From assembly GCF_000204055.1 (NCBI RefSeq), contig NW_006768838.1:115373-179372 (forward strand): 64,000 nt of DNA, read 5' to 3'. The position numbers and the translations under genes are program-made. Numbering within the stretch: position 1 is the stretch's first letter; each line of letters starts with the position of its first letter. Shown piece by piece: positions 1 through 64,000 of the stretch. The stretch is from Melampsora larici-populina 98AG31. Its lineage: Eukaryota > Basidiomycota > Pucciniomycetes > Pucciniales > Melampsoraceae. The notes under the pieces were generated by a model. That model was not told the origin of the DNA. It ran no database searches and worked only from the letters and a program-made list of their open reading frames with translations.

Positions 1-279
1 TCAAACCACACAAAAAATTGACACAAAATCAAACAGCGCAATCCAAGGTGGATCTTAGCACATATTACGTACGTTCTCTATTCCTTTCGATCACAAGTAC
101 ACTCAAGATTTGAGTTTCTCAAAACATTGCCTTATCTACCTCACGCATCAAGCTTGTTGTTGCTGTCGCTATGTATTGTGAAGACACATATACAGAGGGG
201 AAGCTACTGGTTCATAAAAAGGGCCAAAAGTGAGACATTTTAATGACCATCTTAATTTGGATATCATATCTTCGCAAAA

Positions 280-2020
280 ACCATAGCCATTCACTGATGC
301 TATGAATATTTTTGCTTTAGGTGGTCTTCTCAAGCCTGATCGAGTGTTGCTGGACTCGATTGGATGTGCTGTATACGCAGGGCGTCAGTAGCATGACCTA
401 GTGGCTACATAAAAAGAAGACGCTATTAATCATCATTATGCAAACAGTCACCATTGTGGACATGTCTTGCCAATTATATATAGATTTCAATGAAATTCCA
501 ATCCGTGGCAAACTTCTTCTCGAATGGTACCGGTTTCCGATAAGTGGATTTACATTTTGGTTCGCTTGACTTTGATGAGCTCGAAATTAAGTTTTAGCTG
601 TGTGTCTTTATCTTACTGACATTGACCAAACTACAGGTGTGCCGTGTGGGGAATCATTTCCAACCGCCTTCGCGCGATATGGGATCCTACGCATAGGACA
701 GATCACACGGCTACTCATTGTGGTATGCCCAAGTGGGTAACAAACACACTGAATGGAAGCTTTATCTTCTTTGGCGTTTCAGTCCTTACAGGTGGGTCTC
801 TTTCGATATCATCCACGATCTCAGAGTCGAATACTGAAAGCTCGGATGATCACCATACATAGGTTTACCAGCCCTATATATTCCAGCTTATCGCGCCCAT
901 AATGAAATTCTGGATATCATTGATAAAGCAGCAGATGAACTGAGAATGGCGGCTTCTTCGTCGGAAGCTATGAATTTTTCATGGAAAACACTGAACCCAA
1001 TCCTAGACCCTTTAGCAAAATTTCCACTTCTTTATGTGAGTCTTGAGGTCACATCGTTGGCTCTGATATTCTGAATCGAGCTGTATTCATCTTGGTATCT
1101 GTCAAACTAGCATCAACTGGCAAAAAAATTCAAGCAAACCCACTACGCCCTTGGAGCTCTCGATTTCACACTGATAATTGTTTGTTTGTAGTCTTCTTGA
1201 GCTGACTATAGTATAACAAGGATCAAAGTGACAAAGTATTGGATTCTGACCAAAGCAATTGTTTACAGACGTATGTCATCTTTGTCTTCTTGGCTTATAA
1301 ACATTCTCAAGCTTTTCAGAGAAGCGCAAGGTCCCTAGAGATGGCCATCGATCCTGCGCGCCATATGAGAAAAACCTACCAACAAGAGATGAAATCTATC
1401 GTCATCGAAGCAGCTTTTCTCTTGGTATGGTTAAGCTCTTATGTCCCAGTGTTTATCTGGGTGGCGAGTGCATATACCTCAAAACCTAATGCTCAAATAA
1501 GACTTGTGATCTGAGAATAGTCTTCCAATTTGAAAATGTAGTTTCTTACAACCTCTGATGCTGAGCTTTTGCTTTCATCGACATCGGTGATTGTTCCTGA
1601 ATTGGTAAGTACTCCTTCCTGACAAACAAAGTGATTGAGGCAGAGAACCAATACTGATATCTGCCTGACCCTTTCTAATTTAAATTTCCTTTGAATTTAA
1701 GACGCTTGGATTGGTGGCGTCTTTGGCTGCTAACATGTGAGACGACTTTTCTCGGATTTGCTACTTAGTCTTTGCGGGCTGACATTTTACTCAGTGCAAT
1801 GGGTTGCAGGCTGGCCTCAAGTAATCGGATTCTAGCGTGTCAGGTGCTACCTACAAAGTCAACTTCGATATCAGACGATGACGGGATCAAGCTCAGTGAC
1901 AGAATGGACCAAGTAGATACCAAATCCAATGCTTCTCGTACCAGCTATCTTACTCGAGTAATTAATGAAAAAACTCATAGTTCAGCTGAGAAAACTTCTC
2001 TCGCTCCAAGTGAGGCTACT
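280..2020 (+). pseudogene. Decayed multi-exon gene, possible membrane protein
   Basis: Short plus-strand coding-like stretches follow one another here, as in an intron-split gene, but no continuous reading frame can be assembled. Recognisable pieces are a stretch around 865-1040 reading PALYIPAYRAHNEILDIIDK, and one around 1310-1480 with a basic segment (SARSLEMAIDPARHMRKTYQ) followed by a hydrophobic, probably membrane-spanning run (EAAFLLVWLSSYVPVFIWVA). Stops interrupt the parts before 640 and after 1700. The family was not identified; resemblance to multi-pass membrane proteins of rust fungi is only an impression. It may be a pseudogene or a gene whose exons I could not define. Confidence 0.3.
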
Positions 2021-2341
2021 TAATCAAGTGCCCTATTTCCATGTCAAGAATTGGGCGAGATAGATGAGAATCTTTTAACACCTTCGCTCACGATGTCAGT
2101 TTACGTGTACTTTGGCCAGCCGGCTACCTTTGTTCAATCCTTTGATATTTTTATGACCAATGATAGGAGATACCCTTCCTTACATTCTATGTTTTTCAAG
2201 TGCTTTGTCTTTCATTTCATCGCGCAACCTTTTCATTTCGAGATCTTCTTTTCACAGATGTTTACAGACAATCACTTGCATTACTACAAACTCTGCTATT
2301 CTGGAGACTAGCTATTTTGGCGGCGGGCGCCGCATTGTTAT

Positions 2342-2583
2342 TCCATTCTCTGAGTTATTAACTTTAAAGGTAATATTTATAGTTATATTTATTAACTTAT
2401 CTTGTTAATAAATAATTATTAGTCGAACACATTTAATTATGATTGTTCTGACTAATCTTTGGTCCTCAACCTCGGCCTATAACTATGGCTGAGGTTGAAG
2501 TTTGTTCAGGGGAGCCCGGGCGCGGGGATTGGCCTTGTTTGCGTCACGGTATAATTCACCGCTGACGTCAGGCTGATCTCGCT
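2342..2583 (+). repeat. 242 bp dispersed direct repeat, copy 1
   Basis: This stretch is almost identical to 6837-7078 in the same orientation, with only a handful of differences seen by eye. It begins TCCATTCTCTGAG and ends CTGATCTCGCT. Both copies pass from a very AT-rich half into a GC-rich half containing GAGCCCGGGC. The two copies flank the transposase region at 4649-5828. They are too long for a target-site duplication and lack TG...CA ends, so they are called a dispersed repeat of unknown type. Confidence 0.75.
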
Positions 2584-3440
2584 GCCCTCAACCTGAGCCC
2601 CGAGCCTAAAAACGCGGGTAATTGTCATCCCGACCCCGCCCCGAGGCTACGAATTCGCACCCGAACCCTACCCGAACCCTACCCGCTCATACCGTAAGAG
2701 GCTGACAGGCATCCCGGAACCCTACCCTACTACCCTCGGGGCCCCGAAAAACCCTCGGGGAGCCCGCGGGGCCCCAAAAAAAATCCTTTCGATGACAAAG
2801 GTCCCGTCAACAGTCAAAGAGAAATTGGAACAGATAATAAAAATGACATTATAAAAATGAATCAAATTGAGCAATGCAAAAGATGACGATGTGAGAAGAG
2901 AAACGGGCCTCAATGTCAGTCCTGCTTCCTATGTGAGATATAAGTAGTAGAATGACTTTGATGGAAAAAGACATGTTCAACCAACTTGGATGAACGTATG
3001 ATGTATCTTTTTCCTTGATTGAAGAGTCAAGACTTGTCACTCAATAACTTGGTTGTTTCCAACTTTTACTACCTTTGCTAGAAAGGTTGCTCGCGCGACC
3101 ATCGATGAGAAGAGAAGAGACCTGAAATTTGGCCGCAGCCTGCTGCGAAGCCGCTGCGCAGCTCACACAAATTGAAATTTGCCCGCTCACAAATCTTCAT
3201 ACAATCGACTTGGTACTCCTCAGACAGCCGAGTCATACACTAGAAAGCAAAAACACAGTATTGGGCATTTTACCCGCGGGTAGGGTTATTATTCCAAGGT
3301 TGACCCCTAACCCTACCCGATAGGGTACCCTACACATTAAGGGTCCAAAATCGCCCCCCAAACCCTAACACGGACGGGTTCGGGTTCGGGTTCGGGGTCC
3401 CCGCGGGGCGCCGGGGTCGGGGCTCAGGTTGACGCTGCCC
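2584..3440. repeat. GC-rich element with inverted CCTGAGCCCCGA ends and CCCTACCCGAA repeats
   Basis: The left end (about 2586-2606) reads TCAACCTGAGCCCCGAG and the right end (about 3414-3432) carries its reverse complement. Internally there are runs of CCCGAACCCTACC (2660-2740) and of GGGTTC or GGGTAGGGTT (3270-3400), separated by about 500 bp of ordinary AT-rich sequence. It starts exactly where copy 1 of the 242 bp repeat ends. This looks like a non-autonomous TIR element. The TSD is unclear, so the boundaries are approximate. Confidence 0.4.
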
Positions 3441-3814
3441 AGCTGGGTGGGTGGGTGGATTTTAAGATATTCCAACCGTGAGAGTGGATTGTAACGATAA
3501 AGTTTGGTCGAAGTAGGTATAGAGAGAGTTTGAGTTGTGTGTAGTACAGTAACTTGCAAAAAGGTTGAAATCTCGACCAGAAAAATTTGGTCTAGAGGCC
3601 CGTGCGCACAGTGATCTGTAGGCGGATCTGGAAGGCATGATTCAGGAAAGTTCTTGAGTCCTCGGCGGCATGCTTCGGGTTTCTTCTGATACAGCTGCGC
3701 CAAATCTCACCCTCTCTCCTCTCCATGCTTTCGAATTTATCAGTTTTTTTTTCAATTTGTTCAATTTTTTCATATTCCATCCGTTTTTTGTCATATCCAT
3801 CAACCCATCCAATA

Positions 3815-4617
3815 CAAGAAATATAATATTTTCTGGGCAGAAAATTAAATTATTGATACACAAAAATATTGAGAGGCCAGGCAAAGGGCAAAAAATAAAT
3901 AAAAATATGCATCTTGTTCCCTGCGTTGAGAACTTCACTCTCCATATTTTTCCATATTTTTACAGTCCATATTGATAAGTGTACTAACAATAAACCTTCA
4001 TTATCATCCAATTACAACCTGTAACAAGCACTGAAATTTGGCTCATTAGTGTTTAGAGCTTTTGATTTCTGAGAAAACTCATAACTTTTTCAATTACGGG
4101 CCAAAACGCTCGATTTTGAGTGCATTGGCAAGCTGGAATGGTCCTCCAAATAGTTCATAATAAGACCACACAGCATGCTGGTCTGCTAAAAAAGATATCA
4201 TCTTTTTTATACATTTGCACATACAGATCCATAGAATGTTTGTCATACTAGCTACATAGTTATTGATATTATGAAAGTTTGAGAACGGGAGTTCAGCTTT
4301 CTAATGCACCTGAAATCAAGTGTTTTGAGGCAGATTTGACAAAGTTATGGGTGTTTTCAGAATTCAAAAGTTTCTCTAAACACTAATCAGCCAAATTTCA
4401 GTGCTTGTTACAGGTTGTAATTGGATGATTATCAAGGTTTATTGTTAGTACACTTATCAATATGGACTGTAAAAATACGGAGAAATATGGAGAGTGAAGC
4501 TCTCAATGCAGGGAACAAGATGCATATTTTTATTTATTTTTTGCCCTTCTCCTGGCCTCTCAATATTTTTGTATATCAATAATTTAATTTTCTGCCCAGA
4601 AAATATTATATTTCTTG
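3815..4617. mobile_element. Foldback MITE, TA target site, copy 1
   Basis: The two ends are long inverted copies of each other: CAAGAAATATAATATTTTCT at 3815 matches its reverse complement ending at 4617. The arms extend about 240 bp inward and include the motif GTACTAACAATAAA. A TA dinucleotide flanks both sides (3813-3814 and 4618-4619), as in Tc1/mariner-superfamily insertions. It has no coding capacity. The arms share internal motifs (GTACTAACAATAAA, CTGAAATTTGGC) with the element at 7155-8051, so they belong to one family. It sits about 30 bp upstream of the transposase start at 4649, probably in that gene's leader. Confidence 0.8.
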
Positions 4618-4648
4618 TAGTGCCAATGGGTTTCAATACTCGGAGGAC

Positions 4649-5828
4649 ATGAAGCATCTGGCTACCCAGATGTCCCTTGACGGCATCGATCTCGACACCA
4701 TCAACGTCACTCTACGAACCTCAATATCTCCCGCTTCGCTTTGGCATTGGAAAAGCCCCTATGTTTGTACCAACCGGGTTGTTATCGATCCTGAAAATTA
4801 CCAAACCCGAGGCTGCCCACACATTCTATCGGACGAGCATCTAGACGTGCTGAATGAACTAGTCACTGGGACCCCATCCATCTACCTCGACGAACTCCAA
4901 AGCCTGCCCGTTCGAATAATCGGCATCCCTGTCTCTCAAGCAACCATCAGCCGCGAGTTGCATATGCGACTCGGACTCTCCCATCTGGTCACTCGAGGTG
5001 TTCATGCCGCCCAGTCAATTGCGGATCAAACCGATTATATGTTGAGAGTGGGTAGAATTCCACCAGAATTCTTAGTTTTCATCGGTGAGTGTTTGTTCAG
5101 TGTATGTGAGATTGGTTATGAAACTAATATCTATGACATGCTCGCTTTTAGATGAGTCTGGTGTTGTGGGCCGCGACTCTGTGCGATCGAAGAGCTGGGC
5201 ACCCAAGGGATCTCAAACCGTGCGCCAGACAACACACACGGACAAAGATCACTGGACTGTCCTCCCGGCAGTGTGCGAGGGAGGCATGATAGCCGGGGTG
5301 GTCATCAAAGGGCCTGTTGAAAGGGTCCACGTTGAACTCTTTCTGGCACGCGATCTGGTAGGTTTTTCACCATTTTATTGATTATATTGTTCATATCTAA
5401 TGGACATTTTGTATTTTGTATCATTATGTGATTCTCTCTTGTTTCTTCTCTCTCACTCTGTGTCCTAGCTGCCGGTGATGAATCCGTATCCGGGAGTCAA
5501 CTCTGTCCTGGTCTTGGACAACGCTCGGATCCACCACGGCGGTCTGATCGAACATCTATGCAGGGAGGCAGGTGTCCTCCTCGTTTACCTGCCTGCCTAC
5601 TCCCCGGACATGAACCCTATCGAGAAGGCTTTCCATAGCATGAAGGCTCAATTACGCCGCGAAGAAGCATGGTATGAGGAAGATGACAAGGGACGATACC
5701 TTCTGTTACTTGCAGCTAAGGTTATGACTCAACCTCTATTACAACCGCTCATCTCATACTGTGGTTACGCCACATCTCTCTATTGGCAACAATACAACAA
5801 TCGCGAAGAGGAGGTGATTTACAATTAA
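4649..5828 (+). CDS. Tc1/mariner-type DDE transposase (three exons)
   Basis: Proposed exons are 4649-5084, 5152-5357 and 5469-5828, joined by GT-AG introns, giving 333 residues. The catalytic core is visible: the first aspartate in FIDESGVV (created across the first splice), the second in LVLDNARIHHGG, and the glutamate in SPDMNPIEKAF. This is the DDE_3 arrangement of the IS630-Tc1-mariner superfamily. The N-terminal part should be a helix-turn-helix DNA-binding region; an ATG at 4626 begins a similar sequence in another frame, so the true start may be lost to a frameshift or to the MITE just upstream. The fold and exon layout match the transposase at 59928-61044, but the sequences are clearly divergent. 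No terminal inverted repeats for this copy were found, so it may be an element relic. Confidence 0.75.
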
Positions 5829-6402
5829 TGGGCAAATGGGTTTTTTCTTGTTCTTTTCCGTTGATGGTTGTCTGGTATCAAAACAAAACATTTTATTGTT
5901 TTCTATCCCTCTTGTGTTCTCATCCTATTCTTGCCGGTTGTTTTCCCAGTATCAATTAGTCCTTTCATCTGATGTCTGGCCTATCGTGTTTGATTGTTTA
6001 AGACATGCATCTGTGCCTTTTGAATTGGAAAGATCGGACATTCCCCGAGTCCCACTGTGAGAATGAGTCATGAGTTTGAGATACTCAGAGGTTTGACCTT
6101 TGGAAACGCAGAGCTTCAACGAAGAGCTTCATGAAGTTTCACGATTGTGAACTCAGTTAACTCAATTGCCACTTTCTCTCAAGGTTGTTTCAACCACGTT
6201 TTGTGTTTCGATCGGGCACACATGTGTTTTGATCGGGCACACAAATAACGCATTTATTCGGGACACTTTCAAGTAGACAAGATCAATTGGGCATAGCATA
6301 GGCATAGGAAAAGAAAGAAAACAAACAGCAAGCACATCTAATCAAGGTTTAGGAAACAACTGAGACATTCACAATAAGAAAGCACAAAGCTATCACCTAT
6401 AG
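5829..6402. other. No gene seen
   Basis: This AT-rich stretch follows the transposase stop. It contains a local duplication of the phrase TTTGATCGGGCACACA near 6210-6242. Nothing coding was recognised. Confidence 0.5.
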
Positions 6403-6690
6403 ATGATAAGCACCATGGCTCATCAAACAGCCATCTCATCTAGGACATCGAAGAAGTTTCGCGCAAGATTCGTTCGTTTTCCTCTTGCTGTCCCATTCAT
6501 CTCATCTTTGAAATCAATGAATGTTCACGCAAGAATCGTTCGTCTTCTTCGTGCTGTTTGCGGCGCTCAGCACGTTCATCATCAAGAGCGAGTTGAAATA
6601 AGTAGAATTCACGGGCGCAGGTCTGTAATTCCATAGCGGTGTCATATAGGATGCCCCAAGAAGCTCTTTTCTCGGTGCTCAAAGAATTGG
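6403..6690 (-). pseudogene. Remnant of a charged coiled-coil protein
   Basis: On the minus strand a short open stretch encodes a highly charged helix (REFYLFQLALDDERAERRKQ, then HEEDERFLREH). This composition is typical of the C-terminal region of Myb/SANT-like or NAM-associated proteins that accompany PIF/Harbinger transposases. Only about 60 residues remain, so the assignment is tentative. Confidence 0.3.
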
Positions 6691-6836
6691 GGAATAAGCA
6701 ACGATGGAAACCCTTGATACAATCTCAAATCTCTCCCGTGAGCAAAACTCTGTGTGGAGTTATGGGTTTATACCTACTTCGCTCAAACTCAGTCATGGAC
6801 TTATATCCTAAGTCGTGCCTTTGTTAAGATCAACAA

Positions 6837-7078
6837 TCCATTCTCTGAGTTATTAACTTTAAAGGTAATATTTATAGTTATATTTATTAACTTATCTTGT
6901 TAATAAATAATTATTAGTCAAACACATTTAATTATGATTGTTCTGACTAATCCTTGGTCCTCAACCTTGGCCTATAACTATGGCTGAGGTTGAAGTTTGT
7001 TCGGGGGAGCCCGGGCACGGGGATTGGCCTTGTTTGCGTCACGGTATAATTCACCGCCGACGTCAGGCTGATCTCGCT
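6837..7078 (+). repeat. 242 bp dispersed direct repeat, copy 2
   Basis: Near-identical partner of 2342-2583 in the same orientation. Here it is followed by TAGCCACCGCG instead of the GC-rich element that follows copy 1. That difference marks 2583/2584 as an insertion or rearrangement junction. Confidence 0.75.
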
Positions 7079-7154
7079 TAGCCACCGCGTCGATCCTTTC
7101 TGGGGGTTTCTCATACACTCCATTTTAGGTGGGGCTCGTGGGAGTCTCACACTA

Positions 7155-8051
7155 CACAAAATGTCATCTTTACCGGGCGGTAAAGAAAACTACTGACATA
7201 GAAAAGTCCTGAGGCAACAGGAAGAGAGCTAAATATATGAAAAAATATGCACCTTGTTCCTAGATGTTGGGGCGTCATGACGAGTATTTTTTTTTATTTT
7301 ACACACAGATATTGGTTAATGTACTAACAATAAAGGCTGAGAATCATCAAAAACCCACCTGTAACAATACCTGAAATTTGGCCCTTGACTTTGAAGACAG
7401 GATTTTGGAATCTTCAAACATCAATAACTTTTGCGGTTCTGAATCAAATCACTCGATTTGAAGTGCATTAAAAAGGTGAGCCTTTTCTCTACATTTTTCA
7501 TTGAGACATCACATCTGTAGCTGGTCTAAAAAAGATCCTACAGAGCTATTCATGCAGAACTGTTTGAACATATGTAGAATGTTTAAATGACTAGATAGCA
7601 CCTTACTAACATTATGAAGTGTGAAGGAGAATAGTTCAGCTTTTGAATGAACCAAAAATCGAGTTATTTGGAGCAGAATTGCAAAAGTTATTGAAGTTTT
7701 TAGACCACAAAATATTGTCTTCATACTCATGACCCAAATTTCAGGTATTGTTACAGTCAATTTCAGAAAGCTTGGAAACATTTGCCCGCCAAATTTGAGC
7801 AAATTGGCGCGGAATTCTTTCCAAGCTTTGTGCAATTGACTGTACATGTGAGTTTTTGATGATTTTCAGCGTTTATTGTTAGTACATAAACCAATATCTG
7901 CGTGTAAAATACAAAAAAATACTCATCATGACACCCCAACATCTAGGAACAAGGTGCATATTTTTTCAGATTTTTAGCTCTCTTCCTGTTGCCTCAGGAC
8001 TTTTCTATGTCAGTAGTTTTCTTTACCGCCCGGTAAAGATTACATTTGGTG
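7155..8051. mobile_element. Foldback MITE, TA target site, copy 2
   Basis: Long inverted arms begin CACAAAATGTCATCTTTACC at the left and end with the near reverse complement at 8051. They continue through ACCGGGCGGTAAAG and for about 230 bp. TA lies on both sides (7153-7154 and 8052-8053). It shares motifs in the arms with the MITE at 3815-4617 (GTACTAACAATAAA, CTGTAACAA, CTGAAATTTGGC) but is diverged in sequence. An additional short hairpin lies near 7755-7850. It has no coding capacity. Confidence 0.8.
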
Positions 8052-8293
8052 TAGTGTCAACTTGTTGAGCAACTCCCAAAAACTTGCACGGGCTCATCTA
8101 CACTCGTGGTTTGGCTCTTTTTCCTTTCCAAACTAAAAGTCTTGTTCCTCTTGGCATTCCTCAGTTCCTTTTGTTGATCACCCACAAGAACTGCTTAGTC
8201 TTCTCTTTTTCTTCCATACCCCCTTGCCCTACCTTCCCAACCACCATCACTCCACCCCAGAGCGTGCTCCACAGCACACTCAATGTCAAGCTC

Positions 8294-9213
8294 ATGTCCA
8301 AGCCGCCAGGATCGCTTACTACGCTTTCATCTAGTCAGCTGGAACCAGGAATTACGGTTGTGGAAAATGAAGAACACACTATTCCTGCTGAAAACGAAGA
8401 AGATGAGTTAGAAGACAACATACTGGATGATCCTCAAGCCAAACGTGATGATGATTGGCCCGTAAATAATATAGGTCCGCTCTTGTTGATGTCTTGAGAT
8501 TGAGCTTGGATTACATTCTGACCACTTGCTGTTTATTATTGCTTCTTATTAATTCTATCGGATATAACAGGGATAGTGCCAGTCAAAGCAATGCAATCAC
8601 CCATCTTTGGGAAGGAGTTCATCAACATGACCAGTGGCATAATGTACTTGAACGTGGTTGCCCGACATCAAGGTTATGGGATAGCGATTGAAAGTCACAA
8701 GACCAAAAAACATCAAAAGGTCCGAATTTACTTTTGATGCTTGCTTGGAAGGCCAGTCAATTCTGTCGCCAAGGTTCGCACCAGTTCCAGCAAGATGACC
8801 GGCTGTCCATACAGGCTCTCTCTCAACTATCATTCCAAAAAAGATCAATGGGTCGTCCAACGTGATTTGAAGACCCCTGACAAGCATGAGCACAACCACC
8901 CGCCCTTTGACCAACCTCACAACTTCTCTAAGAATCAACAATTTTCGCCCGAAATCCTTAGCCAGATCAATCTGCTTGCCTCAGCTGGATGCCCCGCCGC
9001 GCAGATTCGGTGTCTCATCGATTTTGAACCTGGCTCAGAGCCTTTAGTCCGAGACATTCGAAATGCCCTAAATCGCCAACGTGATGTATGGCTTGCCGGT
9101 CGTACTCCAGTTCAAGGAATGTTCGACTTAATCACGGAGCATAAGTGGGCATTTCGCACCACAACCTCTACCAACGGAACTCTCCAATCGCTCTTCTTGG
9201 CCAGTCCACACGG
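8294..9213 (+). pseudogene. MULE (Mutator-like) transposase, 5' part, split by gypsy insertion
   Basis: Proposed exons are 8294-8474 and 8571-9213. The first is acidic (ENEEDELEDN). The second shows a FAR1/WRKY-GCM1-type zinc-binding N-terminus: FGKEFINMTSGIMYLNVVAR, then KMTGCPYRLSLNY and a KHEHNHPPF motif. An in-frame TGA at 8735-8737 sits where a cysteine-containing strand (YLVCD-like) is expected, so the gene is dead. The frame is cut at 9213 by the chromovirus and resumes at 43579. Deleting the insertion and one TSD copy restores a continuous frame across the junction. Product: DNA transposase of a Mutator-superfamily element. Confidence 0.7.
9209..9213. repeat. Target-site duplication CACGG, left of gypsy element
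   Basis: CACGG here and at 43574-43578 flanks the two outer LTR ends. A length of 5 bp is usual for Ty3/gypsy integrases. Confidence 0.8.
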
Positions 9214-9346
9214 TGTTATGAGCCTATAAGGCAATTATGCTTGTATGCTAATAGTGAGATCTCACTCTACTTGAGACTCACGGATCAGAGTTTTTACATC
9301 TCTACGTTGCAATCTCATAATAGTACCAAGGCACCTTTCATCTAGT
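9214..9346 (+). repeat. 5' LTR of gypsy element, first 133 bp
   Basis: Identical to the first 133 bp of the 3' LTR (43412-43544). It is interrupted after CATCTAGT by the giant TIR element; the remaining 29 bp resume at 37695. Confidence 0.95.
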
Positions 9347-9506
9347 CACTTCAAACATAATTTGCAATTCCGTAAGGAATTTTAATTTTTTTTTTCCAGA
9401 ATTTTGATTACCAGAAAAAACAAAATTCCGTGACAGAATTGGGACGGGATTTTGCCACTCCCAAAAAAAATCGAAATTCCTTGACGGAATTGGGACGGAA
9501 TTTTGA
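9347..9506 (+). repeat. Left terminal inverted repeat of the giant element
   Basis: 160 bp matching the reverse complement of 37532-37691 at roughly 80-85% by eye, with about 40 nearly perfect outer bases. It contains two copies of a subterminal unit of the form AATTCCGTGACGGAATTGGG followed by ACGGAATTTTGA, plus a short palindrome AATTCCGTAAGGAATT. Confidence 0.9.
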
Positions 9507-10383
9507 TAGTGTGCATGCTCATGTGCAAACAACCAAAAAATGTGAAGTGTCTTGTTCTTAGTCGTTGGACAGATGATGATGTTCCTGGGCCACGTTAATT
9601 ATGTTAATGAAGGGTCTTCATCTGGGCATCATCAGCTCTCAGAAAGCCTGGCTTTACATGATATGGTGTTGCAAATCTCCAAGCCTTCTTGACTGCATCT
9701 TTTACATACCTAGTTTCTACGGCAATTCGATTAATCAGACTCGTATATGACGGTTTGTCACTTTATCACACCTTCCCCTTTAGCGGGTACACCTTTCCAA
9801 CCTTTCACATTCAAACAATGCGGCCAGCGCCTTACCTCATCCGAACCCAATCACAATCATTCCCGTACTCGGCAAATGTTCAATCACTTCGAGCTGCGCC
9901 AAGCTGACCCAAAGCCTCACCACCATCAGCAGCAAAACACCCACTACTAGATGACTAGCCTGAGCCTCCACACTGCTGTACCTCAAACACTGCTCACTTG
10001 CTTTGTCCTGGGAAATCACCTCCCTGACTCCTCATGGACAGCAACCGCCTTCACCTCGTAGATCTGATTCTACAGTATCTTTTCACCTGTCAATGAAGCT
10101 AACTTTCCTACTTTACACAAGGATATCATTGCTCCTCTTGTAAGGAAGTTTTTAGGTACCACCCATTTGACAAACAGTGTACCTCTCAATAGCCTTCTTG
10201 GGACCAGTAGCAAAAATAGGGCATACAGGAGTGGTTGCAAGAATGAGTGCATCGCAATCAAACTACGCACGTTTTACGGTGATACAACTCTGATCGTTGA
10301 TGTACAACACTTATTTTCAAGATACGAGATCTCCAGAAACGCAATCTCTTTCTTTTTTCTCTTCATCTTTCTATGGTTTACAT
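9507..10383. other. Cargo region of giant element without recognised gene
   Basis: Between the left TIR and the TRA1 stop codon. A minus-strand coding-like stretch near 9590-9720 (INRIAVETRYVKDAVKKAWR) may be a small remnant of another gene, but it was not identified. The rest shows no clear signal. Confidence 0.35.
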
Positions 10384-13300
10384 TTATAACCATGGCATCC
10401 AAGATGGATGCATACTATATAATTTTGGTAAATTTGTAGCTGTATTGATCAATTCTGTTACATTCTGGCAAACGGGTTGTGGGTTATGTGGATCAATCTG
10501 AAGCAGAAAGAGAGGATGATTCAATATGTGTATTGAGTTTAGTTGTCCATATAAGGGATAGGTATAAGGGAGTTCACATACCGTCATTCTTTCCATTTCA
10601 CAACTCAATACGTGCGCTCGCTTAATCACGCTTTGTAAATTTTGTTTCACGGTGATCATCAATCGAGGATCATCAGGAGCTAATTTAATTTGTCTCATCG
10701 TATTCCAGGCTACAATCTCATCACGGACAAAGATTGATAACCGGTGTTCAAGTTCCTCCTGAAAATGCATTGGGCAGCCCGCCTGATTAGAATATTCGAT
10801 AGACAAGATAATCGAAGATATTGTCCCTTACGTGATCATCTGTCAAGGCGTGTCCAATCGCTATGATGCTTCAGCCTTGGATATTCGGTCTTGTTAAAAA
10901 TCGTTGAATGTTTGGAGTAAACCGAGATGGGACTGGGTCAGGATTGGAGAATTTGGCTTTGTCTTTCAATAATGCTACAAAACGTAGAAAAATCATCAGA
11001 AAACCCTGCATGGTTGTCCAATCTCATTGCATGAATGTTTATACGTACTGGGACACATATGTGTGATGTGAATTTGACCGGAAGATTGATTGAAGTAGAT
11101 ACGGTTCGGTGTCCGCTCGCTCATATCAAAGACGTAAGTCATGAAGACAAAACTTGCAAATTCGATGGTTGCCCGTTTTTGGAAATACCAAAGGTCCCCT
11201 ACAGTCCTCATACTTCGTGACATGTACCATGGAAGTGGCAGTATCAATCGTTATTTTAGTTCAAATATAAAACGTTATACTGGGTCTCAGAATACTGACG
11301 TTCTTCATGATCGACAATCCGGTATCAGTTTGGCAGAGATTTCATCTGCTATCTCCAATGTGGTGGCAGTCAAATCCTAGACCAGAAAAGTTAACGAGTT
11401 TGAGATATTAGCGAAGCGTAGATAATGCAAAATTTTATAAAGAAAGCCACTCACATCCACTCGATCGTATGCCAACGATCTCATCCGCTCAACATAGGCT
11501 ACGATTGGATCATCTTTAGCAAAGCCAGCTTCAGTACAATGTTCTTTATCAGATATCTTGAAGACTACAATGAGCTAGATCACTTTCCACAATCCAAACA
11601 TTTGCAGCAAATGGGACCACCAACGGAATGGTGAAAGATATATCACGACTTCGACTTGCTGTTTGACGTGACAGAGGGCTAAATTCAAACCAGAGATCAT
11701 CATCGTCAACGATATAGCTCGATAAGCTGATCCGCGACAATGAATTCTCACCAATTATTATTCAGCATACGGAAACACTGCATAACCCTTTCTTCCCTGC
11801 GACTCGCTCTTGGCAACGGTACTTGTATGATGAAAGTGTGTTTACTGGCGTCGTGTCCAATCATAGTGATCTGTCAATGCCATACGTCCTTGTGTTTCTG
11901 AGCACCATATCTAGTTGAAAACCGGAGGATCTTCACGAAGTGGTTGTTGTTATCCTCTTTGTATCGCTGAAAGCAAGGAAACACTGGCGTGTTAGCAACA
12001 TCCGGCACAAGTTGATACACCGTAGACAATCTACCTTGATATATTATCCAGGTACTTCAATCTCATCAAAGTTCTCATATTGAAACTCAAACATCCAATG
12101 ACTCGCGTTCTCAGGCGCCGATTTACGGAATTTCCTATCAAGATTGATCTCATACTTATTTCTCCATTCTTGCGATTGATATACATACGTTGGAATTGTC
12201 AAATTACATTAGATAAACTCGCGATGGAACATAGGCTATGAAGTAAGGTAATCTTTGTTAGCAGTCTCTCAGAAGTGAGGGAGAAACAAGGCTGACTTGT
12301 CAGGGCATCTTTGCTAAATTTTCCGATGATTTGGCCAATAAAGCTTTGATTTTCCCGCCAGGTATTGATAACATGTTTCAGATCAGCTGATCGGGAATCT
12401 AGGTTCTGACTAGTGGTTGTCTGTAAACTGGTAAAGATTTGAGCGGCCTCTTGAAGCTCGACAAATTGTTGAAGATTGCATCAATGGTATATGTGCTTTG
12501 GTCACAATTTCTGGGAGTTGGTACTATTGATGAAGCGCCAGCTGAACTGCCTCGGCACAGAGACGTGTGAATTACGCTTTTCCCTCATCGAGTGTCACAC
12601 CAGTATGATTCTTCATTAACGTAAGATATGCTTGAAGCGTATTTTTTCGAATACTTTGTCCAGGTGAAGAATTGAGTGCCAGTTTTACGTTCGCATGCTC
12701 CGTATCCCAATCAGGTCGTCGCCATTGGCATTCAAGCAGGAGTTTGCTATTGTGTTCTGCTCTTGCTAACTCGCTCAAAAAGTCCCACTGCAAAGATTGT
12801 AAGACTATCAACCTTTGGTAATCAAAGGGGATCCACGCACAAGAGCATCCAAATCAATATAGGAAACTTTGATCGACTCACCTGTTGCATTTTTTTAACA
12901 CATAGAACCCAATGATCCTCCCACAAACTGGATTCGTCTTTGCCCAATGTGATCAAATCTGAACGTGCTCTATCTTGTATACTGGTATTTAAATGAAACA
13001 TAAGTGATTCAAGAATATAACCAATATGAGCAATTGTACAAGGGACTGATGGCTTGATATAGTAACAGTTGCTTACAGCTTGTTCAGCAAGTGTCCATTC
13101 TCCGATTTGCTTTGTTTCGACGCAAAGAGCTTTCCGTCGCCATTCTGAACCACGTCAATCAGTAGAGATAGCCAATCATGTCATCAGTCCTACACTATGC
13201 CTGAAAGAGGTAAATAAATGTTGACTTACGACCATGAAAATATCTGTCTCCCCCAATTCGGTGTACAATTGAGCTAGCACGTCACTCACTATCTCCTGAG

Positions 13301-16300
13301 TCACTTCATCGTCCACTAACTCTTCTGACATCTCTTGAAGATGCTCAATAGCAATGAGCCACGCTGAATACGTGTTGGCGAGATACCTAACAAGATGAGG
13401 TGGAAGAATTGGCGTAGGAGTACAAGCACGTACATCGCCAAGTAAGATCTGCACAACGTTAGATCTTCTATCAACAGGTTTGATTAGAAATTCTTTGGAA
13501 AGCAGAGTGACTAAGAAACGAGAGATATCAGCTTGTTCTTGTTTTGAGAAGGTGGTGCAACTGGCTTGGAAAAGTGAGATCCATATCTATTCTGTCTCAA
13601 TTGTATCTGCATAGAGAATTGGTTTGGCCTTCGTAATGATGTCTTTCAGCTTGATTGACTTGGCCCACTTCAAAAATCAAGACTCAGACCCGGTTGGTAA
13701 AGGTAATCGACCTGGTAAGAGAGCTGGTTGATCCGCATCAATGACACCCATGAACAAATCAGTAGCATGATGCATCCAATTGACCTCAGCGAGCGGTTCC
13801 CAATTCTGAAATCTGACCATATAATGCAATATGAAAAATGGCTCTCGTCGAAGGCTGTTATCAGACTTCCATAAATTTCGTCCTTGTGATCGCATCACGA
13901 CTACGGCAGCCGAGCAAAAACGCAGGTTCGAGACGGACAGTAAATTCGGAACAGGCAAAGCTTGGAGACACTAGATATCCAGAATGAGTTGAAGGTATTT
14001 GTTCAATAAGTCCTCATCCCCCTTCATATCATAGCTCATCGTTTTTAACAGCATAGTAGCTTTCTCTTTGGCCGTGGGTAAAGCGTCCTTGTTTTCAATC
14101 CATCGACGTTGCAGACAAAGTAAATATCTACACAACCCCACACTAGGTGATTTCTCCACCAACTGAACCAATCCACTTGACAGCCACCTGCACTGTTCAT
14201 TCAAGTTCGCCACTTGAGTCTTCATCCAATCGCAAAGACGCTCCAGTAAGAATCTGATTTGTTCAACAATTTGATGAGCACTATCAGTTTGTGCGACTGT
14301 CAGATGCTCTCGTATTGTGCTTGTAAAGACCCGAACTATATCAGGAATGAAGGTATCGAGTTTTGCTGGATTAGGTTGATCTCAAGCTTTGATGAGAGCC
14401 AATGCGTGTTTTCTAGCGTGCGTGTCTCCGTCTCGTTGAAACCGTTTTTGATAATGCGAGTTGCCGATTGTTTGAAGTTTGCTACGTCATTTTCGACCTG
14501 TTGTCCCTGTTCAGTGCGCTCTTTACTCTCTTCATTTTCAGCACTCAATCTTCGATTGGTAAAACACTAAACAATTGATGTAAGAGATTGCGCTGCGTCT
14601 TGAGAACATCAGGTTGTTTAGCTAATGTCTGCATGATTGATAGATTGTTTGGAAGCCATTCAGTACGCTTGTTTTTGTCACAATATTGAGGATCTCGGCT
14701 GTGTTACAGTGATTCATCACTGTTGTATCAGTGAATTCACTCGTCAATATTCTTTGAAAGAAATTCGATTTCACTTCAACTTCAGGCCGACTTCAGTCAA
14801 CATAATTTTATCAATGTCAAAGATTTTGATACAAGTGAGTTTCTTGAGGCAGGTTCGTTTGTCACAGTGATTATTCTAAACAGAATAGTGATAATAGCGT
14901 CTCGGATTGGGTAAGGCACCACATATGCCCCAGGTCCTTGATCGGACCCAGCTATGAATGGGGCCGCAGAGCCGGAGTGGTTGCAGCTTTCGATATCGAA
15001 GTCGGATCGGCCATACGAGTGTCTTCATCTTTGACCAATAACGCTTCAGCTCGTTGTTGTACCCATTGTATGATCACCTCGACCATATCGACCACTAATG
15101 CATGTGTTTCTACATTGGCAGAACCACTGACTGCCATCCTTTGCATTGCAGCAGGCACAAACATGTCTCGATCATTGTAAAACGGTTCAGGCTATCTTAC
15201 AGTTGTGAAATAAACATTTGTCAACACAGCAATGTTCTGTCGTTCTTCAATAGAAGTCTTGCGGATGAGTCGAACCCATTCAGTAGGGTTATCCTTATAC
15301 CGTCTTGGGAGAGCCGGCAAGAGGATATCCAATGCTTTGCAAACTAAATGCTTGGCTTCACCGGTTTGAAGTTTGAGTAAACCAAGCAAGATTTGACTGA
15401 CAATCTTCATGGGAGAGTCAAAAGCGTCGAAAAACCTAGCAATCAAGATGTAAGCAGCGTTGGTCACCATCTGGTCATCTTTGCCACTCACATCTTTGCC
15501 ACTCAAAAATTGCCATCCAAACTTGATAACTTCTTGTCGTTGTTCGCCCACCAGATGATGTCGATATTCAAGAATCGAGTTAGCCATTTGCAGCATTTCA
15601 ATATGATCTATCGTCAGTGACAAAGGTCTTGCCGGTGAAATTAGGAAGAAATGGACTCCAGATGACGCGATGGACCTTGGTGATATACTCGGCGTCTACA
15701 ATCGATGCTTCTTTCTTACCTCGGGTAAACGCGAGTAGAAGCATTGGATTAATTGCATGTCGTAAGATAGCAGTTTTGTGAGCGGGGGTAACGTCGCCTT
15801 TGTGCAAGATATCTAAGAATCGATTCGCGGCTGCTGTCTTGTATGGTAAGTCCGAGCTGGTCAAAACGGTTTCGTGGTAAAAACTGGTAATATAGCAATA
15901 TTTGATCGATCTATCGCCACCAAGTATGTCAGCCATATAGAACAAAAACTCAATGTTTGCTATAGGTTTAATCTTGATACAGGACATCATAATTTCCAAT
16001 CATTTGAGTTGTTCGTGCATCAGTAATTGTGCCTGAGAGCCTCGACTTCCTAGCCTCTGATACCCATCGCTGACTGATTGAATGTACAATATCCACGGAA
16101 TTCCCCGTAAAGTCTAGTTCTTTAATTGCCAATTGCTGTAAAATGGTAGTAGCATGGTAACCGCATGGATCATCGCGGGCAAAAATCTGTTGGGCCCGAA
16201 TCTGGGAGCGTATTCAATATCAACGACATTTCCAAGTCCAAATCGTTTATCAGAGGCGAAAGGATCTCGTGACCGGCACATTTTCGAGGCCAAGAGTGGT

Positions 16301-19300
16301 CGTAGCAAGAAGAGCTGGCCTTCACACACAGAGTACGCTTCGCTAGCAACATCACTTCGTCTCGGGGAGGTGGGGATTTCTTGGGTCTCTCAAAGAGCTC
16401 CTTGAGAACTTCCAGTGTGAACTGAGAGGCGGACGAAAAATGTTGCTTATCAATAGCAGCAGTGAGGTTGTCTAACAATGCATCCATAACCACGTCCGTG
16501 AGCGTCAGTGAGTACCTCATTCGTTCGAAGTGAGGCCCAGAGACATATTACCATATTTCGGTCGTGAAGATATGCTCGAAGAGAAGTGACAGGTGCTGTC
16601 GTGCATCGTCAGCGATGTCTGCTACGCGAGTTGCCTTGAATAAGCCCCCGAAACAGGCTCGTAAGACTGAATAATACTGGCCTGGTTCATTGCATTGACA
16701 AGCCAAGCTTAATGACTCCATGATGAGCTCACTAAGGTGGGGTGGCAATATCAACTCATCATCTTGAAACGATGTGACAGCCATAAAGCATGTCTTGAAA
16801 AGTCGGACCATAACCCCAGATTATCTGTCTCTCCCAAGCTCATCCAAGTGGTTCATGAAATACCTGAGAGTGATACATACGAATGAATGTTTTAGTCAAT
16901 ACTGAGTTCGCAAGTAGGTATTGAGGGAAGGCCATGAAATCGGTGTTATTTCGGAGTTCATTGACGGTAGCTTTGATGTTGAGTTCAACAATTTCGGTTA
17001 AAAGGATGATATGAATTTGAGTAAAGATATGAATGGAGGTGTCAACTATCTCTTTGACCTCCTTCAATTCACGTTGATAATCATATGTAGTAAGGCATTG
17101 TAGGCCCGCAATCAAGAACTGGCCCAAGAGTGCAGCATTGGGTAGCGGAGCCTTCATCTTCTTCAAATTATTGACGATAACGGTGGAACTGGTGATGCAA
17201 ACCCGAATGATGGTCCGTCGAGATTGCAAAATTGCTTGATATATGCACAAGTCATTTCCAATTCCCGCCATTTGTGGGAGCGATCAGTCATACTTCTTCA
17301 GGTATCTGTATTCATATAAGATGGAAAGAAAGAGATGAATACCTTTGGATTGTTCTGGCGACGGCTCGACAATAGGCATAAGACACCGCGGCATTTTGCT
17401 CCTTTCAATCATCATTCGGTCCAAATCAGTTCGTTCCCTATTGTTCAGCGATGACAGTGCTCGATCATAATCCGTTATATCCGCCACATCTAGATTGTCC
17501 TTCCGTTTGCCCTTGTCTGCCATCTTCATGAGCACGTCCTTGGATGTCAAGTTGACCAGTTGTTGCTGACGTCGTGAAATCGAGGTTGCCAACTGACCTG
17601 TACGGGTTTCGGCCATTGCCTCTAGTTTTCGGACAAAGCACTCAGTTAACCATTTACATATTTAACTAGCTTCCTGTGGTTCGAATCTATGTGAGCCAAC
17701 ATATTCGACTAGAGTTAAGATCGCTTTGCTGGCCATCGCTTGTGTGGTACTCGTAGTAGTAGGATCGTGGACGACGTTCATGAAGTCTATCAACACTGAA
17801 TTGATTTGAACTGGCTTGAGGTCATCTTTGGTGTGCTGAACAAGTTCGGCGATGGTGCTGTATACCAGATGTCGTAGTGGTGCTGTATACCAGATGTTGC
17901 AGTGGTGCTGTATACCAGATGTCGTAGGCTCTCAAAGAGGTAACACCAGTTCTTATGAAGATGCGATGATCAAATAAGCCGTTCAGGTACGGTAGAAAGT
18001 AAGACCGGGTTTCATTCCCGAGAATATGACGGGCTGCGATGATAAGTTCGCGACGAGAAGGTGATGATTCTGGTGGGATGTTCTTCAACATTCTAATTAC
18101 AATCACCGGGATATCAGGCGCGAACGGTTGGACGACTGGTGGTTGCGCCCTCAAAACATATGCTATGAACGACATGATCTAATTAACGAATCACAAATTA
18201 GTTAGCATTGAACAGAATGATAGATCATGAGATTCCACACCCTGACCTGTGCGACGACCAGATCATTGTAAGGAGTACGTTTCCCGGCTTTGATGATTGC
18301 CGGAGCAATACCAACAAACGTACCCTGCCCACCTTCGGCAATGATTTCGTGCCATTGTACTTGTGGCAAAGGTGAAGTTTTGATAAACTAAAGTAGATCA
18401 GAAGTGAGAAGTAGCAATCAAAAACACTGCTATTGCGTTATATGAATCGGATTCTACAAGACTTACTTTGAAGATGACTGGCAAAAAGCTTGCCAGACTA
18501 TTTTGAACCATAATCTTGTAGGTTTGCAGAAGGAAAACTACCGCAAATGGACATTCCTGTAGTGCTTTGAAATATTTCATTCCTGGTATCACTCTGATGA
18601 AATTTATTCGGGGTTCATGCGTCCAGGAGCATTTGGCGTCCCGAACACTGCCCTCGTCATCGAATTTGCCTTTGTACCTTTGATCATGCTTTTGAAAGTA
18701 GAGACCTCAGTGGTCGCAGCTGGTCCCGAATCAGATGGGGATAATGGACATCCATCCAATTGGGTTCAATGCAATTTGAAATCACCGAATATCTCCTCAC
18801 AAGTTGGTGCCGCCATGTTGTACATTTCAATGATCGTGTTGAAAAAAGGCGTGGTAGTTGGCTCGAGGATGGTCTTGAAGGATCGATATAGATCAACACC
18901 AAGTTTGAAGCAGGTGTTGGCTGATTTGGCATTATCTGATCGGCTAAGCTGAATCAACAAGCTCATTACAGATAACGCGTGAGGTTTCATATGTTCATGC
19001 ATTGGCATGCGAGCTAGTGTATCAAGCAGAAGGTAACGAAATTTCTATTCATGGCCGCAATTTCGACGAATTACATGATATGAAGGAAAATTGACTTGGG
19101 CATACATAATCCCAAGTAGTGTTAACAAATGCAGGTTCGGTGTGTGTGAGAATTCCGACTGCAGCAGTGACGACGACCTCGAGATGTTTGCTAAGTTCCT
19201 TGTCTCTCTGGTGAAAGCTGATCGTCTCATGTAGCTCAATCGCCAGATGAATCTTGGTCTTCATATCTAGGACATAAATTCAACAAACTTGTCACTGTGA

Positions 19301-19400
19301 GGCTCTTTCAAGGAAAGTTGAGACGACATACCACCCGTGGGGTCTTTGAGCTTGAGAGCCAATGCCTCGAGTTCAGTCGGTCTGTAAACCAAGGTGGGAG
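10384..19400 (-). pseudogene. TRA1: Near-complete copy of TRA1 (SAGA/NuA4 subunit, pseudo-PI3K), with nonsense codons
   Basis: Minus-strand exons follow the order of Tra1/TRRAP. Near the N-terminus (about 19,264 downward) is TKIHLAIELHE and MPMHEHMKPHALSVMSLL. Then come FKALQECPFAVVFLLQTY (18.5 kb) and SFIAYVLRAQPP with NIPPESSPSRRELIIAARHI (18.1 kb), followed by a long HEAT/FAT region. The PIKK-like domain at 11.2 kb shows DLWYFQKRATIEFASFVFMT. The C-terminus has SIFVRDEIVAW and ends in PSWMPWL at 10384, the expected end. Introns are retained. In-frame stops include TAG at 13587-13589, TAA at 12572-12574 and TAG at 12524-12526. Tra1 is the activator-binding scaffold of the SAGA and NuA4 histone acetyltransferases; this copy cannot make it. 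It lies wholly inside the giant TIR element. Confidence 0.8.
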
Positions 19401-20008
19401 TTTCAATGCTGGTTGCATTCGCGTTTCCTGAACCAGTATTCGGCCTACATTGGTGACCAGAATTACACGGCCCAGCATGCGAGTCTTCAGAAGATTGTCA
19501 ATTAACCATATTGAAGAATGATGTAGCGTTCTCCTGGTACTCCTTGCCGGGACGCGTAAATGCTGGCGTTGCTTTGTGTTTGGGTGAACCACGCTCAAGG
19601 TTGGTATTGAGAACCGATCGAATCAGCGTGATAGGGAGTTGAATTTGAAGAGAAGACTTGTGGTGTTGATTGATATTGCGTTCAATCTACATGATGTCAA
19701 TACTAATGAGAGAGCGTGCTAAATCTCAGGATTTCAAGTTCTTGACTCTCTTTCCTTTCCACTTTGGTTTGAATTTGATCAACAAGGCAGTTCCAAGGTA
19801 AACTAGAACGTCATTCATTTCCTCAACCTCAAGAAGTTGATATAAAGATGAGATCGAATGAGAATATCGAAACCGTGGTGATTGTTGATGAGTGGTGTTA
19901 CAAAATACAACTTTCTCAATCTGATTGAACTTCAAAAATAAGTGTGAATATGCTCAGAACTCAAATGTCACCGTTAAGGATCGATTCAGCAACAAACCTG
20001 ATACTCAC
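19401..20008 (-). other. Unassigned sequence between TRA1 and helicase fragments
   Basis: Minus-strand open stretches (for example 19726-19935) were not recognised. The helicase fragment stops at what looks like an exon-intron border near 20009 (donor GGTGAGT in the minus sense), so part of this may be captured intron sequence. Confidence 0.3.
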
Positions 20009-20850
20009 CCAAGTCCATGCTTGACAATTTGTTTCATTTCTTTATTCCTGGAACCAGTCAAGTCACGTTTTGAAGAATCATGTTTTGGATGTTCACTTGA
20101 ATCGAAATATCGGAGCAAACTTTCATCAACAAACTTGTCTATCAACCTTTGAGAGGTTTTGACAGTTTCTTTACGTGCATGCACAAAGACCATCACTTGA
20201 TGATTTTCTTTAACTGGAGTCGAAACCTACGAGGGGCCTAGTTAGTCTAACAAGGGGGAATAGAAATACAAAGGAGAACAACCTTTTCGAACGCAGCTAA
20301 ATCCAAATTGGTTGTAGACACACTAGAAGTTGTTTTACTTCTTCCTCCAATAGATTGTTGTTCTAATGGAACAAGACAAAAGCTTGAATTAAACTCAATT
20401 TGAAATAGAGCAAACCTGATTGAATTGACTCTTAAGAAGTCGGGTACATGTATATAATTCAAGTAGCTGAAATTCCAACTATCCAAATCAAGGACTGTGA
20501 CGATGCAACCTGCAATGGATTGTACAAGAGTATTGGTGATGAAGTTTGAAAAGTGATGAGATAAAAAAGTGAGTAGTAGTAAGATAATCTTACTTGTTGT
20601 AACGTCCGGGCTGCGATAGTCATCACTTCAGCGCGATGGTCGTATAAGAGATACACTTCATCAGTTATCAATACCCTAACTTTCTGATAATTGGTTTTGG
20701 AAAAGGGGTACATAGAATGAAAATGACAAAAGAAGAAGTACTGATGGGTGTCGAGAGATATGAAAATACTAACAGACACAAGATCATTCTCGCCAGAGGT
20801 TTTCCTTGTCACTACGTCCCACTCCTCGGCAGCCTTGGTGAGTTGCATAT
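20009..20850 (-). pseudogene. Fragment of a Brr2/Slh1 (ASCC3) type Ski2-like RNA helicase
   Basis: Exon pieces appear in the right order for RecA domains 1-2 of this family. EEWDVVTRKTSGENDLV (20.8 kb) corresponds to the TPEKWDVVTR motif. KVRVLITDEVYLLYDHRAEV is motif II, with DEVY where the family has DEVH. VASSQSLIWIVGISAT is motif III. VPLEQQSIGG follows, then VFVHARKETVKTSQRLIDK is motif IV. It ends before motif V at a probable splice donor. GT-AG introns separate the pieces, so the capture was from DNA rather than cDNA. Both the N-terminal and C-terminal parts of the gene are missing. In cells these helicases act in splicing (Brr2) or in ribosome rescue and alkylation repair (Slh1/ASCC3); which of the two this came from cannot be decided here. 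Confidence 0.7.
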
Positions 20851-20929
20851 CACCTTGATTTCAAAACTCGGGCTTGCAATCAGTCAGAGTCGCTATTATC
20901 AAGCGCATCAAGTGATAAAAACTTACCCG

Positions 20930-21350
20930 TCAACTCTTTGATTACCAAACCTGAATGAGTATGGGTAGGCCGAAATCTCCAAAACTGAAAGGAAACACGT
21001 CATTGGTGATTCAAATCGATAATTGTTGTGTGGGACTCGACACAGATGTATCAAGGTAGAATCGCAAGTGATGAAACCACTCCAAGCGCGTAACAGACCC
21101 AACTCCATCCATAATCGAAAGGCGAATCACATCATGTTGATGTGCCTACTTGGTGATCAAGCGTTCACGGTTTCGTCGCATCACCAAGGAGCACGAAAGC
21201 AAGGAGATTCAACGTTTGCATGATGATCCTAAGCGCTTTATCCGATCATCCTCTGCAGCGTGCCGTCCACAATCTGTGCCCAGATAATCTGAACAGCGAG
21301 AACCACCATTTGAGCCGGGATGAGCTCTATCCAGTTTCCGAAGTTTTGCC
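20930..21350 (-). pseudogene. Fragment of cytoplasmic dynein heavy chain (region before AAA1)
   Basis: Two minus-strand pieces occur in dynein order. NWIELIPAQMVVLAVQIIWA (about 21.3 kb) corresponds to the pre-AAA1 segment whose consensus resembles PAQVLVLATQIxWT. HQHDVIRLSIMDGVGSV and LEWFHHLRFYLDTSV (about 21.1 kb) match the segment ending in the WxxxMRFY motif just upstream of AAA1. Flanking frames degenerate, and a stop (TGA) follows TQQLSI. Only about 120 residues of a motor protein of more than 4,000 residues are present. It is a captured fragment inside the giant TIR element and cannot be functional as dynein. Confidence 0.6.
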
Positions 21351-21946
21351 GACTTGTTGTTCCTTGAATCCCGAGCCAGACGGATGATGTACAATATGTA
21401 TCCATGATTTGTATTGATAACGTTCTTGTCCGGATGATCGAGTTGTAGGCGTTGTGACCGCAGAGGCAACATTCTCTGAGCAGGGCCCTGGGTGGTCTCA
21501 TCTTGTGGGGAATTCGTGTTGGATACGCTTTGAAGTTTTGGAACTTGACATGCTTGGTCCTGTTTGTTTCTAGAACTAGACTGGGGTGGTATCGGGATGA
21601 ATTCTTGGGTATTTGTATCTTAACATAAGTGTGCTCCACTTGTTTCAAATGACTTCCTAAGATAGATGGGTTTCGTGTTGGTTTTTTTCGGATATTGATT
21701 GGCGATCATACAGATAGCAAGTCCTGTGTTAAAAAAGCGGGATGGAGTGACGGGTGATTGGAAACAATTCCTAAGATAGATGGGTTTCATGTTGATTTTT
21801 CCGGATATTGATTGGTGATTGTGATGGATAGCAAGTCCTTTTTTGAAAAAGCATGATGGAGCCTGAAAAGATGTTGAAGAGTGTCCACACCATCAGTTTT
21901 GCTTGTCCAGTTGTAGATGCCCTACTTTTCTTAATTGAATCTGGCC
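21351..21946. other. Unassigned cargo sequence
   Basis: It contains a local tandem duplication: a block around 21655-21735 (CCTAAGATAGATGGGTTTC ... GCAAGTCC) is repeated around 21770-21850. No gene was recognised. Confidence 0.4.
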
Positions 21947-21955
21947 TAGACCGAT

Positions 21956-23258
21956 CTAACTTAACAAAGTCCCTCGATGCCTCGACAGCTGTCATTCAAC
22001 GAGTTGAATCCGCATGTCTCGCTAGCTTAACAACAAGCCCACTGTGCCAGGTGATTTTTCTCGGACTCGTCCGCCCCTGGCACAGGGGGCTTGCACATTA
22101 AACGACAATTGTTGCGTGACTAATAGCCACCTTTTGGTGGGTGTTTTTTCACTTCGCTTTTACACCACGACCCACAAATGCATTTTCTTCAAAAAAACAG
22201 TCAGATGAGCTCTGTCGAGTTATGAAGGAAATGGCCTCTTCAGAATCTCGACAGAGCTCATGATCGTGTTGATTCATTGAGGCTGCTTATTTTGAGATTT
22301 GAAATTTCAACCGCTAAGATTGTTATGTGTACCCTTAAAAAGGCTCGAGAGATGGTCAATTGACTCCCTTAAACAAACTTATTACTCGTTTTCCAGCTCA
22401 ATTCTTGTGAGCTGGCACTTTTGATTCTCTTTTTTTTTCTAATAGAAGTTATGTACAAGATGCTGAACTCATACCAGCCAGTTTCAGAAACAACATCAAA
22501 GTAATGTTGAATGAGATAGGATGGGTTGCATCCAAAAGTGACCCAAATTTCACTTTTTGGGGCTATTGGTCACGCCAGAGATGTCGTTTAATGTGCAAGT
22601 CCCTCGTGCCTCGGCTTCGGGTTACCGTGAGCTTTTGCACGATTGGACTTGGGTTAAGTTAGCATGTCTCGGCATGAGGGACTTACCCCCAAGGTCATGT
22701 TTTTGGCCTGAAGGCTTAGGCTCTTTTTGGTGGGGACAATCTTCTTTTCCTCCTTTCGGCGAGCACACCGAGGATTTTCTGCCAACCGCTCAGCCACATA
22801 TGCGCTCGCTCTGCCTACACATCTTACAACTGAAAGCATCCCTGAACGTTGGTTCCTCGCTGAGCTACATCAAATTGCATTTGTGTAATTTTGACATGTA
22901 GCTCGACTAAGGTCGAGGACTTCTTTGGTTCTATAGTGAGCAGTCCCCTGACATAGTCGAGCTACATGTGGAAATTACAAAAATTCAAATGTATGTAGCT
23001 CAGTGAAGAACGAGGGGAATTTGATGAGTCCACCGGTACGATATGGAGCAAGACTCAGCGCACATCTGTGTGCACGGTTGGCAGAAAATCTTCGGTGTGC
23101 TCACGGAAAAGAGGAAAACAAGATGCCCTCCACCAAGAAGGGCCTAAGCCTTCAGGCCAAAAAGCAGACATTAGGGGTAAGTCCCTCATGCTGAGACATG
23201 CGGATTCAACTAGTTTGAATGACAGCTGTCGAGGCATCGAGGGACTTTGTTAAGTTAG
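21956..23258. mobile_element. MULE-type MITE with 9 bp TSD TAGACCGAT
   Basis: Terminal inverted repeats of about 75 bp begin CTAACTTAACAAAGTCCCTC on both sides. The 9 bp TSD TAGACCGAT lies at 21947-21955 and 23259-23267; that length is diagnostic of the Mutator superfamily. Long inner inverted arms share AAGGCTTAGGC and TTTTCTGCCAACCG (22.7-22.8 kb versus 23.08-23.16 kb). A central hairpin lies at 22846-23021 around GAGCTACAT. It has no coding capacity and is itself interrupted at 22022-22662. Confidence 0.85.
22022..22662. mobile_element. Second MULE-type MITE nested in the first, TSD CATGTCTCG
   Basis: Ends CTAGCTTAAC and GTTAAGTTAG are flanked by the 9 bp CATGTCTCG at 22013-22021 and 22663-22671. 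Removing it restores the left arm of the surrounding MITE to match its right arm. Ends resemble those of the host MITE (CTAACTTAAC), so both probably use the same transposase. An internal hairpin GAGCTCTGTCGAG/CTCGACAGAGCTC lies at about 22207-22260. Confidence 0.8.
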
Positions 23259-23423
23259 TAGACCGATACGCATATGTAGTCTAAATCAAACTGGTATTTT
23301 CTGTTGTTGCGCTAAGCCCTTCTCTACATTTTCTTTTTAAACCAACTCAGGGTGTATTTGATTACAGACTAAGAAGATGACAGGTTAATTGACACACTTG
23401 ATTCTTGTTTGTAGAGATGGATA

Positions 23424-24327
23424 CAGTCTAACCCGCGCTAATGCATAATTTGGGGAGACTCACTTTCCTATGCAATTAGACGGGTTATGCTTTTTGACCT
23501 ACACCCCCAAAATGCATAAAAATATGCATTTAGATTTTGGGGTGTATTGCATAGAATTATGCATTAGTACGGTTATTGTATTACCCCACCCATATGGGAC
23601 AAGAGAGGGTGAAGGTGGGAAAACTTCAGTAAGAAAGTGTTTAATTTTGAGGACATTTGTTGTCTATTTAGTACGATATGTACAGAAAGAAACAAAAACA
23701 ATTGTTTTCAAGAACATGCTTTATCAAGTACAATGTGTTACAAAAAACAGTCAACAAACAATAACTTTTGAGGACTTGTGCTTATTTGGTACGACATGTA
23801 CAAAAAGAAAGAAATTGAAGTTTTTTTGAAGGCTATCGATAATCAAGTGTTAGATATAGTCACACGTTGGAAGAAATCAGTTATTGCCACTTGTTTTTTG
23901 TTACCAAAAAACAGCTCGGACTCAAGCATCTCGGCATACTTCTGCAAAGAGTTGTCCAATTTGAGACCAGAAGCTGTACCAGTGCCCTCTATGTGAGCTA
24001 ATTCCTTGTTTTCAGTAGCAGACATGATGAAAAAAGATGCAAATTGATCTAAGGGAGCCGAAGATCGTGTGAGGTGGGTGATATCACTTTGCTGATCATT
24101 CCAAAGCACAACTGCTGTTGCTTTTTGTCAGTATCACCACCACATCACTGGGTTTGACCTATGCAATACCGCTTCCAAGATATAATTTTTTTTGCTTTGA
24201 CCCTATGCATCATGCAATATGCAATTAAAATCTTGTTTTGGCCCGCACCAGCGTGGTGGAGACCAAAACCTATGCATTTTGGCTGGATATGCATATGCGC
24301 GGGTATACAACAGCGCGGGTTAGACTG
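23424..24327. mobile_element. TA-flanked MITE with CAGTCTAACCCGCGC ends
   Basis: TIRs CAGTCTAACCCGCGCT at the left and the reverse complement at the right, flanked by TA (23422-23423, 24328-24329). The subterminal regions on both sides are dense in ATGCAT or TGCATAA motifs. It has no coding capacity. The TA target points to the Tc1/mariner superfamily. Confidence 0.8.
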
Positions 24328-24352
24328 TATTAAAATTTGTGTCAAACAGTTA

Positions 24353-25336
24353 GAGCATCCGCACTCGTTTGCGGTTGTTAATTTGGTCACGTGCGGTAAC
24401 AAACACAACATTAAGTAAAAAGTTACTTAACTCAACCAAATTTCGCACTCGTTTGCATTAGCAGCGCTGTAACTTTTATAACTTTACAGATAGTGCATGT
24501 ACTCCGCACCGGTCGTGCAGTAAGGTAAAGTTTTAATTTTTTGAGTACACATCACCTGCTTTCATGGCCAGTTTTCATGTGATAGAGGCACTGTTCTCTT
24601 CTTTGCACTAAGATACTAATACTCCATCTACACATGAAGACCCGATATCATCCTGTTCATCTACTCGATCGATAGATCTTAATTTAAAATTACAAATTTA
24701 ACATGAGTTTGTTCAGATCTTAATACATGAATTCCAATTAAAAAACAAAGGCTTTACTACATCGAGAAAGCTTTTAATGAGTCTGAATACACATAATGAT
24801 CTTGTAAAAGATTTAAAGATTTAAAACTAGGAAATAAAAATCCAAACTTCAATTTTTAATTTGTATCACTTGATCCTAAAAGTCCTCCAATGATTGGTCT
24901 TTTAATGTTGATTTTCTTAAATATTGACCTCTACATAGCTATATGAATCTAGACATCGTTCATTTTCATCTGAATGGTTTGGAGTCGAGTTCAAGATGGT
25001 TGATTGACTTATTTCAATTGAAGACATCGATCGGTGTCGAACGTTCTCGAGTTGATTCATGCAACTGTAAGGCTTGGAATTCATCGTGTGTGAGTGGTGA
25101 AAAGGAGATATTGGTTGTTGACTTTGGTGTTGGAGGTCTGGTTGAGTTGCCGGGAACAAGTCGTGATGTGTGATACCGCATGCGTTAGCCAATTGGTAAA
25201 TTTCCCGATTCGCTAACGCAAAATGACCGAAAATTAACTACCGCGGGGCTAATTTTTCACCGGTGTGGAAAAGACCCCGCGTTTGCGGTAAATTTAACCT
25301 TACCGCACCCGACTTACCGCACGAGTGCGGATGCTC
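24353..25336. mobile_element. PIF/Harbinger-type MITE, TSD TTA
   Basis: TIRs GAGCATCCGCACTCGT and its reverse complement are flanked by TTA at 24350-24352 and 25337-25339, the usual TWA target of PIF/Harbinger. Repeated TACCGCA or GCGGTAA motifs lie near both ends. A minus-strand open stretch at 24917-25192 was not recognised. Confidence 0.85.
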
Positions 25337-25624
25337 TTAGAGTGGTAGCGTGGAGTATGATTCTTGTAGGCGTATATGATGTCTGGTGCAATACTTAGGC
25401 TACGTTTGGCTGGGGTTAATTAATTTAATGTGCCTTAAAGTCGAGTGCATTTTGTTGCCACAAAATGCATTAATTCGATTTTTCTCCTTTTTTTGAATTT
25501 TTGTAACTAATGTACCTGATAATGCAATTCATGTTTGGCTGAAGTTGATCAGATTTGATCAACTTCAATCATCATTACCTTTCTTGACCACCATTTCAAA
25601 CTTAACTCCTTCATCTCAAAAACC

Positions 25625-26920
25625 ATGTCAGACTCTGACTTCTCATCTGACGAAGATCAATGGACCTCCTCGTCCTCGTCATCGTCAGCTTCCTCAGACA
25701 GCGATGAAGAACTGATGGAGCTCCTCATCGGTGCTGCTCGTGATCGTATTGAACTAGCAAATCGCCCCAAAATTCCGTGTCGAACATTGGCACTTACAGG
25801 CGCTATGTATGCGCGTGAGGTTTACGAAGGGAGCCCAGTACGCTTCCGAGAATTATGCCGAATGAACAAAGTGGCGTTTAATGGCCTAGTGAGACATCTT
25901 CAAGGAGACCTCAAGGATACCAAACATGTCACTGTCATGGAACAAGTGATGATATTTCTTTTTGTGGTTGGAAATGCTGGGTCAAACGCTCTCGCCTCGG
26001 AGAGGTTTCAACATTCTGGAGAAACAATCTCACGATATTACAATAAGGTCCTTTTGGCTCTTGAGAATCTAGAATCTCGATTGATCATCCAGCCGAATCC
26101 AGGAGCTCCAATTCCACAATCTATCAGTAGCACTCCAGTCCTTTATCCCTGGTCTCAAGGATGTGTCGGAGCTATCGACGGAACCCATATTCAGGCAATT
26201 GTTCCAGAGGCCAACCAGGCTCCTTATCGTAATCACAAAGGCACCTTCAGCCAAAACGTGCTGGCAGCTTGCGACTTTGATGGAAGCTTTACCTTCATCC
26301 TTGCAGGATTTGAAGGTAGAGCACATGATAGCCGGGTTCTTCAGGTAGCCCGTCAAGACGGACGCTTCCTAGTTCCACCAGGTACGTCAATTTTCTTGAA
26401 GAACTCTTTGTCAGAAACTTTCTAACAAAAATTTACATATATAGGTAGATACTACCTTGCCGATGCTGGATTTTCCAACCAAGAAGGCTTCTTGGCTCCT
26501 TACCGAGGTATCCGCTATCACCTCAAGCAGTGGAGCTTGGGTAATCGGCGCCCTTGAGACTACAAAGAACTCTTTAATTTACGACATTCCGGTATGCGTA
26601 ACGTGATTGAGCGTGTTTTCGGAGTCTTGAAGATTCGATTCAACACCCTGGTACACATGCGAAGGTTTCCTGTCCCAAGACAAGGGGCACTGGTTGTGGC
26701 TTTAGCAGTACTTCACAACATCATCCGGCAAAGTGGTGAAGACTTTTTTTTTGAAGAGTTTGATCGACAAGAAAGAGAACGTCAACTTACCTGGGACGAG
26801 GCTCAAGTGGTGGCTTACCGTGCACCAACAGCTGCTGAGAGGGCCAATGCTAGTGAAGATCGTGATACTTTAGCTATGGCCATGTGGCTTGATTACCTAT
26901 TGCATCCTCATCGTGTTTAG
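25625..26920 (+). pseudogene. PIF/Harbinger DDE transposase, one nonsense codon
   Basis: Exons 25625-26381 and 26445-26920 would give about 410 residues. Catalytic residues are visible: aspartate in GCVGAIDGTHIQ, aspartate in GFEGRAHDSRVL and glutamate in MRNVIERVFGVLK (DDE_Tnp_4 pattern). The N-terminus is serine- and acid-rich (SDSDEELMELL). The frame is broken by TGA at 26555-26557, in NRRP-stop-DYKELF, where an arginine codon CGA is expected; a single C-to-T change explains it. The rest of the frame is sound, so inactivation looks recent. Readthrough or sequencing error cannot be excluded. Confidence 0.85.
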
Positions 26921-27290
26921 GGAAACTTGTACAGTTTATTCACTAAAACTCATAGTTTGTATTTGCAAAGAGAGATAAAATGTATCATATATACTAATGT
27001 TTGTATCACAAGAACTTTTGTAACACAGTATTTTAATAAAGATAACTTTTGATCACAACAACTTTTGACTATTGAAAGCGATAACTTTTGAAAACGATAA
27101 CTTTTGAAAACGATAACTTTTGAAAACAATAACTTTCCAAGGTTGAAGAGTTGAGGATTGATTTCCCTTGATGAATACCTGTCTTCTGAAAGATTGATAA
27201 ATTTGAAGCAAGAATGTGTCATCAGTAAGACAAGCTTTCAAAAAGGGATACATCAAAAGCGTTGAGACAATACCTTCATAAGCTTACAGT
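26921..27290. repeat. Intergenic spacer of Harbinger element with GATAACTTTTGAAAAC repeats
   Basis: Between the convergent 3' ends lie three to four tandem copies of a 16 bp unit GATAACTTTTGAAAAC (about 27079-27140). No gene was seen. Confidence 0.7.
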
Positions 27291-28674
27291 TCATTCCTTC
27301 TTCTTCTTGAGTTCATCAAGCTTTTCTTTCAACCACTTAAAACAGAGATCGTCTTCTAATTCCATAAAGAATTCAGCATCTTCCTCATTTCTTAAGATTT
27401 TAGCTGCAGCCATACGATCAGAGTCTTCTGGAAAATTCTGTTTACTAGCTTCTTTGAAGCGCGCCATAGCTGAAGGTTGATATCGTTGAGGAGGTGGAGG
27501 GTGAAGGGCCTCCCTTTTGATCCGTGCTGCTTCAACAAGGGCTTCAGCTCGAGCATCAGCTTGAGCATCTTTTCTATTCTCTTTTTCAATTAGAGCTTGA
27601 GACTTGAGTGCTGAATTCTCTGTAATTTGCTTGAGTGAAGTCGCTAGATTTACAGGTGGCTTATAAGAGCCACTCGGCTTAGATGATGATGCAGATGTGG
27701 GTATGAGGTTGGGAACATGATTAGATGAAGTGAATGGTTTCTTTGAAGTCGAAGCTGCAGAGCGATCAGCCTTTGAGGTCTCTACTGGATTGGATGTATT
27801 AGGGTGAATTGCTGGTTTAGAGGTGATGGATGAGTTGGAAGGTCTTGGTGGGAGTGGAGGTGGGAGTGGGCAATTGACATCCTTGACTCCAGGGGGGTCA
27901 TCTGTGATGGAGTAGTGAAGAATGGAAGTAGTGAGCTTTTGAAGTCAAGTATGAAGAGAAACACACTTACCTGCTAAGTCAATGACTGTTCCTTCCTCAC
28001 CTCTTTCAACAGGCTCATCTTCACTGTTGTCGAGTGCCTCCTCAGAGGCTGTTAGTGAATACTTGCGTTTCAATTTCTGCGTACTAGTTCCTGTTCGATT
28101 AGCACCAGCAATCGGAGTAGAACCTAAAAGATAGTGCATTGGTTCGAAGTACTGAAATCCATGATCCTTGAAGATCTGGGATCCTGGGTGTCCCTTTAAC
28201 AGATTGTGAGATTAATCAATGGTGGTTGCTGAGAGAGATTGAGTTGAGATGACCTACACGGATCCAACCATTCCAGAACTCTGCATCTCCCTCAACATTC
28301 TGTTTTGCTTCATTCCAGCCCAAACCCGATCCTTCTTTGAGATCACGCATGAGACCATATTGACGCTTGAGCTGTGAAAGAGCAAGACAAACTAATCAGT
28401 CAATGTAGATGGTTTCAGAAGTGATAGAGAAAGACTTGAGATAGCTTACAGTAGCAAAATGGTTTTTGATTTGAGCGATACTGAGATCAAGTTCATATGT
28501 ATCATTTAAATCTGTTCGAGCTTTGCCCCAAACCGATGGCGGAAAATTGTTATCAGATTGATCATTGTCTTGATTACCATCTAGAAGTGAGTCAAGTAGT
28601 GTGCGTGTTTGGATTTCAGTCCATTTGGCTTGAGGCTTGGGAGCTTGGGAGCTCGACTTGGGTGGTTGACCCAT
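27291..28674 (-). CDS. Myb/SANT-like accessory protein of the Harbinger element
   Basis: Four exons on the minus strand (28674-28450, 28371-28258, 28193-27971, 27901-27291) join in frame to about 390 residues. The N-terminus has a Myb/SANT-like trihelix: WTEIQTRTLLDSLLDG, then PPSVWGKARTDLN, IAQIKNHFAT, LKRQYGLMRDL and GLGWNEAKQNVEG. A proline/serine-rich middle follows, then a charged C-terminal helix (DDLCFKWLKEKLDELKKKKE). In known Harbinger systems this partner brings the transposase into the nucleus and to the TIRs. The frame is intact, unlike its neighbour transposase. Confidence 0.8.
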
Positions 28675-29442
28675 TGATTGAATGATTTATGTCCAGTTTG
28701 AGTTTTGAATCTGGAAGGTGAAATGTAGGAGTCAATTTGTGAATGCAAATTTGTTCAGTATTTTGGGGGTCAAGGATATCGATTGGGAGGAAACCAGTTT
28801 GAGGGAAATAGAAATGAAATTGGACACGGTGGGATGGGCTTGAATCTTATCAATCCCCATCCCAAAACCATAAGGTTAACCGTGAGGAGCTGGGGAGGTG
28901 GCAGCCTGAATCTTATCAGTGCGCTCTGATTTCCCAGCTTGAGGGATAGACTGCTGGATTAAAGAAATGGAAGGAGGGGAGATGAAAAGATCTCCTTTAA
29001 TTACCCTTGAGTGAAATCGAAATGTGAAGTGTAGAAAGGAAATCGAGTGTTGAAAGGGTTGAATTGAAGGTGAAAGGTTTGGATGGGTTGAATCGAAGGG
29101 AAGTGGTGAAAGGGTTGAATCGATGAGAAGAGTGGTGAGATTTGAAAAAAAAAGACAAGTACAAATTTAGCGAAGGGAGGACCGATGGACGGGTCAAGAG
29201 GTAAATTTGGTTGGGGGATCAAGGCGATTTAATGGATTAATGCACCTTTTGAGCAAAATAATCGACTGTCGAGTCGATTATTTTTGAGTGCATTATTGGT
29301 GCATTTTGGGCAGTTTAAGTCAATTAAAAATTTGCATTAAATCCCAGCCAAAGCACTTTTTTTTTAATGCACATTAAATTCGAAATTTAATGTAATTTTG
29401 GATTTAAGGTACATTAAAATGCACCAGCCAAACGTAGCCTTA

Positions 29443-31140
29443 TTCTTTGTTGTTAATCAACAGATATGCATTTATCAAATGTCACCAACCTGAATCGGCA
29501 TGTAGGATTTGGTTTTGGGGAATATCCTTCACTCTATGAATTTAGGACTGTCATAAAGGATGCATTTTCAATTCAGGTACCAGAGTTCGCTTGAAAGTTG
29601 TGATACATACGTACATGCCTTTCAGTTCAGCCATGAATTTTGTGGGTGCTATTGGTGACATAGGATAGGATGCGATCAAAGTTCAACATTAACAAGGATG
29701 AGATAAACACAATGGTAGGTCCGAGAATGGAGAAGTCTCAAAAGAAGTGGTAAAAAGGATGAGATTCAACATAGGAAAAGATGTGCAGTATTGCAACCAG
29801 AGGAGAACATGGGTCGTTAATCGTTACAGTGAAATATCTTTGATACCGCGTTGGTTTCCACACGCAAGAATTGAATGTGTCGAAGAGTTGACTGGAGTTC
29901 TCTGTTCCTTCAAACACTAGTAGACTGCTGTGTTTATTCATATTCACCTCTTTCCGTCTTCTATTGTCCTTACCTTCCTTCTATATGAGTTGATTGGTGA
30001 TATATTATTTGAGGAGGTCGTGCTATTGCTAAATCCTTTGTGAAAGAAGGGGGTCAAGAGTCTCAACCACACGGTTCACAGAGGAAGCTTGCCTTTTTCA
30101 TGAGGCATCTTTGGAGACTATCTTGAGTCAGCATCAGTATTGAATCCCTATCATACATGCACATCAATGCAATACCACAACACACACATGGTGAAGTCTA
30201 AAAATGGAAGTAGAGCTCATAATTGAAAAATACAAAGCCAAAATTAAATGTACTTCAAGACTTCACAGCAGTATAAATTGACATTGTTGCCAATTCAAAG
30301 TTTTTTGGGCACTTGATTAATGTCCCGTGGAGTTTTGTAGTATCGGTGAAGAAGAGTTATTGACCAGATCATCGAAAGGCAATAAGCTGATTCCTATACA
30401 ACAAGCGAAATTTGAGTGAGAACTTGCAAGTATCCATGTAATAAAATCGGTGAAAAGACAATCTTTCACGTTCAAAATGATCTCCTCGCGCTATCTGTAT
30501 TTCAGTGAGCAATTCAAGCAATTTATCAAGCGTCTTGAGGATTCAACGGACATCCAACAGGTAAGGAGACTTGAAGACCTGTTTCATGATTCGAAAGTAT
30601 TTGGTGTTGATGTGTGTAAAACGGTTGGTCTTATTTGTGAGTAGATGTTTTATATATACATTTCCTGAGATATCGAGGTTTTTATTTGAGCGGGTGGATT
30701 TGCTTTGCAAGTGATGAGTAGGTCCCAACTTTTCAGATGTCCTGAAAATAATATATCAGGAGGTTGTAAGATGAAGTTGATGCCTCAGACTTTTTGTTGT
30801 GGATTTCGACATGATCTCAAAGTGAGTAAATAATTCAGTTGTCGGAAGCTTTTCTCTCTCGCCACTGCTAAGATGTTTTGTCAAATACCTGAAGCACATT
30901 TTAGATGTCAATGGTGGGTAAGGCCATTGGGTTGGATAGGCCCTAGGTGAAGTAGTGCACAGAGAGCTCAATCCGAGTAATGAAGCTTTGTTGGGTAATT
31001 TTCAAGTATCTCGCTTAGTCAAACGGGGACCGAGAAAAAAGACCAAACTGCAAAGAAGGATCAAACTACGACAAAAGCAAGACATGATTGGCACCCAGCA
31101 AAGCAAAAATTGCAGCCATAACAAACAATTTAGAAATGTA
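29443..31140. other. Cargo of giant element without recognised gene
   Basis: Scattered short open stretches on both strands. Nothing was recognised. Confidence 0.4.
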
Positions 31141-33400
31141 CCAATTCATCTTGAAACTCATTTTTAGCATACTATGATTTCAATCCGTATTTCATCGTCA
31201 ATAGGAATGAATGCAATAGTTTCTTCGAGATCACATTTGAGGATTTCTTCACAAGGTGTGTGGGGTGTAGTGTCCATACCGCCATGTAACGGTGAGAAAT
31301 TGTAGCTCACTAATAGCTATGATGCATCAAGGTCTGATTGTATAAGGCATTGTAAAGTATCCAGTGTACCTTGACTCATGAGATCCCAATCTACAGGCAA
31401 CCGTGTAATGATGATTCTGACCACCTCCTTCAGCAAATGCTATTGAAAATAATCAAAAAAAATTGCTACATATAAAGTAAGAAGAACAGAAAAAGGATTG
31501 ATATAACTCACATTTGATTGGAACAGCAGTACCAATTTCACAAGTCGCAACACGAGATAATCCTTCATGATTTTCATTCATCATTGTAAGCTGTTGAGAA
31601 ACAGAAATTGCACCACCTGTATTATAAACAAAGGTTAGTATGTATGAACAAGAAGATGATTTGGAATGAATTTATAGCAAACATGATTCACCAAAATTTG
31701 TAATCAATGAGTTACCTCCATGAGTTACCTCCAAATTTGCCAATATAGTTTGTTTAAAATGATATAAAATCAAATGTTCTATAAAATAAAAGTGATTTAA
31801 CAAAAAAAGCAAAGATATTAATTATTTACCTGTACCCATTACGATGCAAGTCTTTGATCTTTTAGTCCTAAATTTTTCACATCTTCTATATCTAATTTGT
31901 GTCCTTCCTGGGATCCACATACGTTTTAAGGAGAATTCATTGAAGTTATTATTTGTTCTACTCATTACTCTATATAATCCATCTACAACAGAAGGCAATC
32001 TAGTACTCCAATCTTCAGCTCAGTTAATAACATCAATCAATAGTTCATGGTTAAAAGCTTGATGTAGTTTAAGTGTAATACATACAAGTTGTTGAGGAAG
32101 ATGAATCTGATTGGCTTAGATGTTTAAGTCCATTTTTTAAACTCTTTTGCTAAAACTCAATTATGATTCTCGAATTGAAATTGTTAGAAATCTTCCATGT
32201 GGCATGCTTTGTCTAGATTTTGAAAATACTTCCGAGTCTCTTTTGTGAATCTGATAAACACATCTATCTTTTGCATTGGAATCTAGATGAAATCAAAAGT
32301 CCGAGGGACTTTCATGTGATTTGCCGATAGCTGAAAATGATTTAATGATTTTTACTGTCCCGTTAGGTCTTGCTGATTGATCTTTTTGTGCTTCGATTAT
32401 TTTACGTTCACTAGTGAGATGATGAGGAAGGCCAGAGAGACCACCAAGAAGAGTTTTGTACATTGAGACATGAATACGACTCGTTGCCCTTATTGTCGCC
32501 TCTCGGAATGTGGATTGATCTGATGTTGAGAAAATTTCAAAGTGTTTAAATCAAAGCTTCTCCAGGCGAGATACTTCTTTCTCAGGACTATGCTGCACAA
32601 TGGATGAGTTGTTGATCCCAGTACTCATATTACCCACTTCTGGATCGGCAGAGGTAGAGCTGCTTGTCAGCCTGATGAGAAGTGAAGACCACAACGTGAG
32701 TAAGCTCCGCCGGATTGGGCCCATTTACATTAACAGCCGAGCAACCACCAGCCCCAGCAGCATCTGAAGTGAGAGGGTATATTCTCTATGTATATATATT
32801 CGCCAAACGGTGCACCCACCACAGACTGCGGATCAAGTCTAGTGTTGAATGATAAATCAGAATCAGATTGCCATACTGATAAAAAACAATGGAGAAAAAC
32901 ATGACTACATACCCTGCGACTTTGGTCCAACCTGGACTGCGATACAAGATAGTAGACAAGATGATAACTTCAGGGATAGCAACTTCAGCCGAGGTAGTCT
33001 CTGTGCGAGCAAGATGGATTGCTGTATTGAAATCTTGATATAAGTTTTCTTATCGACCGTGATCTAATTATTGTCCTTGACTTTGTGCCAAAGATGAAGA
33101 AGTGAGTTCGGCGCAGTCTTCAGACTAATATGCGCAGGAGACTCAGTTAGTTTCTTGCCATCATCATCCATAACCAATACGATATATATTTTTGTTCGGT
33201 GCTTTCACTAAGCCATCTCTTGACATAGATGTTCTTGGTTTGATTGTCACTGGCTGTTCTGCTCAGGTCTTGGTTGCAAAAAGAAAAATCCGTTTTAGAA
33301 AAGAAAAAAGTGGGTTAAGTTTGGTTTTGTTCATAAAAAACTACTTACCGTACCAAACACGATGAGGCCAATCCAAGTTCACATCCCAACTTCTTCTAAT
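31141..33400 (-). pseudogene. Unidentified minus-strand coding remnants
   Basis: Minus-strand pieces look like exons of one or more degraded genes. They are EVVRIIITRLPVDWDLMSQG (31.4 kb), AISVSQQLTMMNENHEGLSR (31.6 kb), SVVDGLYRVMSRTNNNFNEF (31.95 kb), TLLGGLSGLPHHLTSERKII with DQSARPNGTVKIIKSFSAIG (32.4 kb), LDPQSVVGAPFGEYIYIE (32.8 kb) and EVAIPEVIILSTILYRSPGW (32.95 kb). Stops and frame changes separate them. I do not recognise the family; it may be another captured host gene. It lies just downstream, in the minus sense, of the sterol-glucosyltransferase-like fragment, so some exons may belong to that gene. Confidence 0.4.
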
Positions 33401-33409
33401 GTGTTGAAA

Positions 33410-34880
33410 TCAATATAGGACTTCGACGCAAGCATGCGACTTCGATGCCAATGCACCAAAAAGGGTATCCATCATCTCAGTAACAATCAAACTGATTTCT
33501 AGTAAGTTGGCCATAGCAGTGGAACTATAGAACATCTCATCACTAAATACGACAGGTCCGGATGATCTTGTCATTTCTTGAATGGTATTGCTTTGATCTT
33601 GTTGAAATGGTGGTGAATGTCTTCTGACGGAGACCACATGCATTGACAACTGCGATCTAGGCTGTGATGGAGACCTAGAAGTATGTCAGATTGATTCTGA
33701 ATAATGTGTCGAAACACTTACACTAAGACTACCACCTGCACCTGAACGCATAGGTGATTCCACATGTCTAACAAGAGCCACCTCAAGACTGGTTAGTCTC
33801 TTGTTTGTCCGTGCTCGACGAAGTGTCCATTGAGTTATGCTTAAAGTTTCACTTTTGTCTGCAGGAGTCTGTGATAAGCCACTCAAGTTTTGATCAGAGG
33901 TTTCATCGAACTGGTCGACCTGAGGTTCAACGGGTGTACGTTGGGTATGGTCCTGTAGTTTACAAACTTTGATAGAGGTGGATCGAATTGGGCTAACAAC
34001 ACACTTATCACTGGTGCTCGAAATATTTCGAATTTGTTGAGTGATGCTACTTGAAATTGTTTTAGGTCCGATAAAGGAGTGGCGAATACGAGAGGATGAT
34101 GGAGGATGAACTTGAAATGTCAAATCCCTGCGTGGAGCGCGTGCCGTTGATGAACACCTGCGTGGGGGGTACTCTGCTGGATTGTGGGGTACTGCGCCGG
34201 CCAAATTCCAAACAAGTGGCGGGAGTGATGTTGTGTCCGCCGATGATGGAGGAGAAATAAAGAATTCTGAAGAGGAGGCCTTAGTTGGAAATTCGGTCAA
34301 AGATGCTTGAATGAAGCGAGGTTGAAGTTGATCAAGTTGTGAAGGTGGATGAGGTATTGTGACAGAAGATGTTTGGTTCCGAAATTGGGTGATGGCGTCT
34401 TGAATGCGATTAAGTGGAGTCGATAGATCTTCGGCAAAGGCGAAAAAGTAATCACCGGGTACAGCAATTGCGTTGGAAATATTGCTACCCATTGTGTCTG
34501 AAGGGGTGGTGACTGTCAAGGCATCAGGAAATGGTTGAGATGATTGTTGATAAGGAGTGTTGTTGGTAGTTGAGTCGCGTCTCTCAATCCATTCGCTTGT
34601 CTTGATACGGACTGTCTCAACAAACCGCAATGACTGACATTGTTCAACCTCTTCAATGGTCTCCAGAGGAATTTCAATTTTGAAGTTTTCACCCAAATCT
34701 TGACAGGTAAAGACGATTCGTTTGAGAGACTCGATCCATTCTTGCCTTTGCTGACTATCCGTTGAAAAGGTACAAGCCTTATTGGAGACCGCTAATCTGA
34801 ATTGATGAAGATTCTTCGCATTTGAGAATCTTGGCTCAAATGTTGTACAGTAGCGTGATTCAAGTTGACTGGTAGAAAAA
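33410..34880 (-). pseudogene. Fragment resembling ATG26/UGT51 sterol glucosyltransferase (GRAM-PH region)
   Basis: A long minus-strand open stretch runs from a splice acceptor near 34,876 to 33,686. It begins with a PH-domain C-terminal half (FRLAVSNKACTFSTDSQQRQ, EWIESLKRIVFTCQD) and continues KIEIPLETIEEVEQCQSLRF and DYFFAFAEDLSTPLNRI. This order (PH helix, then IPLETIxEVE, then DYFFxFF) is characteristic of the membrane-targeting part of UGT51/ATG26. A long serine-rich linker follows, then another exon-like piece at 33,410-33,660 (SSGPVVFSDEMFYSSTAMAN). The glycosyltransferase domain is not present, so this is a fragment. In cells the enzyme glucosylates sterols and acts in pexophagy. Confidence 0.5.
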
Positions 34881-35283
34881 TAAGGTTCATAACTCGAAAA
34901 ATACCAAAATAAAATTGAATCCTTGGGAACAAATTAGCAAGGGTACCTGATGTTCTTTCATTCTACTTCTCCTTATTCTGTTCGTTTTAGATAAGCATGA
35001 AAGCAAAGATACCTTGTGATAATCATGCTCATGTTGGCTGATTGAAGAGACGGAATCGGGGTGTGTCGTGAGTGTATGGAAATCTGAATTGAGTTACATC
35101 GAGGGAAGCCAGAATGAAGCCAGACTAACAGTTTAAATGCGGATGAAGTGTGAGCAAAGAAGTGTAGATAGAAGTGTCGGTTTGGAGGCGGATTAAAACT
35201 GTCTGTTCAAGTAATTGTCTGCCGATTTTATTGAGAAGGAATGTGATTGAAATTTGTTTCTGAGACTGGAGAAGTGCCTTCCT

Positions 35284-35529
35284 TCAAGACATATCGCGAG
35301 CTCCAAAGATCGAGGGGGGCATCAGTCGGTTCAACAATCGTGTCATCCTGAACGCTACTGGCGGGTTTTCTTGTGGCGGAAGTCTTTTTAACCGGCTGTG
35401 TGAAGCTTTTCTACTCGATTCAGGCTTGGCCTTGGTCTCTGGGGCACGTATAGCAGTAAAGAAGATACATGGTCCCTTTGTAAGATGAATAGAGCTAAGC
35501 AAAGCAAGCAAAATTGAGTCAGGGATCAA
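35284..35529 (-). pseudogene. Short unassigned minus-strand open stretch
   Basis: Reads DSILLALLSSIHLTKGPCIF and then a basic, proline-rich tail. It may be an upstream exon of the sterol-glucosyltransferase-like fragment (the order would fit), but no motif confirms it. Confidence 0.25.
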
Positions 35530-36039
35530 AGGGAAGAAATTAGCATTGTCTAGTTTTCACTCACTTGGGATCATCACCCGCTTCCCAATCTGATCCACAG
35601 TTTGGCGACGATAGCAACATGATGTGGTTCTCAAGTCTACGGCCTTTCTAGAACGAAATTGGCGCAAGATGCAAGCCGGAGCGGGCCAACTTCTAGAAGC
35701 AGACAAGTTGGCCTATTTCAGGGTATTTTCAGTGAAATGAACTAGCTATGGACCAATATACATCAATTCTCGTAGGTAGATCTTCAAGACCTTTGTGCCT
35801 CCGTTGACCAGCGTTTCCACAAAATGTGGCTAACCGAGCTTTGATCATCGTGTGTCCTCTAGGTAACCATGCAGCAGTCCGAGTCGGACCCCAAGGTTGT
35901 TGAAGAAGATCAGGCCACCCAAGTACATGTGTGTCACGCTGACGCTCTAGAATGGCGATACGTGCGAAGCGACAATTTACAGCTGGGGTTGATGAAGAAG
36001 ATAGTCAATTTCTGAGAGGTCTTGGTGGTCCAGTATTGC

Positions 36040-36260
36040 CAAGTTGGAGGCCAAAGTATGTAAATGCTAACCCCATTTGAAATGAACCAACCATGGCTCA
36101 TCGGTTGCCTCGCCACACATCCAACAAATTGTCCTATCTGGCTCCGATTCAACAGGATCGTGAAAGTGTCCCGCCGAAGCGAGGATATCAGGAGTAAGAC
36201 TGAATGACTCAGGATGAGGCCACCAAAGGGCTTTCGAGGATGGTCTTCTTGCACTTAAAT
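36040..36260 (-). pseudogene. Fragment resembling a BIR (inhibitor-of-apoptosis/Bir1) domain
   Basis: On the minus strand a frame reads WWPHPESFSLTPDILASAGH, then FHDPVESEPDRTICWMCGEA and TDEPW. The pattern W-(P/H)-x-LTPxxLAxAGF, then DxVxCxxCG, is that of the first half of a BIR zinc-binding repeat; the last histidine-cysteine half is lost or lies beyond a decayed intron. Fungal BIR proteins (Bir1/survivin) belong to the chromosomal passenger complex. Only about 45 residues are present, so this is a captured scrap in the giant TIR element. Confidence 0.45.
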
Positions 36261-37531
36261 GTCATCGCTCGAGCGGAATGTGAGCAGATCTCTGGACGAT
36301 TCACAGGCCGATCTACGAGGTCCGTCTTGATGTTGCAAGCTTTTTGATTCTGGTTCATCGCTTGTCAATGATGGTGATCCACAGGGGTGATTGAGAGTAT
36401 AAGGACTTCGTAATCGAGGTGCCGGTATTCATGAAGCTTCTCCCGAACGTGGTGGTCCTAGTTGCATTGTAGAAGTGATATTTTCAATGGCTACGCTATG
36501 GCGATTTGTTGAAGGCGAGTTTGAAGCTGGTTCTCCAGGGATTGGCGCTGTCAGTAAGACTGAAGCTTACAATGATGCGAAAACAAAATGAAGAAGTCTG
36601 GATGAAAATCAAGTAGGTAAAAGAACAAAGATATATAAATAACCACTACACATCCAGCCTCATCCAGCCAACTTCCGAAATCTAGGAACAGCTGGTAATT
36701 ACATTTGCGCTTGGATCATTCAATTTCTAAAAGCCCATGTTTCTGTCCAGTGATGGTTATTCGATTGCACTTATTGAATCGCCATCTACATACGTGGTGA
36801 TACAAATTATAACCGGCCGTCATGGAGTTTAGCCATCTTTGTATGTATCTCCCTTGTAAGGTACACGTTGAGTGCTTGTCTGTTGTATCTACTTTCCCTT
36901 GTTTTACATGCATCTTACGAAAAAATTCATCTTGTTTACATTATCTCGTTGATACATATCTTAAGCTCTTCTTTTCATCATTGCACATTGCGTAAGTCAA
37001 TCATCGAACGAGCTTTATGTACCATTTCTCCTTTGTGTTTTGTGTGAATCTAAATGAGATAGATTGTTATCTTCATCAATTTCCATTGCATAAGACTCGC
37101 GATTTTGATAGTGGGGTCCATCTTGAGTTTGTCTACAATGGTATTCTGGACAAAAACCAAGAGCACTCAACACCTGAAGGATCGATAGAGGAAATAGTTA
37201 GCGGTGGTTTGAGTCTGTCAGCTTTCAAGACAGAAAATGCTTAAATTATGACGCAAATGGTTCGTTGATGGTCAAGATGGATACAGAGATGTCCAGTAAG
37301 GTGATTCAAGTGAGAATGGCCACGTCCGCAGAGAGGATGAAGACGACGAAGAGAATGGGATTTTCAACAAACTTACGCTGGACCTAAGTGCTTAGGGGAC
37401 TTAGTGCAGTTTGGATTTCCAAGAGTATCAAAGGATCAATTGCGTTCATGGCGGAAAATTGAAACGGTCTTGAAAATTCTGTCCAAATTTTGGTTTTTTG
37501 CAGGGCGTGGGTGCCCTTTTTTTGTAGACAA
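36261..37531. other. Cargo of giant element without recognised gene
   Basis: Includes low-similarity open stretches (for example 37017-37244, plus) that were not identified. Confidence 0.4.
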
Positions 37532-37691
37532 TCAAAATCCCGTCCCAATTCCGTCACGGAATTTTGATTCTTCTTTGCAGCGTCAAAATTCCGTCCCAAT
37601 TCTGTCACGGGATTTTGAGACTTTTGGTAATCAAAATTCTGGAAAATGAAAATCAAAATTCCTTACGGAATTGCAAATTATGTTTGAAGTG
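37532..37691 (-). repeat. Right terminal inverted repeat of the giant element
   Basis: Reverse complement of 9347-9506 at roughly 80-85% by eye. It contains the same two subterminal AATTCCGT...CGGAATTTTGA units and ends GTTTGAAGTG, followed by the AGT duplication. Confidence 0.9.
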
Positions 37692-37694
37692 AGT

Positions 37695-37723
37695 CCCTTG
37701 ATCACACCACCGAGGTCCTAATA
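37695..37723 (+). repeat. 5' LTR of gypsy element, last 29 bp
   Basis: CCCTTGATCACACCACCGAG and onward, identical to 43545-43573. Together with 9214-9346 it makes exactly the 162 bp of the 3' LTR. Confidence 0.95.
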
Positions 37724-38090
37724 TATTGCAACGTCGATTCAAGATCAACGGACAACCACGAACGAAAGAATCAAGAAAAGAAGACACATTAGAAAGTTAA
37801 TAAGAAGTTAAATTAAAAGAAAGTTAAATAAAGTTAAATCTGTACTAGGAAGAAAATCCCAAGATTTGAAGAAGTATAAATAAAGTTAAGATCTGTACTA
37901 GAAGAAAAGCTCAAGATCTGTCTAACTCCGCAATACTTCACATCATAATTGATTATCCGCAAGCAAAGTTATTCCACCACTGAAACACTCCACGACGCCA
38001 GTCTTCGAAGTTCCCGGTGATTCGACTTCCGAGTCGAGCAATCATTCTAGTAAATCAAACGAGGTCTTCCACGAACTCAACGAGAACGTG
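37724..38090 (+). other. Gypsy leader between 5' LTR and gag
   Basis: This should contain the primer-binding site directly after the LTR (TATTGCAACGTCG...); the matching tRNA was not identified. A direct repeat of the phrase AATAAAGTTAA(A/G)ATCTGTACTA appears at about 37825-37850 and 37877-37903. Confidence 0.5.
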
Positions 38091-39206
38091 ATGGAACCAC
38101 AAAATGACCTAACTCTTGCTGAGATCCTCCGGCAATTTAATCAACTATCGGCTCAATTTAATGAAGTTAAAGTCAGCCTTGCTGAAGAGTCGCAAAAGCA
38201 ACAAGAAGCTGAACGGCGTCTATCTCAATTCGAGACAACCCAAGCTTCCGGAATAACCCCCGAGAATGTTCAAGGGACTGCTGCTACTGCCCCCGCACCA
38301 GTCCAACCTGTATACGTGAATCAAACGGTCCAATCACAACGCCAGCCGAAAATGTCAACTCCTGACAAATTCGATGGCAGCAAGGGATCGAAAGCAGAAG
38401 TTTTCATGAATCAACTAGGACTCTATATGCAACTTAACAACCATCTCTTTGCCAACGATCAGGCCAAGGTAGCGTTCGCTTTATCCTACACAACTGGGAA
38501 GGCGAGCATATGGGGTCAAAGCTTAACCGATCAGCTTCTAGATTCCGAACTCTCTAACTCGGTAACATGGACCAAATTCATCGACTCCTTTAAAGCCACC
38601 TTTTTCGACTCCGAGCGAGTATCGAAGGCTGAAAAGGAGATAAGAGACCTAAAGCAAAAAGGAACTGTGTCGGATTATTGGATTCGATTTTCGGAACTGT
38701 CATTAGTGATTAAATGGCCTCAACATATCCTGATGTCGCAGTTCGAACAAGGACTAAAGAGGGAAATCAAAGTCTACATGGTCAACACCGAGTTTAATGA
38801 CACTGAAGGAATGGCGAAATATGCTATCAAATTGGACAACAAATTGAATCGTCATACTGAAACTCACACGCACTCATCGGCACCGTCTACATCAACTCCT
38901 GCCCCAGATCCAGACGCTATGGATTGCTCAGCTTACAAATTGAACATAACGAACGAAGAGTATCAACGTAGAGGAAGCATCAAAGCTTGTTACAAATGTG
39001 GGAAGACAGGACATTTTATAGCTGATTGTTTTGTGGGGAAGCGTAATAGGCAGTGGAGTTCATCAGGTTTTAAGAGTAGTAATGTAGAAAGTAAATTAAA
39101 GGCGAGAATAGCTGAGCTCAAAGGCCAATTAGGGAGTCATGATCATGTTGTAAAAGAAAGTGGTAGCAAAGCCGAATTGTCAAAAAATGGCGATGCTCGG
39201 GAGTGA
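38091..39206 (+). CDS. gag: Gypsy Gag polyprotein
   Basis: 371 residues from the ATG at 38091. There is a coiled-coil-like N-terminus (VSLAEESQKQQEAERRLSQF), then a retrotransposon Gag capsid domain (about residues 80-230; PDKFDGSKGSKAEVFMNQL through LKQKGTVSDYWIRFSELS). A single CCHC zinc knuckle CYKCGKTGHFIADC lies near residue 300. Gag forms the virus-like particle and binds the element RNA. It ends in TGA, 16 bp after a -1 slippery site that leads into Pol. Confidence 0.9.
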   Translation: MEPQNDLTLAEILRQFNQLSAQFNEVKVSLAEESQKQQEAERRLSQFETTQASGITPENVQGTAATAPAPVQPVYVNQTVQSQRQPKMSTPDKFDGSKGSKAEVFMNQLGLYMQLNNHLFANDQAKVAFALSYTTGKASIWGQSLTDQLLDSELSNSVTWTKFIDSFKATFFDSERVSKAEKEIRDLKQKGTVSDYWIRFSELSLVIKWPQHILMSQFEQGLKREIKVYMVNTEFNDTEGMAKYAIKLDNKLNRHTETHTHSSAPSTSTPAPDPDAMDCSAYKLNITNEEYQRRGSIKACYKCGKTGHFIADCFVGKRNRQWSSSGFKSSNVESKLKARIAELKGQLGSHDHVVKESGSKAELSKNGDARE

Positions 39207-39226
39207 ACGTTGTGCCTCCCCTGAGC
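39182..39226 (+). promoter_or_regulatory. Predicted -1 ribosomal frameshift signal between gag and pol
   Basis: The heptamer A AAA AAT (39182-39188) lies in the gag reading phase required for tandem -1 slippage. After six spacer bases a stem can form: GCTC/GAGC (39195-39198 with 39223-39226) and GGGAG/CTCCC (39199-39203 with 39216-39220), with a 2 nt bulge and a 12 nt loop. The Pol frame is open from the slip site (TGG CGA TGC ...) and has no ATG near its start, which supports frameshifting over reinitiation. Confidence 0.7.
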
Positions 39227-42200
39227 AAAGAAGAGTTGGGTTTAGAGTTAGGAGATATCAGTAACCTTGAAATGAAAGATACAAGAATCATTGCTAAGTT
39301 GCCCCTCCACGACCCCCAATCTGCCACAACCAAAAAGATACGAGCCCTTATTGACAGCGGTGCGACTCACGAAGCAGTGAGTAAGAACCTAGTAAGAGAT
39401 CTCAAGCTATTCACGACCCCACTACAAGAATCACGAAGTGTGGTGGGCTTCAGTGGAACTGAATCACGAGTCAGTGACACTGGAGACTATTTTATCAATC
39501 ATGCTCAATCCCCAACGACGTTCATAGTCACCGATTTAAGAGACAAATATGATGTGATACTTGGAATGCCATGGATTAAGAAGAACTACAAAATCATTAA
39601 CTGGAAAGACAGCAAGTTAGAAGATGAAGCTCACGCAATTGCAACTGTTGAAACAGTTTTGTCATGTCCGAAAAAACCCTCGACGGACCACTCGTTGGAG
39701 CCTGAGAGGCATGCTAGGCAAATTGACGAGGGGGTGGAGTTGAAAAACTCACTAACACCCCCGCAATGTAAGTTCGAAAACCCTCCTATTTCTCTACCAA
39801 GTGAAGCAGCTGGCAAGTGTTTTCCCCTCCTAGAACACTCATTACAGGAACCACGAATTCAACACAACCACATTGCTACCGCTTCAAGTCTGAAAACAAC
39901 CTCTGTGGATCAAAAGATACCTATGAGGTATGCTAGGAACGTTGAAGAGGGGGTGGAGTTGAAAAACTCACTAACACCCCCGCAATGTGAGTTTGATACA
40001 GCCCAGTCACCATACCCAAAAGAAGCAACTGGCAAGCGCTTTTCTCCCTTGAATGTACAGTCACAGATCAGTCAATCTCTCTTAAGAAGAATCTCGACAA
40101 GTCCCAGAAGACCTCTTACGACGACACCGACAGTACGTGGACAACCCTATCTTAGCATCGCGGCAGCCAAAGCATCCTGGAACATGTCAGCAAAGCTAGC
40201 GGCTGAAAAGGCAAAGCACATCCCCGAGAAGACTGCCAAAGAACTCGTACCCGAATGCTACCATGACTACTTAGGAATGTTTGAAAAAAGCAACTCGAAT
40301 GTCCTACCGCCGCATCGTCAATACGACTTCAGAGTAGACCTAGTTCCTAATGCTGTACCTCAGGCTGGTAGGGTAATTCCACTGTCACCGAAAGAAAATG
40401 AAGTACTCCGTGAAATGCTCGAAAAGGGCCTGGCAAATGGCACCATCCGAAGAACCACGTCTCCCTGGGCAGCTCCAGTACTATTTACGGGGAAAAAGGA
40501 TGGAAATTTAAGGCCTTGTTTTGATTATAGACGTCTCAATGCACTAACTATCAAAAATAAATATCCGCTGCCGTTAACTATGGAATTGATAGACAGCTTA
40601 CTAGATGCAGACAGATTCACTAGCTTAGACATGAGAAACGGATATAACAACTTACGGGTACGAGAAGGTGATGAAGCCAAACTAGCATTTATTTGCAGAG
40701 AAGGTCAATTCGAACCTTTAACGATGCCATTTGGCCCCACCGGTGCTCCAGGTTTTTTCCAATTTTTCATTCAAGACATCCTAAAAGCTCACATTGGACG
40801 CGACGTGGCTGCTTACCAAGACGACATCTTAATCTATACAAAACCAGGAGAAGATCACGAAGCTAAAGTCAAAGAAATACTAGAAATTCTGAAGGCTCAA
40901 AACGTGTGGCTAAAACCCGAAAAGTGCAAGTTCTCAAAAGAAGAAGTGTCTTACTTAGGTCTTATAATATCAAAGAATCAGATTAAGATGGATGCTACTA
41001 AGGTTCAAGCTGTGAAAGAATGGCCCGCGCCGCGCAACATATCTGAAGTTCAAATGTTCTTAGGATTTTCGAATTTCTACCGCAGATTTATATCTCAATT
41101 TTCAAGAATCGCTAGACCACTGCACGAACTGTCACAGAAGGACGTCAAGTTTGAGTGGACACCAGCCCGACAGCAAGCATTTGATCAACTCAAAGAAGCA
41201 TTCACCTCGGCGCCTGTACTAAAAATCGCGAACCCGTACAAACCATTCATTCTTGAATGTGACTGTTCTGATTTTGCGTTAGGAGCGGTATTGTCGCAAG
41301 TTTCAACGGACGACAACGAGTTGCATCCAGTTGCATTCTTGTCACGATCATTACTCAAAGCAGAAAGAAATTACGAGATTTTTGACAAAGAGTTGTTGGC
41401 GGTGGTGAGCGCATTCAAAGAATGGCGGCAGTACTTGGAAGGGAATCCCAACCAGCTGAGTGTAATTGTATACACGGACCACAAAAATCTGCAATCCCTG
41501 ATGACAACAAAAGAACTGACTCGCAGACAGGCCAGATGGGCTGAAGTCCTTGGAAGCTTCGACTTTGAAATCAGGTTTCGACCAGGGAAGCAATCCATGA
41601 AGCCCGACGCCTTGTCTAGAAGACCAGACTTAGCACCAAACAAAGACAAAAAACTATCCTTTGGCCAACTGCTAAAACCGCATAACCTACCCGACGACGC
41701 ATTCATCGACAAATTAGACGCATTTGAATCTTGTTTAGTGCAAGACACGGAAGGCAGCTTAGTAGCGAGTGATAATGAAGGTTGTGAAATCATGGAAGTT
41801 GAAGAGGACACGGAAGGAAAAGAACTTATATGGAATGACAATCAAATCATGGAAGAAATCAAGAAAGTAATGAAGGACGATCCAAGAGTCAAAGAAATAA
41901 TTCAACTGTGCACTGATATGCCGAAATCACATCACTTAGAAGGATACACTATCCAACAAGAGCTTCTTCATTTCCGTGACCGAGTGGTGGTACCAAACAA
42001 TGCTGACGTGAAATTTCAAATTCTTAGATCAAGACACGACAGCCTGGTAACAGGACATCCTGGCAGATCCCGAACGTTGGCGCTAGTTAAAAGAACCTAC
42101 CAGTGGCCGTCAATGAAGGCGTATGTCAACAAGTATGTCGATGGCTGCCAGTCATGTCAGAGAACCAAATCTAGGACAACGAAACCACTAGGAACGCTGC

Positions 42201-43324
42201 AGCCACTACCAATACCGGAGGGTCCTTGGACCGATGTCTGCTATGATTTGATAACAGACCTACCCGAATCAGAAGGTAGTGACTCCATCTTGACAGTGGT
42301 TGATAGACTGACGAAAATGGCGCATTTCATCAATTGCAAGAAATCAATGACATCTGAAGAATTAGCGACGTTAATGATCCAGCATGTATGGAAGCTACAC
42401 GGCACTCCTCGAACGATAACGTCAGACAGAGGAAGTGTGTTCATCTCAACTATCACGAGACAAATCAATATGAAATTAGGCATCAAGACACAGTCATCGA
42501 CCGCGTATCATCCGCAAACTGACGGACAATCCGAGATAACCAACAAAGCTGTAGAACAATATATCACGCACTTCGCAAGTTATATGCAAGACAACTGGGT
42601 ATCACTATTGCCGACCGCAGAATTCGCTTATAATAATAACTTCCACGTATCCATAGGAATGTCTCCCTTCAGAGCTAACTATGGTTTTGATGCGAATTTC
42701 ACAGGACTACCATCAGCAGAACAGTGTGTACCAGCAGTGGAAAGGCGACTTGAACAGATCAAAGAAGTGCAAGATGAACTGAAGTGTGCGATGGAAGAGG
42801 CGCAAGAATCAATGAAAACTCAATTCAACAAGAAGGTTAATGCAACACCCAAATGGAAAATAAATGACAAGGTCTGGTTGAATAGTAAGCACATATCAAC
42901 GACACGTCCCACCGCCAAATTCTCTCACCGATGGTTAGGACCATTCTCAATAGAGAGCCAAGTGTCTACTAATGCATATAGATTAAAATTACCAGATTTG
43001 ATGAAATTGGTACACCCAGTATTTCATGTATGTCTATTACGCAAATTCAACGAAAGTCAAATTGAGAACCAAATCACAGTACCTCAACCGCCTGTAATCA
43101 TTCAAAATGAAGAAGAATATGAAGTTCAAGAAATATTAGATAAGAGGAAAAGATCAGGAAAAATTGAGTATTTAATTAGTTGGAAAGGGTATACTCCTGA
43201 ACACGATTCCTGGGAACCTGAATCAGGACTCACGAATGCTCAAGACCTAGTAATAGAATTCAATCAGAAATACCCTTCAAGAGAATTTAAACACAAGAGG
43301 ACACGGAAAGTAAAGAGAGGATGA
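39188..43324 (+). CDS. pol: Gypsy (chromovirus) Pol polyprotein
   Basis: About 1,375 residues in the -1 frame relative to gag; it lacks a natural ATG, so it is expected as a Gag-Pol fusion. Domains in order are: aspartic protease (ALIDSGATHEAVS, about residue 50), reverse transcriptase with YQDDILIYT (about 540), RNase H (LECDCSDFALGAVL, about 685; YTDHKNL; KPDALSRRP), integrase zinc finger (GHPGRSRTL ... DGCQSCQRTKS, about 945-985), the DDE core (CYDLITDLP, TSDRGSVF, GQSEITNKAVEQ), and a C-terminal chromodomain (YEVQEILDKRKRSGKIEYLI then SWKGYTPEHDSWEP). The chromodomain places it in the chromovirus clade. Between protease and RT a segment is duplicated (EGVELKNSLTPPQC twice). All catalytic residues seen are intact. 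Confidence 0.95.
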   Translation, partial: WRCSGVNVVPPLSKEELGLELGDISNLEMKDTRIIAKLPLHDPQSATTKKIRALIDSGATHEAVSKNLVRDLKLFTTPLQESRSVVGFSGTESRVSDTGDYFINHAQSPTTFIVTDLRDKYDVILGMPWIKKNYKIINWKDSKLEDEAHAIATVETVLSCPKKPSTDHSLEPERHARQIDEGVELKNSLTPPQCKFENPPISLPSEAAGKCFPLLEHSLQEPRIQHNHIATASSLKTTSVDQKIPMRYARNVEEGVELKNSLTPPQCEFDTAQSPYPKEATGKRFSPLNVQSQISQSLLRRISTSPRRPLTTTPTVRGQPYLSIAAAKASWNMSAKLAAEKAKHIPEKTAKELVPECYHDYLGMFEKSNSNVLPPHRQYDFRVDLVPNAVPQAGRVIPLSPKENEVLREMLEKGLANGTIRRTTSPWAAPVLFTGKKDGNLRPCFDYRRLNALTIKNKYPLPLTMELIDSLLDADRFTSLDMRNGYNNLRVREGDEAKLAFICREGQFEPLTMPFGPTGAPGFFQFFIQDILKAHIGRDVAAYQDDILIYTKPGEDHEAKVKEILEILKAQNVWLKPEKCKFSKEEVSYLGLIISKNQIKMDATKVQAVKEWPAPRNISEVQMFLGFSNFYRRFISQFSRIARPLHELSQKDVKFEWTPARQQAFDQLKEAFTSAPVLKIANPYKPFILECDCSDFALGAVLSQVSTDDNELHPVAFLSRSLLKAERNYEIFDKELLAVVSAFKEWRQYLEGNPNQLSVIVYTDHKNLQSLMTTKELTRRQARWAEVLGSFDFEIRFRPGKQSMKPDALSRRPDLAPNKDKKLSFGQLLKPHNLPDDAFIDKLDAFESCLVQDTEGSLVASDNEGCEIMEVEEDTEGKELIWNDNQIMEEIKKVMKDDPRVKEIIQLCTDMPKSHHLEGYTIQQELLHFRDRVVVPNNADVKFQILRSRHDSLVTGHPGRSRTLALVKRTYQWPSMKAYVNKYVDGCQSCQRTKSRTTKPLGTLQPLPIPEGPWTDVCYDLITDLPESEGSDSILTVVDRLTKMAHFINCKKSMTSEELATLMIQHVWKLHGTPRTITSDRGSVFISTITRQINMKLGIKTQSSTAYHPQTDGQSEITNKAVEQYITHFASYMQDNWVSLLPTAEFAYNNNFHVSIGMSPFRANYGFDANFTGLPSAEQCVPAVERRLEQIKEVQDELKCAMEEAQESMKTQFNKKVNATPKWKINDKVWLNSKHISTTRPTAKFSHRWLGPFSIESQVSTNAYRLKLPDLMKLVHPVFHVCLLRKFNESQIENQITVPQPPVIIQNEEEYEVQEILDKRKRSGKIEYLISWKGYTPEHDSWEPESGLTNAQDLVIEFNQKYPSREFKHKRTRKVKRG

Positions 43325-43397
43325 AGCTTTTTCCCTACGGGGTTTTTTAATGCCAATCCAGGGAAGATGTTAGACCCAGCAAGAGGGGGTTGGAACA

Positions 43398-43411
43398 TAA
43401 AGGGGGAGTGG
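43398..43411 (+). other. Polypurine tract of gypsy element
   Basis: AAAGGGGGAGTGG directly before the 3' LTR start (TGTTATG), as expected for plus-strand priming. Confidence 0.75.
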
Positions 43412-43573
43412 TGTTATGAGCCTATAAGGCAATTATGCTTGTATGCTAATAGTGAGATCTCACTCTACTTGAGACTCACGGATCAGAGTTTTTACATCTC
43501 TACGTTGCAATCTCATAATAGTACCAAGGCACCTTTCATCTAGTCCCTTGATCACACCACCGAGGTCCTAATA
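43412..43573 (+). repeat. 3' LTR of gypsy element
   Basis: 162 bp from TGTTATGAGC to CCTAATA, followed by the TSD CACGG at 43574-43578. Identical by eye to the two halves of the 5' LTR. Confidence 0.95.
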
Positions 43574-44254
43574 CACGGCATTGAATTGGCATGCAGGTTC
43601 CCTACGGTGATAGGACTCGATTGCACATATAAGACAAATCGATTCAATCTTCCCCTTCTTCATATTGTAGGCACCACAAACACTCACAAAACATTCACAA
43701 TCGCACTGTGCTTCATGCACAGCAAAGTCAAAGAACGGTACGTGTGGGCACTGGAACAACTGAAGTCTATTGTATTCGACGGAAATTCCGAGCACAGTCC
43801 GTTTCCACTGCCGAAAACCTTTTGCACAGATGCCGAGACCGTGTTGTTCAACGCAATTGGAAAAGTTTTTCCTGCTTCAACACACATCTTGTGTATATGG
43901 CATATAAATCATAATATTGCCAAACACTGTAAGAAGAAGATCAGCATCATAGCCAGTGCTTACAATTGGCCAATAATACTTTTGGATCCGCGAAAGGGAT
44001 GCTCCAGCACATTCTTCCCTTATCGAACCCTCCCAAACGACTCCAACAAAGATCCAATAGTACTTGCTTTAGTGAAGCAAAATCATACTGTGGTCAATCA
44101 AGACCATTTTGTGAGTGTGGGGTTCAAAGAACCCCGGTCCATGCCGTTTCCGGAGGTTTTTGGCATGCATTGCAACGCGGACGTGTTTGAAACCACTACT
44201 ATCCCTTCCTGGAGCGTGCAGTATCAAGATCAATTGGCTAGGTGGGTTCAATGA
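43574..44254 (+). pseudogene. MULE transposase, 3' part (DDE domain and OTU-like tail)
   Basis: Continuation of the gene broken at 9213. It starts GIELACRFPTVIGLDCTYKT, the first aspartate of the MULE DDE domain, followed by LPLLHIVGTTNTHKTFTIAL. The second conserved region is KTFCTDAETVLFNAIGKVFP then ILCIWHINHNIAKHCKKK. After about 43940 the expected helical region is missing, and a tail with HFVSVGFKEP and, in another frame, FWHALQRGRV resembles the OTU-like C-terminus seen on some fungal MULE proteins. A frameshift is needed to read it. Decayed. Confidence 0.65.
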
Positions 44255-44440
44255 TGTAGCTGGAAATTATCGTCATTTGTTGTGGTTTTTGTTTTGTTTG
44301 TATATTATCACGCTGTTTACGGCTCACTCTTACTCTTATGTCTCACTCTCCCTCACTATCTGTTGTAGCACTTCTTGTGTATGTAACCTATCAGTAACGT
44401 ATCACATAATTTGTGATGTGATTGTTCTACTTTTGAAATC

Positions 44441-44540
44441 NNNNNNNNNNNNNNNNNNNNNNNNNNNNNNNNNNNNNNNNNNNNNNNNNNNNNNNNNNNN
44501 NNNNNNNNNNNNNNNNNNNNNNNNNNNNNNNNNNNNNNNN
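44441..44540. other. Assembly gap (100 N)
   Basis: Exactly 100 unknown bases, the conventional placeholder for a scaffold gap of unknown size. Order and distance across this point depend on scaffolding. Confidence 1.
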
Positions 44541-47100
44541 CTTCTTTTATTCTTTTGTCCTTCTACTCTTCAAGAAGTTCTATAAAGATTTCTTGGGTAG
44601 CCCTATCCGACTGTAGACTTCATAAAACTAATTTTTGATTGAATTTGTATTCAACATTTTTGCTAAAGCAAAACCAAAGCCAGTTTACATTAGTATCCAC
44701 TTTGGTAAAATTCTTTAAATCTCCATTAAAGATTTGCACTTACTTACCTTTTACGAAGAACCAAAAAATAAGTTTGTAAGCTTAGCTTGAACATACATTT
44801 CGTAAGCAAATATTTAGCCTTTTACTACTTACTAGTCTCTAGATAGAAGTCTCAGGCTGACAGAAAACAAATGTGCGATTCATGTTGGCCACAACATGAC
44901 TGCTTTGTGAGGACAACAGTATGAGCACACAGTAGCAATCTAAATATACCCCACATTGGCTGCTATGTGAGCTTCACAGCGTTGAAGCCGACCATTTGCT
45001 CACATATTTTCCAATGTGCTCAACATGTGTTGTGATTCAACACCACCACCGCTCCGCCCAAAAGAGTGGCAGTGGAGTGGTAGTGGTGCAGCCCCTCCGC
45101 CTGTGCTTCCCTTTTAGACTTATAGTGGTGGTTGCACTTAGCTATAGCTAATCACTTAAACCAAATTTACCCTACCAATACTTCTTCACTTCCTTGTTCT
45201 GTCATGTCTTAAGATGAATACACCAGCTCTTTGGAATGTATTGATACCCCTGGGTGATCATAATGTGGTTTAAGATTGCCAAAAATAGAACACCATCACC
45301 ACTTGGGTCACCACTACTCAATTGTCTTTCATGGCCTTGCAAAAACTGCAACACTTGTGGTCTGTGATGCGACAGAAGCTTCCACATTTCTTGTCAAAAA
45401 ACTCTCTGTTTGAGTTGCAACAAACTATGCAGGGGTTTGGACCTGAAATGCTATGCTGTGCGCCTGTGCAAGCACGGTCTGGAAACCACAACACACCTCC
45501 TTGTAACAGTTATGGCCAGTGTAGCATACTTGGTGTTGTTCATATGCATGTGCATGTTTGATTGTAGATAAATACCTACACTTTGCTACATCTCTCATGA
45601 GTGATATGATACAATCCAAACTTGTGTGGTTGAACACTGCCACAGTTCATAAGATGAGTTATTCAAGGATGATCAATGGGCATTGTTTCAAATTACACCA
45701 ATTACCTGGATGAGAAACTTTTTGCTGAAATTGTGAAACTTTTTATAAATCTTTCAGATGACTGGATCTGGTTGAAGAATTTCTCAAAAATGTTCATGAT
45801 GCGTAGGTAATAAGTTATAGAACCTAGTACAAACATCTGACCAAATTCTCTTTCAACTATTAAGACATCACAATGTTAGTACACTGGTGCTTTGCTTATA
45901 TATGAATGAATATCACTTATCTTATCTATATATTTCAATATCAGTGATCACAGAAACTATGTCAAGGGGATCATTTGAGATCATTTGCCAATAAACTTGA
46001 TCTAACAAGAATGAGAGACCACTTTGAATCCTTGATCAAAATAGTTAATGAAGTTCATATTACACCACATCTGTATCCCTGTAGGACATTGACGTGCACA
46101 CACGGAGAGTTTCCAAAAAAATCTGGAAGAACTTTTGTTGAGTTCAGACTTGTGGATCACCTTTATGCACACAACCTTGGTCGGAACTCAATTGCCCAAG
46201 TTTCAACAACCCACTCAATAAAGGCAAAGCCTTAAGAGCTCTTTTGAGGCTCTTGCAAGTTTCTATCAAAAGTCTTTTGTGTGTGCACGTTGACGTGTCA
46301 CATGAATACAGACATGGTGTTACTTTTACTGATTTGAGGTCTCTGATCTGTTCCAAAAATGTTCCATTCCCAATGTTTTGAAAAATGATATTATCATATG
46401 TGTGGTGCACAACCCTATCCTATATACTGAGCACAAAAATGTTTTTGATGATGTACAATGTCCATGATTTCTGTGATTCCCACATGGCCTTGAAGACCCG
46501 CAGGCTCCAATGCTCTCACTTCCCTTCCTGCAAGGTTCAAATGCCACTCATGTCTCATTGATATGTAGCCTGAAGTGGCTTGCTTTCCTCAAAGAATCAA
46601 ACCTTGCTACATTGATAAATCAACAACTGACCCCTCAAAAGCTATATCACAAGGTTACACAAGTGTCACCCATACTGATCTTACTTTTTTGGCAGCTTCT
46701 TTGAGATTTAAGAAAGAAAAGTCATGTATAAGTTTCCAACTTTTTTTCGTTTTCTCCCTTTTTTCTACCAACCAAGCAAAATGAATAAAGAGAAGTAGAG
46801 ATAGTTTTTTTTGTTGATCTACAAAAATAAAGAATAAAAACTTGACCATCAAATCCAACACATGGAAGATAATCCCAGTATTGATCCAGTGGCATAACAA
46901 AAAGAAGAAGAAAAAAAAGATGATCATGACTCTTCTTTCTCATGATTTCCACTATATATTCTTTCTATTTTAAAATAATCAAGAGATATAAATGATGTAG
47001 TTATTTTACTGCTTCTTGATTTCTGACTTTTTCATTGTTTCTCTAGGAAAAAAGAATAACTTGGTCATCTATACACCATTTCACTACAGACACTAGGATT
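44541..47100. other. AT-rich region without recognised intact gene
   Basis: Short coding-like traces occur on the plus strand around 45960-46680 (RDHFESLIKIVNEVHITPHL, FVEFRLVDHLYAHNLG) but no family was recognised. The phrase TGTGTGCACGTTGACGTG near 46279 and an inverse near 46090-46100 suggest a short inverted repeat with arms at about 46055-46190 and 46190-46320, probably another foldback remnant. Confidence 0.35.
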
Positions 47101-47107
47101 GAAAAGT

Positions 47108-48968
47108 TCAAAGCATGAATGAAAGTGGGTTTTCCATGTAATTCTTGAAAGCCTTCAACCTATATCCACAGAAAAAGATAGATGAAATGAGCAAAACGTT
47201 TTTTAGCAGTACAGGAGGTGAATAGATTACTACGTACCACCTGGCTCCAACAGCTCCATCCACAACCCGATGATCACAACTCAAAGTGACCTTCATGACT
47301 TCGATTTCCTTAAATCCTTTCTCACTTGCAGCATCAATCACTAATTTCTTATCAGGTCCTCCAACCGCAAGGATACAAGCTTGAGGTTCATTGATGATCG
47401 AAGTGAATTGTGAGACAGATCCATACATTCCCAAGTTAGAGATTGTAAAACCTCCACCTTGATATTCTGATGGAGTTAATTGATTATTTCTAGCTTTTTT
47501 GGCTAATGCTTTTACTTGTGATGAAATCGAACTTAATCCTCTAGCACCAACGTTCGTCACGACAGGAGTGATTAATCCGGTAGGAGTAGCAACAGCGACT
47601 GAAATGTCGATTGAGTCGAATCTACAAAAAAAATGGCGCACATTAGGTTACGATTACGAAAAAGGATGATGCGAGTCAGTGTGAGCTCATGGGGTAGACT
47701 CAACTGTCTGATGAAGTCACCGTGCCATTGTGCATTAACCTCTGGTACATCTGCGCAGGCAAGTGCTACCCCCTTGATGACAAAATCATTGACACTCAAT
47801 TTAGTAGGTGCTTGCATACCACCTTGAGCTGCGTTTGATTGATCAGCTGCAGCTTTATTGAACAGAGCCCTAAGACTGTTTACTCGATCCATTTGGATCT
47901 CAGAGGTAAGGTAGTAGTGAGGTACGTTGCGTTTGCTGTCCGTCAATCTGGTGGCAATCACACGTCGCATGTTTGAAGCTGGGATGTCATTGTATGATGG
48001 AGCAGCAGATGTAGCGGAACCTGTCGAGCTTGATGCACTTGAATTGTAAGATGACAAGTCAGATTCAAGAATTCGTCCATTTGGTCCTGAACCCTTGATC
48101 GAGCCAAGAGGAATACCCTTTTCAAGAGCGATCCGTTTGGCAGCAGGAGTGGCGAAGATCACAGAACGTGAAGATTCGGAAGATTTTGGAGGTGAAGGAG
48201 TTGATGCGCTTGGAGAAGGAGTGCTAGGTTTTGAGGCTTCTTTTTTGGACTCTGCCTTGGGTTCTGGGGCGGCCTCAGACTTTGACGGGGCAGAGTCTGA
48301 TTCGGAGATCAACTTCTCGACAGCAGATGCGTCAACCTCATCACCTTCTTCGCACATGATGGCGATCGCTTGACCAACTGGGACCGCTTTGGATCCATCT
48401 CCGAACTGCAGAAAAGGATTTCAAGTGGCTCATGAGTTTCTGCTAGTCTGATCGAGATATTGTGAATCAAGCATTGTCCTACTTACAATGATCTTGGCAA
48501 TCGTTCCTTCATCCTGAGCCTCTACATCCATAGTAGCCTTATCGGTTTCCTAATTTTTCAATACCGAACAAGCATTATGACACATTGAGTTGCAAGTCTA
48601 AGACCGTGAGAATTGATCGTCGCTGGCGATAGATAAGGCTTACAATTTCCAAAAGCACATCTCCTGGGGCATAGCTTTCGCCTTCTTTTTTCTTCCAGTT
48701 AGCAATACCACCTTCTGTCATGGTCGGTGACATTGCGGGCATTGAGAACTTGCTGAGAGCCAAAGATTGAGCTGAGGCATGTAGTTCTGCAGAGTAATGA
48801 TACGATCGATCGAAGATAACGGTGATCAGTTGCTAGACCCATGCGAAGACGATCTGGCTGAAATGCATGAACAAAACACTGACCTCGGTTTTTGATGGTA
48901 TGATGTGGTATCAGCCGTCTTGTAGCGTATCCGACTAGATTGGCATTACGAGGAATGACTCTGAACAT
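47108..48968 (-). CDS. LAT1: Pyruvate dehydrogenase E2, dihydrolipoamide acetyltransferase (copy 1, intact)
   Basis: Six exons on the minus strand (48968-48884, 48786-48644, 48549-48487, 48405-47705, 47621-47238, 47159-47108) with GT-AG introns join in frame to 475 residues, a normal length. The N-terminus is basic ([19 protein letters not shown]), a mitochondrial presequence. The lipoyl domain has [15 protein letters not shown] with the lipoylated lysine. A serine/proline/alanine hinge follows. The subunit-binding domain reads [20 protein letters not shown] then [13 protein letters not shown]. The acyltransferase domain ends in [14 protein letters not shown], with the catalytic HxxxDG. E2 transfers acetyl groups to CoA in the mitochondrial pyruvate dehydrogenase core. 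It is the first of three head-to-tail copies. The start is the first ATG in frame before the presequence. Confidence 0.95.
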
Positions 48969-50332
48969 GATGTAGTGATTTCTTGAGAAAGTCTTGAACA
49001 GTAGTCAGCTATGGTTTTCCACCTGGTGATCGATGATAGTTCTTGATGACCAAGTACGATGTGAATGTGAAAAGTGTTGAAGAAGGGGTATAGTCGATAA
49101 TTCGCTTTTAGTTTTTCAATTTGGTTGGGGTCACCAGTTGACTTGGATCCTGATTTTGATTTTCATTCGGACCCCATCGGGATCGAAACCATTCGGGCAA
49201 TTTCTGTAATCCCTTATCAGCTGCGGACTGTATACATCCATTCATCTCCCTTCTTTTGAACATTCTTCATGATGGAGAATGCAAAGGATTAGAGACAATT
49301 TCAATGTTATCCATCTCTTCTCAATTATCCAGTCCTCATCATTTATTCCGGACAAACTTATGTGAAGAAAAAGTCAAGTCACGCCAAAAAATAAATGAGT
49401 TTTACCACCTAGCCATCCTGCTTACTCATAAGACTCGTATTCCAGAGTAAAGACATCCTAAATTTTGAAAGAACAAAAATAGTTCAAAGGAAGTAATCTG
49501 ATATCTGAGTTTCTTTATTACATACATAAGCAAGATGTGAATGGTTTCTCTTATAGTGTGCTTAGGTTTTTTTGTGATATACATATTTCTTAAGGAAACT
49601 TTCTACCTAAGGATTTTTAAAGAATGATCATAACTAGAAATAAAGATGATCCATAGATAATTCTTGAAATTAACTTCGTATATATTTGATTCAACCATAC
49701 CACAATTGATTTTTCTGGTTAAAAACACTTGATCCTTTTTTGGTGTGGTCCTGTGGTATGTTCAAGATATTCTTGAATATTAACAACAAGGATGGCATAT
49801 TTATGTACTGGTTCCCCAAATCAAGCATCATTCACAGAAATCATATAATGTCTGTTCCTCCATGTGAGAAAAATGACTGTGTAATTGGGAGGTTTAACTT
49901 GCTTTCTCGTGTCCTCAAACCACTGCTTCAAACCCCCAAAAAATCGAGTTTAGAGCACGAGAAAGCTAGAGAAAGACAGGGAAAGACCAAATGAGGAATA
50001 AGTTTCCAAGGGAACTGAGTCCATCGATTAATTCCTAAACCCAAATCATCCGACAATACGAGCCAATAAACTGGTAGAGGGGTTTTAAGATTTCTGGAAT
50101 ATCAGGCGGCACGTCTTTAGCTTCTCTATTCTTGTACTTGAAATATGTGCGCTTGGATGGTTGTCTGGCTCAAGCGGGATGGGGGAAATAGGCCTGCGGA
50201 TAATTTCTTAATTGTTTCTATTTCAAAAGTCAAAAGATAAAGAGAAAAAGATCACTACCTGATTCCTGGTTCTTTCTTCAATAGTTTGAAATATGAAGAT
50301 AATGAATACCTTGATCATCTATAAACCATTCG
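48969..50332. other. Intergenic region between E2 copy 1 and the Ngaro element
   Basis: Promoter side of E2 copy 1 and 3' flank of copy 2. The last bases before 50333 (CATCTATAAACCATTCG) correspond to the 3' flank of E2 copies 1 and 3 (CATCTATACACCATTTC, TGTATACACCATTTCG). No gene was seen; 50100-50300 contains nothing recognised. Confidence 0.6.
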
Positions 50333-50492
50333 TCCATCTTTGGACTAGGGACTTGCTCAGTTCTCATTACATACATTGTTCTCTTTCTCACAAGCAATCA
50401 CGTGCTAGGTCATAGCCTTCTTGTAGAAGGTTCTGACCTGGTGTTTGGGGGGGGGCCGTAGGCCGCGGACTGCCTGTCAGAGAGAGGTTTTC
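50333..50492 (-). repeat. Ngaro split direct repeat B, terminal copy
   Basis: TCCATCTTTGGACTAGGG... to GAGAGAGGTTTTC. Matches 50899-51057 except for one G in a G-run. Confidence 0.9.
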
Positions 50493-50658
50493 GTGGGTGG
50501 GGGTGGGTGGGTGGCCCATGAGAACCGCCAGTCTTTGTTTCTTGTCTTCCCTACGCTATCCAGCTATTTGTTCATCGTGGTTCCCTTCTCCAATTCCGTT
50601 GTTTGTTTTCTTTTTTCTTTCCCACTCTGACTCTTTCTGTAGGGTGGGTGGGGAGGTT

Positions 50659-50898
50659 TTTTTGAAATAATTATTAATTTTTCTTTTGAAGCTACTAGCG
50701 ATAAATCTGAAAATTCAATAATTCGAACTTGAGGTGTCTGAGTGGAAAGAGTTGTATTGGAACTTTGAAATTGAAAATTTTCAAAGTCTTCTCTTCTTGG
50801 GAGGCCGGTTACCCCGGCCCCGCCTTGCTCTCATCCACTGCGTCTCGGGTCCCGATGGAACTCACCGATGACGTCGTTCCTTTGGCCACCAGTGCCAA
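50659..50898 (-). repeat. Ngaro split direct repeat A, internal copy
   Basis: Matches 56649-56888 with only a few differences by eye (for example CTAGCGAT versus CTAGCAAT). It abuts repeat B at 50898/50899. A 166 bp G/T-rich spacer (50493-50658) separates it from the terminal B. Confidence 0.9.
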
Positions 50899-51057
50899 TC
50901 CATCTTTGGACTAGGGACTTGCTCAGTTCTCATTACATACATTGTTCTCTTTCTCACAAGCAATCACGTGCTAGGTCATAGCCTTCTTGTAGAAGGTTCT
51001 GACCTGGTGTTTGGGGGGGGCCGTAGGCCGCGGACTGCCTGTCAGAGAGAGGTTTTC
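50899..51057 (-). repeat. Ngaro split direct repeat B, internal copy
   Basis: Directly adjoins repeat A. The A-B junction is where the circular intermediate of such elements would be rejoined. Confidence 0.9.
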
Positions 51058-51373
51058 TACCACCAACTCTCTGGACGGATGGCGTCCTGAGCCCGTCGAA
51101 AACCTATCTACGACAGTCGTACAGGGGGTGTATGTATTTCATTTTAACTTTTACCTGTGTGTAGGTGGATCTCTAAACTTTAATATTCCTTAATTCAATT
51201 GCTATGCGTGTATGCACAACGCCCTGTCTCCCCTCTCCCCATTCCTTCCTATCTATTTCAACTTATGGTCATCTTCTTTTCCTCTTCTTCTTGCTTCTTC
51301 TGTTGGCAACAACTGATCTGCAGACGTATACCCAATCAGTTTCTCACTCCTTCACGGCTCGATTCCTGGAACC

Positions 51374-52465
51374 TTACTTACTGTCTTTCAACTCCAGCAA
51401 CTTCCACAGTTCTTTCGTCTCCCTTTTCTCCTCTTCGCTATATTTCCGCAAATACAACTGGTACGCCTTTGATTGCCAACGTCCCACCGTGGTTATTTCT
51501 TTTATCGACTTCTTTTCATTCCATCTCAGCGTTGCACCTCCTACTCTAAACGAGTGACCCGACAACTTTCTGTCTTCTCCCTTCTTTTCCCACACTCTCC
51601 TATAGATTCCTAACAGCTTCGTCTTTGATATCACACTTCTCGTCCCGTTCTCCTCGATATACGAAAATAGTGGGTCCTTCGGTCCCGTTTCATTATCTTC
51701 CACCATTCTTCCCAACGCACCTATTGGATCGAGGTACGATCTCTGATACATCAGCTTTATGTATTGTATTTGTCCTGGGGCGGCTGTCTTTGCCTTGTGT
51801 AACGCGATCATTGCCACGTTTGTAGTCGGCCATTGTACGTCTTTCCTTCTTGGTAACTTCTTGCTCTTATCATTTGACACTAATTCCCCTAAACGTGCCA
51901 TACCCCAGAATGCGACTAGGGCTATCGTCAGAGCCACTTGATCCCTCTTGTTTCCATTCGACAAGTGCCTCAGGAGTTGCACCAGGTGACGGAGCAGCAC
52001 CGGACTTTTCTGATCCTTCGCCGATTCTCTCAAGGCGACTTCGGCTATTTTTGATGATTTTAATAGTACACTTAATTTCAATGGTTCATATCTTGGATAC
52101 TCTTCATCGTGGAACAAATGCCAGCATTTAATTCCCGTAAGGTACTTCTTGATTGTCTCGACTTCAATTTTTGAGTTTTCGTTCGCTGCTTCTGACCTTT
52201 TATTTCCATCTATCCTCTTGCCTGCCCAAACTACGAACTCATATAAGATTTTTTCTGATAAGGGTAACAAATCCTTCCTCGTGTAGCTCTTCTCATTTGC
52301 GAATTTCACCAGCTTTGACACACCGCTATTGTAATTTACTAATGTCGCCGAAGCCCAGCCTCCCGACATCATGTGAACCTGAATTTCATTTTCTTTCCAG
52401 TTCCAATTCCCGTTTGCGTCTTGCAGAAATTGACTGATTTTCTTCTCTACTATTGGTGAGATCAT
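51374..52465 (-). CDS. Tyrosine recombinase of the Ngaro element
   Basis: 363 residues. The N-terminal core-binding region runs to about residue 120. The catalytic domain shows the first arginine in FWGMARLGELVS (about residue 190), the HxxR motif in LSGHSFRVGGATL (about 305), a GRWQS turn and the nucleophilic tyrosine in YQLYLRKYS (about 335). These are the R-H-R-Y residues of the phage-integrase/Flp family as used by DIRS-order retrotransposons in place of a DDE integrase. Its start ATG overlaps the stop of the upstream RT frame as ATGA (52462-52465), suggesting termination-reinitiation. It should recombine a circular DNA intermediate into the genome, consistent with the absence of a TSD. 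Confidence 0.9.
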   Translation of the reverse strand: MISPIVEKKISQFLQDANGNWNWKENEIQVHMMSGGWASATLVNYNSGVSKLVKFANEKSYTRKDLLPLSEKILYEFVVWAGKRIDGNKRSEAANENSKIEVETIKKYLTGIKCWHLFHDEEYPRYEPLKLSVLLKSSKIAEVALRESAKDQKSPVLLRHLVQLLRHLSNGNKRDQVALTIALVAFWGMARLGELVSNDKSKKLPRRKDVQWPTTNVAMIALHKAKTAAPGQIQYIKLMYQRSYLDPIGALGRMVEDNETGPKDPLFSYIEENGTRSVISKTKLLGIYRRVWEKKGEDRKLSGHSFRVGGATLRWNEKKSIKEITTVGRWQSKAYQLYLRKYSEEEKRETKELWKLLELKDSK

Positions 52466-54306
52466 GCCCGTTCTAATAAGAGCTGGAGGTCTTCGGGTAA
52501 GGTTATATCTAATCTATCTCCTATCTCGTCTTCTTTGTTCACTTCTCTTGAGAGACCGTCCGCGTCGTTGTCTCCGGATGCGACCCTTTCCTCGGTGATG
52601 TCGCACTGAAGTTTTAAGAGTAAGTCTTGAATTTTCTTCCACTCTTCGTTCACTTGTTCGCTCTTTGACCTTCTCTTATTGATTGTAGATTCGGTTTTTG
52701 TGTTGTCGGTCTTTACCCAGAAGTTCCGCCCTTTCGTATCCGTTGACATTTCTAACATTAAGAGGCCCAGTCGGATCGCTGCTGTTTCAGCCCAAGCGAT
52801 GTCTCTACACGTCTCATCTTGCCTTAATCCTACCGTTCTCCATCCTTCTTTTAACTTAAATCGAACCCAACCGAACTCTAGTAATACTCCAATCCCAAAC
52901 AGGCTCGCGTCTCCGACCCACCCTACCCGTTCCGGAGTAACCTCTGGGATTATCCTCCTCGGCTCGAAAGTCGTTAGGGCTCTCCTCCAACTTTCCAGGT
53001 CGTCTCTGGCTGCAACTGACAAGTGCCTCCTTGCGTTTGGTTTCCTCCAAGGGTGCAGCCACGCATATAATCCCCTCATATAGGGTTTCATGTGGGGTAG
53101 GATATAGATCAGGTGAGCTATTTTACCTATCACTGTGTCTGCGTGTGTGAGGCTCCACGGTTCCACTCCTTCCAACATGTGGACTATCAATTCCAACCTT
53201 TCTTTTAACTTTTCTTCTGGTAGTCTTACTGACTTTTCAACTCCATTCCAGATGAATCCCAAGTACTTTTGCTCGTCGGCAAAGTCTTGGAGTTTCTTGA
53301 TGTTGGTCTTCACTCCCATCTTTGCACTCATCTCTACTACACTCTGAATTTGTAAGTTGCTTCCTTTTTCTCTAACTACCATGTTATCATCTACCCATCT
53401 GAAGATACGTTCTATCTTCAGGTGTTTCTGCACTATCAGCCTCCACATGTCTGCCACTTTCCCGAACGCCCCGCATCCTGCGACACCACCAAACGGGACT
53501 CTTGTATCTATCCAGATCATTCCGTTGAAGTCTTTGATTGTAAGGTATTTCCACTCTTCTATCTTCACTGCCGCTTGTCGGTAGGCTTTTTCCCAATCGT
53601 ATATAGCTAACTCTAAAGCTCTCTTAAAGTTTTCCCTGAAGTATCTCGCCACCACTCTGAAGTCGTCCCACGACGTATCGAAATCGTGTTTGTCGACCAT
53701 CGAGTTGACTGAAGGGGTGTTGGGATCGCCTACTGGGAATGATAAGTTGTTTATCATTCTCAACGTTCCATCGTTGTTGACTACGCTCCCCATGGGGTTT
53801 GAACGGAAGAAACCCCATCTTGCGTACACCTCTTCGTGTTTGAAAGGTCCGTAGATGCGTCCGGCTCTTTTTTCTTTATAAAGGTTATTCATTATCTCTT
53901 CTTTTACTGCCAGTGCTGAAGCGTGGTTGTCCGGCGTTTCCCACCTCCTGTTACTCAGGTAGTGCTCGGGAATTCCTTGTGAGAATCCCTCAATGAGTCC
54001 GTTAATGACTTCTGCTGCCTCTTGCTGCAAACCGCATTTTTTAGCTAAGCGTATCCATTCCTCGACAACCATTTCTGTTCTTGCTTTTACGGGAAATCTT
54101 GGGTAAGGGTGTGCATTAGTTTTGTTGTTCTTCACCACTGTTTCGTCTTGTTTCTCTCCTACCCTTGTTGGACTCTGTACGTGTTCCCGTTGTTGTATGC
54201 CGTCTTGTTGCATATGCTGATTGCTGCTATCATGATTGTTTTCATTTGTCAAGAATACATTCAGATTTGTTGGGTGTCTTACGGGGTTCTCTGTCACGGT
54301 TGTCAT
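52462..54306 (-). CDS. Reverse transcriptase-RNase H polyprotein of the Ngaro element
   Basis: 614 residues. RT motifs include NGTLRMINNLSFPVGDPNTP, a central DTRVPFGGVAGCGAFGKVAD and the catalytic FRWVDDNMVV (about residue 305), with WVDD where most RTs have YxDD. KYLGFIWN follows. RNase H carries aspartate in GWVGDASLFGIG (about 460), glutamate in IAWAETAAIRLG, aspartate in WVKTDNTKTES (about 535) and aspartate in DNDADGLSRE (about 580). There is no integrase or protease domain, as expected for DIRS/Ngaro elements. It follows the Gag frame by 134 bp and overlaps the recombinase start. Confidence 0.9.
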   Translation of the reverse strand: MTTVTENPVRHPTNLNVFLTNENNHDSSNQHMQQDGIQQREHVQSPTRVGEKQDETVVKNNKTNAHPYPRFPVKARTEMVVEEWIRLAKKCGLQQEAAEVINGLIEGFSQGIPEHYLSNRRWETPDNHASALAVKEEIMNNLYKEKRAGRIYGPFKHEEVYARWGFFRSNPMGSVVNNDGTLRMINNLSFPVGDPNTPSVNSMVDKHDFDTSWDDFRVVARYFRENFKRALELAIYDWEKAYRQAAVKIEEWKYLTIKDFNGMIWIDTRVPFGGVAGCGAFGKVADMWRLIVQKHLKIERIFRWVDDNMVVREKGSNLQIQSVVEMSAKMGVKTNIKKLQDFADEQKYLGFIWNGVEKSVRLPEEKLKERLELIVHMLEGVEPWSLTHADTVIGKIAHLIYILPHMKPYMRGLYAWLHPWRKPNARRHLSVAARDDLESWRRALTTFEPRRIIPEVTPERVGWVGDASLFGIGVLLEFGWVRFKLKEGWRTVGLRQDETCRDIAWAETAAIRLGLLMLEMSTDTKGRNFWVKTDNTKTESTINKRRSKSEQVNEEWKKIQDLLLKLQCDITEERVASGDNDADGLSREVNKEDEIGDRLDITLPEDLQLLLERA

Positions 54307-54440
54307 TCTGCTAAAGCAAAGTCACATGTCTCAGCTCACGGTCTCAAGTTCTCACGGGGGGATTGTGGCACAATAGGTATGTTCACAATTCTCATTTCAT
54401 TTCATTAAGGCACTTGGGATTCGTCTATGACATTTGTAAC

Positions 54441-56646
54441 TCACTGTTGGGTGGTGCTACCACTGGCTTGTGCCGCCTTCAGAGCTTCAAATGCTCCCGG
54501 TCCAAATTTAGGAACTGCTACGCCATTCACCAATACCGTGGCACTCGGAGCCATGCCACCTCTACCGCTCGGGCCACCTCCTCTACTTCCTTGACCTCTC
54601 CCCACACCTCGACCTCTTCTTCCTCTACTCCTTCCACTTTCGTGTTGCTTGTTCACATGAAATCTGTTGCTTTCGTGGTGAAATCTCTGGTTCTCGTTGT
54701 ACTGGTGTAAGTTGTTTCTTCCAGTGTCGTGATGTGTGTTTGCGAATGATGCGTTCACATGACCTCGACCTGTTGGTGCTAAGTGCGATAACATTCTTCC
54801 TCCTGTTACTGCAGTGACTTGCTCCATTCCGTTCGAACCGATTACATCCCAGCCAACTTGATATTTCCCAGTCCATGGGCACATGTTCTCTAGGGCTCCT
54901 CCTATAATGTAGGGGTTGTCTATGTATCGATGATCGCCGTTTGCTTTAGAATCCGACCATGCTTGTTCCATTAACTCTTCATTGATCGTTCCTACATCTG
55001 ACAGCGATCCATCTTCTAAGGTATGACTCCACACATTGGTTCTATGAGTTATATTGTATCTTAAGGCAGGTGCCCAGGCTTCATGATGTTTGGCTTTCAT
55101 TTCTAGGACATTCTTATAATGTTTTTCTAGGCTTAAGGCGATGTCTTCTCTATTGTATTTTGACCTCCAATACTTAACGCACAGGTTTAATGAGGTCGAC
55201 CATTCCAGGAAGCTCTGCCTCCACTCGCTCGGGATTCTCGATCCGGTGTATTGTAAGACGTCTGAACACGAGTTGGTTTGTTTCTTCCGATTTGCCATGT
55301 GGGCTTTGTCTGCTAGGAGCCATGCCGGAACGAAGATTGTCAAAGGTACGTAACCGAAGCAGGCTGTCATTTTGTTATCCCAGTAAGGGGCTAAGTCTAC
55401 CAGTTGATGCGTCAAGATTTTTCTGGGATTCATCTTCTTCCCGGCCTTTGCTGGCTTCTCAGATATTTGCTTCGTACTCTTTCTTTTCGCACCAACTAAC
55501 TCTTCATCATCATCGTCTTCTCCGCTCGAGCACTCCAGCATTTGTACCGGTCTAGGGTGTGAGCTTACTCGTTCGCACCACTCGACGTATGACTGTTTCA
55601 GGAGTTGAAAGCGTCTTATTTTTCCTCTCCGATAGAGCTTTTCCAACTCTGCAACGTATCTTTCATGTTCTCGATCTACGTATGCGTTTTCGTTGAGGAA
55701 ATTTGTTTTGTCTCCTGATACCGGGCCAAGTCATCATTCATACGATCATGTCAGTCTCTTTTCTATCTCCACTTTTTACGCTTCTCAGAACACTAATTTG
55801 GAATTTCATTTCAGGACGTTTATGTCATGGGCTGTCTTTACAGAACAACACTTTCTAGCACTTTGTAAGAGGAACCTTGTCTGACATGATTGTGAGAGGA
55901 TGGCACTTCTAGCGCTTGTAAGAGGAACCCGTTCTGACATGTTTATAAGAGGAACCGGGTCGAACTAAGAGGAACCAGGTCTAGCTTGTCGTAAGAGGAA
56001 CCAGGTCTTTTTCTTTTCGACGAAAGAAGGGCCTTTATTTTGTTTCATGCGTAAGAGGACCTTGATTTCTTTGTTCTGTTCATCTTGTTTAGTCAATAAC
56101 TGGGATATCACCCTGACTGTTTCTAGGGTTTACTAGATGATGGTCTCTTTAAGGGGGGGTATAGTTTTCTTGACTGGGGGTAGGATGTGGGGTTTTTATT
56201 TCTATTGGAGAATGAAACATACCTAGATCTATGTGATCCTCTTCGTAAGCCCCTTCTTCGTTTTCATCTTCACCTCCTTCTACTCCTTCTATTCCGTTTC
56301 CTCCGTCTGACAACTCACTACTCTCACTTTCTTTCCTATCTTCTTTTCCTTCTTCCTCTTCTTCTTCTTCTGTGTCTTCATCTTTAGGTTGCCGTTCTTT
56401 ACCTTTTGTTGCTGTGATCGCTCTGGTGATTCTTGTTGTTCCGCTAGTTCCACCTCTCTTTCCTCTCTTCCCTCTTCCTCGACCTTTCCCTCTCTTGATG
56501 TTTCCTCTTCCTCTACTAGTGCTTCCTATCTCCTCCTGATTTTGTTGATTTTGCTCGTGTTCTGCAAGAATGCAGTTTACGTCTTGATTAAAGGTCATCG
56601 TGTTTCCGCTGCTTTCTGTTTGTTGTGTTAACTTTGGTTGACTGTC
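54441..56646 (-). CDS. Gag-like ORF1 of the Ngaro element (two exons)
   Basis: Predicted exons 56646-56223 and 55714-54441. The donor GTATGTTT and acceptor TATCAG join in frame (DHIDLG to DKTNFLNE). Exon 1 starts at MDSQPKLTQQ and has an RG-rich segment (SRGRGNIKRGKGRGRGKRGK) and a long glutamate run (EDTEEEEEEEGKEDRKE). Exon 2 has a globular part (LTHQLVDLAPYWDNKMTACF, VPAWLLADKAHMANRKKQ) and a glycine/arginine-rich tail (RSRGRRGRGVGRGQGSRG). RGG tails suit RNA binding, so this is taken as the Gag equivalent by position. No zinc knuckle was seen. An in-frame ATG at 56691 would add 15 residues lying within repeat A. Confidence 0.7.
55715..56222 (-). repeat. Predicted 508 bp intron of Ngaro ORF1 with repeated TAAGAGGAACC
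   Basis: Five perfect copies of TAAGAGGAACC (plus sense) lie at 55866, 55919, 55946, 55966 and 55992, and a degenerate one near 56052, spaced 20-53 bp apart. In the transcript sense they read GGTTCCTCTTA. No other part of the element has them. They could be protein or RNA binding sites, or a decayed tandem repeat. Confidence 0.65.
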
Positions 56647-56648
56647 CA

Positions 56649-56888
56649 TTTTTGAAATAATTATTAATTTTTCTTTTGAAGCTACTAGCAATAAATCTGA
56701 AAATTCAATAATTCGAACTTGAGGTGTCTGAGTGGGAAGAGTTGTATTGGAACTTTGAAATTGAAAATTTTCAAAGTCTTCTCTTCTCGGGAGGCCGGTT
56801 ACCCCGGCCCCGCCTTGCTCTCATCCACTGCGTCTCGGGTCCCGATGGAACTCACCAATGACGTCGTTCCTTTGGCCACCAGTGCCAA
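56649..56888 (-). repeat. Ngaro split direct repeat A, terminal copy
   Basis: 5' terminal repeat of the element in its own orientation. It almost reaches the ORF1 start codon at 56646. It should carry the promoter. Confidence 0.9.
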
Positions 56889-57289
56889 ACTAAAAACCAA
56901 GATAAAGGAGATCAAAGCGCGAATGAAACGGGGTTTTCCATATGGTCCTTGAAAGCTTTCAACCTACTTTCAACAGAAAGAGAAGTGAAATGAGCTATAA
57001 ATTTTTCATTACTTAGGGTCAGACAAGATATAAAGACAAATTGCGCACCACCGAGAGGCAAGAGCGCCATCCACGACCCTATGATCGCAAGTCATAGTGA
57101 CCATCAAGATATCAATCTCCTTGAACCCTTTTTCACTTGAAGTATCCATCACTAATTTCTTATCAGTTGCTCCAACTGACACGGTACAAGCTTGAGGTCT
57201 ATTGACGAGGGAAGTGAAATGTGAAACAGATCCGTACATTCCTAAATTAGAGATCGTGATCCCTCCACCTTGATATTCATTTGGATTTA

Positions 57290-57347
57290 CAGCTGTTTCG
57301 AAAACAAAACTGGTTGTCGTTTTTTTTTTTTTTTTTTCATATCCGCG
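57290..57347 (+). repeat. Left TIR of the two-gene transposon
   Basis: Matches the reverse complement of 61180-61241, differing mainly in the length and purity of the T-run (about 19 T versus TTG(T)7C(T)10 in the right copy). Confidence 0.9.
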
Positions 57348-57496
57348 GTTTTGAATCTAGCAGAAAAACCGTGCAAAAGGCTGATGACAGCTGATTACGT
57401 GGCATGAGGTTCAATCCTGTTGGACCCTGTTGAATCACATTGCAAGCTTGAAGCCAGCGCCACGTTTGTCCACAACACAATTGAGCCATCCTCAAC

Positions 57497-59261
57497 ATGC
57501 CTGCTGATCGGAATTCACGGCCTTTTCAAAGTTTCAATCAATCACTCCCATATCAAAGAACCACTAATTTCAACACAGCTCAACAGTCTCGTGGTTCTTA
57601 TAGCGGTACATCCTCAAGCTTCTTCCACCCGGCTCAAGATTTGACTCAAGAAGCACCAATCCTACATGCACCGGGGCATTTTCCTTATCAACGTTTCAGC
57701 CAAACTGGCCCAATCACATTTCCAACATCACAACCATCAACCTCTATTTCTTCCTATCCACCTTCTTTGAATGGAAGATCTCAGGCTTCGGGTTTGAATG
57801 TTGTTGAAGTTGATTGTGATGGTATGTCTTATTTTTTATTTTCCCTGTAGATATTGATCTCAACTCTTCATCTTCAGATTTGCCGCCTCCACCTGCTTTG
57901 AATAGAAGATCACCGGCCTTGGGTTTGAATTTTATTGAAGTTGATTGTGAAGGTACGTCTTGTTGTTCATTATCCCAGTAGATAACAAATTTGACTCTGC
58001 TTTTAGATCGCTCATCTTTGAAAACCACTGAGCTGGCTTTCAAAGTTCATGTTGAGGTTTTCATACCTGATGAACCCGATGAGGATGCTCATTCTAGTCA
58101 ATCACGCTCCAAGAGGTCAACAAAAGCTTCAGGACCAACTGTGGCCCCCTACACCCCCCTCAAGAAGGATTGGGAGATTCGGGTATCAGTACATGATGAT
58201 GCTGATCTTGAGCTTTTCCGTTCTTTGATATTCAGTCAATGTGATCTACTTGAGGCAAATATCTCCGAAGCCCTTACCGCAGCACTCTCAGAGAATGATC
58301 TCAAAGTTACCGGTTGGATCCATGCCCACAAGAGCTTCCTCAAGAATAAACAATTTGAAATCATGACCGACACTGCTTTTAACGATTTCATTTCAGCTTG
58401 CCTCGACAACCCAATGCAATCTATGCATTTGGATTTTGTACAGACAAACCCAAAGACCAAAAGGGCAAAGGAGAATAACGTGAGCTCGTTCAGTCTTTCT
58501 TGTGATTGTGATTGGGTTTGACGAATCAATTTTCAGGCTGAAAAAGTAGCTCGAAATCTTGCTCGACTCAAGCAAAACCGAGCTCAAGGAGCTCATCACA
58601 GGCAGTCCACACCTGTATGTTATTGGAAAATTCAATCTCAAATGTAGCTGAGCTGAATGTCTCTTTTGCTCCCATAGAACAATGATGATGATGATGATGA
58701 AGCTCGTCTTTTGAAGGTGATTCAAGACCTCACTACACGCTTCACCAAAAGTGAAGCTAATGGTGAAAGCTCGATACGAGTTATTAACCCAGAGAACAAA
58801 GAAGAATTAATCAAGTTGAATACAAATATGATCAAGATCTGGGCTCAAGACATCGTGCGTGTTTATTTTATCTTGGTTAAAATGAATACTAATTTTCTCT
58901 GGTTTAGGTCAACAGGGTCCCAGGTGTGAGCAACGTGAAGCCACCACTTCGAAGAGGCTGGAAGTGGATCTCGATCAGTGAGTTCAAAAAACAAGAAGCC
59001 GAGATCCTTCAGGCTAGAATATCTCGACTTCCTGTTCCAGCAAACACTTCCACCGCTGCTGCAGTACCAGAAGCCTTTCCCTGCCGCAAGAAAGCGATGC
59101 CGATATTCATGTCCGAAGGTCAACGAGTATTTCCAGATAAGACAGAATTTATAAAGGCCGCTCAAGTGTTTGAAAGCGAAAGCAATTGTTCGTTTTTCTT
59201 GGATTTTACTTTGAATGATTTACGATGGGATTGGGTGCGATCAAAGATGAATAGTTTGTGA
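57497..59261 (+). CDS. Accessory protein of unknown function in the two-gene transposon
   Basis: Six exons (57497-57821, 57878-57952, 58007-58479, 58537-58614, 58678-58854, 58908-59261) with GT-AG introns join in frame to 493 residues, ATG to TGA. The first about 110 residues are Q/S/P-rich and disordered (RPFQSFNQSLPYQRTTNFN). Exon 2 repeats the end of exon 1 (ASGLNVVEVDCD versus ALGLNFIEVDCE). A basic stretch (SQSRSKRSTKASGP) could be a nuclear signal. The globular middle contains KKDWEIRVSVHDDADLELFR and SLIFSQCDLLEANISEALTA. After a DDDDDDE run comes a helical part (ARLLKVIQDLTTRFTKSEAN), then a C-terminal domain with PPLRRGWKWISISEFKKQE and CSFFLDFTLNDLRWDWVRSK. I do not recognise the family. 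Intact exons and complete splice sites suggest it is under selection with the transposase. Confidence 0.75.
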
Positions 59262-59927
59262 TCTATCTACAACTTGTATAACTACTTTACTCGTTCTTTA
59301 GTTTTTTGTATCCATCTGACCTCAATAGAAGAGTATAGTGTCTACGCTTTTTCATTCTCCTCAATAACTTTTTGTCTCAGTCTCCACTTGTCTGTATCCA
59401 TACAATCTCAACAGATGAACTTCTTGTCTCGTTTGTCTCATTGTTTAGTTTTTGTGATTTTGATTTGTTTTCAGTTGTTTTTCTTTGAAATTAGAAATCG
59501 ATTCTAATTTAGATTCTCGTACTCAACTTCTTGCATTCCAAGTAAATCAATCAAAACAAGACATAAGAATTTCTTTTTTTTCTTTCAAAGATCATGTGTA
59601 CACTTCTACAAACATCCATATCTCTTAATCGATCGATCAATATCACAATCAATTCTAAGAGAGCAACCAAAAATGATCGATATCGCTTAATCAATTCTAA
59701 GAGAGCAACCAAACAACCAAACATTGGCATAGTACATACATAGATAAATCAAAGAATTACTTCAAACTAAGTCAGTGACCGAGAATTGAATAAATTTGAA
59801 ATTGAGATTAATAAAAAAGTGGTTGAAGGTGGTTGATTGAGAATTGTTTGATTTAAATTTGATCGATCGATTTCTTTTGACAGTTTTGAGGAGTTGAGTT
59901 GAACTGATTGATGAAATGAATAGAGTT
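59262..59927. other. Spacer between the convergent genes of the two-gene transposon
   Basis: AT-rich, with a tandem duplication of CAATTCTAAGAGAGCAACCAAA near 59650 and 59692 and several GATCGAT motifs. It should contain both polyadenylation regions. No gene was seen. Confidence 0.6.
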
Positions 59928-61044
59928 CTACAGAAGCCAAGATGAATTGTACAGAGGAACCATCAGCTCCCTAGTAAATATGAAGTGAACAGCTTCCTCA
60001 ATAGCCTCGATCATTTCTTCAGGGATTAAACCTTGCAAGTATTGAGTGCGACGAAAATAAGCCTTCAAAGCACTGAAGGCTTTCTCGATAGGATTGAAAT
60101 CTGGCGAGTAAGGTGGAAGGTAGATCAAGCGGATCCCACGGTCTTCACACAGCTCCTCGATCCTCCCTCCGTGATGAATACGGGCATTATCGATGATTAG
60201 AACTGAATTTGGAGATGGATATGGATTCATTTTTGGTAACTGAGAAAGATGCCAGTCAGCAAGTGATGATGGCTCCAAAATCTTTGAAATGATAACTCAA
60301 AAATGTTCCAATAGACATACCAGATTGAATTCAAGAAAGTCTTCAAAATCATCTCGAAGGTAACTACCTTCCTGACACGAGACAGCTAAGAGTCCATCCA
60401 TGTAGACTGCTGGCAAAAGAGAGTACCGGATTCCGGCACGAGTTTGTTTTTGGGGTGTGGTACGATATCCTCGGAACGCTCGGCCATATTGTCTATATAC
60501 CTCCCGTGAAGCAACAGCACTTTTGTCTAATGTGTAACACCACGTCAGTGAAACAGAGTTGGATGAGGATGAAATCAACAAATTCACCTGCAAATACGAG
60601 CATTTCGGCATCCAGATTGGCAATTGAGTAGACGTAAGCGGCCCTCTTGACCGGGCATTGAGCTGGATGAACGGTTTCAACCTTCTTCCGAGTCAAATTG
60701 AGACGATCAATAAGGTCGTCGGAAATGGTTGACAAGTTGGCGTGAATGCCGGTTTCATTGTACACCAATTCCCGGACTTCGTCAAGATAGAGTGTTGGGT
60801 CAGCAGAGATCAAGTCGGCCATGAATTCACGTTCTTGATCTGAGAATACGAGGGGACGACCACGTTTCTCATATTCTGATGCACTGCGAACCACGGCTAG
60901 AGTTGATTCGTATAGTTTTTGCCATTGGGTGAGGGTGTCCACATGTACTGCAGATCGCAGATGGCGTTTGACGGCTGCTCGACTCATACCTTCGGACAAT
61001 AAAGTAATCGCCTGCACTTTGATGTCGGCGCTGTATCGAGGCAT
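59928..61044 (-). CDS. Tc1/mariner-type DDE transposase of the two-gene transposon
   Basis: Exons 61044-60588, 60526-60321 and 60281-59928 join in frame to 338 residues. The N-terminal helix-turn-helix is MPRYSADIKVQAITLLSEGM then SRAAVKRHLRSAV, followed by a second HTH-like part (YLDEVRELVYNETGIHANLS). Catalytic residues: aspartate in FADKSAVASREV (formed over splice 1), aspartate in VLIIDNARIHHGG and glutamate in SPDFNPIEKAFSALK. This is the DDE_3 pattern of the IS630-Tc1-mariner superfamily. The intron positions resemble those of the transposase at 4649-5828, so they are distant relatives. The frame is intact, so the element is potentially active. Confidence 0.9.
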
Positions 61045-61179
61045 TCTTGTTGTTTTTGTTTCGTGAGATGTGGTGAGGTGGATCTGGCAAGATGGGGGCT
61101 TGGACAAGGTGCATGCGAATAGAATTTGGATATTTGCTCCCGATTGGGAGAATTAGCCCAATCAGGTCAAATAAATTGA

Positions 61180-61241
61180 CCGCGGATATGAAAAAAAAAA
61201 GAAAAAAACAACGACAACCAGTTTTGTTTTCGAAACAGCTG
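61180..61241 (-). repeat. Right TIR of the two-gene transposon
   Basis: Reverse complement of 57290-57347, followed by the TA target duplication at 61242-61243. Confidence 0.9.
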
Positions 61242-62000
61242 TAATTGATCATTTCTAGCTTTTTCAGCCAAAGTTTTCACTCTTGATGAAATCGAACTTA
61301 ATCCTTGATTAACAGCGTCTGTTAAGACCGGAACGAACAGTCCGGTAGGTGTATCAACAATGATGGAAATGTCAACAGAGTTGAATCTACAAAAATGGCA
61401 CCTTTTAGAATAGGATTACAACTTGAGATGAATGTGAGGTAGGTCCAGGACTCAACTGTCTAATAAAATCGTCGTGCCATTCTGCAACAACTTCTGGTAC
61501 ATCTGCGCAAGCAAGTGCTACTCCCTTGATGACGAAATCATTGACAGTTAATCTTGTGGGCACTTGCATGTCAGCTTGAGCAGCTTTTGATTGGTCAGCT
61601 AAAGTTTGGTTGAAAGATGCTCTCATGCTTCTCACTCGATCCATTTTAATCTCAGAGGTGAGGTAGTAATGAGGTACATCGCGCTTGGTGACTGTCATTC
61701 TGGTGTTCCTCGCACGTCGCGCCGTTGAAGTAGGTATATCATTGTATGATGGAGTACCAGGTGTACTAGAACCTATGAACGTTGATGAACTTTGAGTGTA
61801 TGGCATCAGATCCGTTGAGTAATTGTGTAGGTGATCGAGCTAAAATGACTATCCTGTTCCAGAACGGAAAGTTCGGCAGCAGGACTGCCAAAGGGGACTG
61901 CCAAAGGTTACAGCAGCCAAAGGTCCAGGAAACTTTGGAGGTGAGCAGTCGATGCGCTCGTAGAAGAAGTAGAGCTAGGTTTTGAGGTTTTTGCCTTTTC

Positions 62001-62715
62001 TTGTGCTTTAAGTTCAGGTTGTGATAGAATTGGTTATTTCCTGTGAGATTCAGGAGTCAGCTTTGTATAAAGCTGCACACTGATCGAATGAAATGAGAAC
62101 AACGTTGATGGGAAAGAAGTGAAAATGTTTGACTTTAAGAATGTCTGAGTTGTCTTGAAATCAAGTATAGTGTATCTATAAGAGGGGAACTAAGAGTATG
62201 CACAATAGCACAGTGAGAACCTCTATCAAACACGAAATCTAACAAATTGATTCTGACCTGGGATTGGTACAGATGAAAATTTGTATAAAGTATCTATAGA
62301 TCGATATCTGATCTCTGGGACTTTAAGAGATAGATGCCTATAATAAATCAAACATAACCACATTCAAAAACAACAACATCAATATGAGTCTTAGAGCAGA
62401 AAGAAAAAATTAGAAATGCACTTACTTCTCTTTTCAAAGATAGGGAAAGAGAACTATGATTGAAGTCAAAATATAGTAAAGTATAAGTCACCAATTCGAT
62501 GTGTCTGAAACTGGTAATTGGGGTAAGTGCCTGATAATTATTACATCACCGGTTTATCAACATTGATTCTCCTCCTTTTTGCGCTACCTAATCATTTCTT
62601 AATATAACGTATTTGTTTTATGTCGAATGCACATTTCAACAGACATGATTGGAACACGGTAAGAATAACCACTCTCCTGCTTAGGAAGAAGTGAGCTGAC
62701 CTGTGATGAGGTTTA
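62001..62715. other. Intergenic region between E2 copies 2 and 3
   Basis: AT-rich. The lipoyl-domain exons expected upstream of copy 2 are absent here. No gene was seen. Confidence 0.6.
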
Positions 62716-62998
62716 CAGCCCTTTGCATGATTGATGACCTTGAAGAAAAAAAGACCCCGAGTTTTCAACAAAAAAAACCTTGAGTTTTTTCAAAAAGTGA
62801 CCGAGTTTTTTCAAAAAACTACCGAGTTTTTGAGAAAGTCAATGTGTTTTTCTTGAAATTTTCAAAAATCAATGAGTTTTTGAAAAACTCGATAGGTTTT
62901 CCAAAAAACTCGGTCACTTTTTGAAAAAACTCGAGGTTTTTTTTGTTGAAAACTCAAGGTTTTTTTTTCTCCAAAGTCATCAATCATGCAAAGGGCTG
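62716..62998. mobile_element. 283 bp hairpin MITE, TA target site
   Basis: Almost the whole element is one inverted repeat: CAGCCCTTTGCATGATTGAT at 62716, and its reverse complement ending at 62998. The arms contain repeated CCGAGTTTTTTCAAAAA units. TA flanks both sides (62714-62715, 62999-63000). It has no coding capacity. Confidence 0.85.
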
Positions 62999-63136
62999 TA
63001 GCAGATAGATGAAATGAAATGATATGATTTGATAATGAGCTCTGTGCTCTTTTGATCTATGGAACCGGATGATAAAGCTACAAAAAAATATCTCAGCTAA
63101 TCAATCAGAAATAAAACCAAAAGTTGAAGGTACATA

Positions 63137-63250
63137 CAGCCCTTTGCATAATTGTTGACTTTGAAAAGAAAAAAAGTGTGATTTTTTGGTGTTTTTTTTT
63201 TGAAAACCTGCTGAGTATTTCCAAAACTCGCCGAGTTTTCAAAAAAAGTC
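63137..63250 (+). mobile_element. One-ended fragment of the same hairpin MITE family
   Basis: Begins TA-CAGCCCTTTGCATAATTG like the left end of the element at 62716 and has CCGAGTTTTCAAAAAAAGTC inside. No matching right end was found, so it is truncated. Confidence 0.6.
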
Positions 63251-63779
63251 ATGCAAATTAACCTAATCTGATCACATTGATCATTTCCCGAACATGACCA
63301 ATCCTAAAATGACATCACACATACAATTAGCAAGAGGCATGTGTTGTAATTGGGAAGAGTCTGCTTGCCCAGTGTCTTGGAGGTCATAGGGTGGGGACAT
63401 TGGGGATCTGATTTCCCTAAACAAAATACTTGACAGATCAAAGCCTGACTTGAGAATCTTAGCATGAAACAAGGAGAAGAAAAACCCTAGGGAGACTCCA
63501 GGGGGTGGCACACTGTTTACACTCATGATGATGCCAAAACATGCATAATTGGGAGGGGTGATGGGAAACCAATGGAATGCTTAATACTAATGCTTTAAAT
63601 GAACAAAATGAAAAAATAGATTTTTCTTGCCATCTCTATTACAAAATCCAAAAGAGCTCCTTCTTACTCCTTGACTTATGATCCTTTGTGGTTTTTTGAT
63701 CCCAAAAAAGTGAAAATAGAGAAAAATCTGACCATCTACTACATATATCTATGTATACACCATTTCGCTGATATAAAGA
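63251..63779. other. 3' flank of E2 copy 3
   Basis: No gene recognised. The end (ATGTATACACCATTTCGCTG at 63752) is homologous to the 3' flanks of copies 1 and 2. Confidence 0.6.
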
Positions 63780-64000
63780 TTAAAGCGCGAATAAAACCGG
63801 ATTTTCCATATGACTCTTGAAAGCCTTCAGCCTAGATTCAAGAAAAAAACAATGGTAGAAAGTACCTAGAATGAACAATTCCACCAGTACGAGGATGAAC
63901 AGATTTGTAAAAAGAACAACGTACCAGCGAGCTCCAAGAGCTCCATCCACAACCCGATGATCACACGTCAAAGTAACCACCATAACATCAATCTCTTTCA
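63780..64000 (-). CDS. Pyruvate dehydrogenase E2 copy 3, 3' end only (runs off the window)
   Basis: The last exon 63831-63780 (LKAFKSHMENPVLFAL, stop TAA) and the end of the penultimate exon (63925 to the window edge) are visible, with the catalytic [14 protein letters not shown] and donor GTACGTTG in the same phase as copy 1. What is visible is intact. Whether the gene is complete cannot be judged here. It is the third member of the head-to-tail array. Confidence 0.85.
   Translation of the reverse strand, partial: KEIDVMVVTLTCDHRVVDGALGARWYVVLFTNLFILVLVELFILGTFYHCFFLESRLKAFKSHMENPVLFAL

Follow-up and report, generated by a model that had tools for sequence, protein, structure and literature searches.

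The 64,000-nucleotide stretch of Melampsora larici-populina DNA analysed here (the window) contains, at positions 9347-37691, a unit of 28,345 bp (the C74 element) that is very likely a giant non-autonomous CACTA/EnSpm-type transposon, similar to Pack-CACTA elements but much larger. It possesses matched CACT..AGTG ends and a 3 bp target site duplication (TSD), was inserted once into a young long terminal repeat (LTR), carries a patchwork of host-gene fragments, including broken copies of several large housekeeping genes, and is one member of a small family defined by its related ends.

The limits of the element were confirmed to the base. Its terminal inverted repeats (TIRs) of about 160 bp, located at 9347-9510 (+ strand, containing AATTCCGT repeats) and 37528-37691 (- strand), are 88% alike when the latter is reversed, both by direct sequence and by self-comparison of the window, where they appear as a 165 bp row (9346-9510/37692-37528, E 6e-54). 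In the direct sequence they are flanked by AGT at 9344-9346 and 37692-37694. Outside these lie the two parts of the 5' LTR of a chromovirus, 133 bp at 9214-9346 (+) and 29 bp at 37695-37723 (+), identified by self-comparison and direct sequence; once rejoined, they are identical to the 3' LTR (43412-43573, +), with 162/162 bases matching and 0 differences. The first-pass annotation had described this division of the LTR, together with the AGT duplication and the matching inverted ends on 28,345 bp, and all of these features were borne out; its proposal that a cargo-laden unit arrived in one insertion event is likewise supported by the single split of the LTR and the AGT duplication. The chromovirus that received the insertion, whose type was assigned by eye, retains an open pol frame (39167-43324, +). 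Moreover, the direct sequence contains a 5 bp duplication of the chromovirus, CACGG (9209-9213 and 43574-43578), which was absent from the earlier annotation and encloses both the LTR element and the inserted unit. Since CACGG brackets the whole locus, an assembly join is unlikely. Both junctions are free of N, and the single N run in the window is found at 44441-44540.

A search of the 98 Mb assembly with the terminal pattern, allowing up to 3 mismatches and using the reversed pattern as control, returned 17 places, 13 with 0 mismatches and four unrelated-looking ones with 3; the control returned 0. All 13 ends of the C74 family start with CACTTC or CACTAC, the terminal string being CACTACAA at the ends on contigs C85, C2, C40 and C47 and CACTTCAA at those of the C74 element. 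The first-pass annotation had made its reading depend on finding the same TIR pair, with a 3 bp TSD, at another locus, and the search revealed one such locus: a second complete copy of 19,357 bp at C85:162174-181530, with paired family TIRs and the TSD GGG. A probable third copy (C40:761225-837202, 75,978 bp) has ends that are 97% alike and an inexact TSD (flanks TCA and TAA). Besides these pairs there are seven single ends, among which those on C19 and C64 have a flank in common and two on C7 form a tandem duplicate (around the C7 and C94 ends, about 1.5 kb was read); nine of the 13 ends, namely these seven and the two on C40, are therefore without a TSD-proven partner. As is characteristic of Pack-CACTA elements, the family is multicopy and has transposed, with two complete TSD-flanked insertions, a probable third and the single ends. 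By eye, frames near the C64 and C47 ends resemble hAT.

The cargo of the C74 element can be matched to 11 places in the same genome, spread over 10 contigs (C41 counted twice, C3 and C59 counted once), and is made up of pieces of TRA1, SLH1 and dynein together with others that match nine further places. A defining property of Pack-CACTA is host coding DNA, drawn from a single locus or several, inside a non-autonomous CACTA element. The first-pass annotation had excluded piecemeal assembly; this holds for the insertion, which was one event, but not for the cargo, which is a patchwork matching 11 places, with nested transposons. From the left, fragments at 9788-10077 (C97:160721-161009, 75%) and 10076-10289 (C85:104021-104237, 81%, with a related piece near the C2 end, 69%) are followed by the TRA1 locus described below, by pieces of an SLH1/ASCC3-type helicase at 20005-20860 (-), recognised by PDB sequence matches and in part common to the C85 element, and by a dynein piece at 20963-21132 (-), which shares 77% identity with the part of the C85 element that corresponds to a dynein heavy chain. 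On the other side of the nested transposons, 29959-30371 matches C2:127347-127765 (81%) and 30442-30670 matches C3:3065553-3065790 (77%) and C59:546178-546417 (74%), both near dynein-like matches on their contigs. The fragment at 30912-31289 (C6:615491-615850, 76%) is possibly a repeat because weaker matches occur at C56, C149 and C55. Further fragments are found at 31317-32785 (two, C41:835817-836468, 71%, and C41:808021-808841, 77%), 32798-33770 (C42:264877-265969, 81-82%), 33786-35272 (C120:45489-47323, 81-83%) and 35271-36335 (C25:588573-589635, 83%). Many pieces are parted by unmatched gaps of 4-240 bp instead of abutting, which counts against the proposed explanation of the element. A chimaeric open frame of 415 codons (33686-34933, -) spans two sources, its residues 1-382 matching C120 (76% amino acid identity) and residues 387-415 matching C42 (E 7e-4); searches of a protein database and of PDB returned no homologue. 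For ten small frames, no Pfam family exceeded its cut-off, and two of them were afterwards named through PDB sequence matches.

The captured TRA1 locus (10296-19891, -) stems from 13.1 kb of the host locus at C9:1842061-1855206, where the gene lies in a long open frame. The copy in the C74 element has decayed and suffered three or more internal deletions, and it includes a frame for the FATC domain (10384-10827); a further piece is found in C2. Skips of 62-70 bp relative to the sources, resembling introns, had suggested capture from spliced RNA, and this was rejected: at the C3 skip, the lost sequence was coding-like and lay between GG repeats; that at C56 starts like a splice site, but the C85 element carries a C37 fragment there, with 8 bp in common; and the C2 copy of TRA1 retains a GT..AG stretch of the host gene that resembles an intron. 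This last feature means that genomic DNA was copied for at least one host-gene fragment.

In a three-way comparison of 422 codons, which omits seven sites with all three copies different as well as gapped codons, the C74 branch shows N58/S31, the C2 branch N49/S23 and the host branch N13/S38, against a neutral expectation for N/S of 2.92. The pairwise block of 940 codons (N126/S165) has somewhat fewer N than the three-way blocks predict. Differences between the C74 and host copies are in excess at third positions (177/950 versus 65/949 and 57/952); a period of TRA1 function within the element is not needed to explain this, as the three-way count assigns most of the excess to the host branch. 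Judging from these counts, TRA1 has changed in a nearly neutral manner ever since it was captured, and the ends have remained mobile, the cargo being freight. Change on the C74 branch of TRA1 amounts to about 7.0% (89 in 1,266 sites) versus 0 in 162 for the LTR pair, which supports the earlier proposal that an element with decayed cargo moved recently.

The order dynein, SLH1, TRA1 is compatible among the C74, C85 and C2 elements. With three relatives carrying cargo in this way, the cassette is probably old and the C74 insertion young, and an older dynein-SLH1-TRA1 cassette probably gave rise to all three elements. The left ends of C2 and C74 resemble each other, but TRA1 has opposite orientations in the two (the comparison being made with 449952-466705 of C2 N-masked). 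The star-like pattern of the TRA1 sites also allows independent captures, in which the C74 and C2 elements would each have taken TRA1 from the host gene and the shared cargo would reflect a capture hot spot and not descent. The changes common to both copies resemble selected changes on the host branch (N13/S38), and the TRA1 deletions differ between the copies; against this, a second capture of the same gene seems improbable, and dynein and SLH1 are also common to the elements in compatible order, so that independent capture is rather unlikely. It is quite possible, if not quite probable, that giant Pack-CACTA elements of 19 to 76 kb persist as a lineage in Melampsora, having accreted the dynein-SLH1-TRA1 cassette from unlinked genes and inherited, enlarged and still mobilised it, as a basidiomycete DDE counterpart of giant cargo transposons. 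Some fragments are 97-100% identical to their sources, and their addition was therefore probably recent.

The assignment to CACTA/EnSpm, proposed from the outset, stands as far as the ends are concerned. All 13 ends conform to 5'-CACTA or CAC..GTG-3', and two of the three candidate pairs have 3 bp TSDs that lack a strong target sequence, AGT in C74 and GGG in C85 showing that the target is not fixed. Furthermore, the two outermost 500 bp stretches of the C74 element contain the motif AATTCYRT and its complement 5 and 6 times (10 and 12 per kb). The density is 0.26 per kb in the 27,345 bp inside (7 occurrences) and 0.25 per kb in the 35,655 bp outside (9 occurrences), and the resulting enrichment of about 40-fold provides the subterminal repeats typical of the superfamily. 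As for the transposase, TNP2 (PF02992) has at least 150 matches in the genome (150 of 195 candidates scored, so that weak matches may escape), and among those listed none lies in the C74 element, the C85 element or C40:761225-837202; the family assignment thus rests on the ends. No autonomous relative with C74-type ends was identified. A genome profile search for Plavaka (PF18759) gave 24 matches, of which 16 exceeded the cut-off, the highest score being only 35 bits; many of the matches lie at TNP2 loci and none in the paired elements, and this candidate was rejected. We infer that the C74 element is moved in trans by a transposase encoded elsewhere. That it was once autonomous, gaining its cargo before losing its own transposase, is unlikely in view of the absence of listed TNP2 matches from every paired copy, even if a decayed transposase could lie in the C40 element (about 8.3 of 76 kb read) or in stretches of the C74 element with little or no match, such as 21132-21956 and 29443-29959.

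Four nested transposons take up about 7.2 kb of the interior: a foldback-type element (21956-23258, with 644 bp identical at C7:1249446-1250089), a high-copy short TIR element (23421-24330, at least 10 full-length copies at 100%), a Harbinger-type MITE (24353-25336, TSD TTA) and a Harbinger element (about 25395-29442, +, approximate ends TTAGGCTACGTTTGGCTGG). The last contains frames for a DDE_Tnp_4 transposase (25619-26920, +), and Harbinger elements likewise generate 3 bp TSDs, the usual PIF/Harbinger target duplication being TWA. A giant PIF/Harbinger transposon run by this internal enzyme is nevertheless highly improbable and was rejected as the driver: the transposase is a passenger enclosed by its own terminal repeats, DNA beside it within the same nested unit is found elsewhere at up to 98%, the transposase has at least 148 genome matches (143 of 449 candidates scored; next best 94-96%) with none of those listed in the C85 element, and AGT and GGG do not fit TWA, the nested MITE having TTA. 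Fusion of two unrelated contigs at the LTR is barely credible: repeats do lie at the borders and the assembly comprises 243 contigs with N gaps, but it is opposed by the 3 bp TSD of the element, the chromovirus TSD of 5 bp that encloses it, the two LTR parts summing to 162/162, the N-free joins and a second complete copy elsewhere.

For the giant CACTA/EnSpm-type element, the following mechanism can be envisaged. A TNP2-type transposase from another locus of this genome, which is rich in CACTA elements, would bind the terminal repeats and cut and paste the whole unit. Its cargo may have grown as repeated repair or replication events, such as gap repair or template switching, copied other loci into the space between the ends, with deletions and nested insertions presumably following capture.

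Cut-and-paste transposition is said to lose efficiency above about 6 kb of cargo (excerpt of PMC6431247). In the present case, gene loci of several kilobases have been copied into the space between two CACTA ends, and a unit of 28 kb has moved recently. This suggests that, in rust fungi, transposons of the cut-and-paste type are able to carry very large multi-gene loads. The captured TRA1 and the split LTR offer an internal clock, pointing to old cargo and a young move, and the C85 and C74 patchworks document cargo stitching in a genome group rich in transposons. Together they allow size limits, cargo capture and the origin of chimaeric frames in fungi to be put to the test.

Among known systems, Starships are also giant fungal mobile DNA with cargo, and their tyrosine recombinase is DUF3435. 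They differ in having a tyrosine recombinase and in occurring in Pezizomycotina (cited section of PMC12134995); the long TIRs and 3 bp TSD argue against a Starship. In Dothideomycetes, a hAT element, also cut-and-paste, captured a housekeeping gene that later decayed, but this was one small gene (histone H3), in hundreds of copies, in another superfamily and with RIP inactivation (excerpt of PMC6710886). The enlarged EnSpm families of Chondrus crispus are likewise unusually large for CACTA (16-20 kb), but have 4-5 ORFs instead of decayed host genes (PMC6431247, same excerpt). CACTA elements are found in Pucciniales (from part of PMC12210899), and EnSpm of Puccinia, with related families in Austropuccinia, shares the 5'-CAC..GTG-3' ends and 3 bp TSDs; these families differ in encoding a transposase and a TET/JBP gene, and the section of their description considered here does not mention host-gene patchworks (PMC12730594). 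The closest resemblance is to the Pack-CACTA elements of plants (Pack-TYPE), which also have CACTA ends, lack a transposase and contain coding DNA of a single host locus or several. The terminal string of Arabidopsis Pack-CACTA, CACTACAA (PMC8903248, in the part cited), matches the C85, C2, C40 and C47 ends, while C74 has CACTTCAA instead. Median captured sizes are 224 bp in animal Pack-TIRs and 305 bp in Pack-MULEs (figures from an excerpt of PMC8277862). In contrast to plant Pack-CACTA, the C74 family resides in a basidiomycete, measures 19-28 kb and probably 76 kb, and carries pieces of a 13.1 kb locus.

The 28,345 bp element at 9347-37691 (the C74 element, after its contig) is inserted exactly into the 5' LTR of a chromovirus; the inverted termini, AGT flanks and rejoined LTR claimed in the first-pass annotation were all borne out. 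A self-comparison of the window shows that the element ends in inverted repeats about 160 bp long (88% alike, E 6e-54); AGT is duplicated at both flanks, and the flanks, once joined, form a 162 bp LTR matching the 3' LTR at 162 of 162 positions, with no run of N at the junctions in the window sequence. Because the chromovirus owning both LTRs is itself bracketed by a 5 bp duplication, CACGG (9209-9213 and 43574-43578), the two are properly nested layers. A frame encoding a MULE transposase domain (43544-44254) starts inside the 3' LTR and extends rightward, and a left-hand frame (8738-9229) terminates inside the 5' LTR, so that the chromovirus may have split an older MULE-type gene. Near-palindromic foldback stretches lie at 3802-4632, 22662-23201 and 62714-63000.

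Other copies with paired TIRs and a 3 bp TSD were sought in the 98.3 Mb assembly (243 contigs), and one was found, a second complete element of 19,357 bp at C85:162174-181530 (TIRs 91% alike, TSD GGG). A degenerate 35-base pattern for the termini, searched with no more than 3 mismatches, occurs at 17 places in the genome, 13 of them with 0 mismatches and identical to the 13 ends found by BLAST; the four with 3 mismatches do not resemble these family ends, and the reversed pattern, used as control, gave 0 places in the genome. Two ends on C40 (761225 and 837202) face each other with 75,978 bp between them; they are 97% alike mutually, at most 84% like any other family end, and flanked by TCA and TAA, so that a 76 kb element is likely here but unproven. 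Seven ends are single: one each on C2 (its right side N from 449952), C47, C94, C19 and C64, and two in tandem on C7. The C19 and C64 ends share an identical flank and hence represent one duplicated locus. These right ends (C19:1173237 and C64:6862) sit in 2 kb of 98.7% identical DNA, either a segmental duplication or two haplotypes within one assembly. About 5 kb inside the C19 end, an uninterrupted apyrase-type frame (C19:1166083-1168458) could be either intact cargo or a mere neighbour. For a protein from C19 the nearest sequences are those of Melampsora (M. americana, 88% over 98%; M. larici-populina, 96% over 52%), which places the host in this genus.

The CACTA/EnSpm relationship suggested in the first-pass annotation is supported by features that are marks of this group: CACT[A/T]C ends, 3 bp duplications of no fixed sequence, and terminal AATTCCGT repeats, whose density in the two outermost 500 bp stretches of the C74 element is 10 and 12 per kb, against 0.26 per kb in its interior and 0.25 per kb outside. 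Rust EnSpm families with 3 bp TSDs and 5'-CAC..GTG-3' ends have been published (PMC12730594). At least 150 matches to the CACTA-type transposase TNP2 occur in the genome (150 of 195 candidates scored), and among the matches listed none lies inside the C74, C85 or C40 elements; we infer that transposase is supplied in trans. Possible helpers are the TNP2 matches at C7:396423-396872, which lies 24 kb inside one of the C7 ends, and at C40:756187-756648, 5 kb beyond the left end of the C40 element.

The first-pass annotation had also read the C74 element as one transposition event and not a piecemeal assembly: the single exact insertion stands, whereas the cargo is a patchwork whose pieces match 11 places on 10 contigs, C9 included. 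Such matches account for much of the element outside its nested insertions. The stretch from 19891 back to 10296 reproduces the host TRA1 locus (C9:1842061-1855206) at 84-88% identity, with at least three internal deletions. All 22 PF20206 candidates in the genome were scored, giving seven matches, two on C9, four on C74 and one on C2, and the main C74 match contains 18 stops. Adjoining the TRA1 copy are pieces of an SLH1/ASCC3-type helicase, whose strongest hits in PDB have E 1.5e-6 and 3.3e-6, and a piece that shares 77% identity with the dynein part of the C85 element. To the right the element strings together pieces that match C2, C3 or C59 (close to dynein-like matches on those contigs), C6 (possibly a repeat), C41 (two places), C42, C120 and C25, all 71-83% alike; the left part has pieces matching C97 and C85:104021. 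A 415-codon open frame fuses a C120 piece to a C42 piece. The C85 cargo comprises dynein (DHC_N1 and AAA_6 domains; PDB match E 5.5e-46), FAS alpha, FAS beta and FYVE pieces, a single frame linking FAS_I_H to FYVE, and a piece that shares 70% identity with C74's SLH1 part and whose own 66-residue frame matches no Pfam family. Two dynein heavy-chain-like loci, either of which may be the functional host gene, lie at C3:3066345-3069719 and C59:551161-552561 and are 73-91% like this cargo. The left end of the C40 element carries a NatA auxiliary-subunit piece.

The order dynein, SLH1, TRA1 recurs in C74 (minus strand), C85 and C2, with not every member in each: dynein-SLH1 in C85, all three in C74, and dynein region-TRA1 in C2, where the dynein label is based on 75% DNA identity to a C85 segment that lies upstream of DHC_N1 and whose frame has no Pfam hit. 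These genes have their best source matches on separate contigs (C9, C3/C59, C144/C33). The simplest reading is an ancestral cassette common to the elements, with independent capture as a live rival, since the TRA1 site pattern is star-like. The C2 left end resembles that of C74, yet TRA1 is inverted between them, which counts against a simple shared layout.

As to the mechanism, C85:170001-180000 contains eleven pieces, 76-100% like their sources. Six of the ten junctions meet with 0-8 bp overlap (three joining different places, three being skips within one source contig), while at the remaining four the pieces are separated by 22-187 bp of unmatched sequence; in C74, some junctions (10076/10077, 33279/33282, 35271/35272) overlap by 2-4 bp and at others 4 to about 240 bp lie between the pieces, all overlaps being taken from local alignment ends and in part expected by chance. 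The C2 TRA1 copy retains an intron-like stretch, which indicates that TRA1, at least, was copied from genomic DNA, and the cargo sources are still present elsewhere in the genome. Capture between neighbouring elements would fit the long colinear TRA1 piece, and capture by copying would fit the string of small pieces.

Four nested elements total about 7.2 kb of the C74 element: one at 21956-23258; a short TIR element (23421-24330), whose full-length 100% copies elsewhere in the genome (at least 10) point to a very recent burst; a Harbinger-type MITE (24353-25336; TSD TTA; more than 20 copies among the matches listed, 97-98%); and an element of about 4 kb including a Harbinger transposase (25619-26920), a protein with at least 148 genome matches (143 of 449 candidates scored).

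The cargo is older than the move. Over 422 codons of TRA1 (neutral N/S expectation 2.92, transitions weighted twofold), changes number N58/S31 on the C74 branch, N49/S23 on the C2 branch and N13/S38 on the host branch, almost neutral change on the first two and conservation on the last. About 7.0% of sites changed on the C74 branch, whereas the LTR pair differs at 0 of 162 positions (by the rule of three, at most about 1.9% between LTRs or 0.9% per copy at the 95% level). Given similar rates, the C74 insertion is at most about one-eighth as old as the capture of TRA1, in agreement with the earlier proposal of a recent move despite decayed cargo.

Pack-CACTA elements, non-autonomous CACTA elements carrying host gene DNA, are known from plants. 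In fungi, gene capture is already known for hAT elements (PMC6710886) and Helitrons (PMC4289320). EnSpm elements are themselves already known in rusts. A search of titles and abstract openings in the open-licence literature turned up no gene-capturing CACTA element from a rust fungus, a weak negative.
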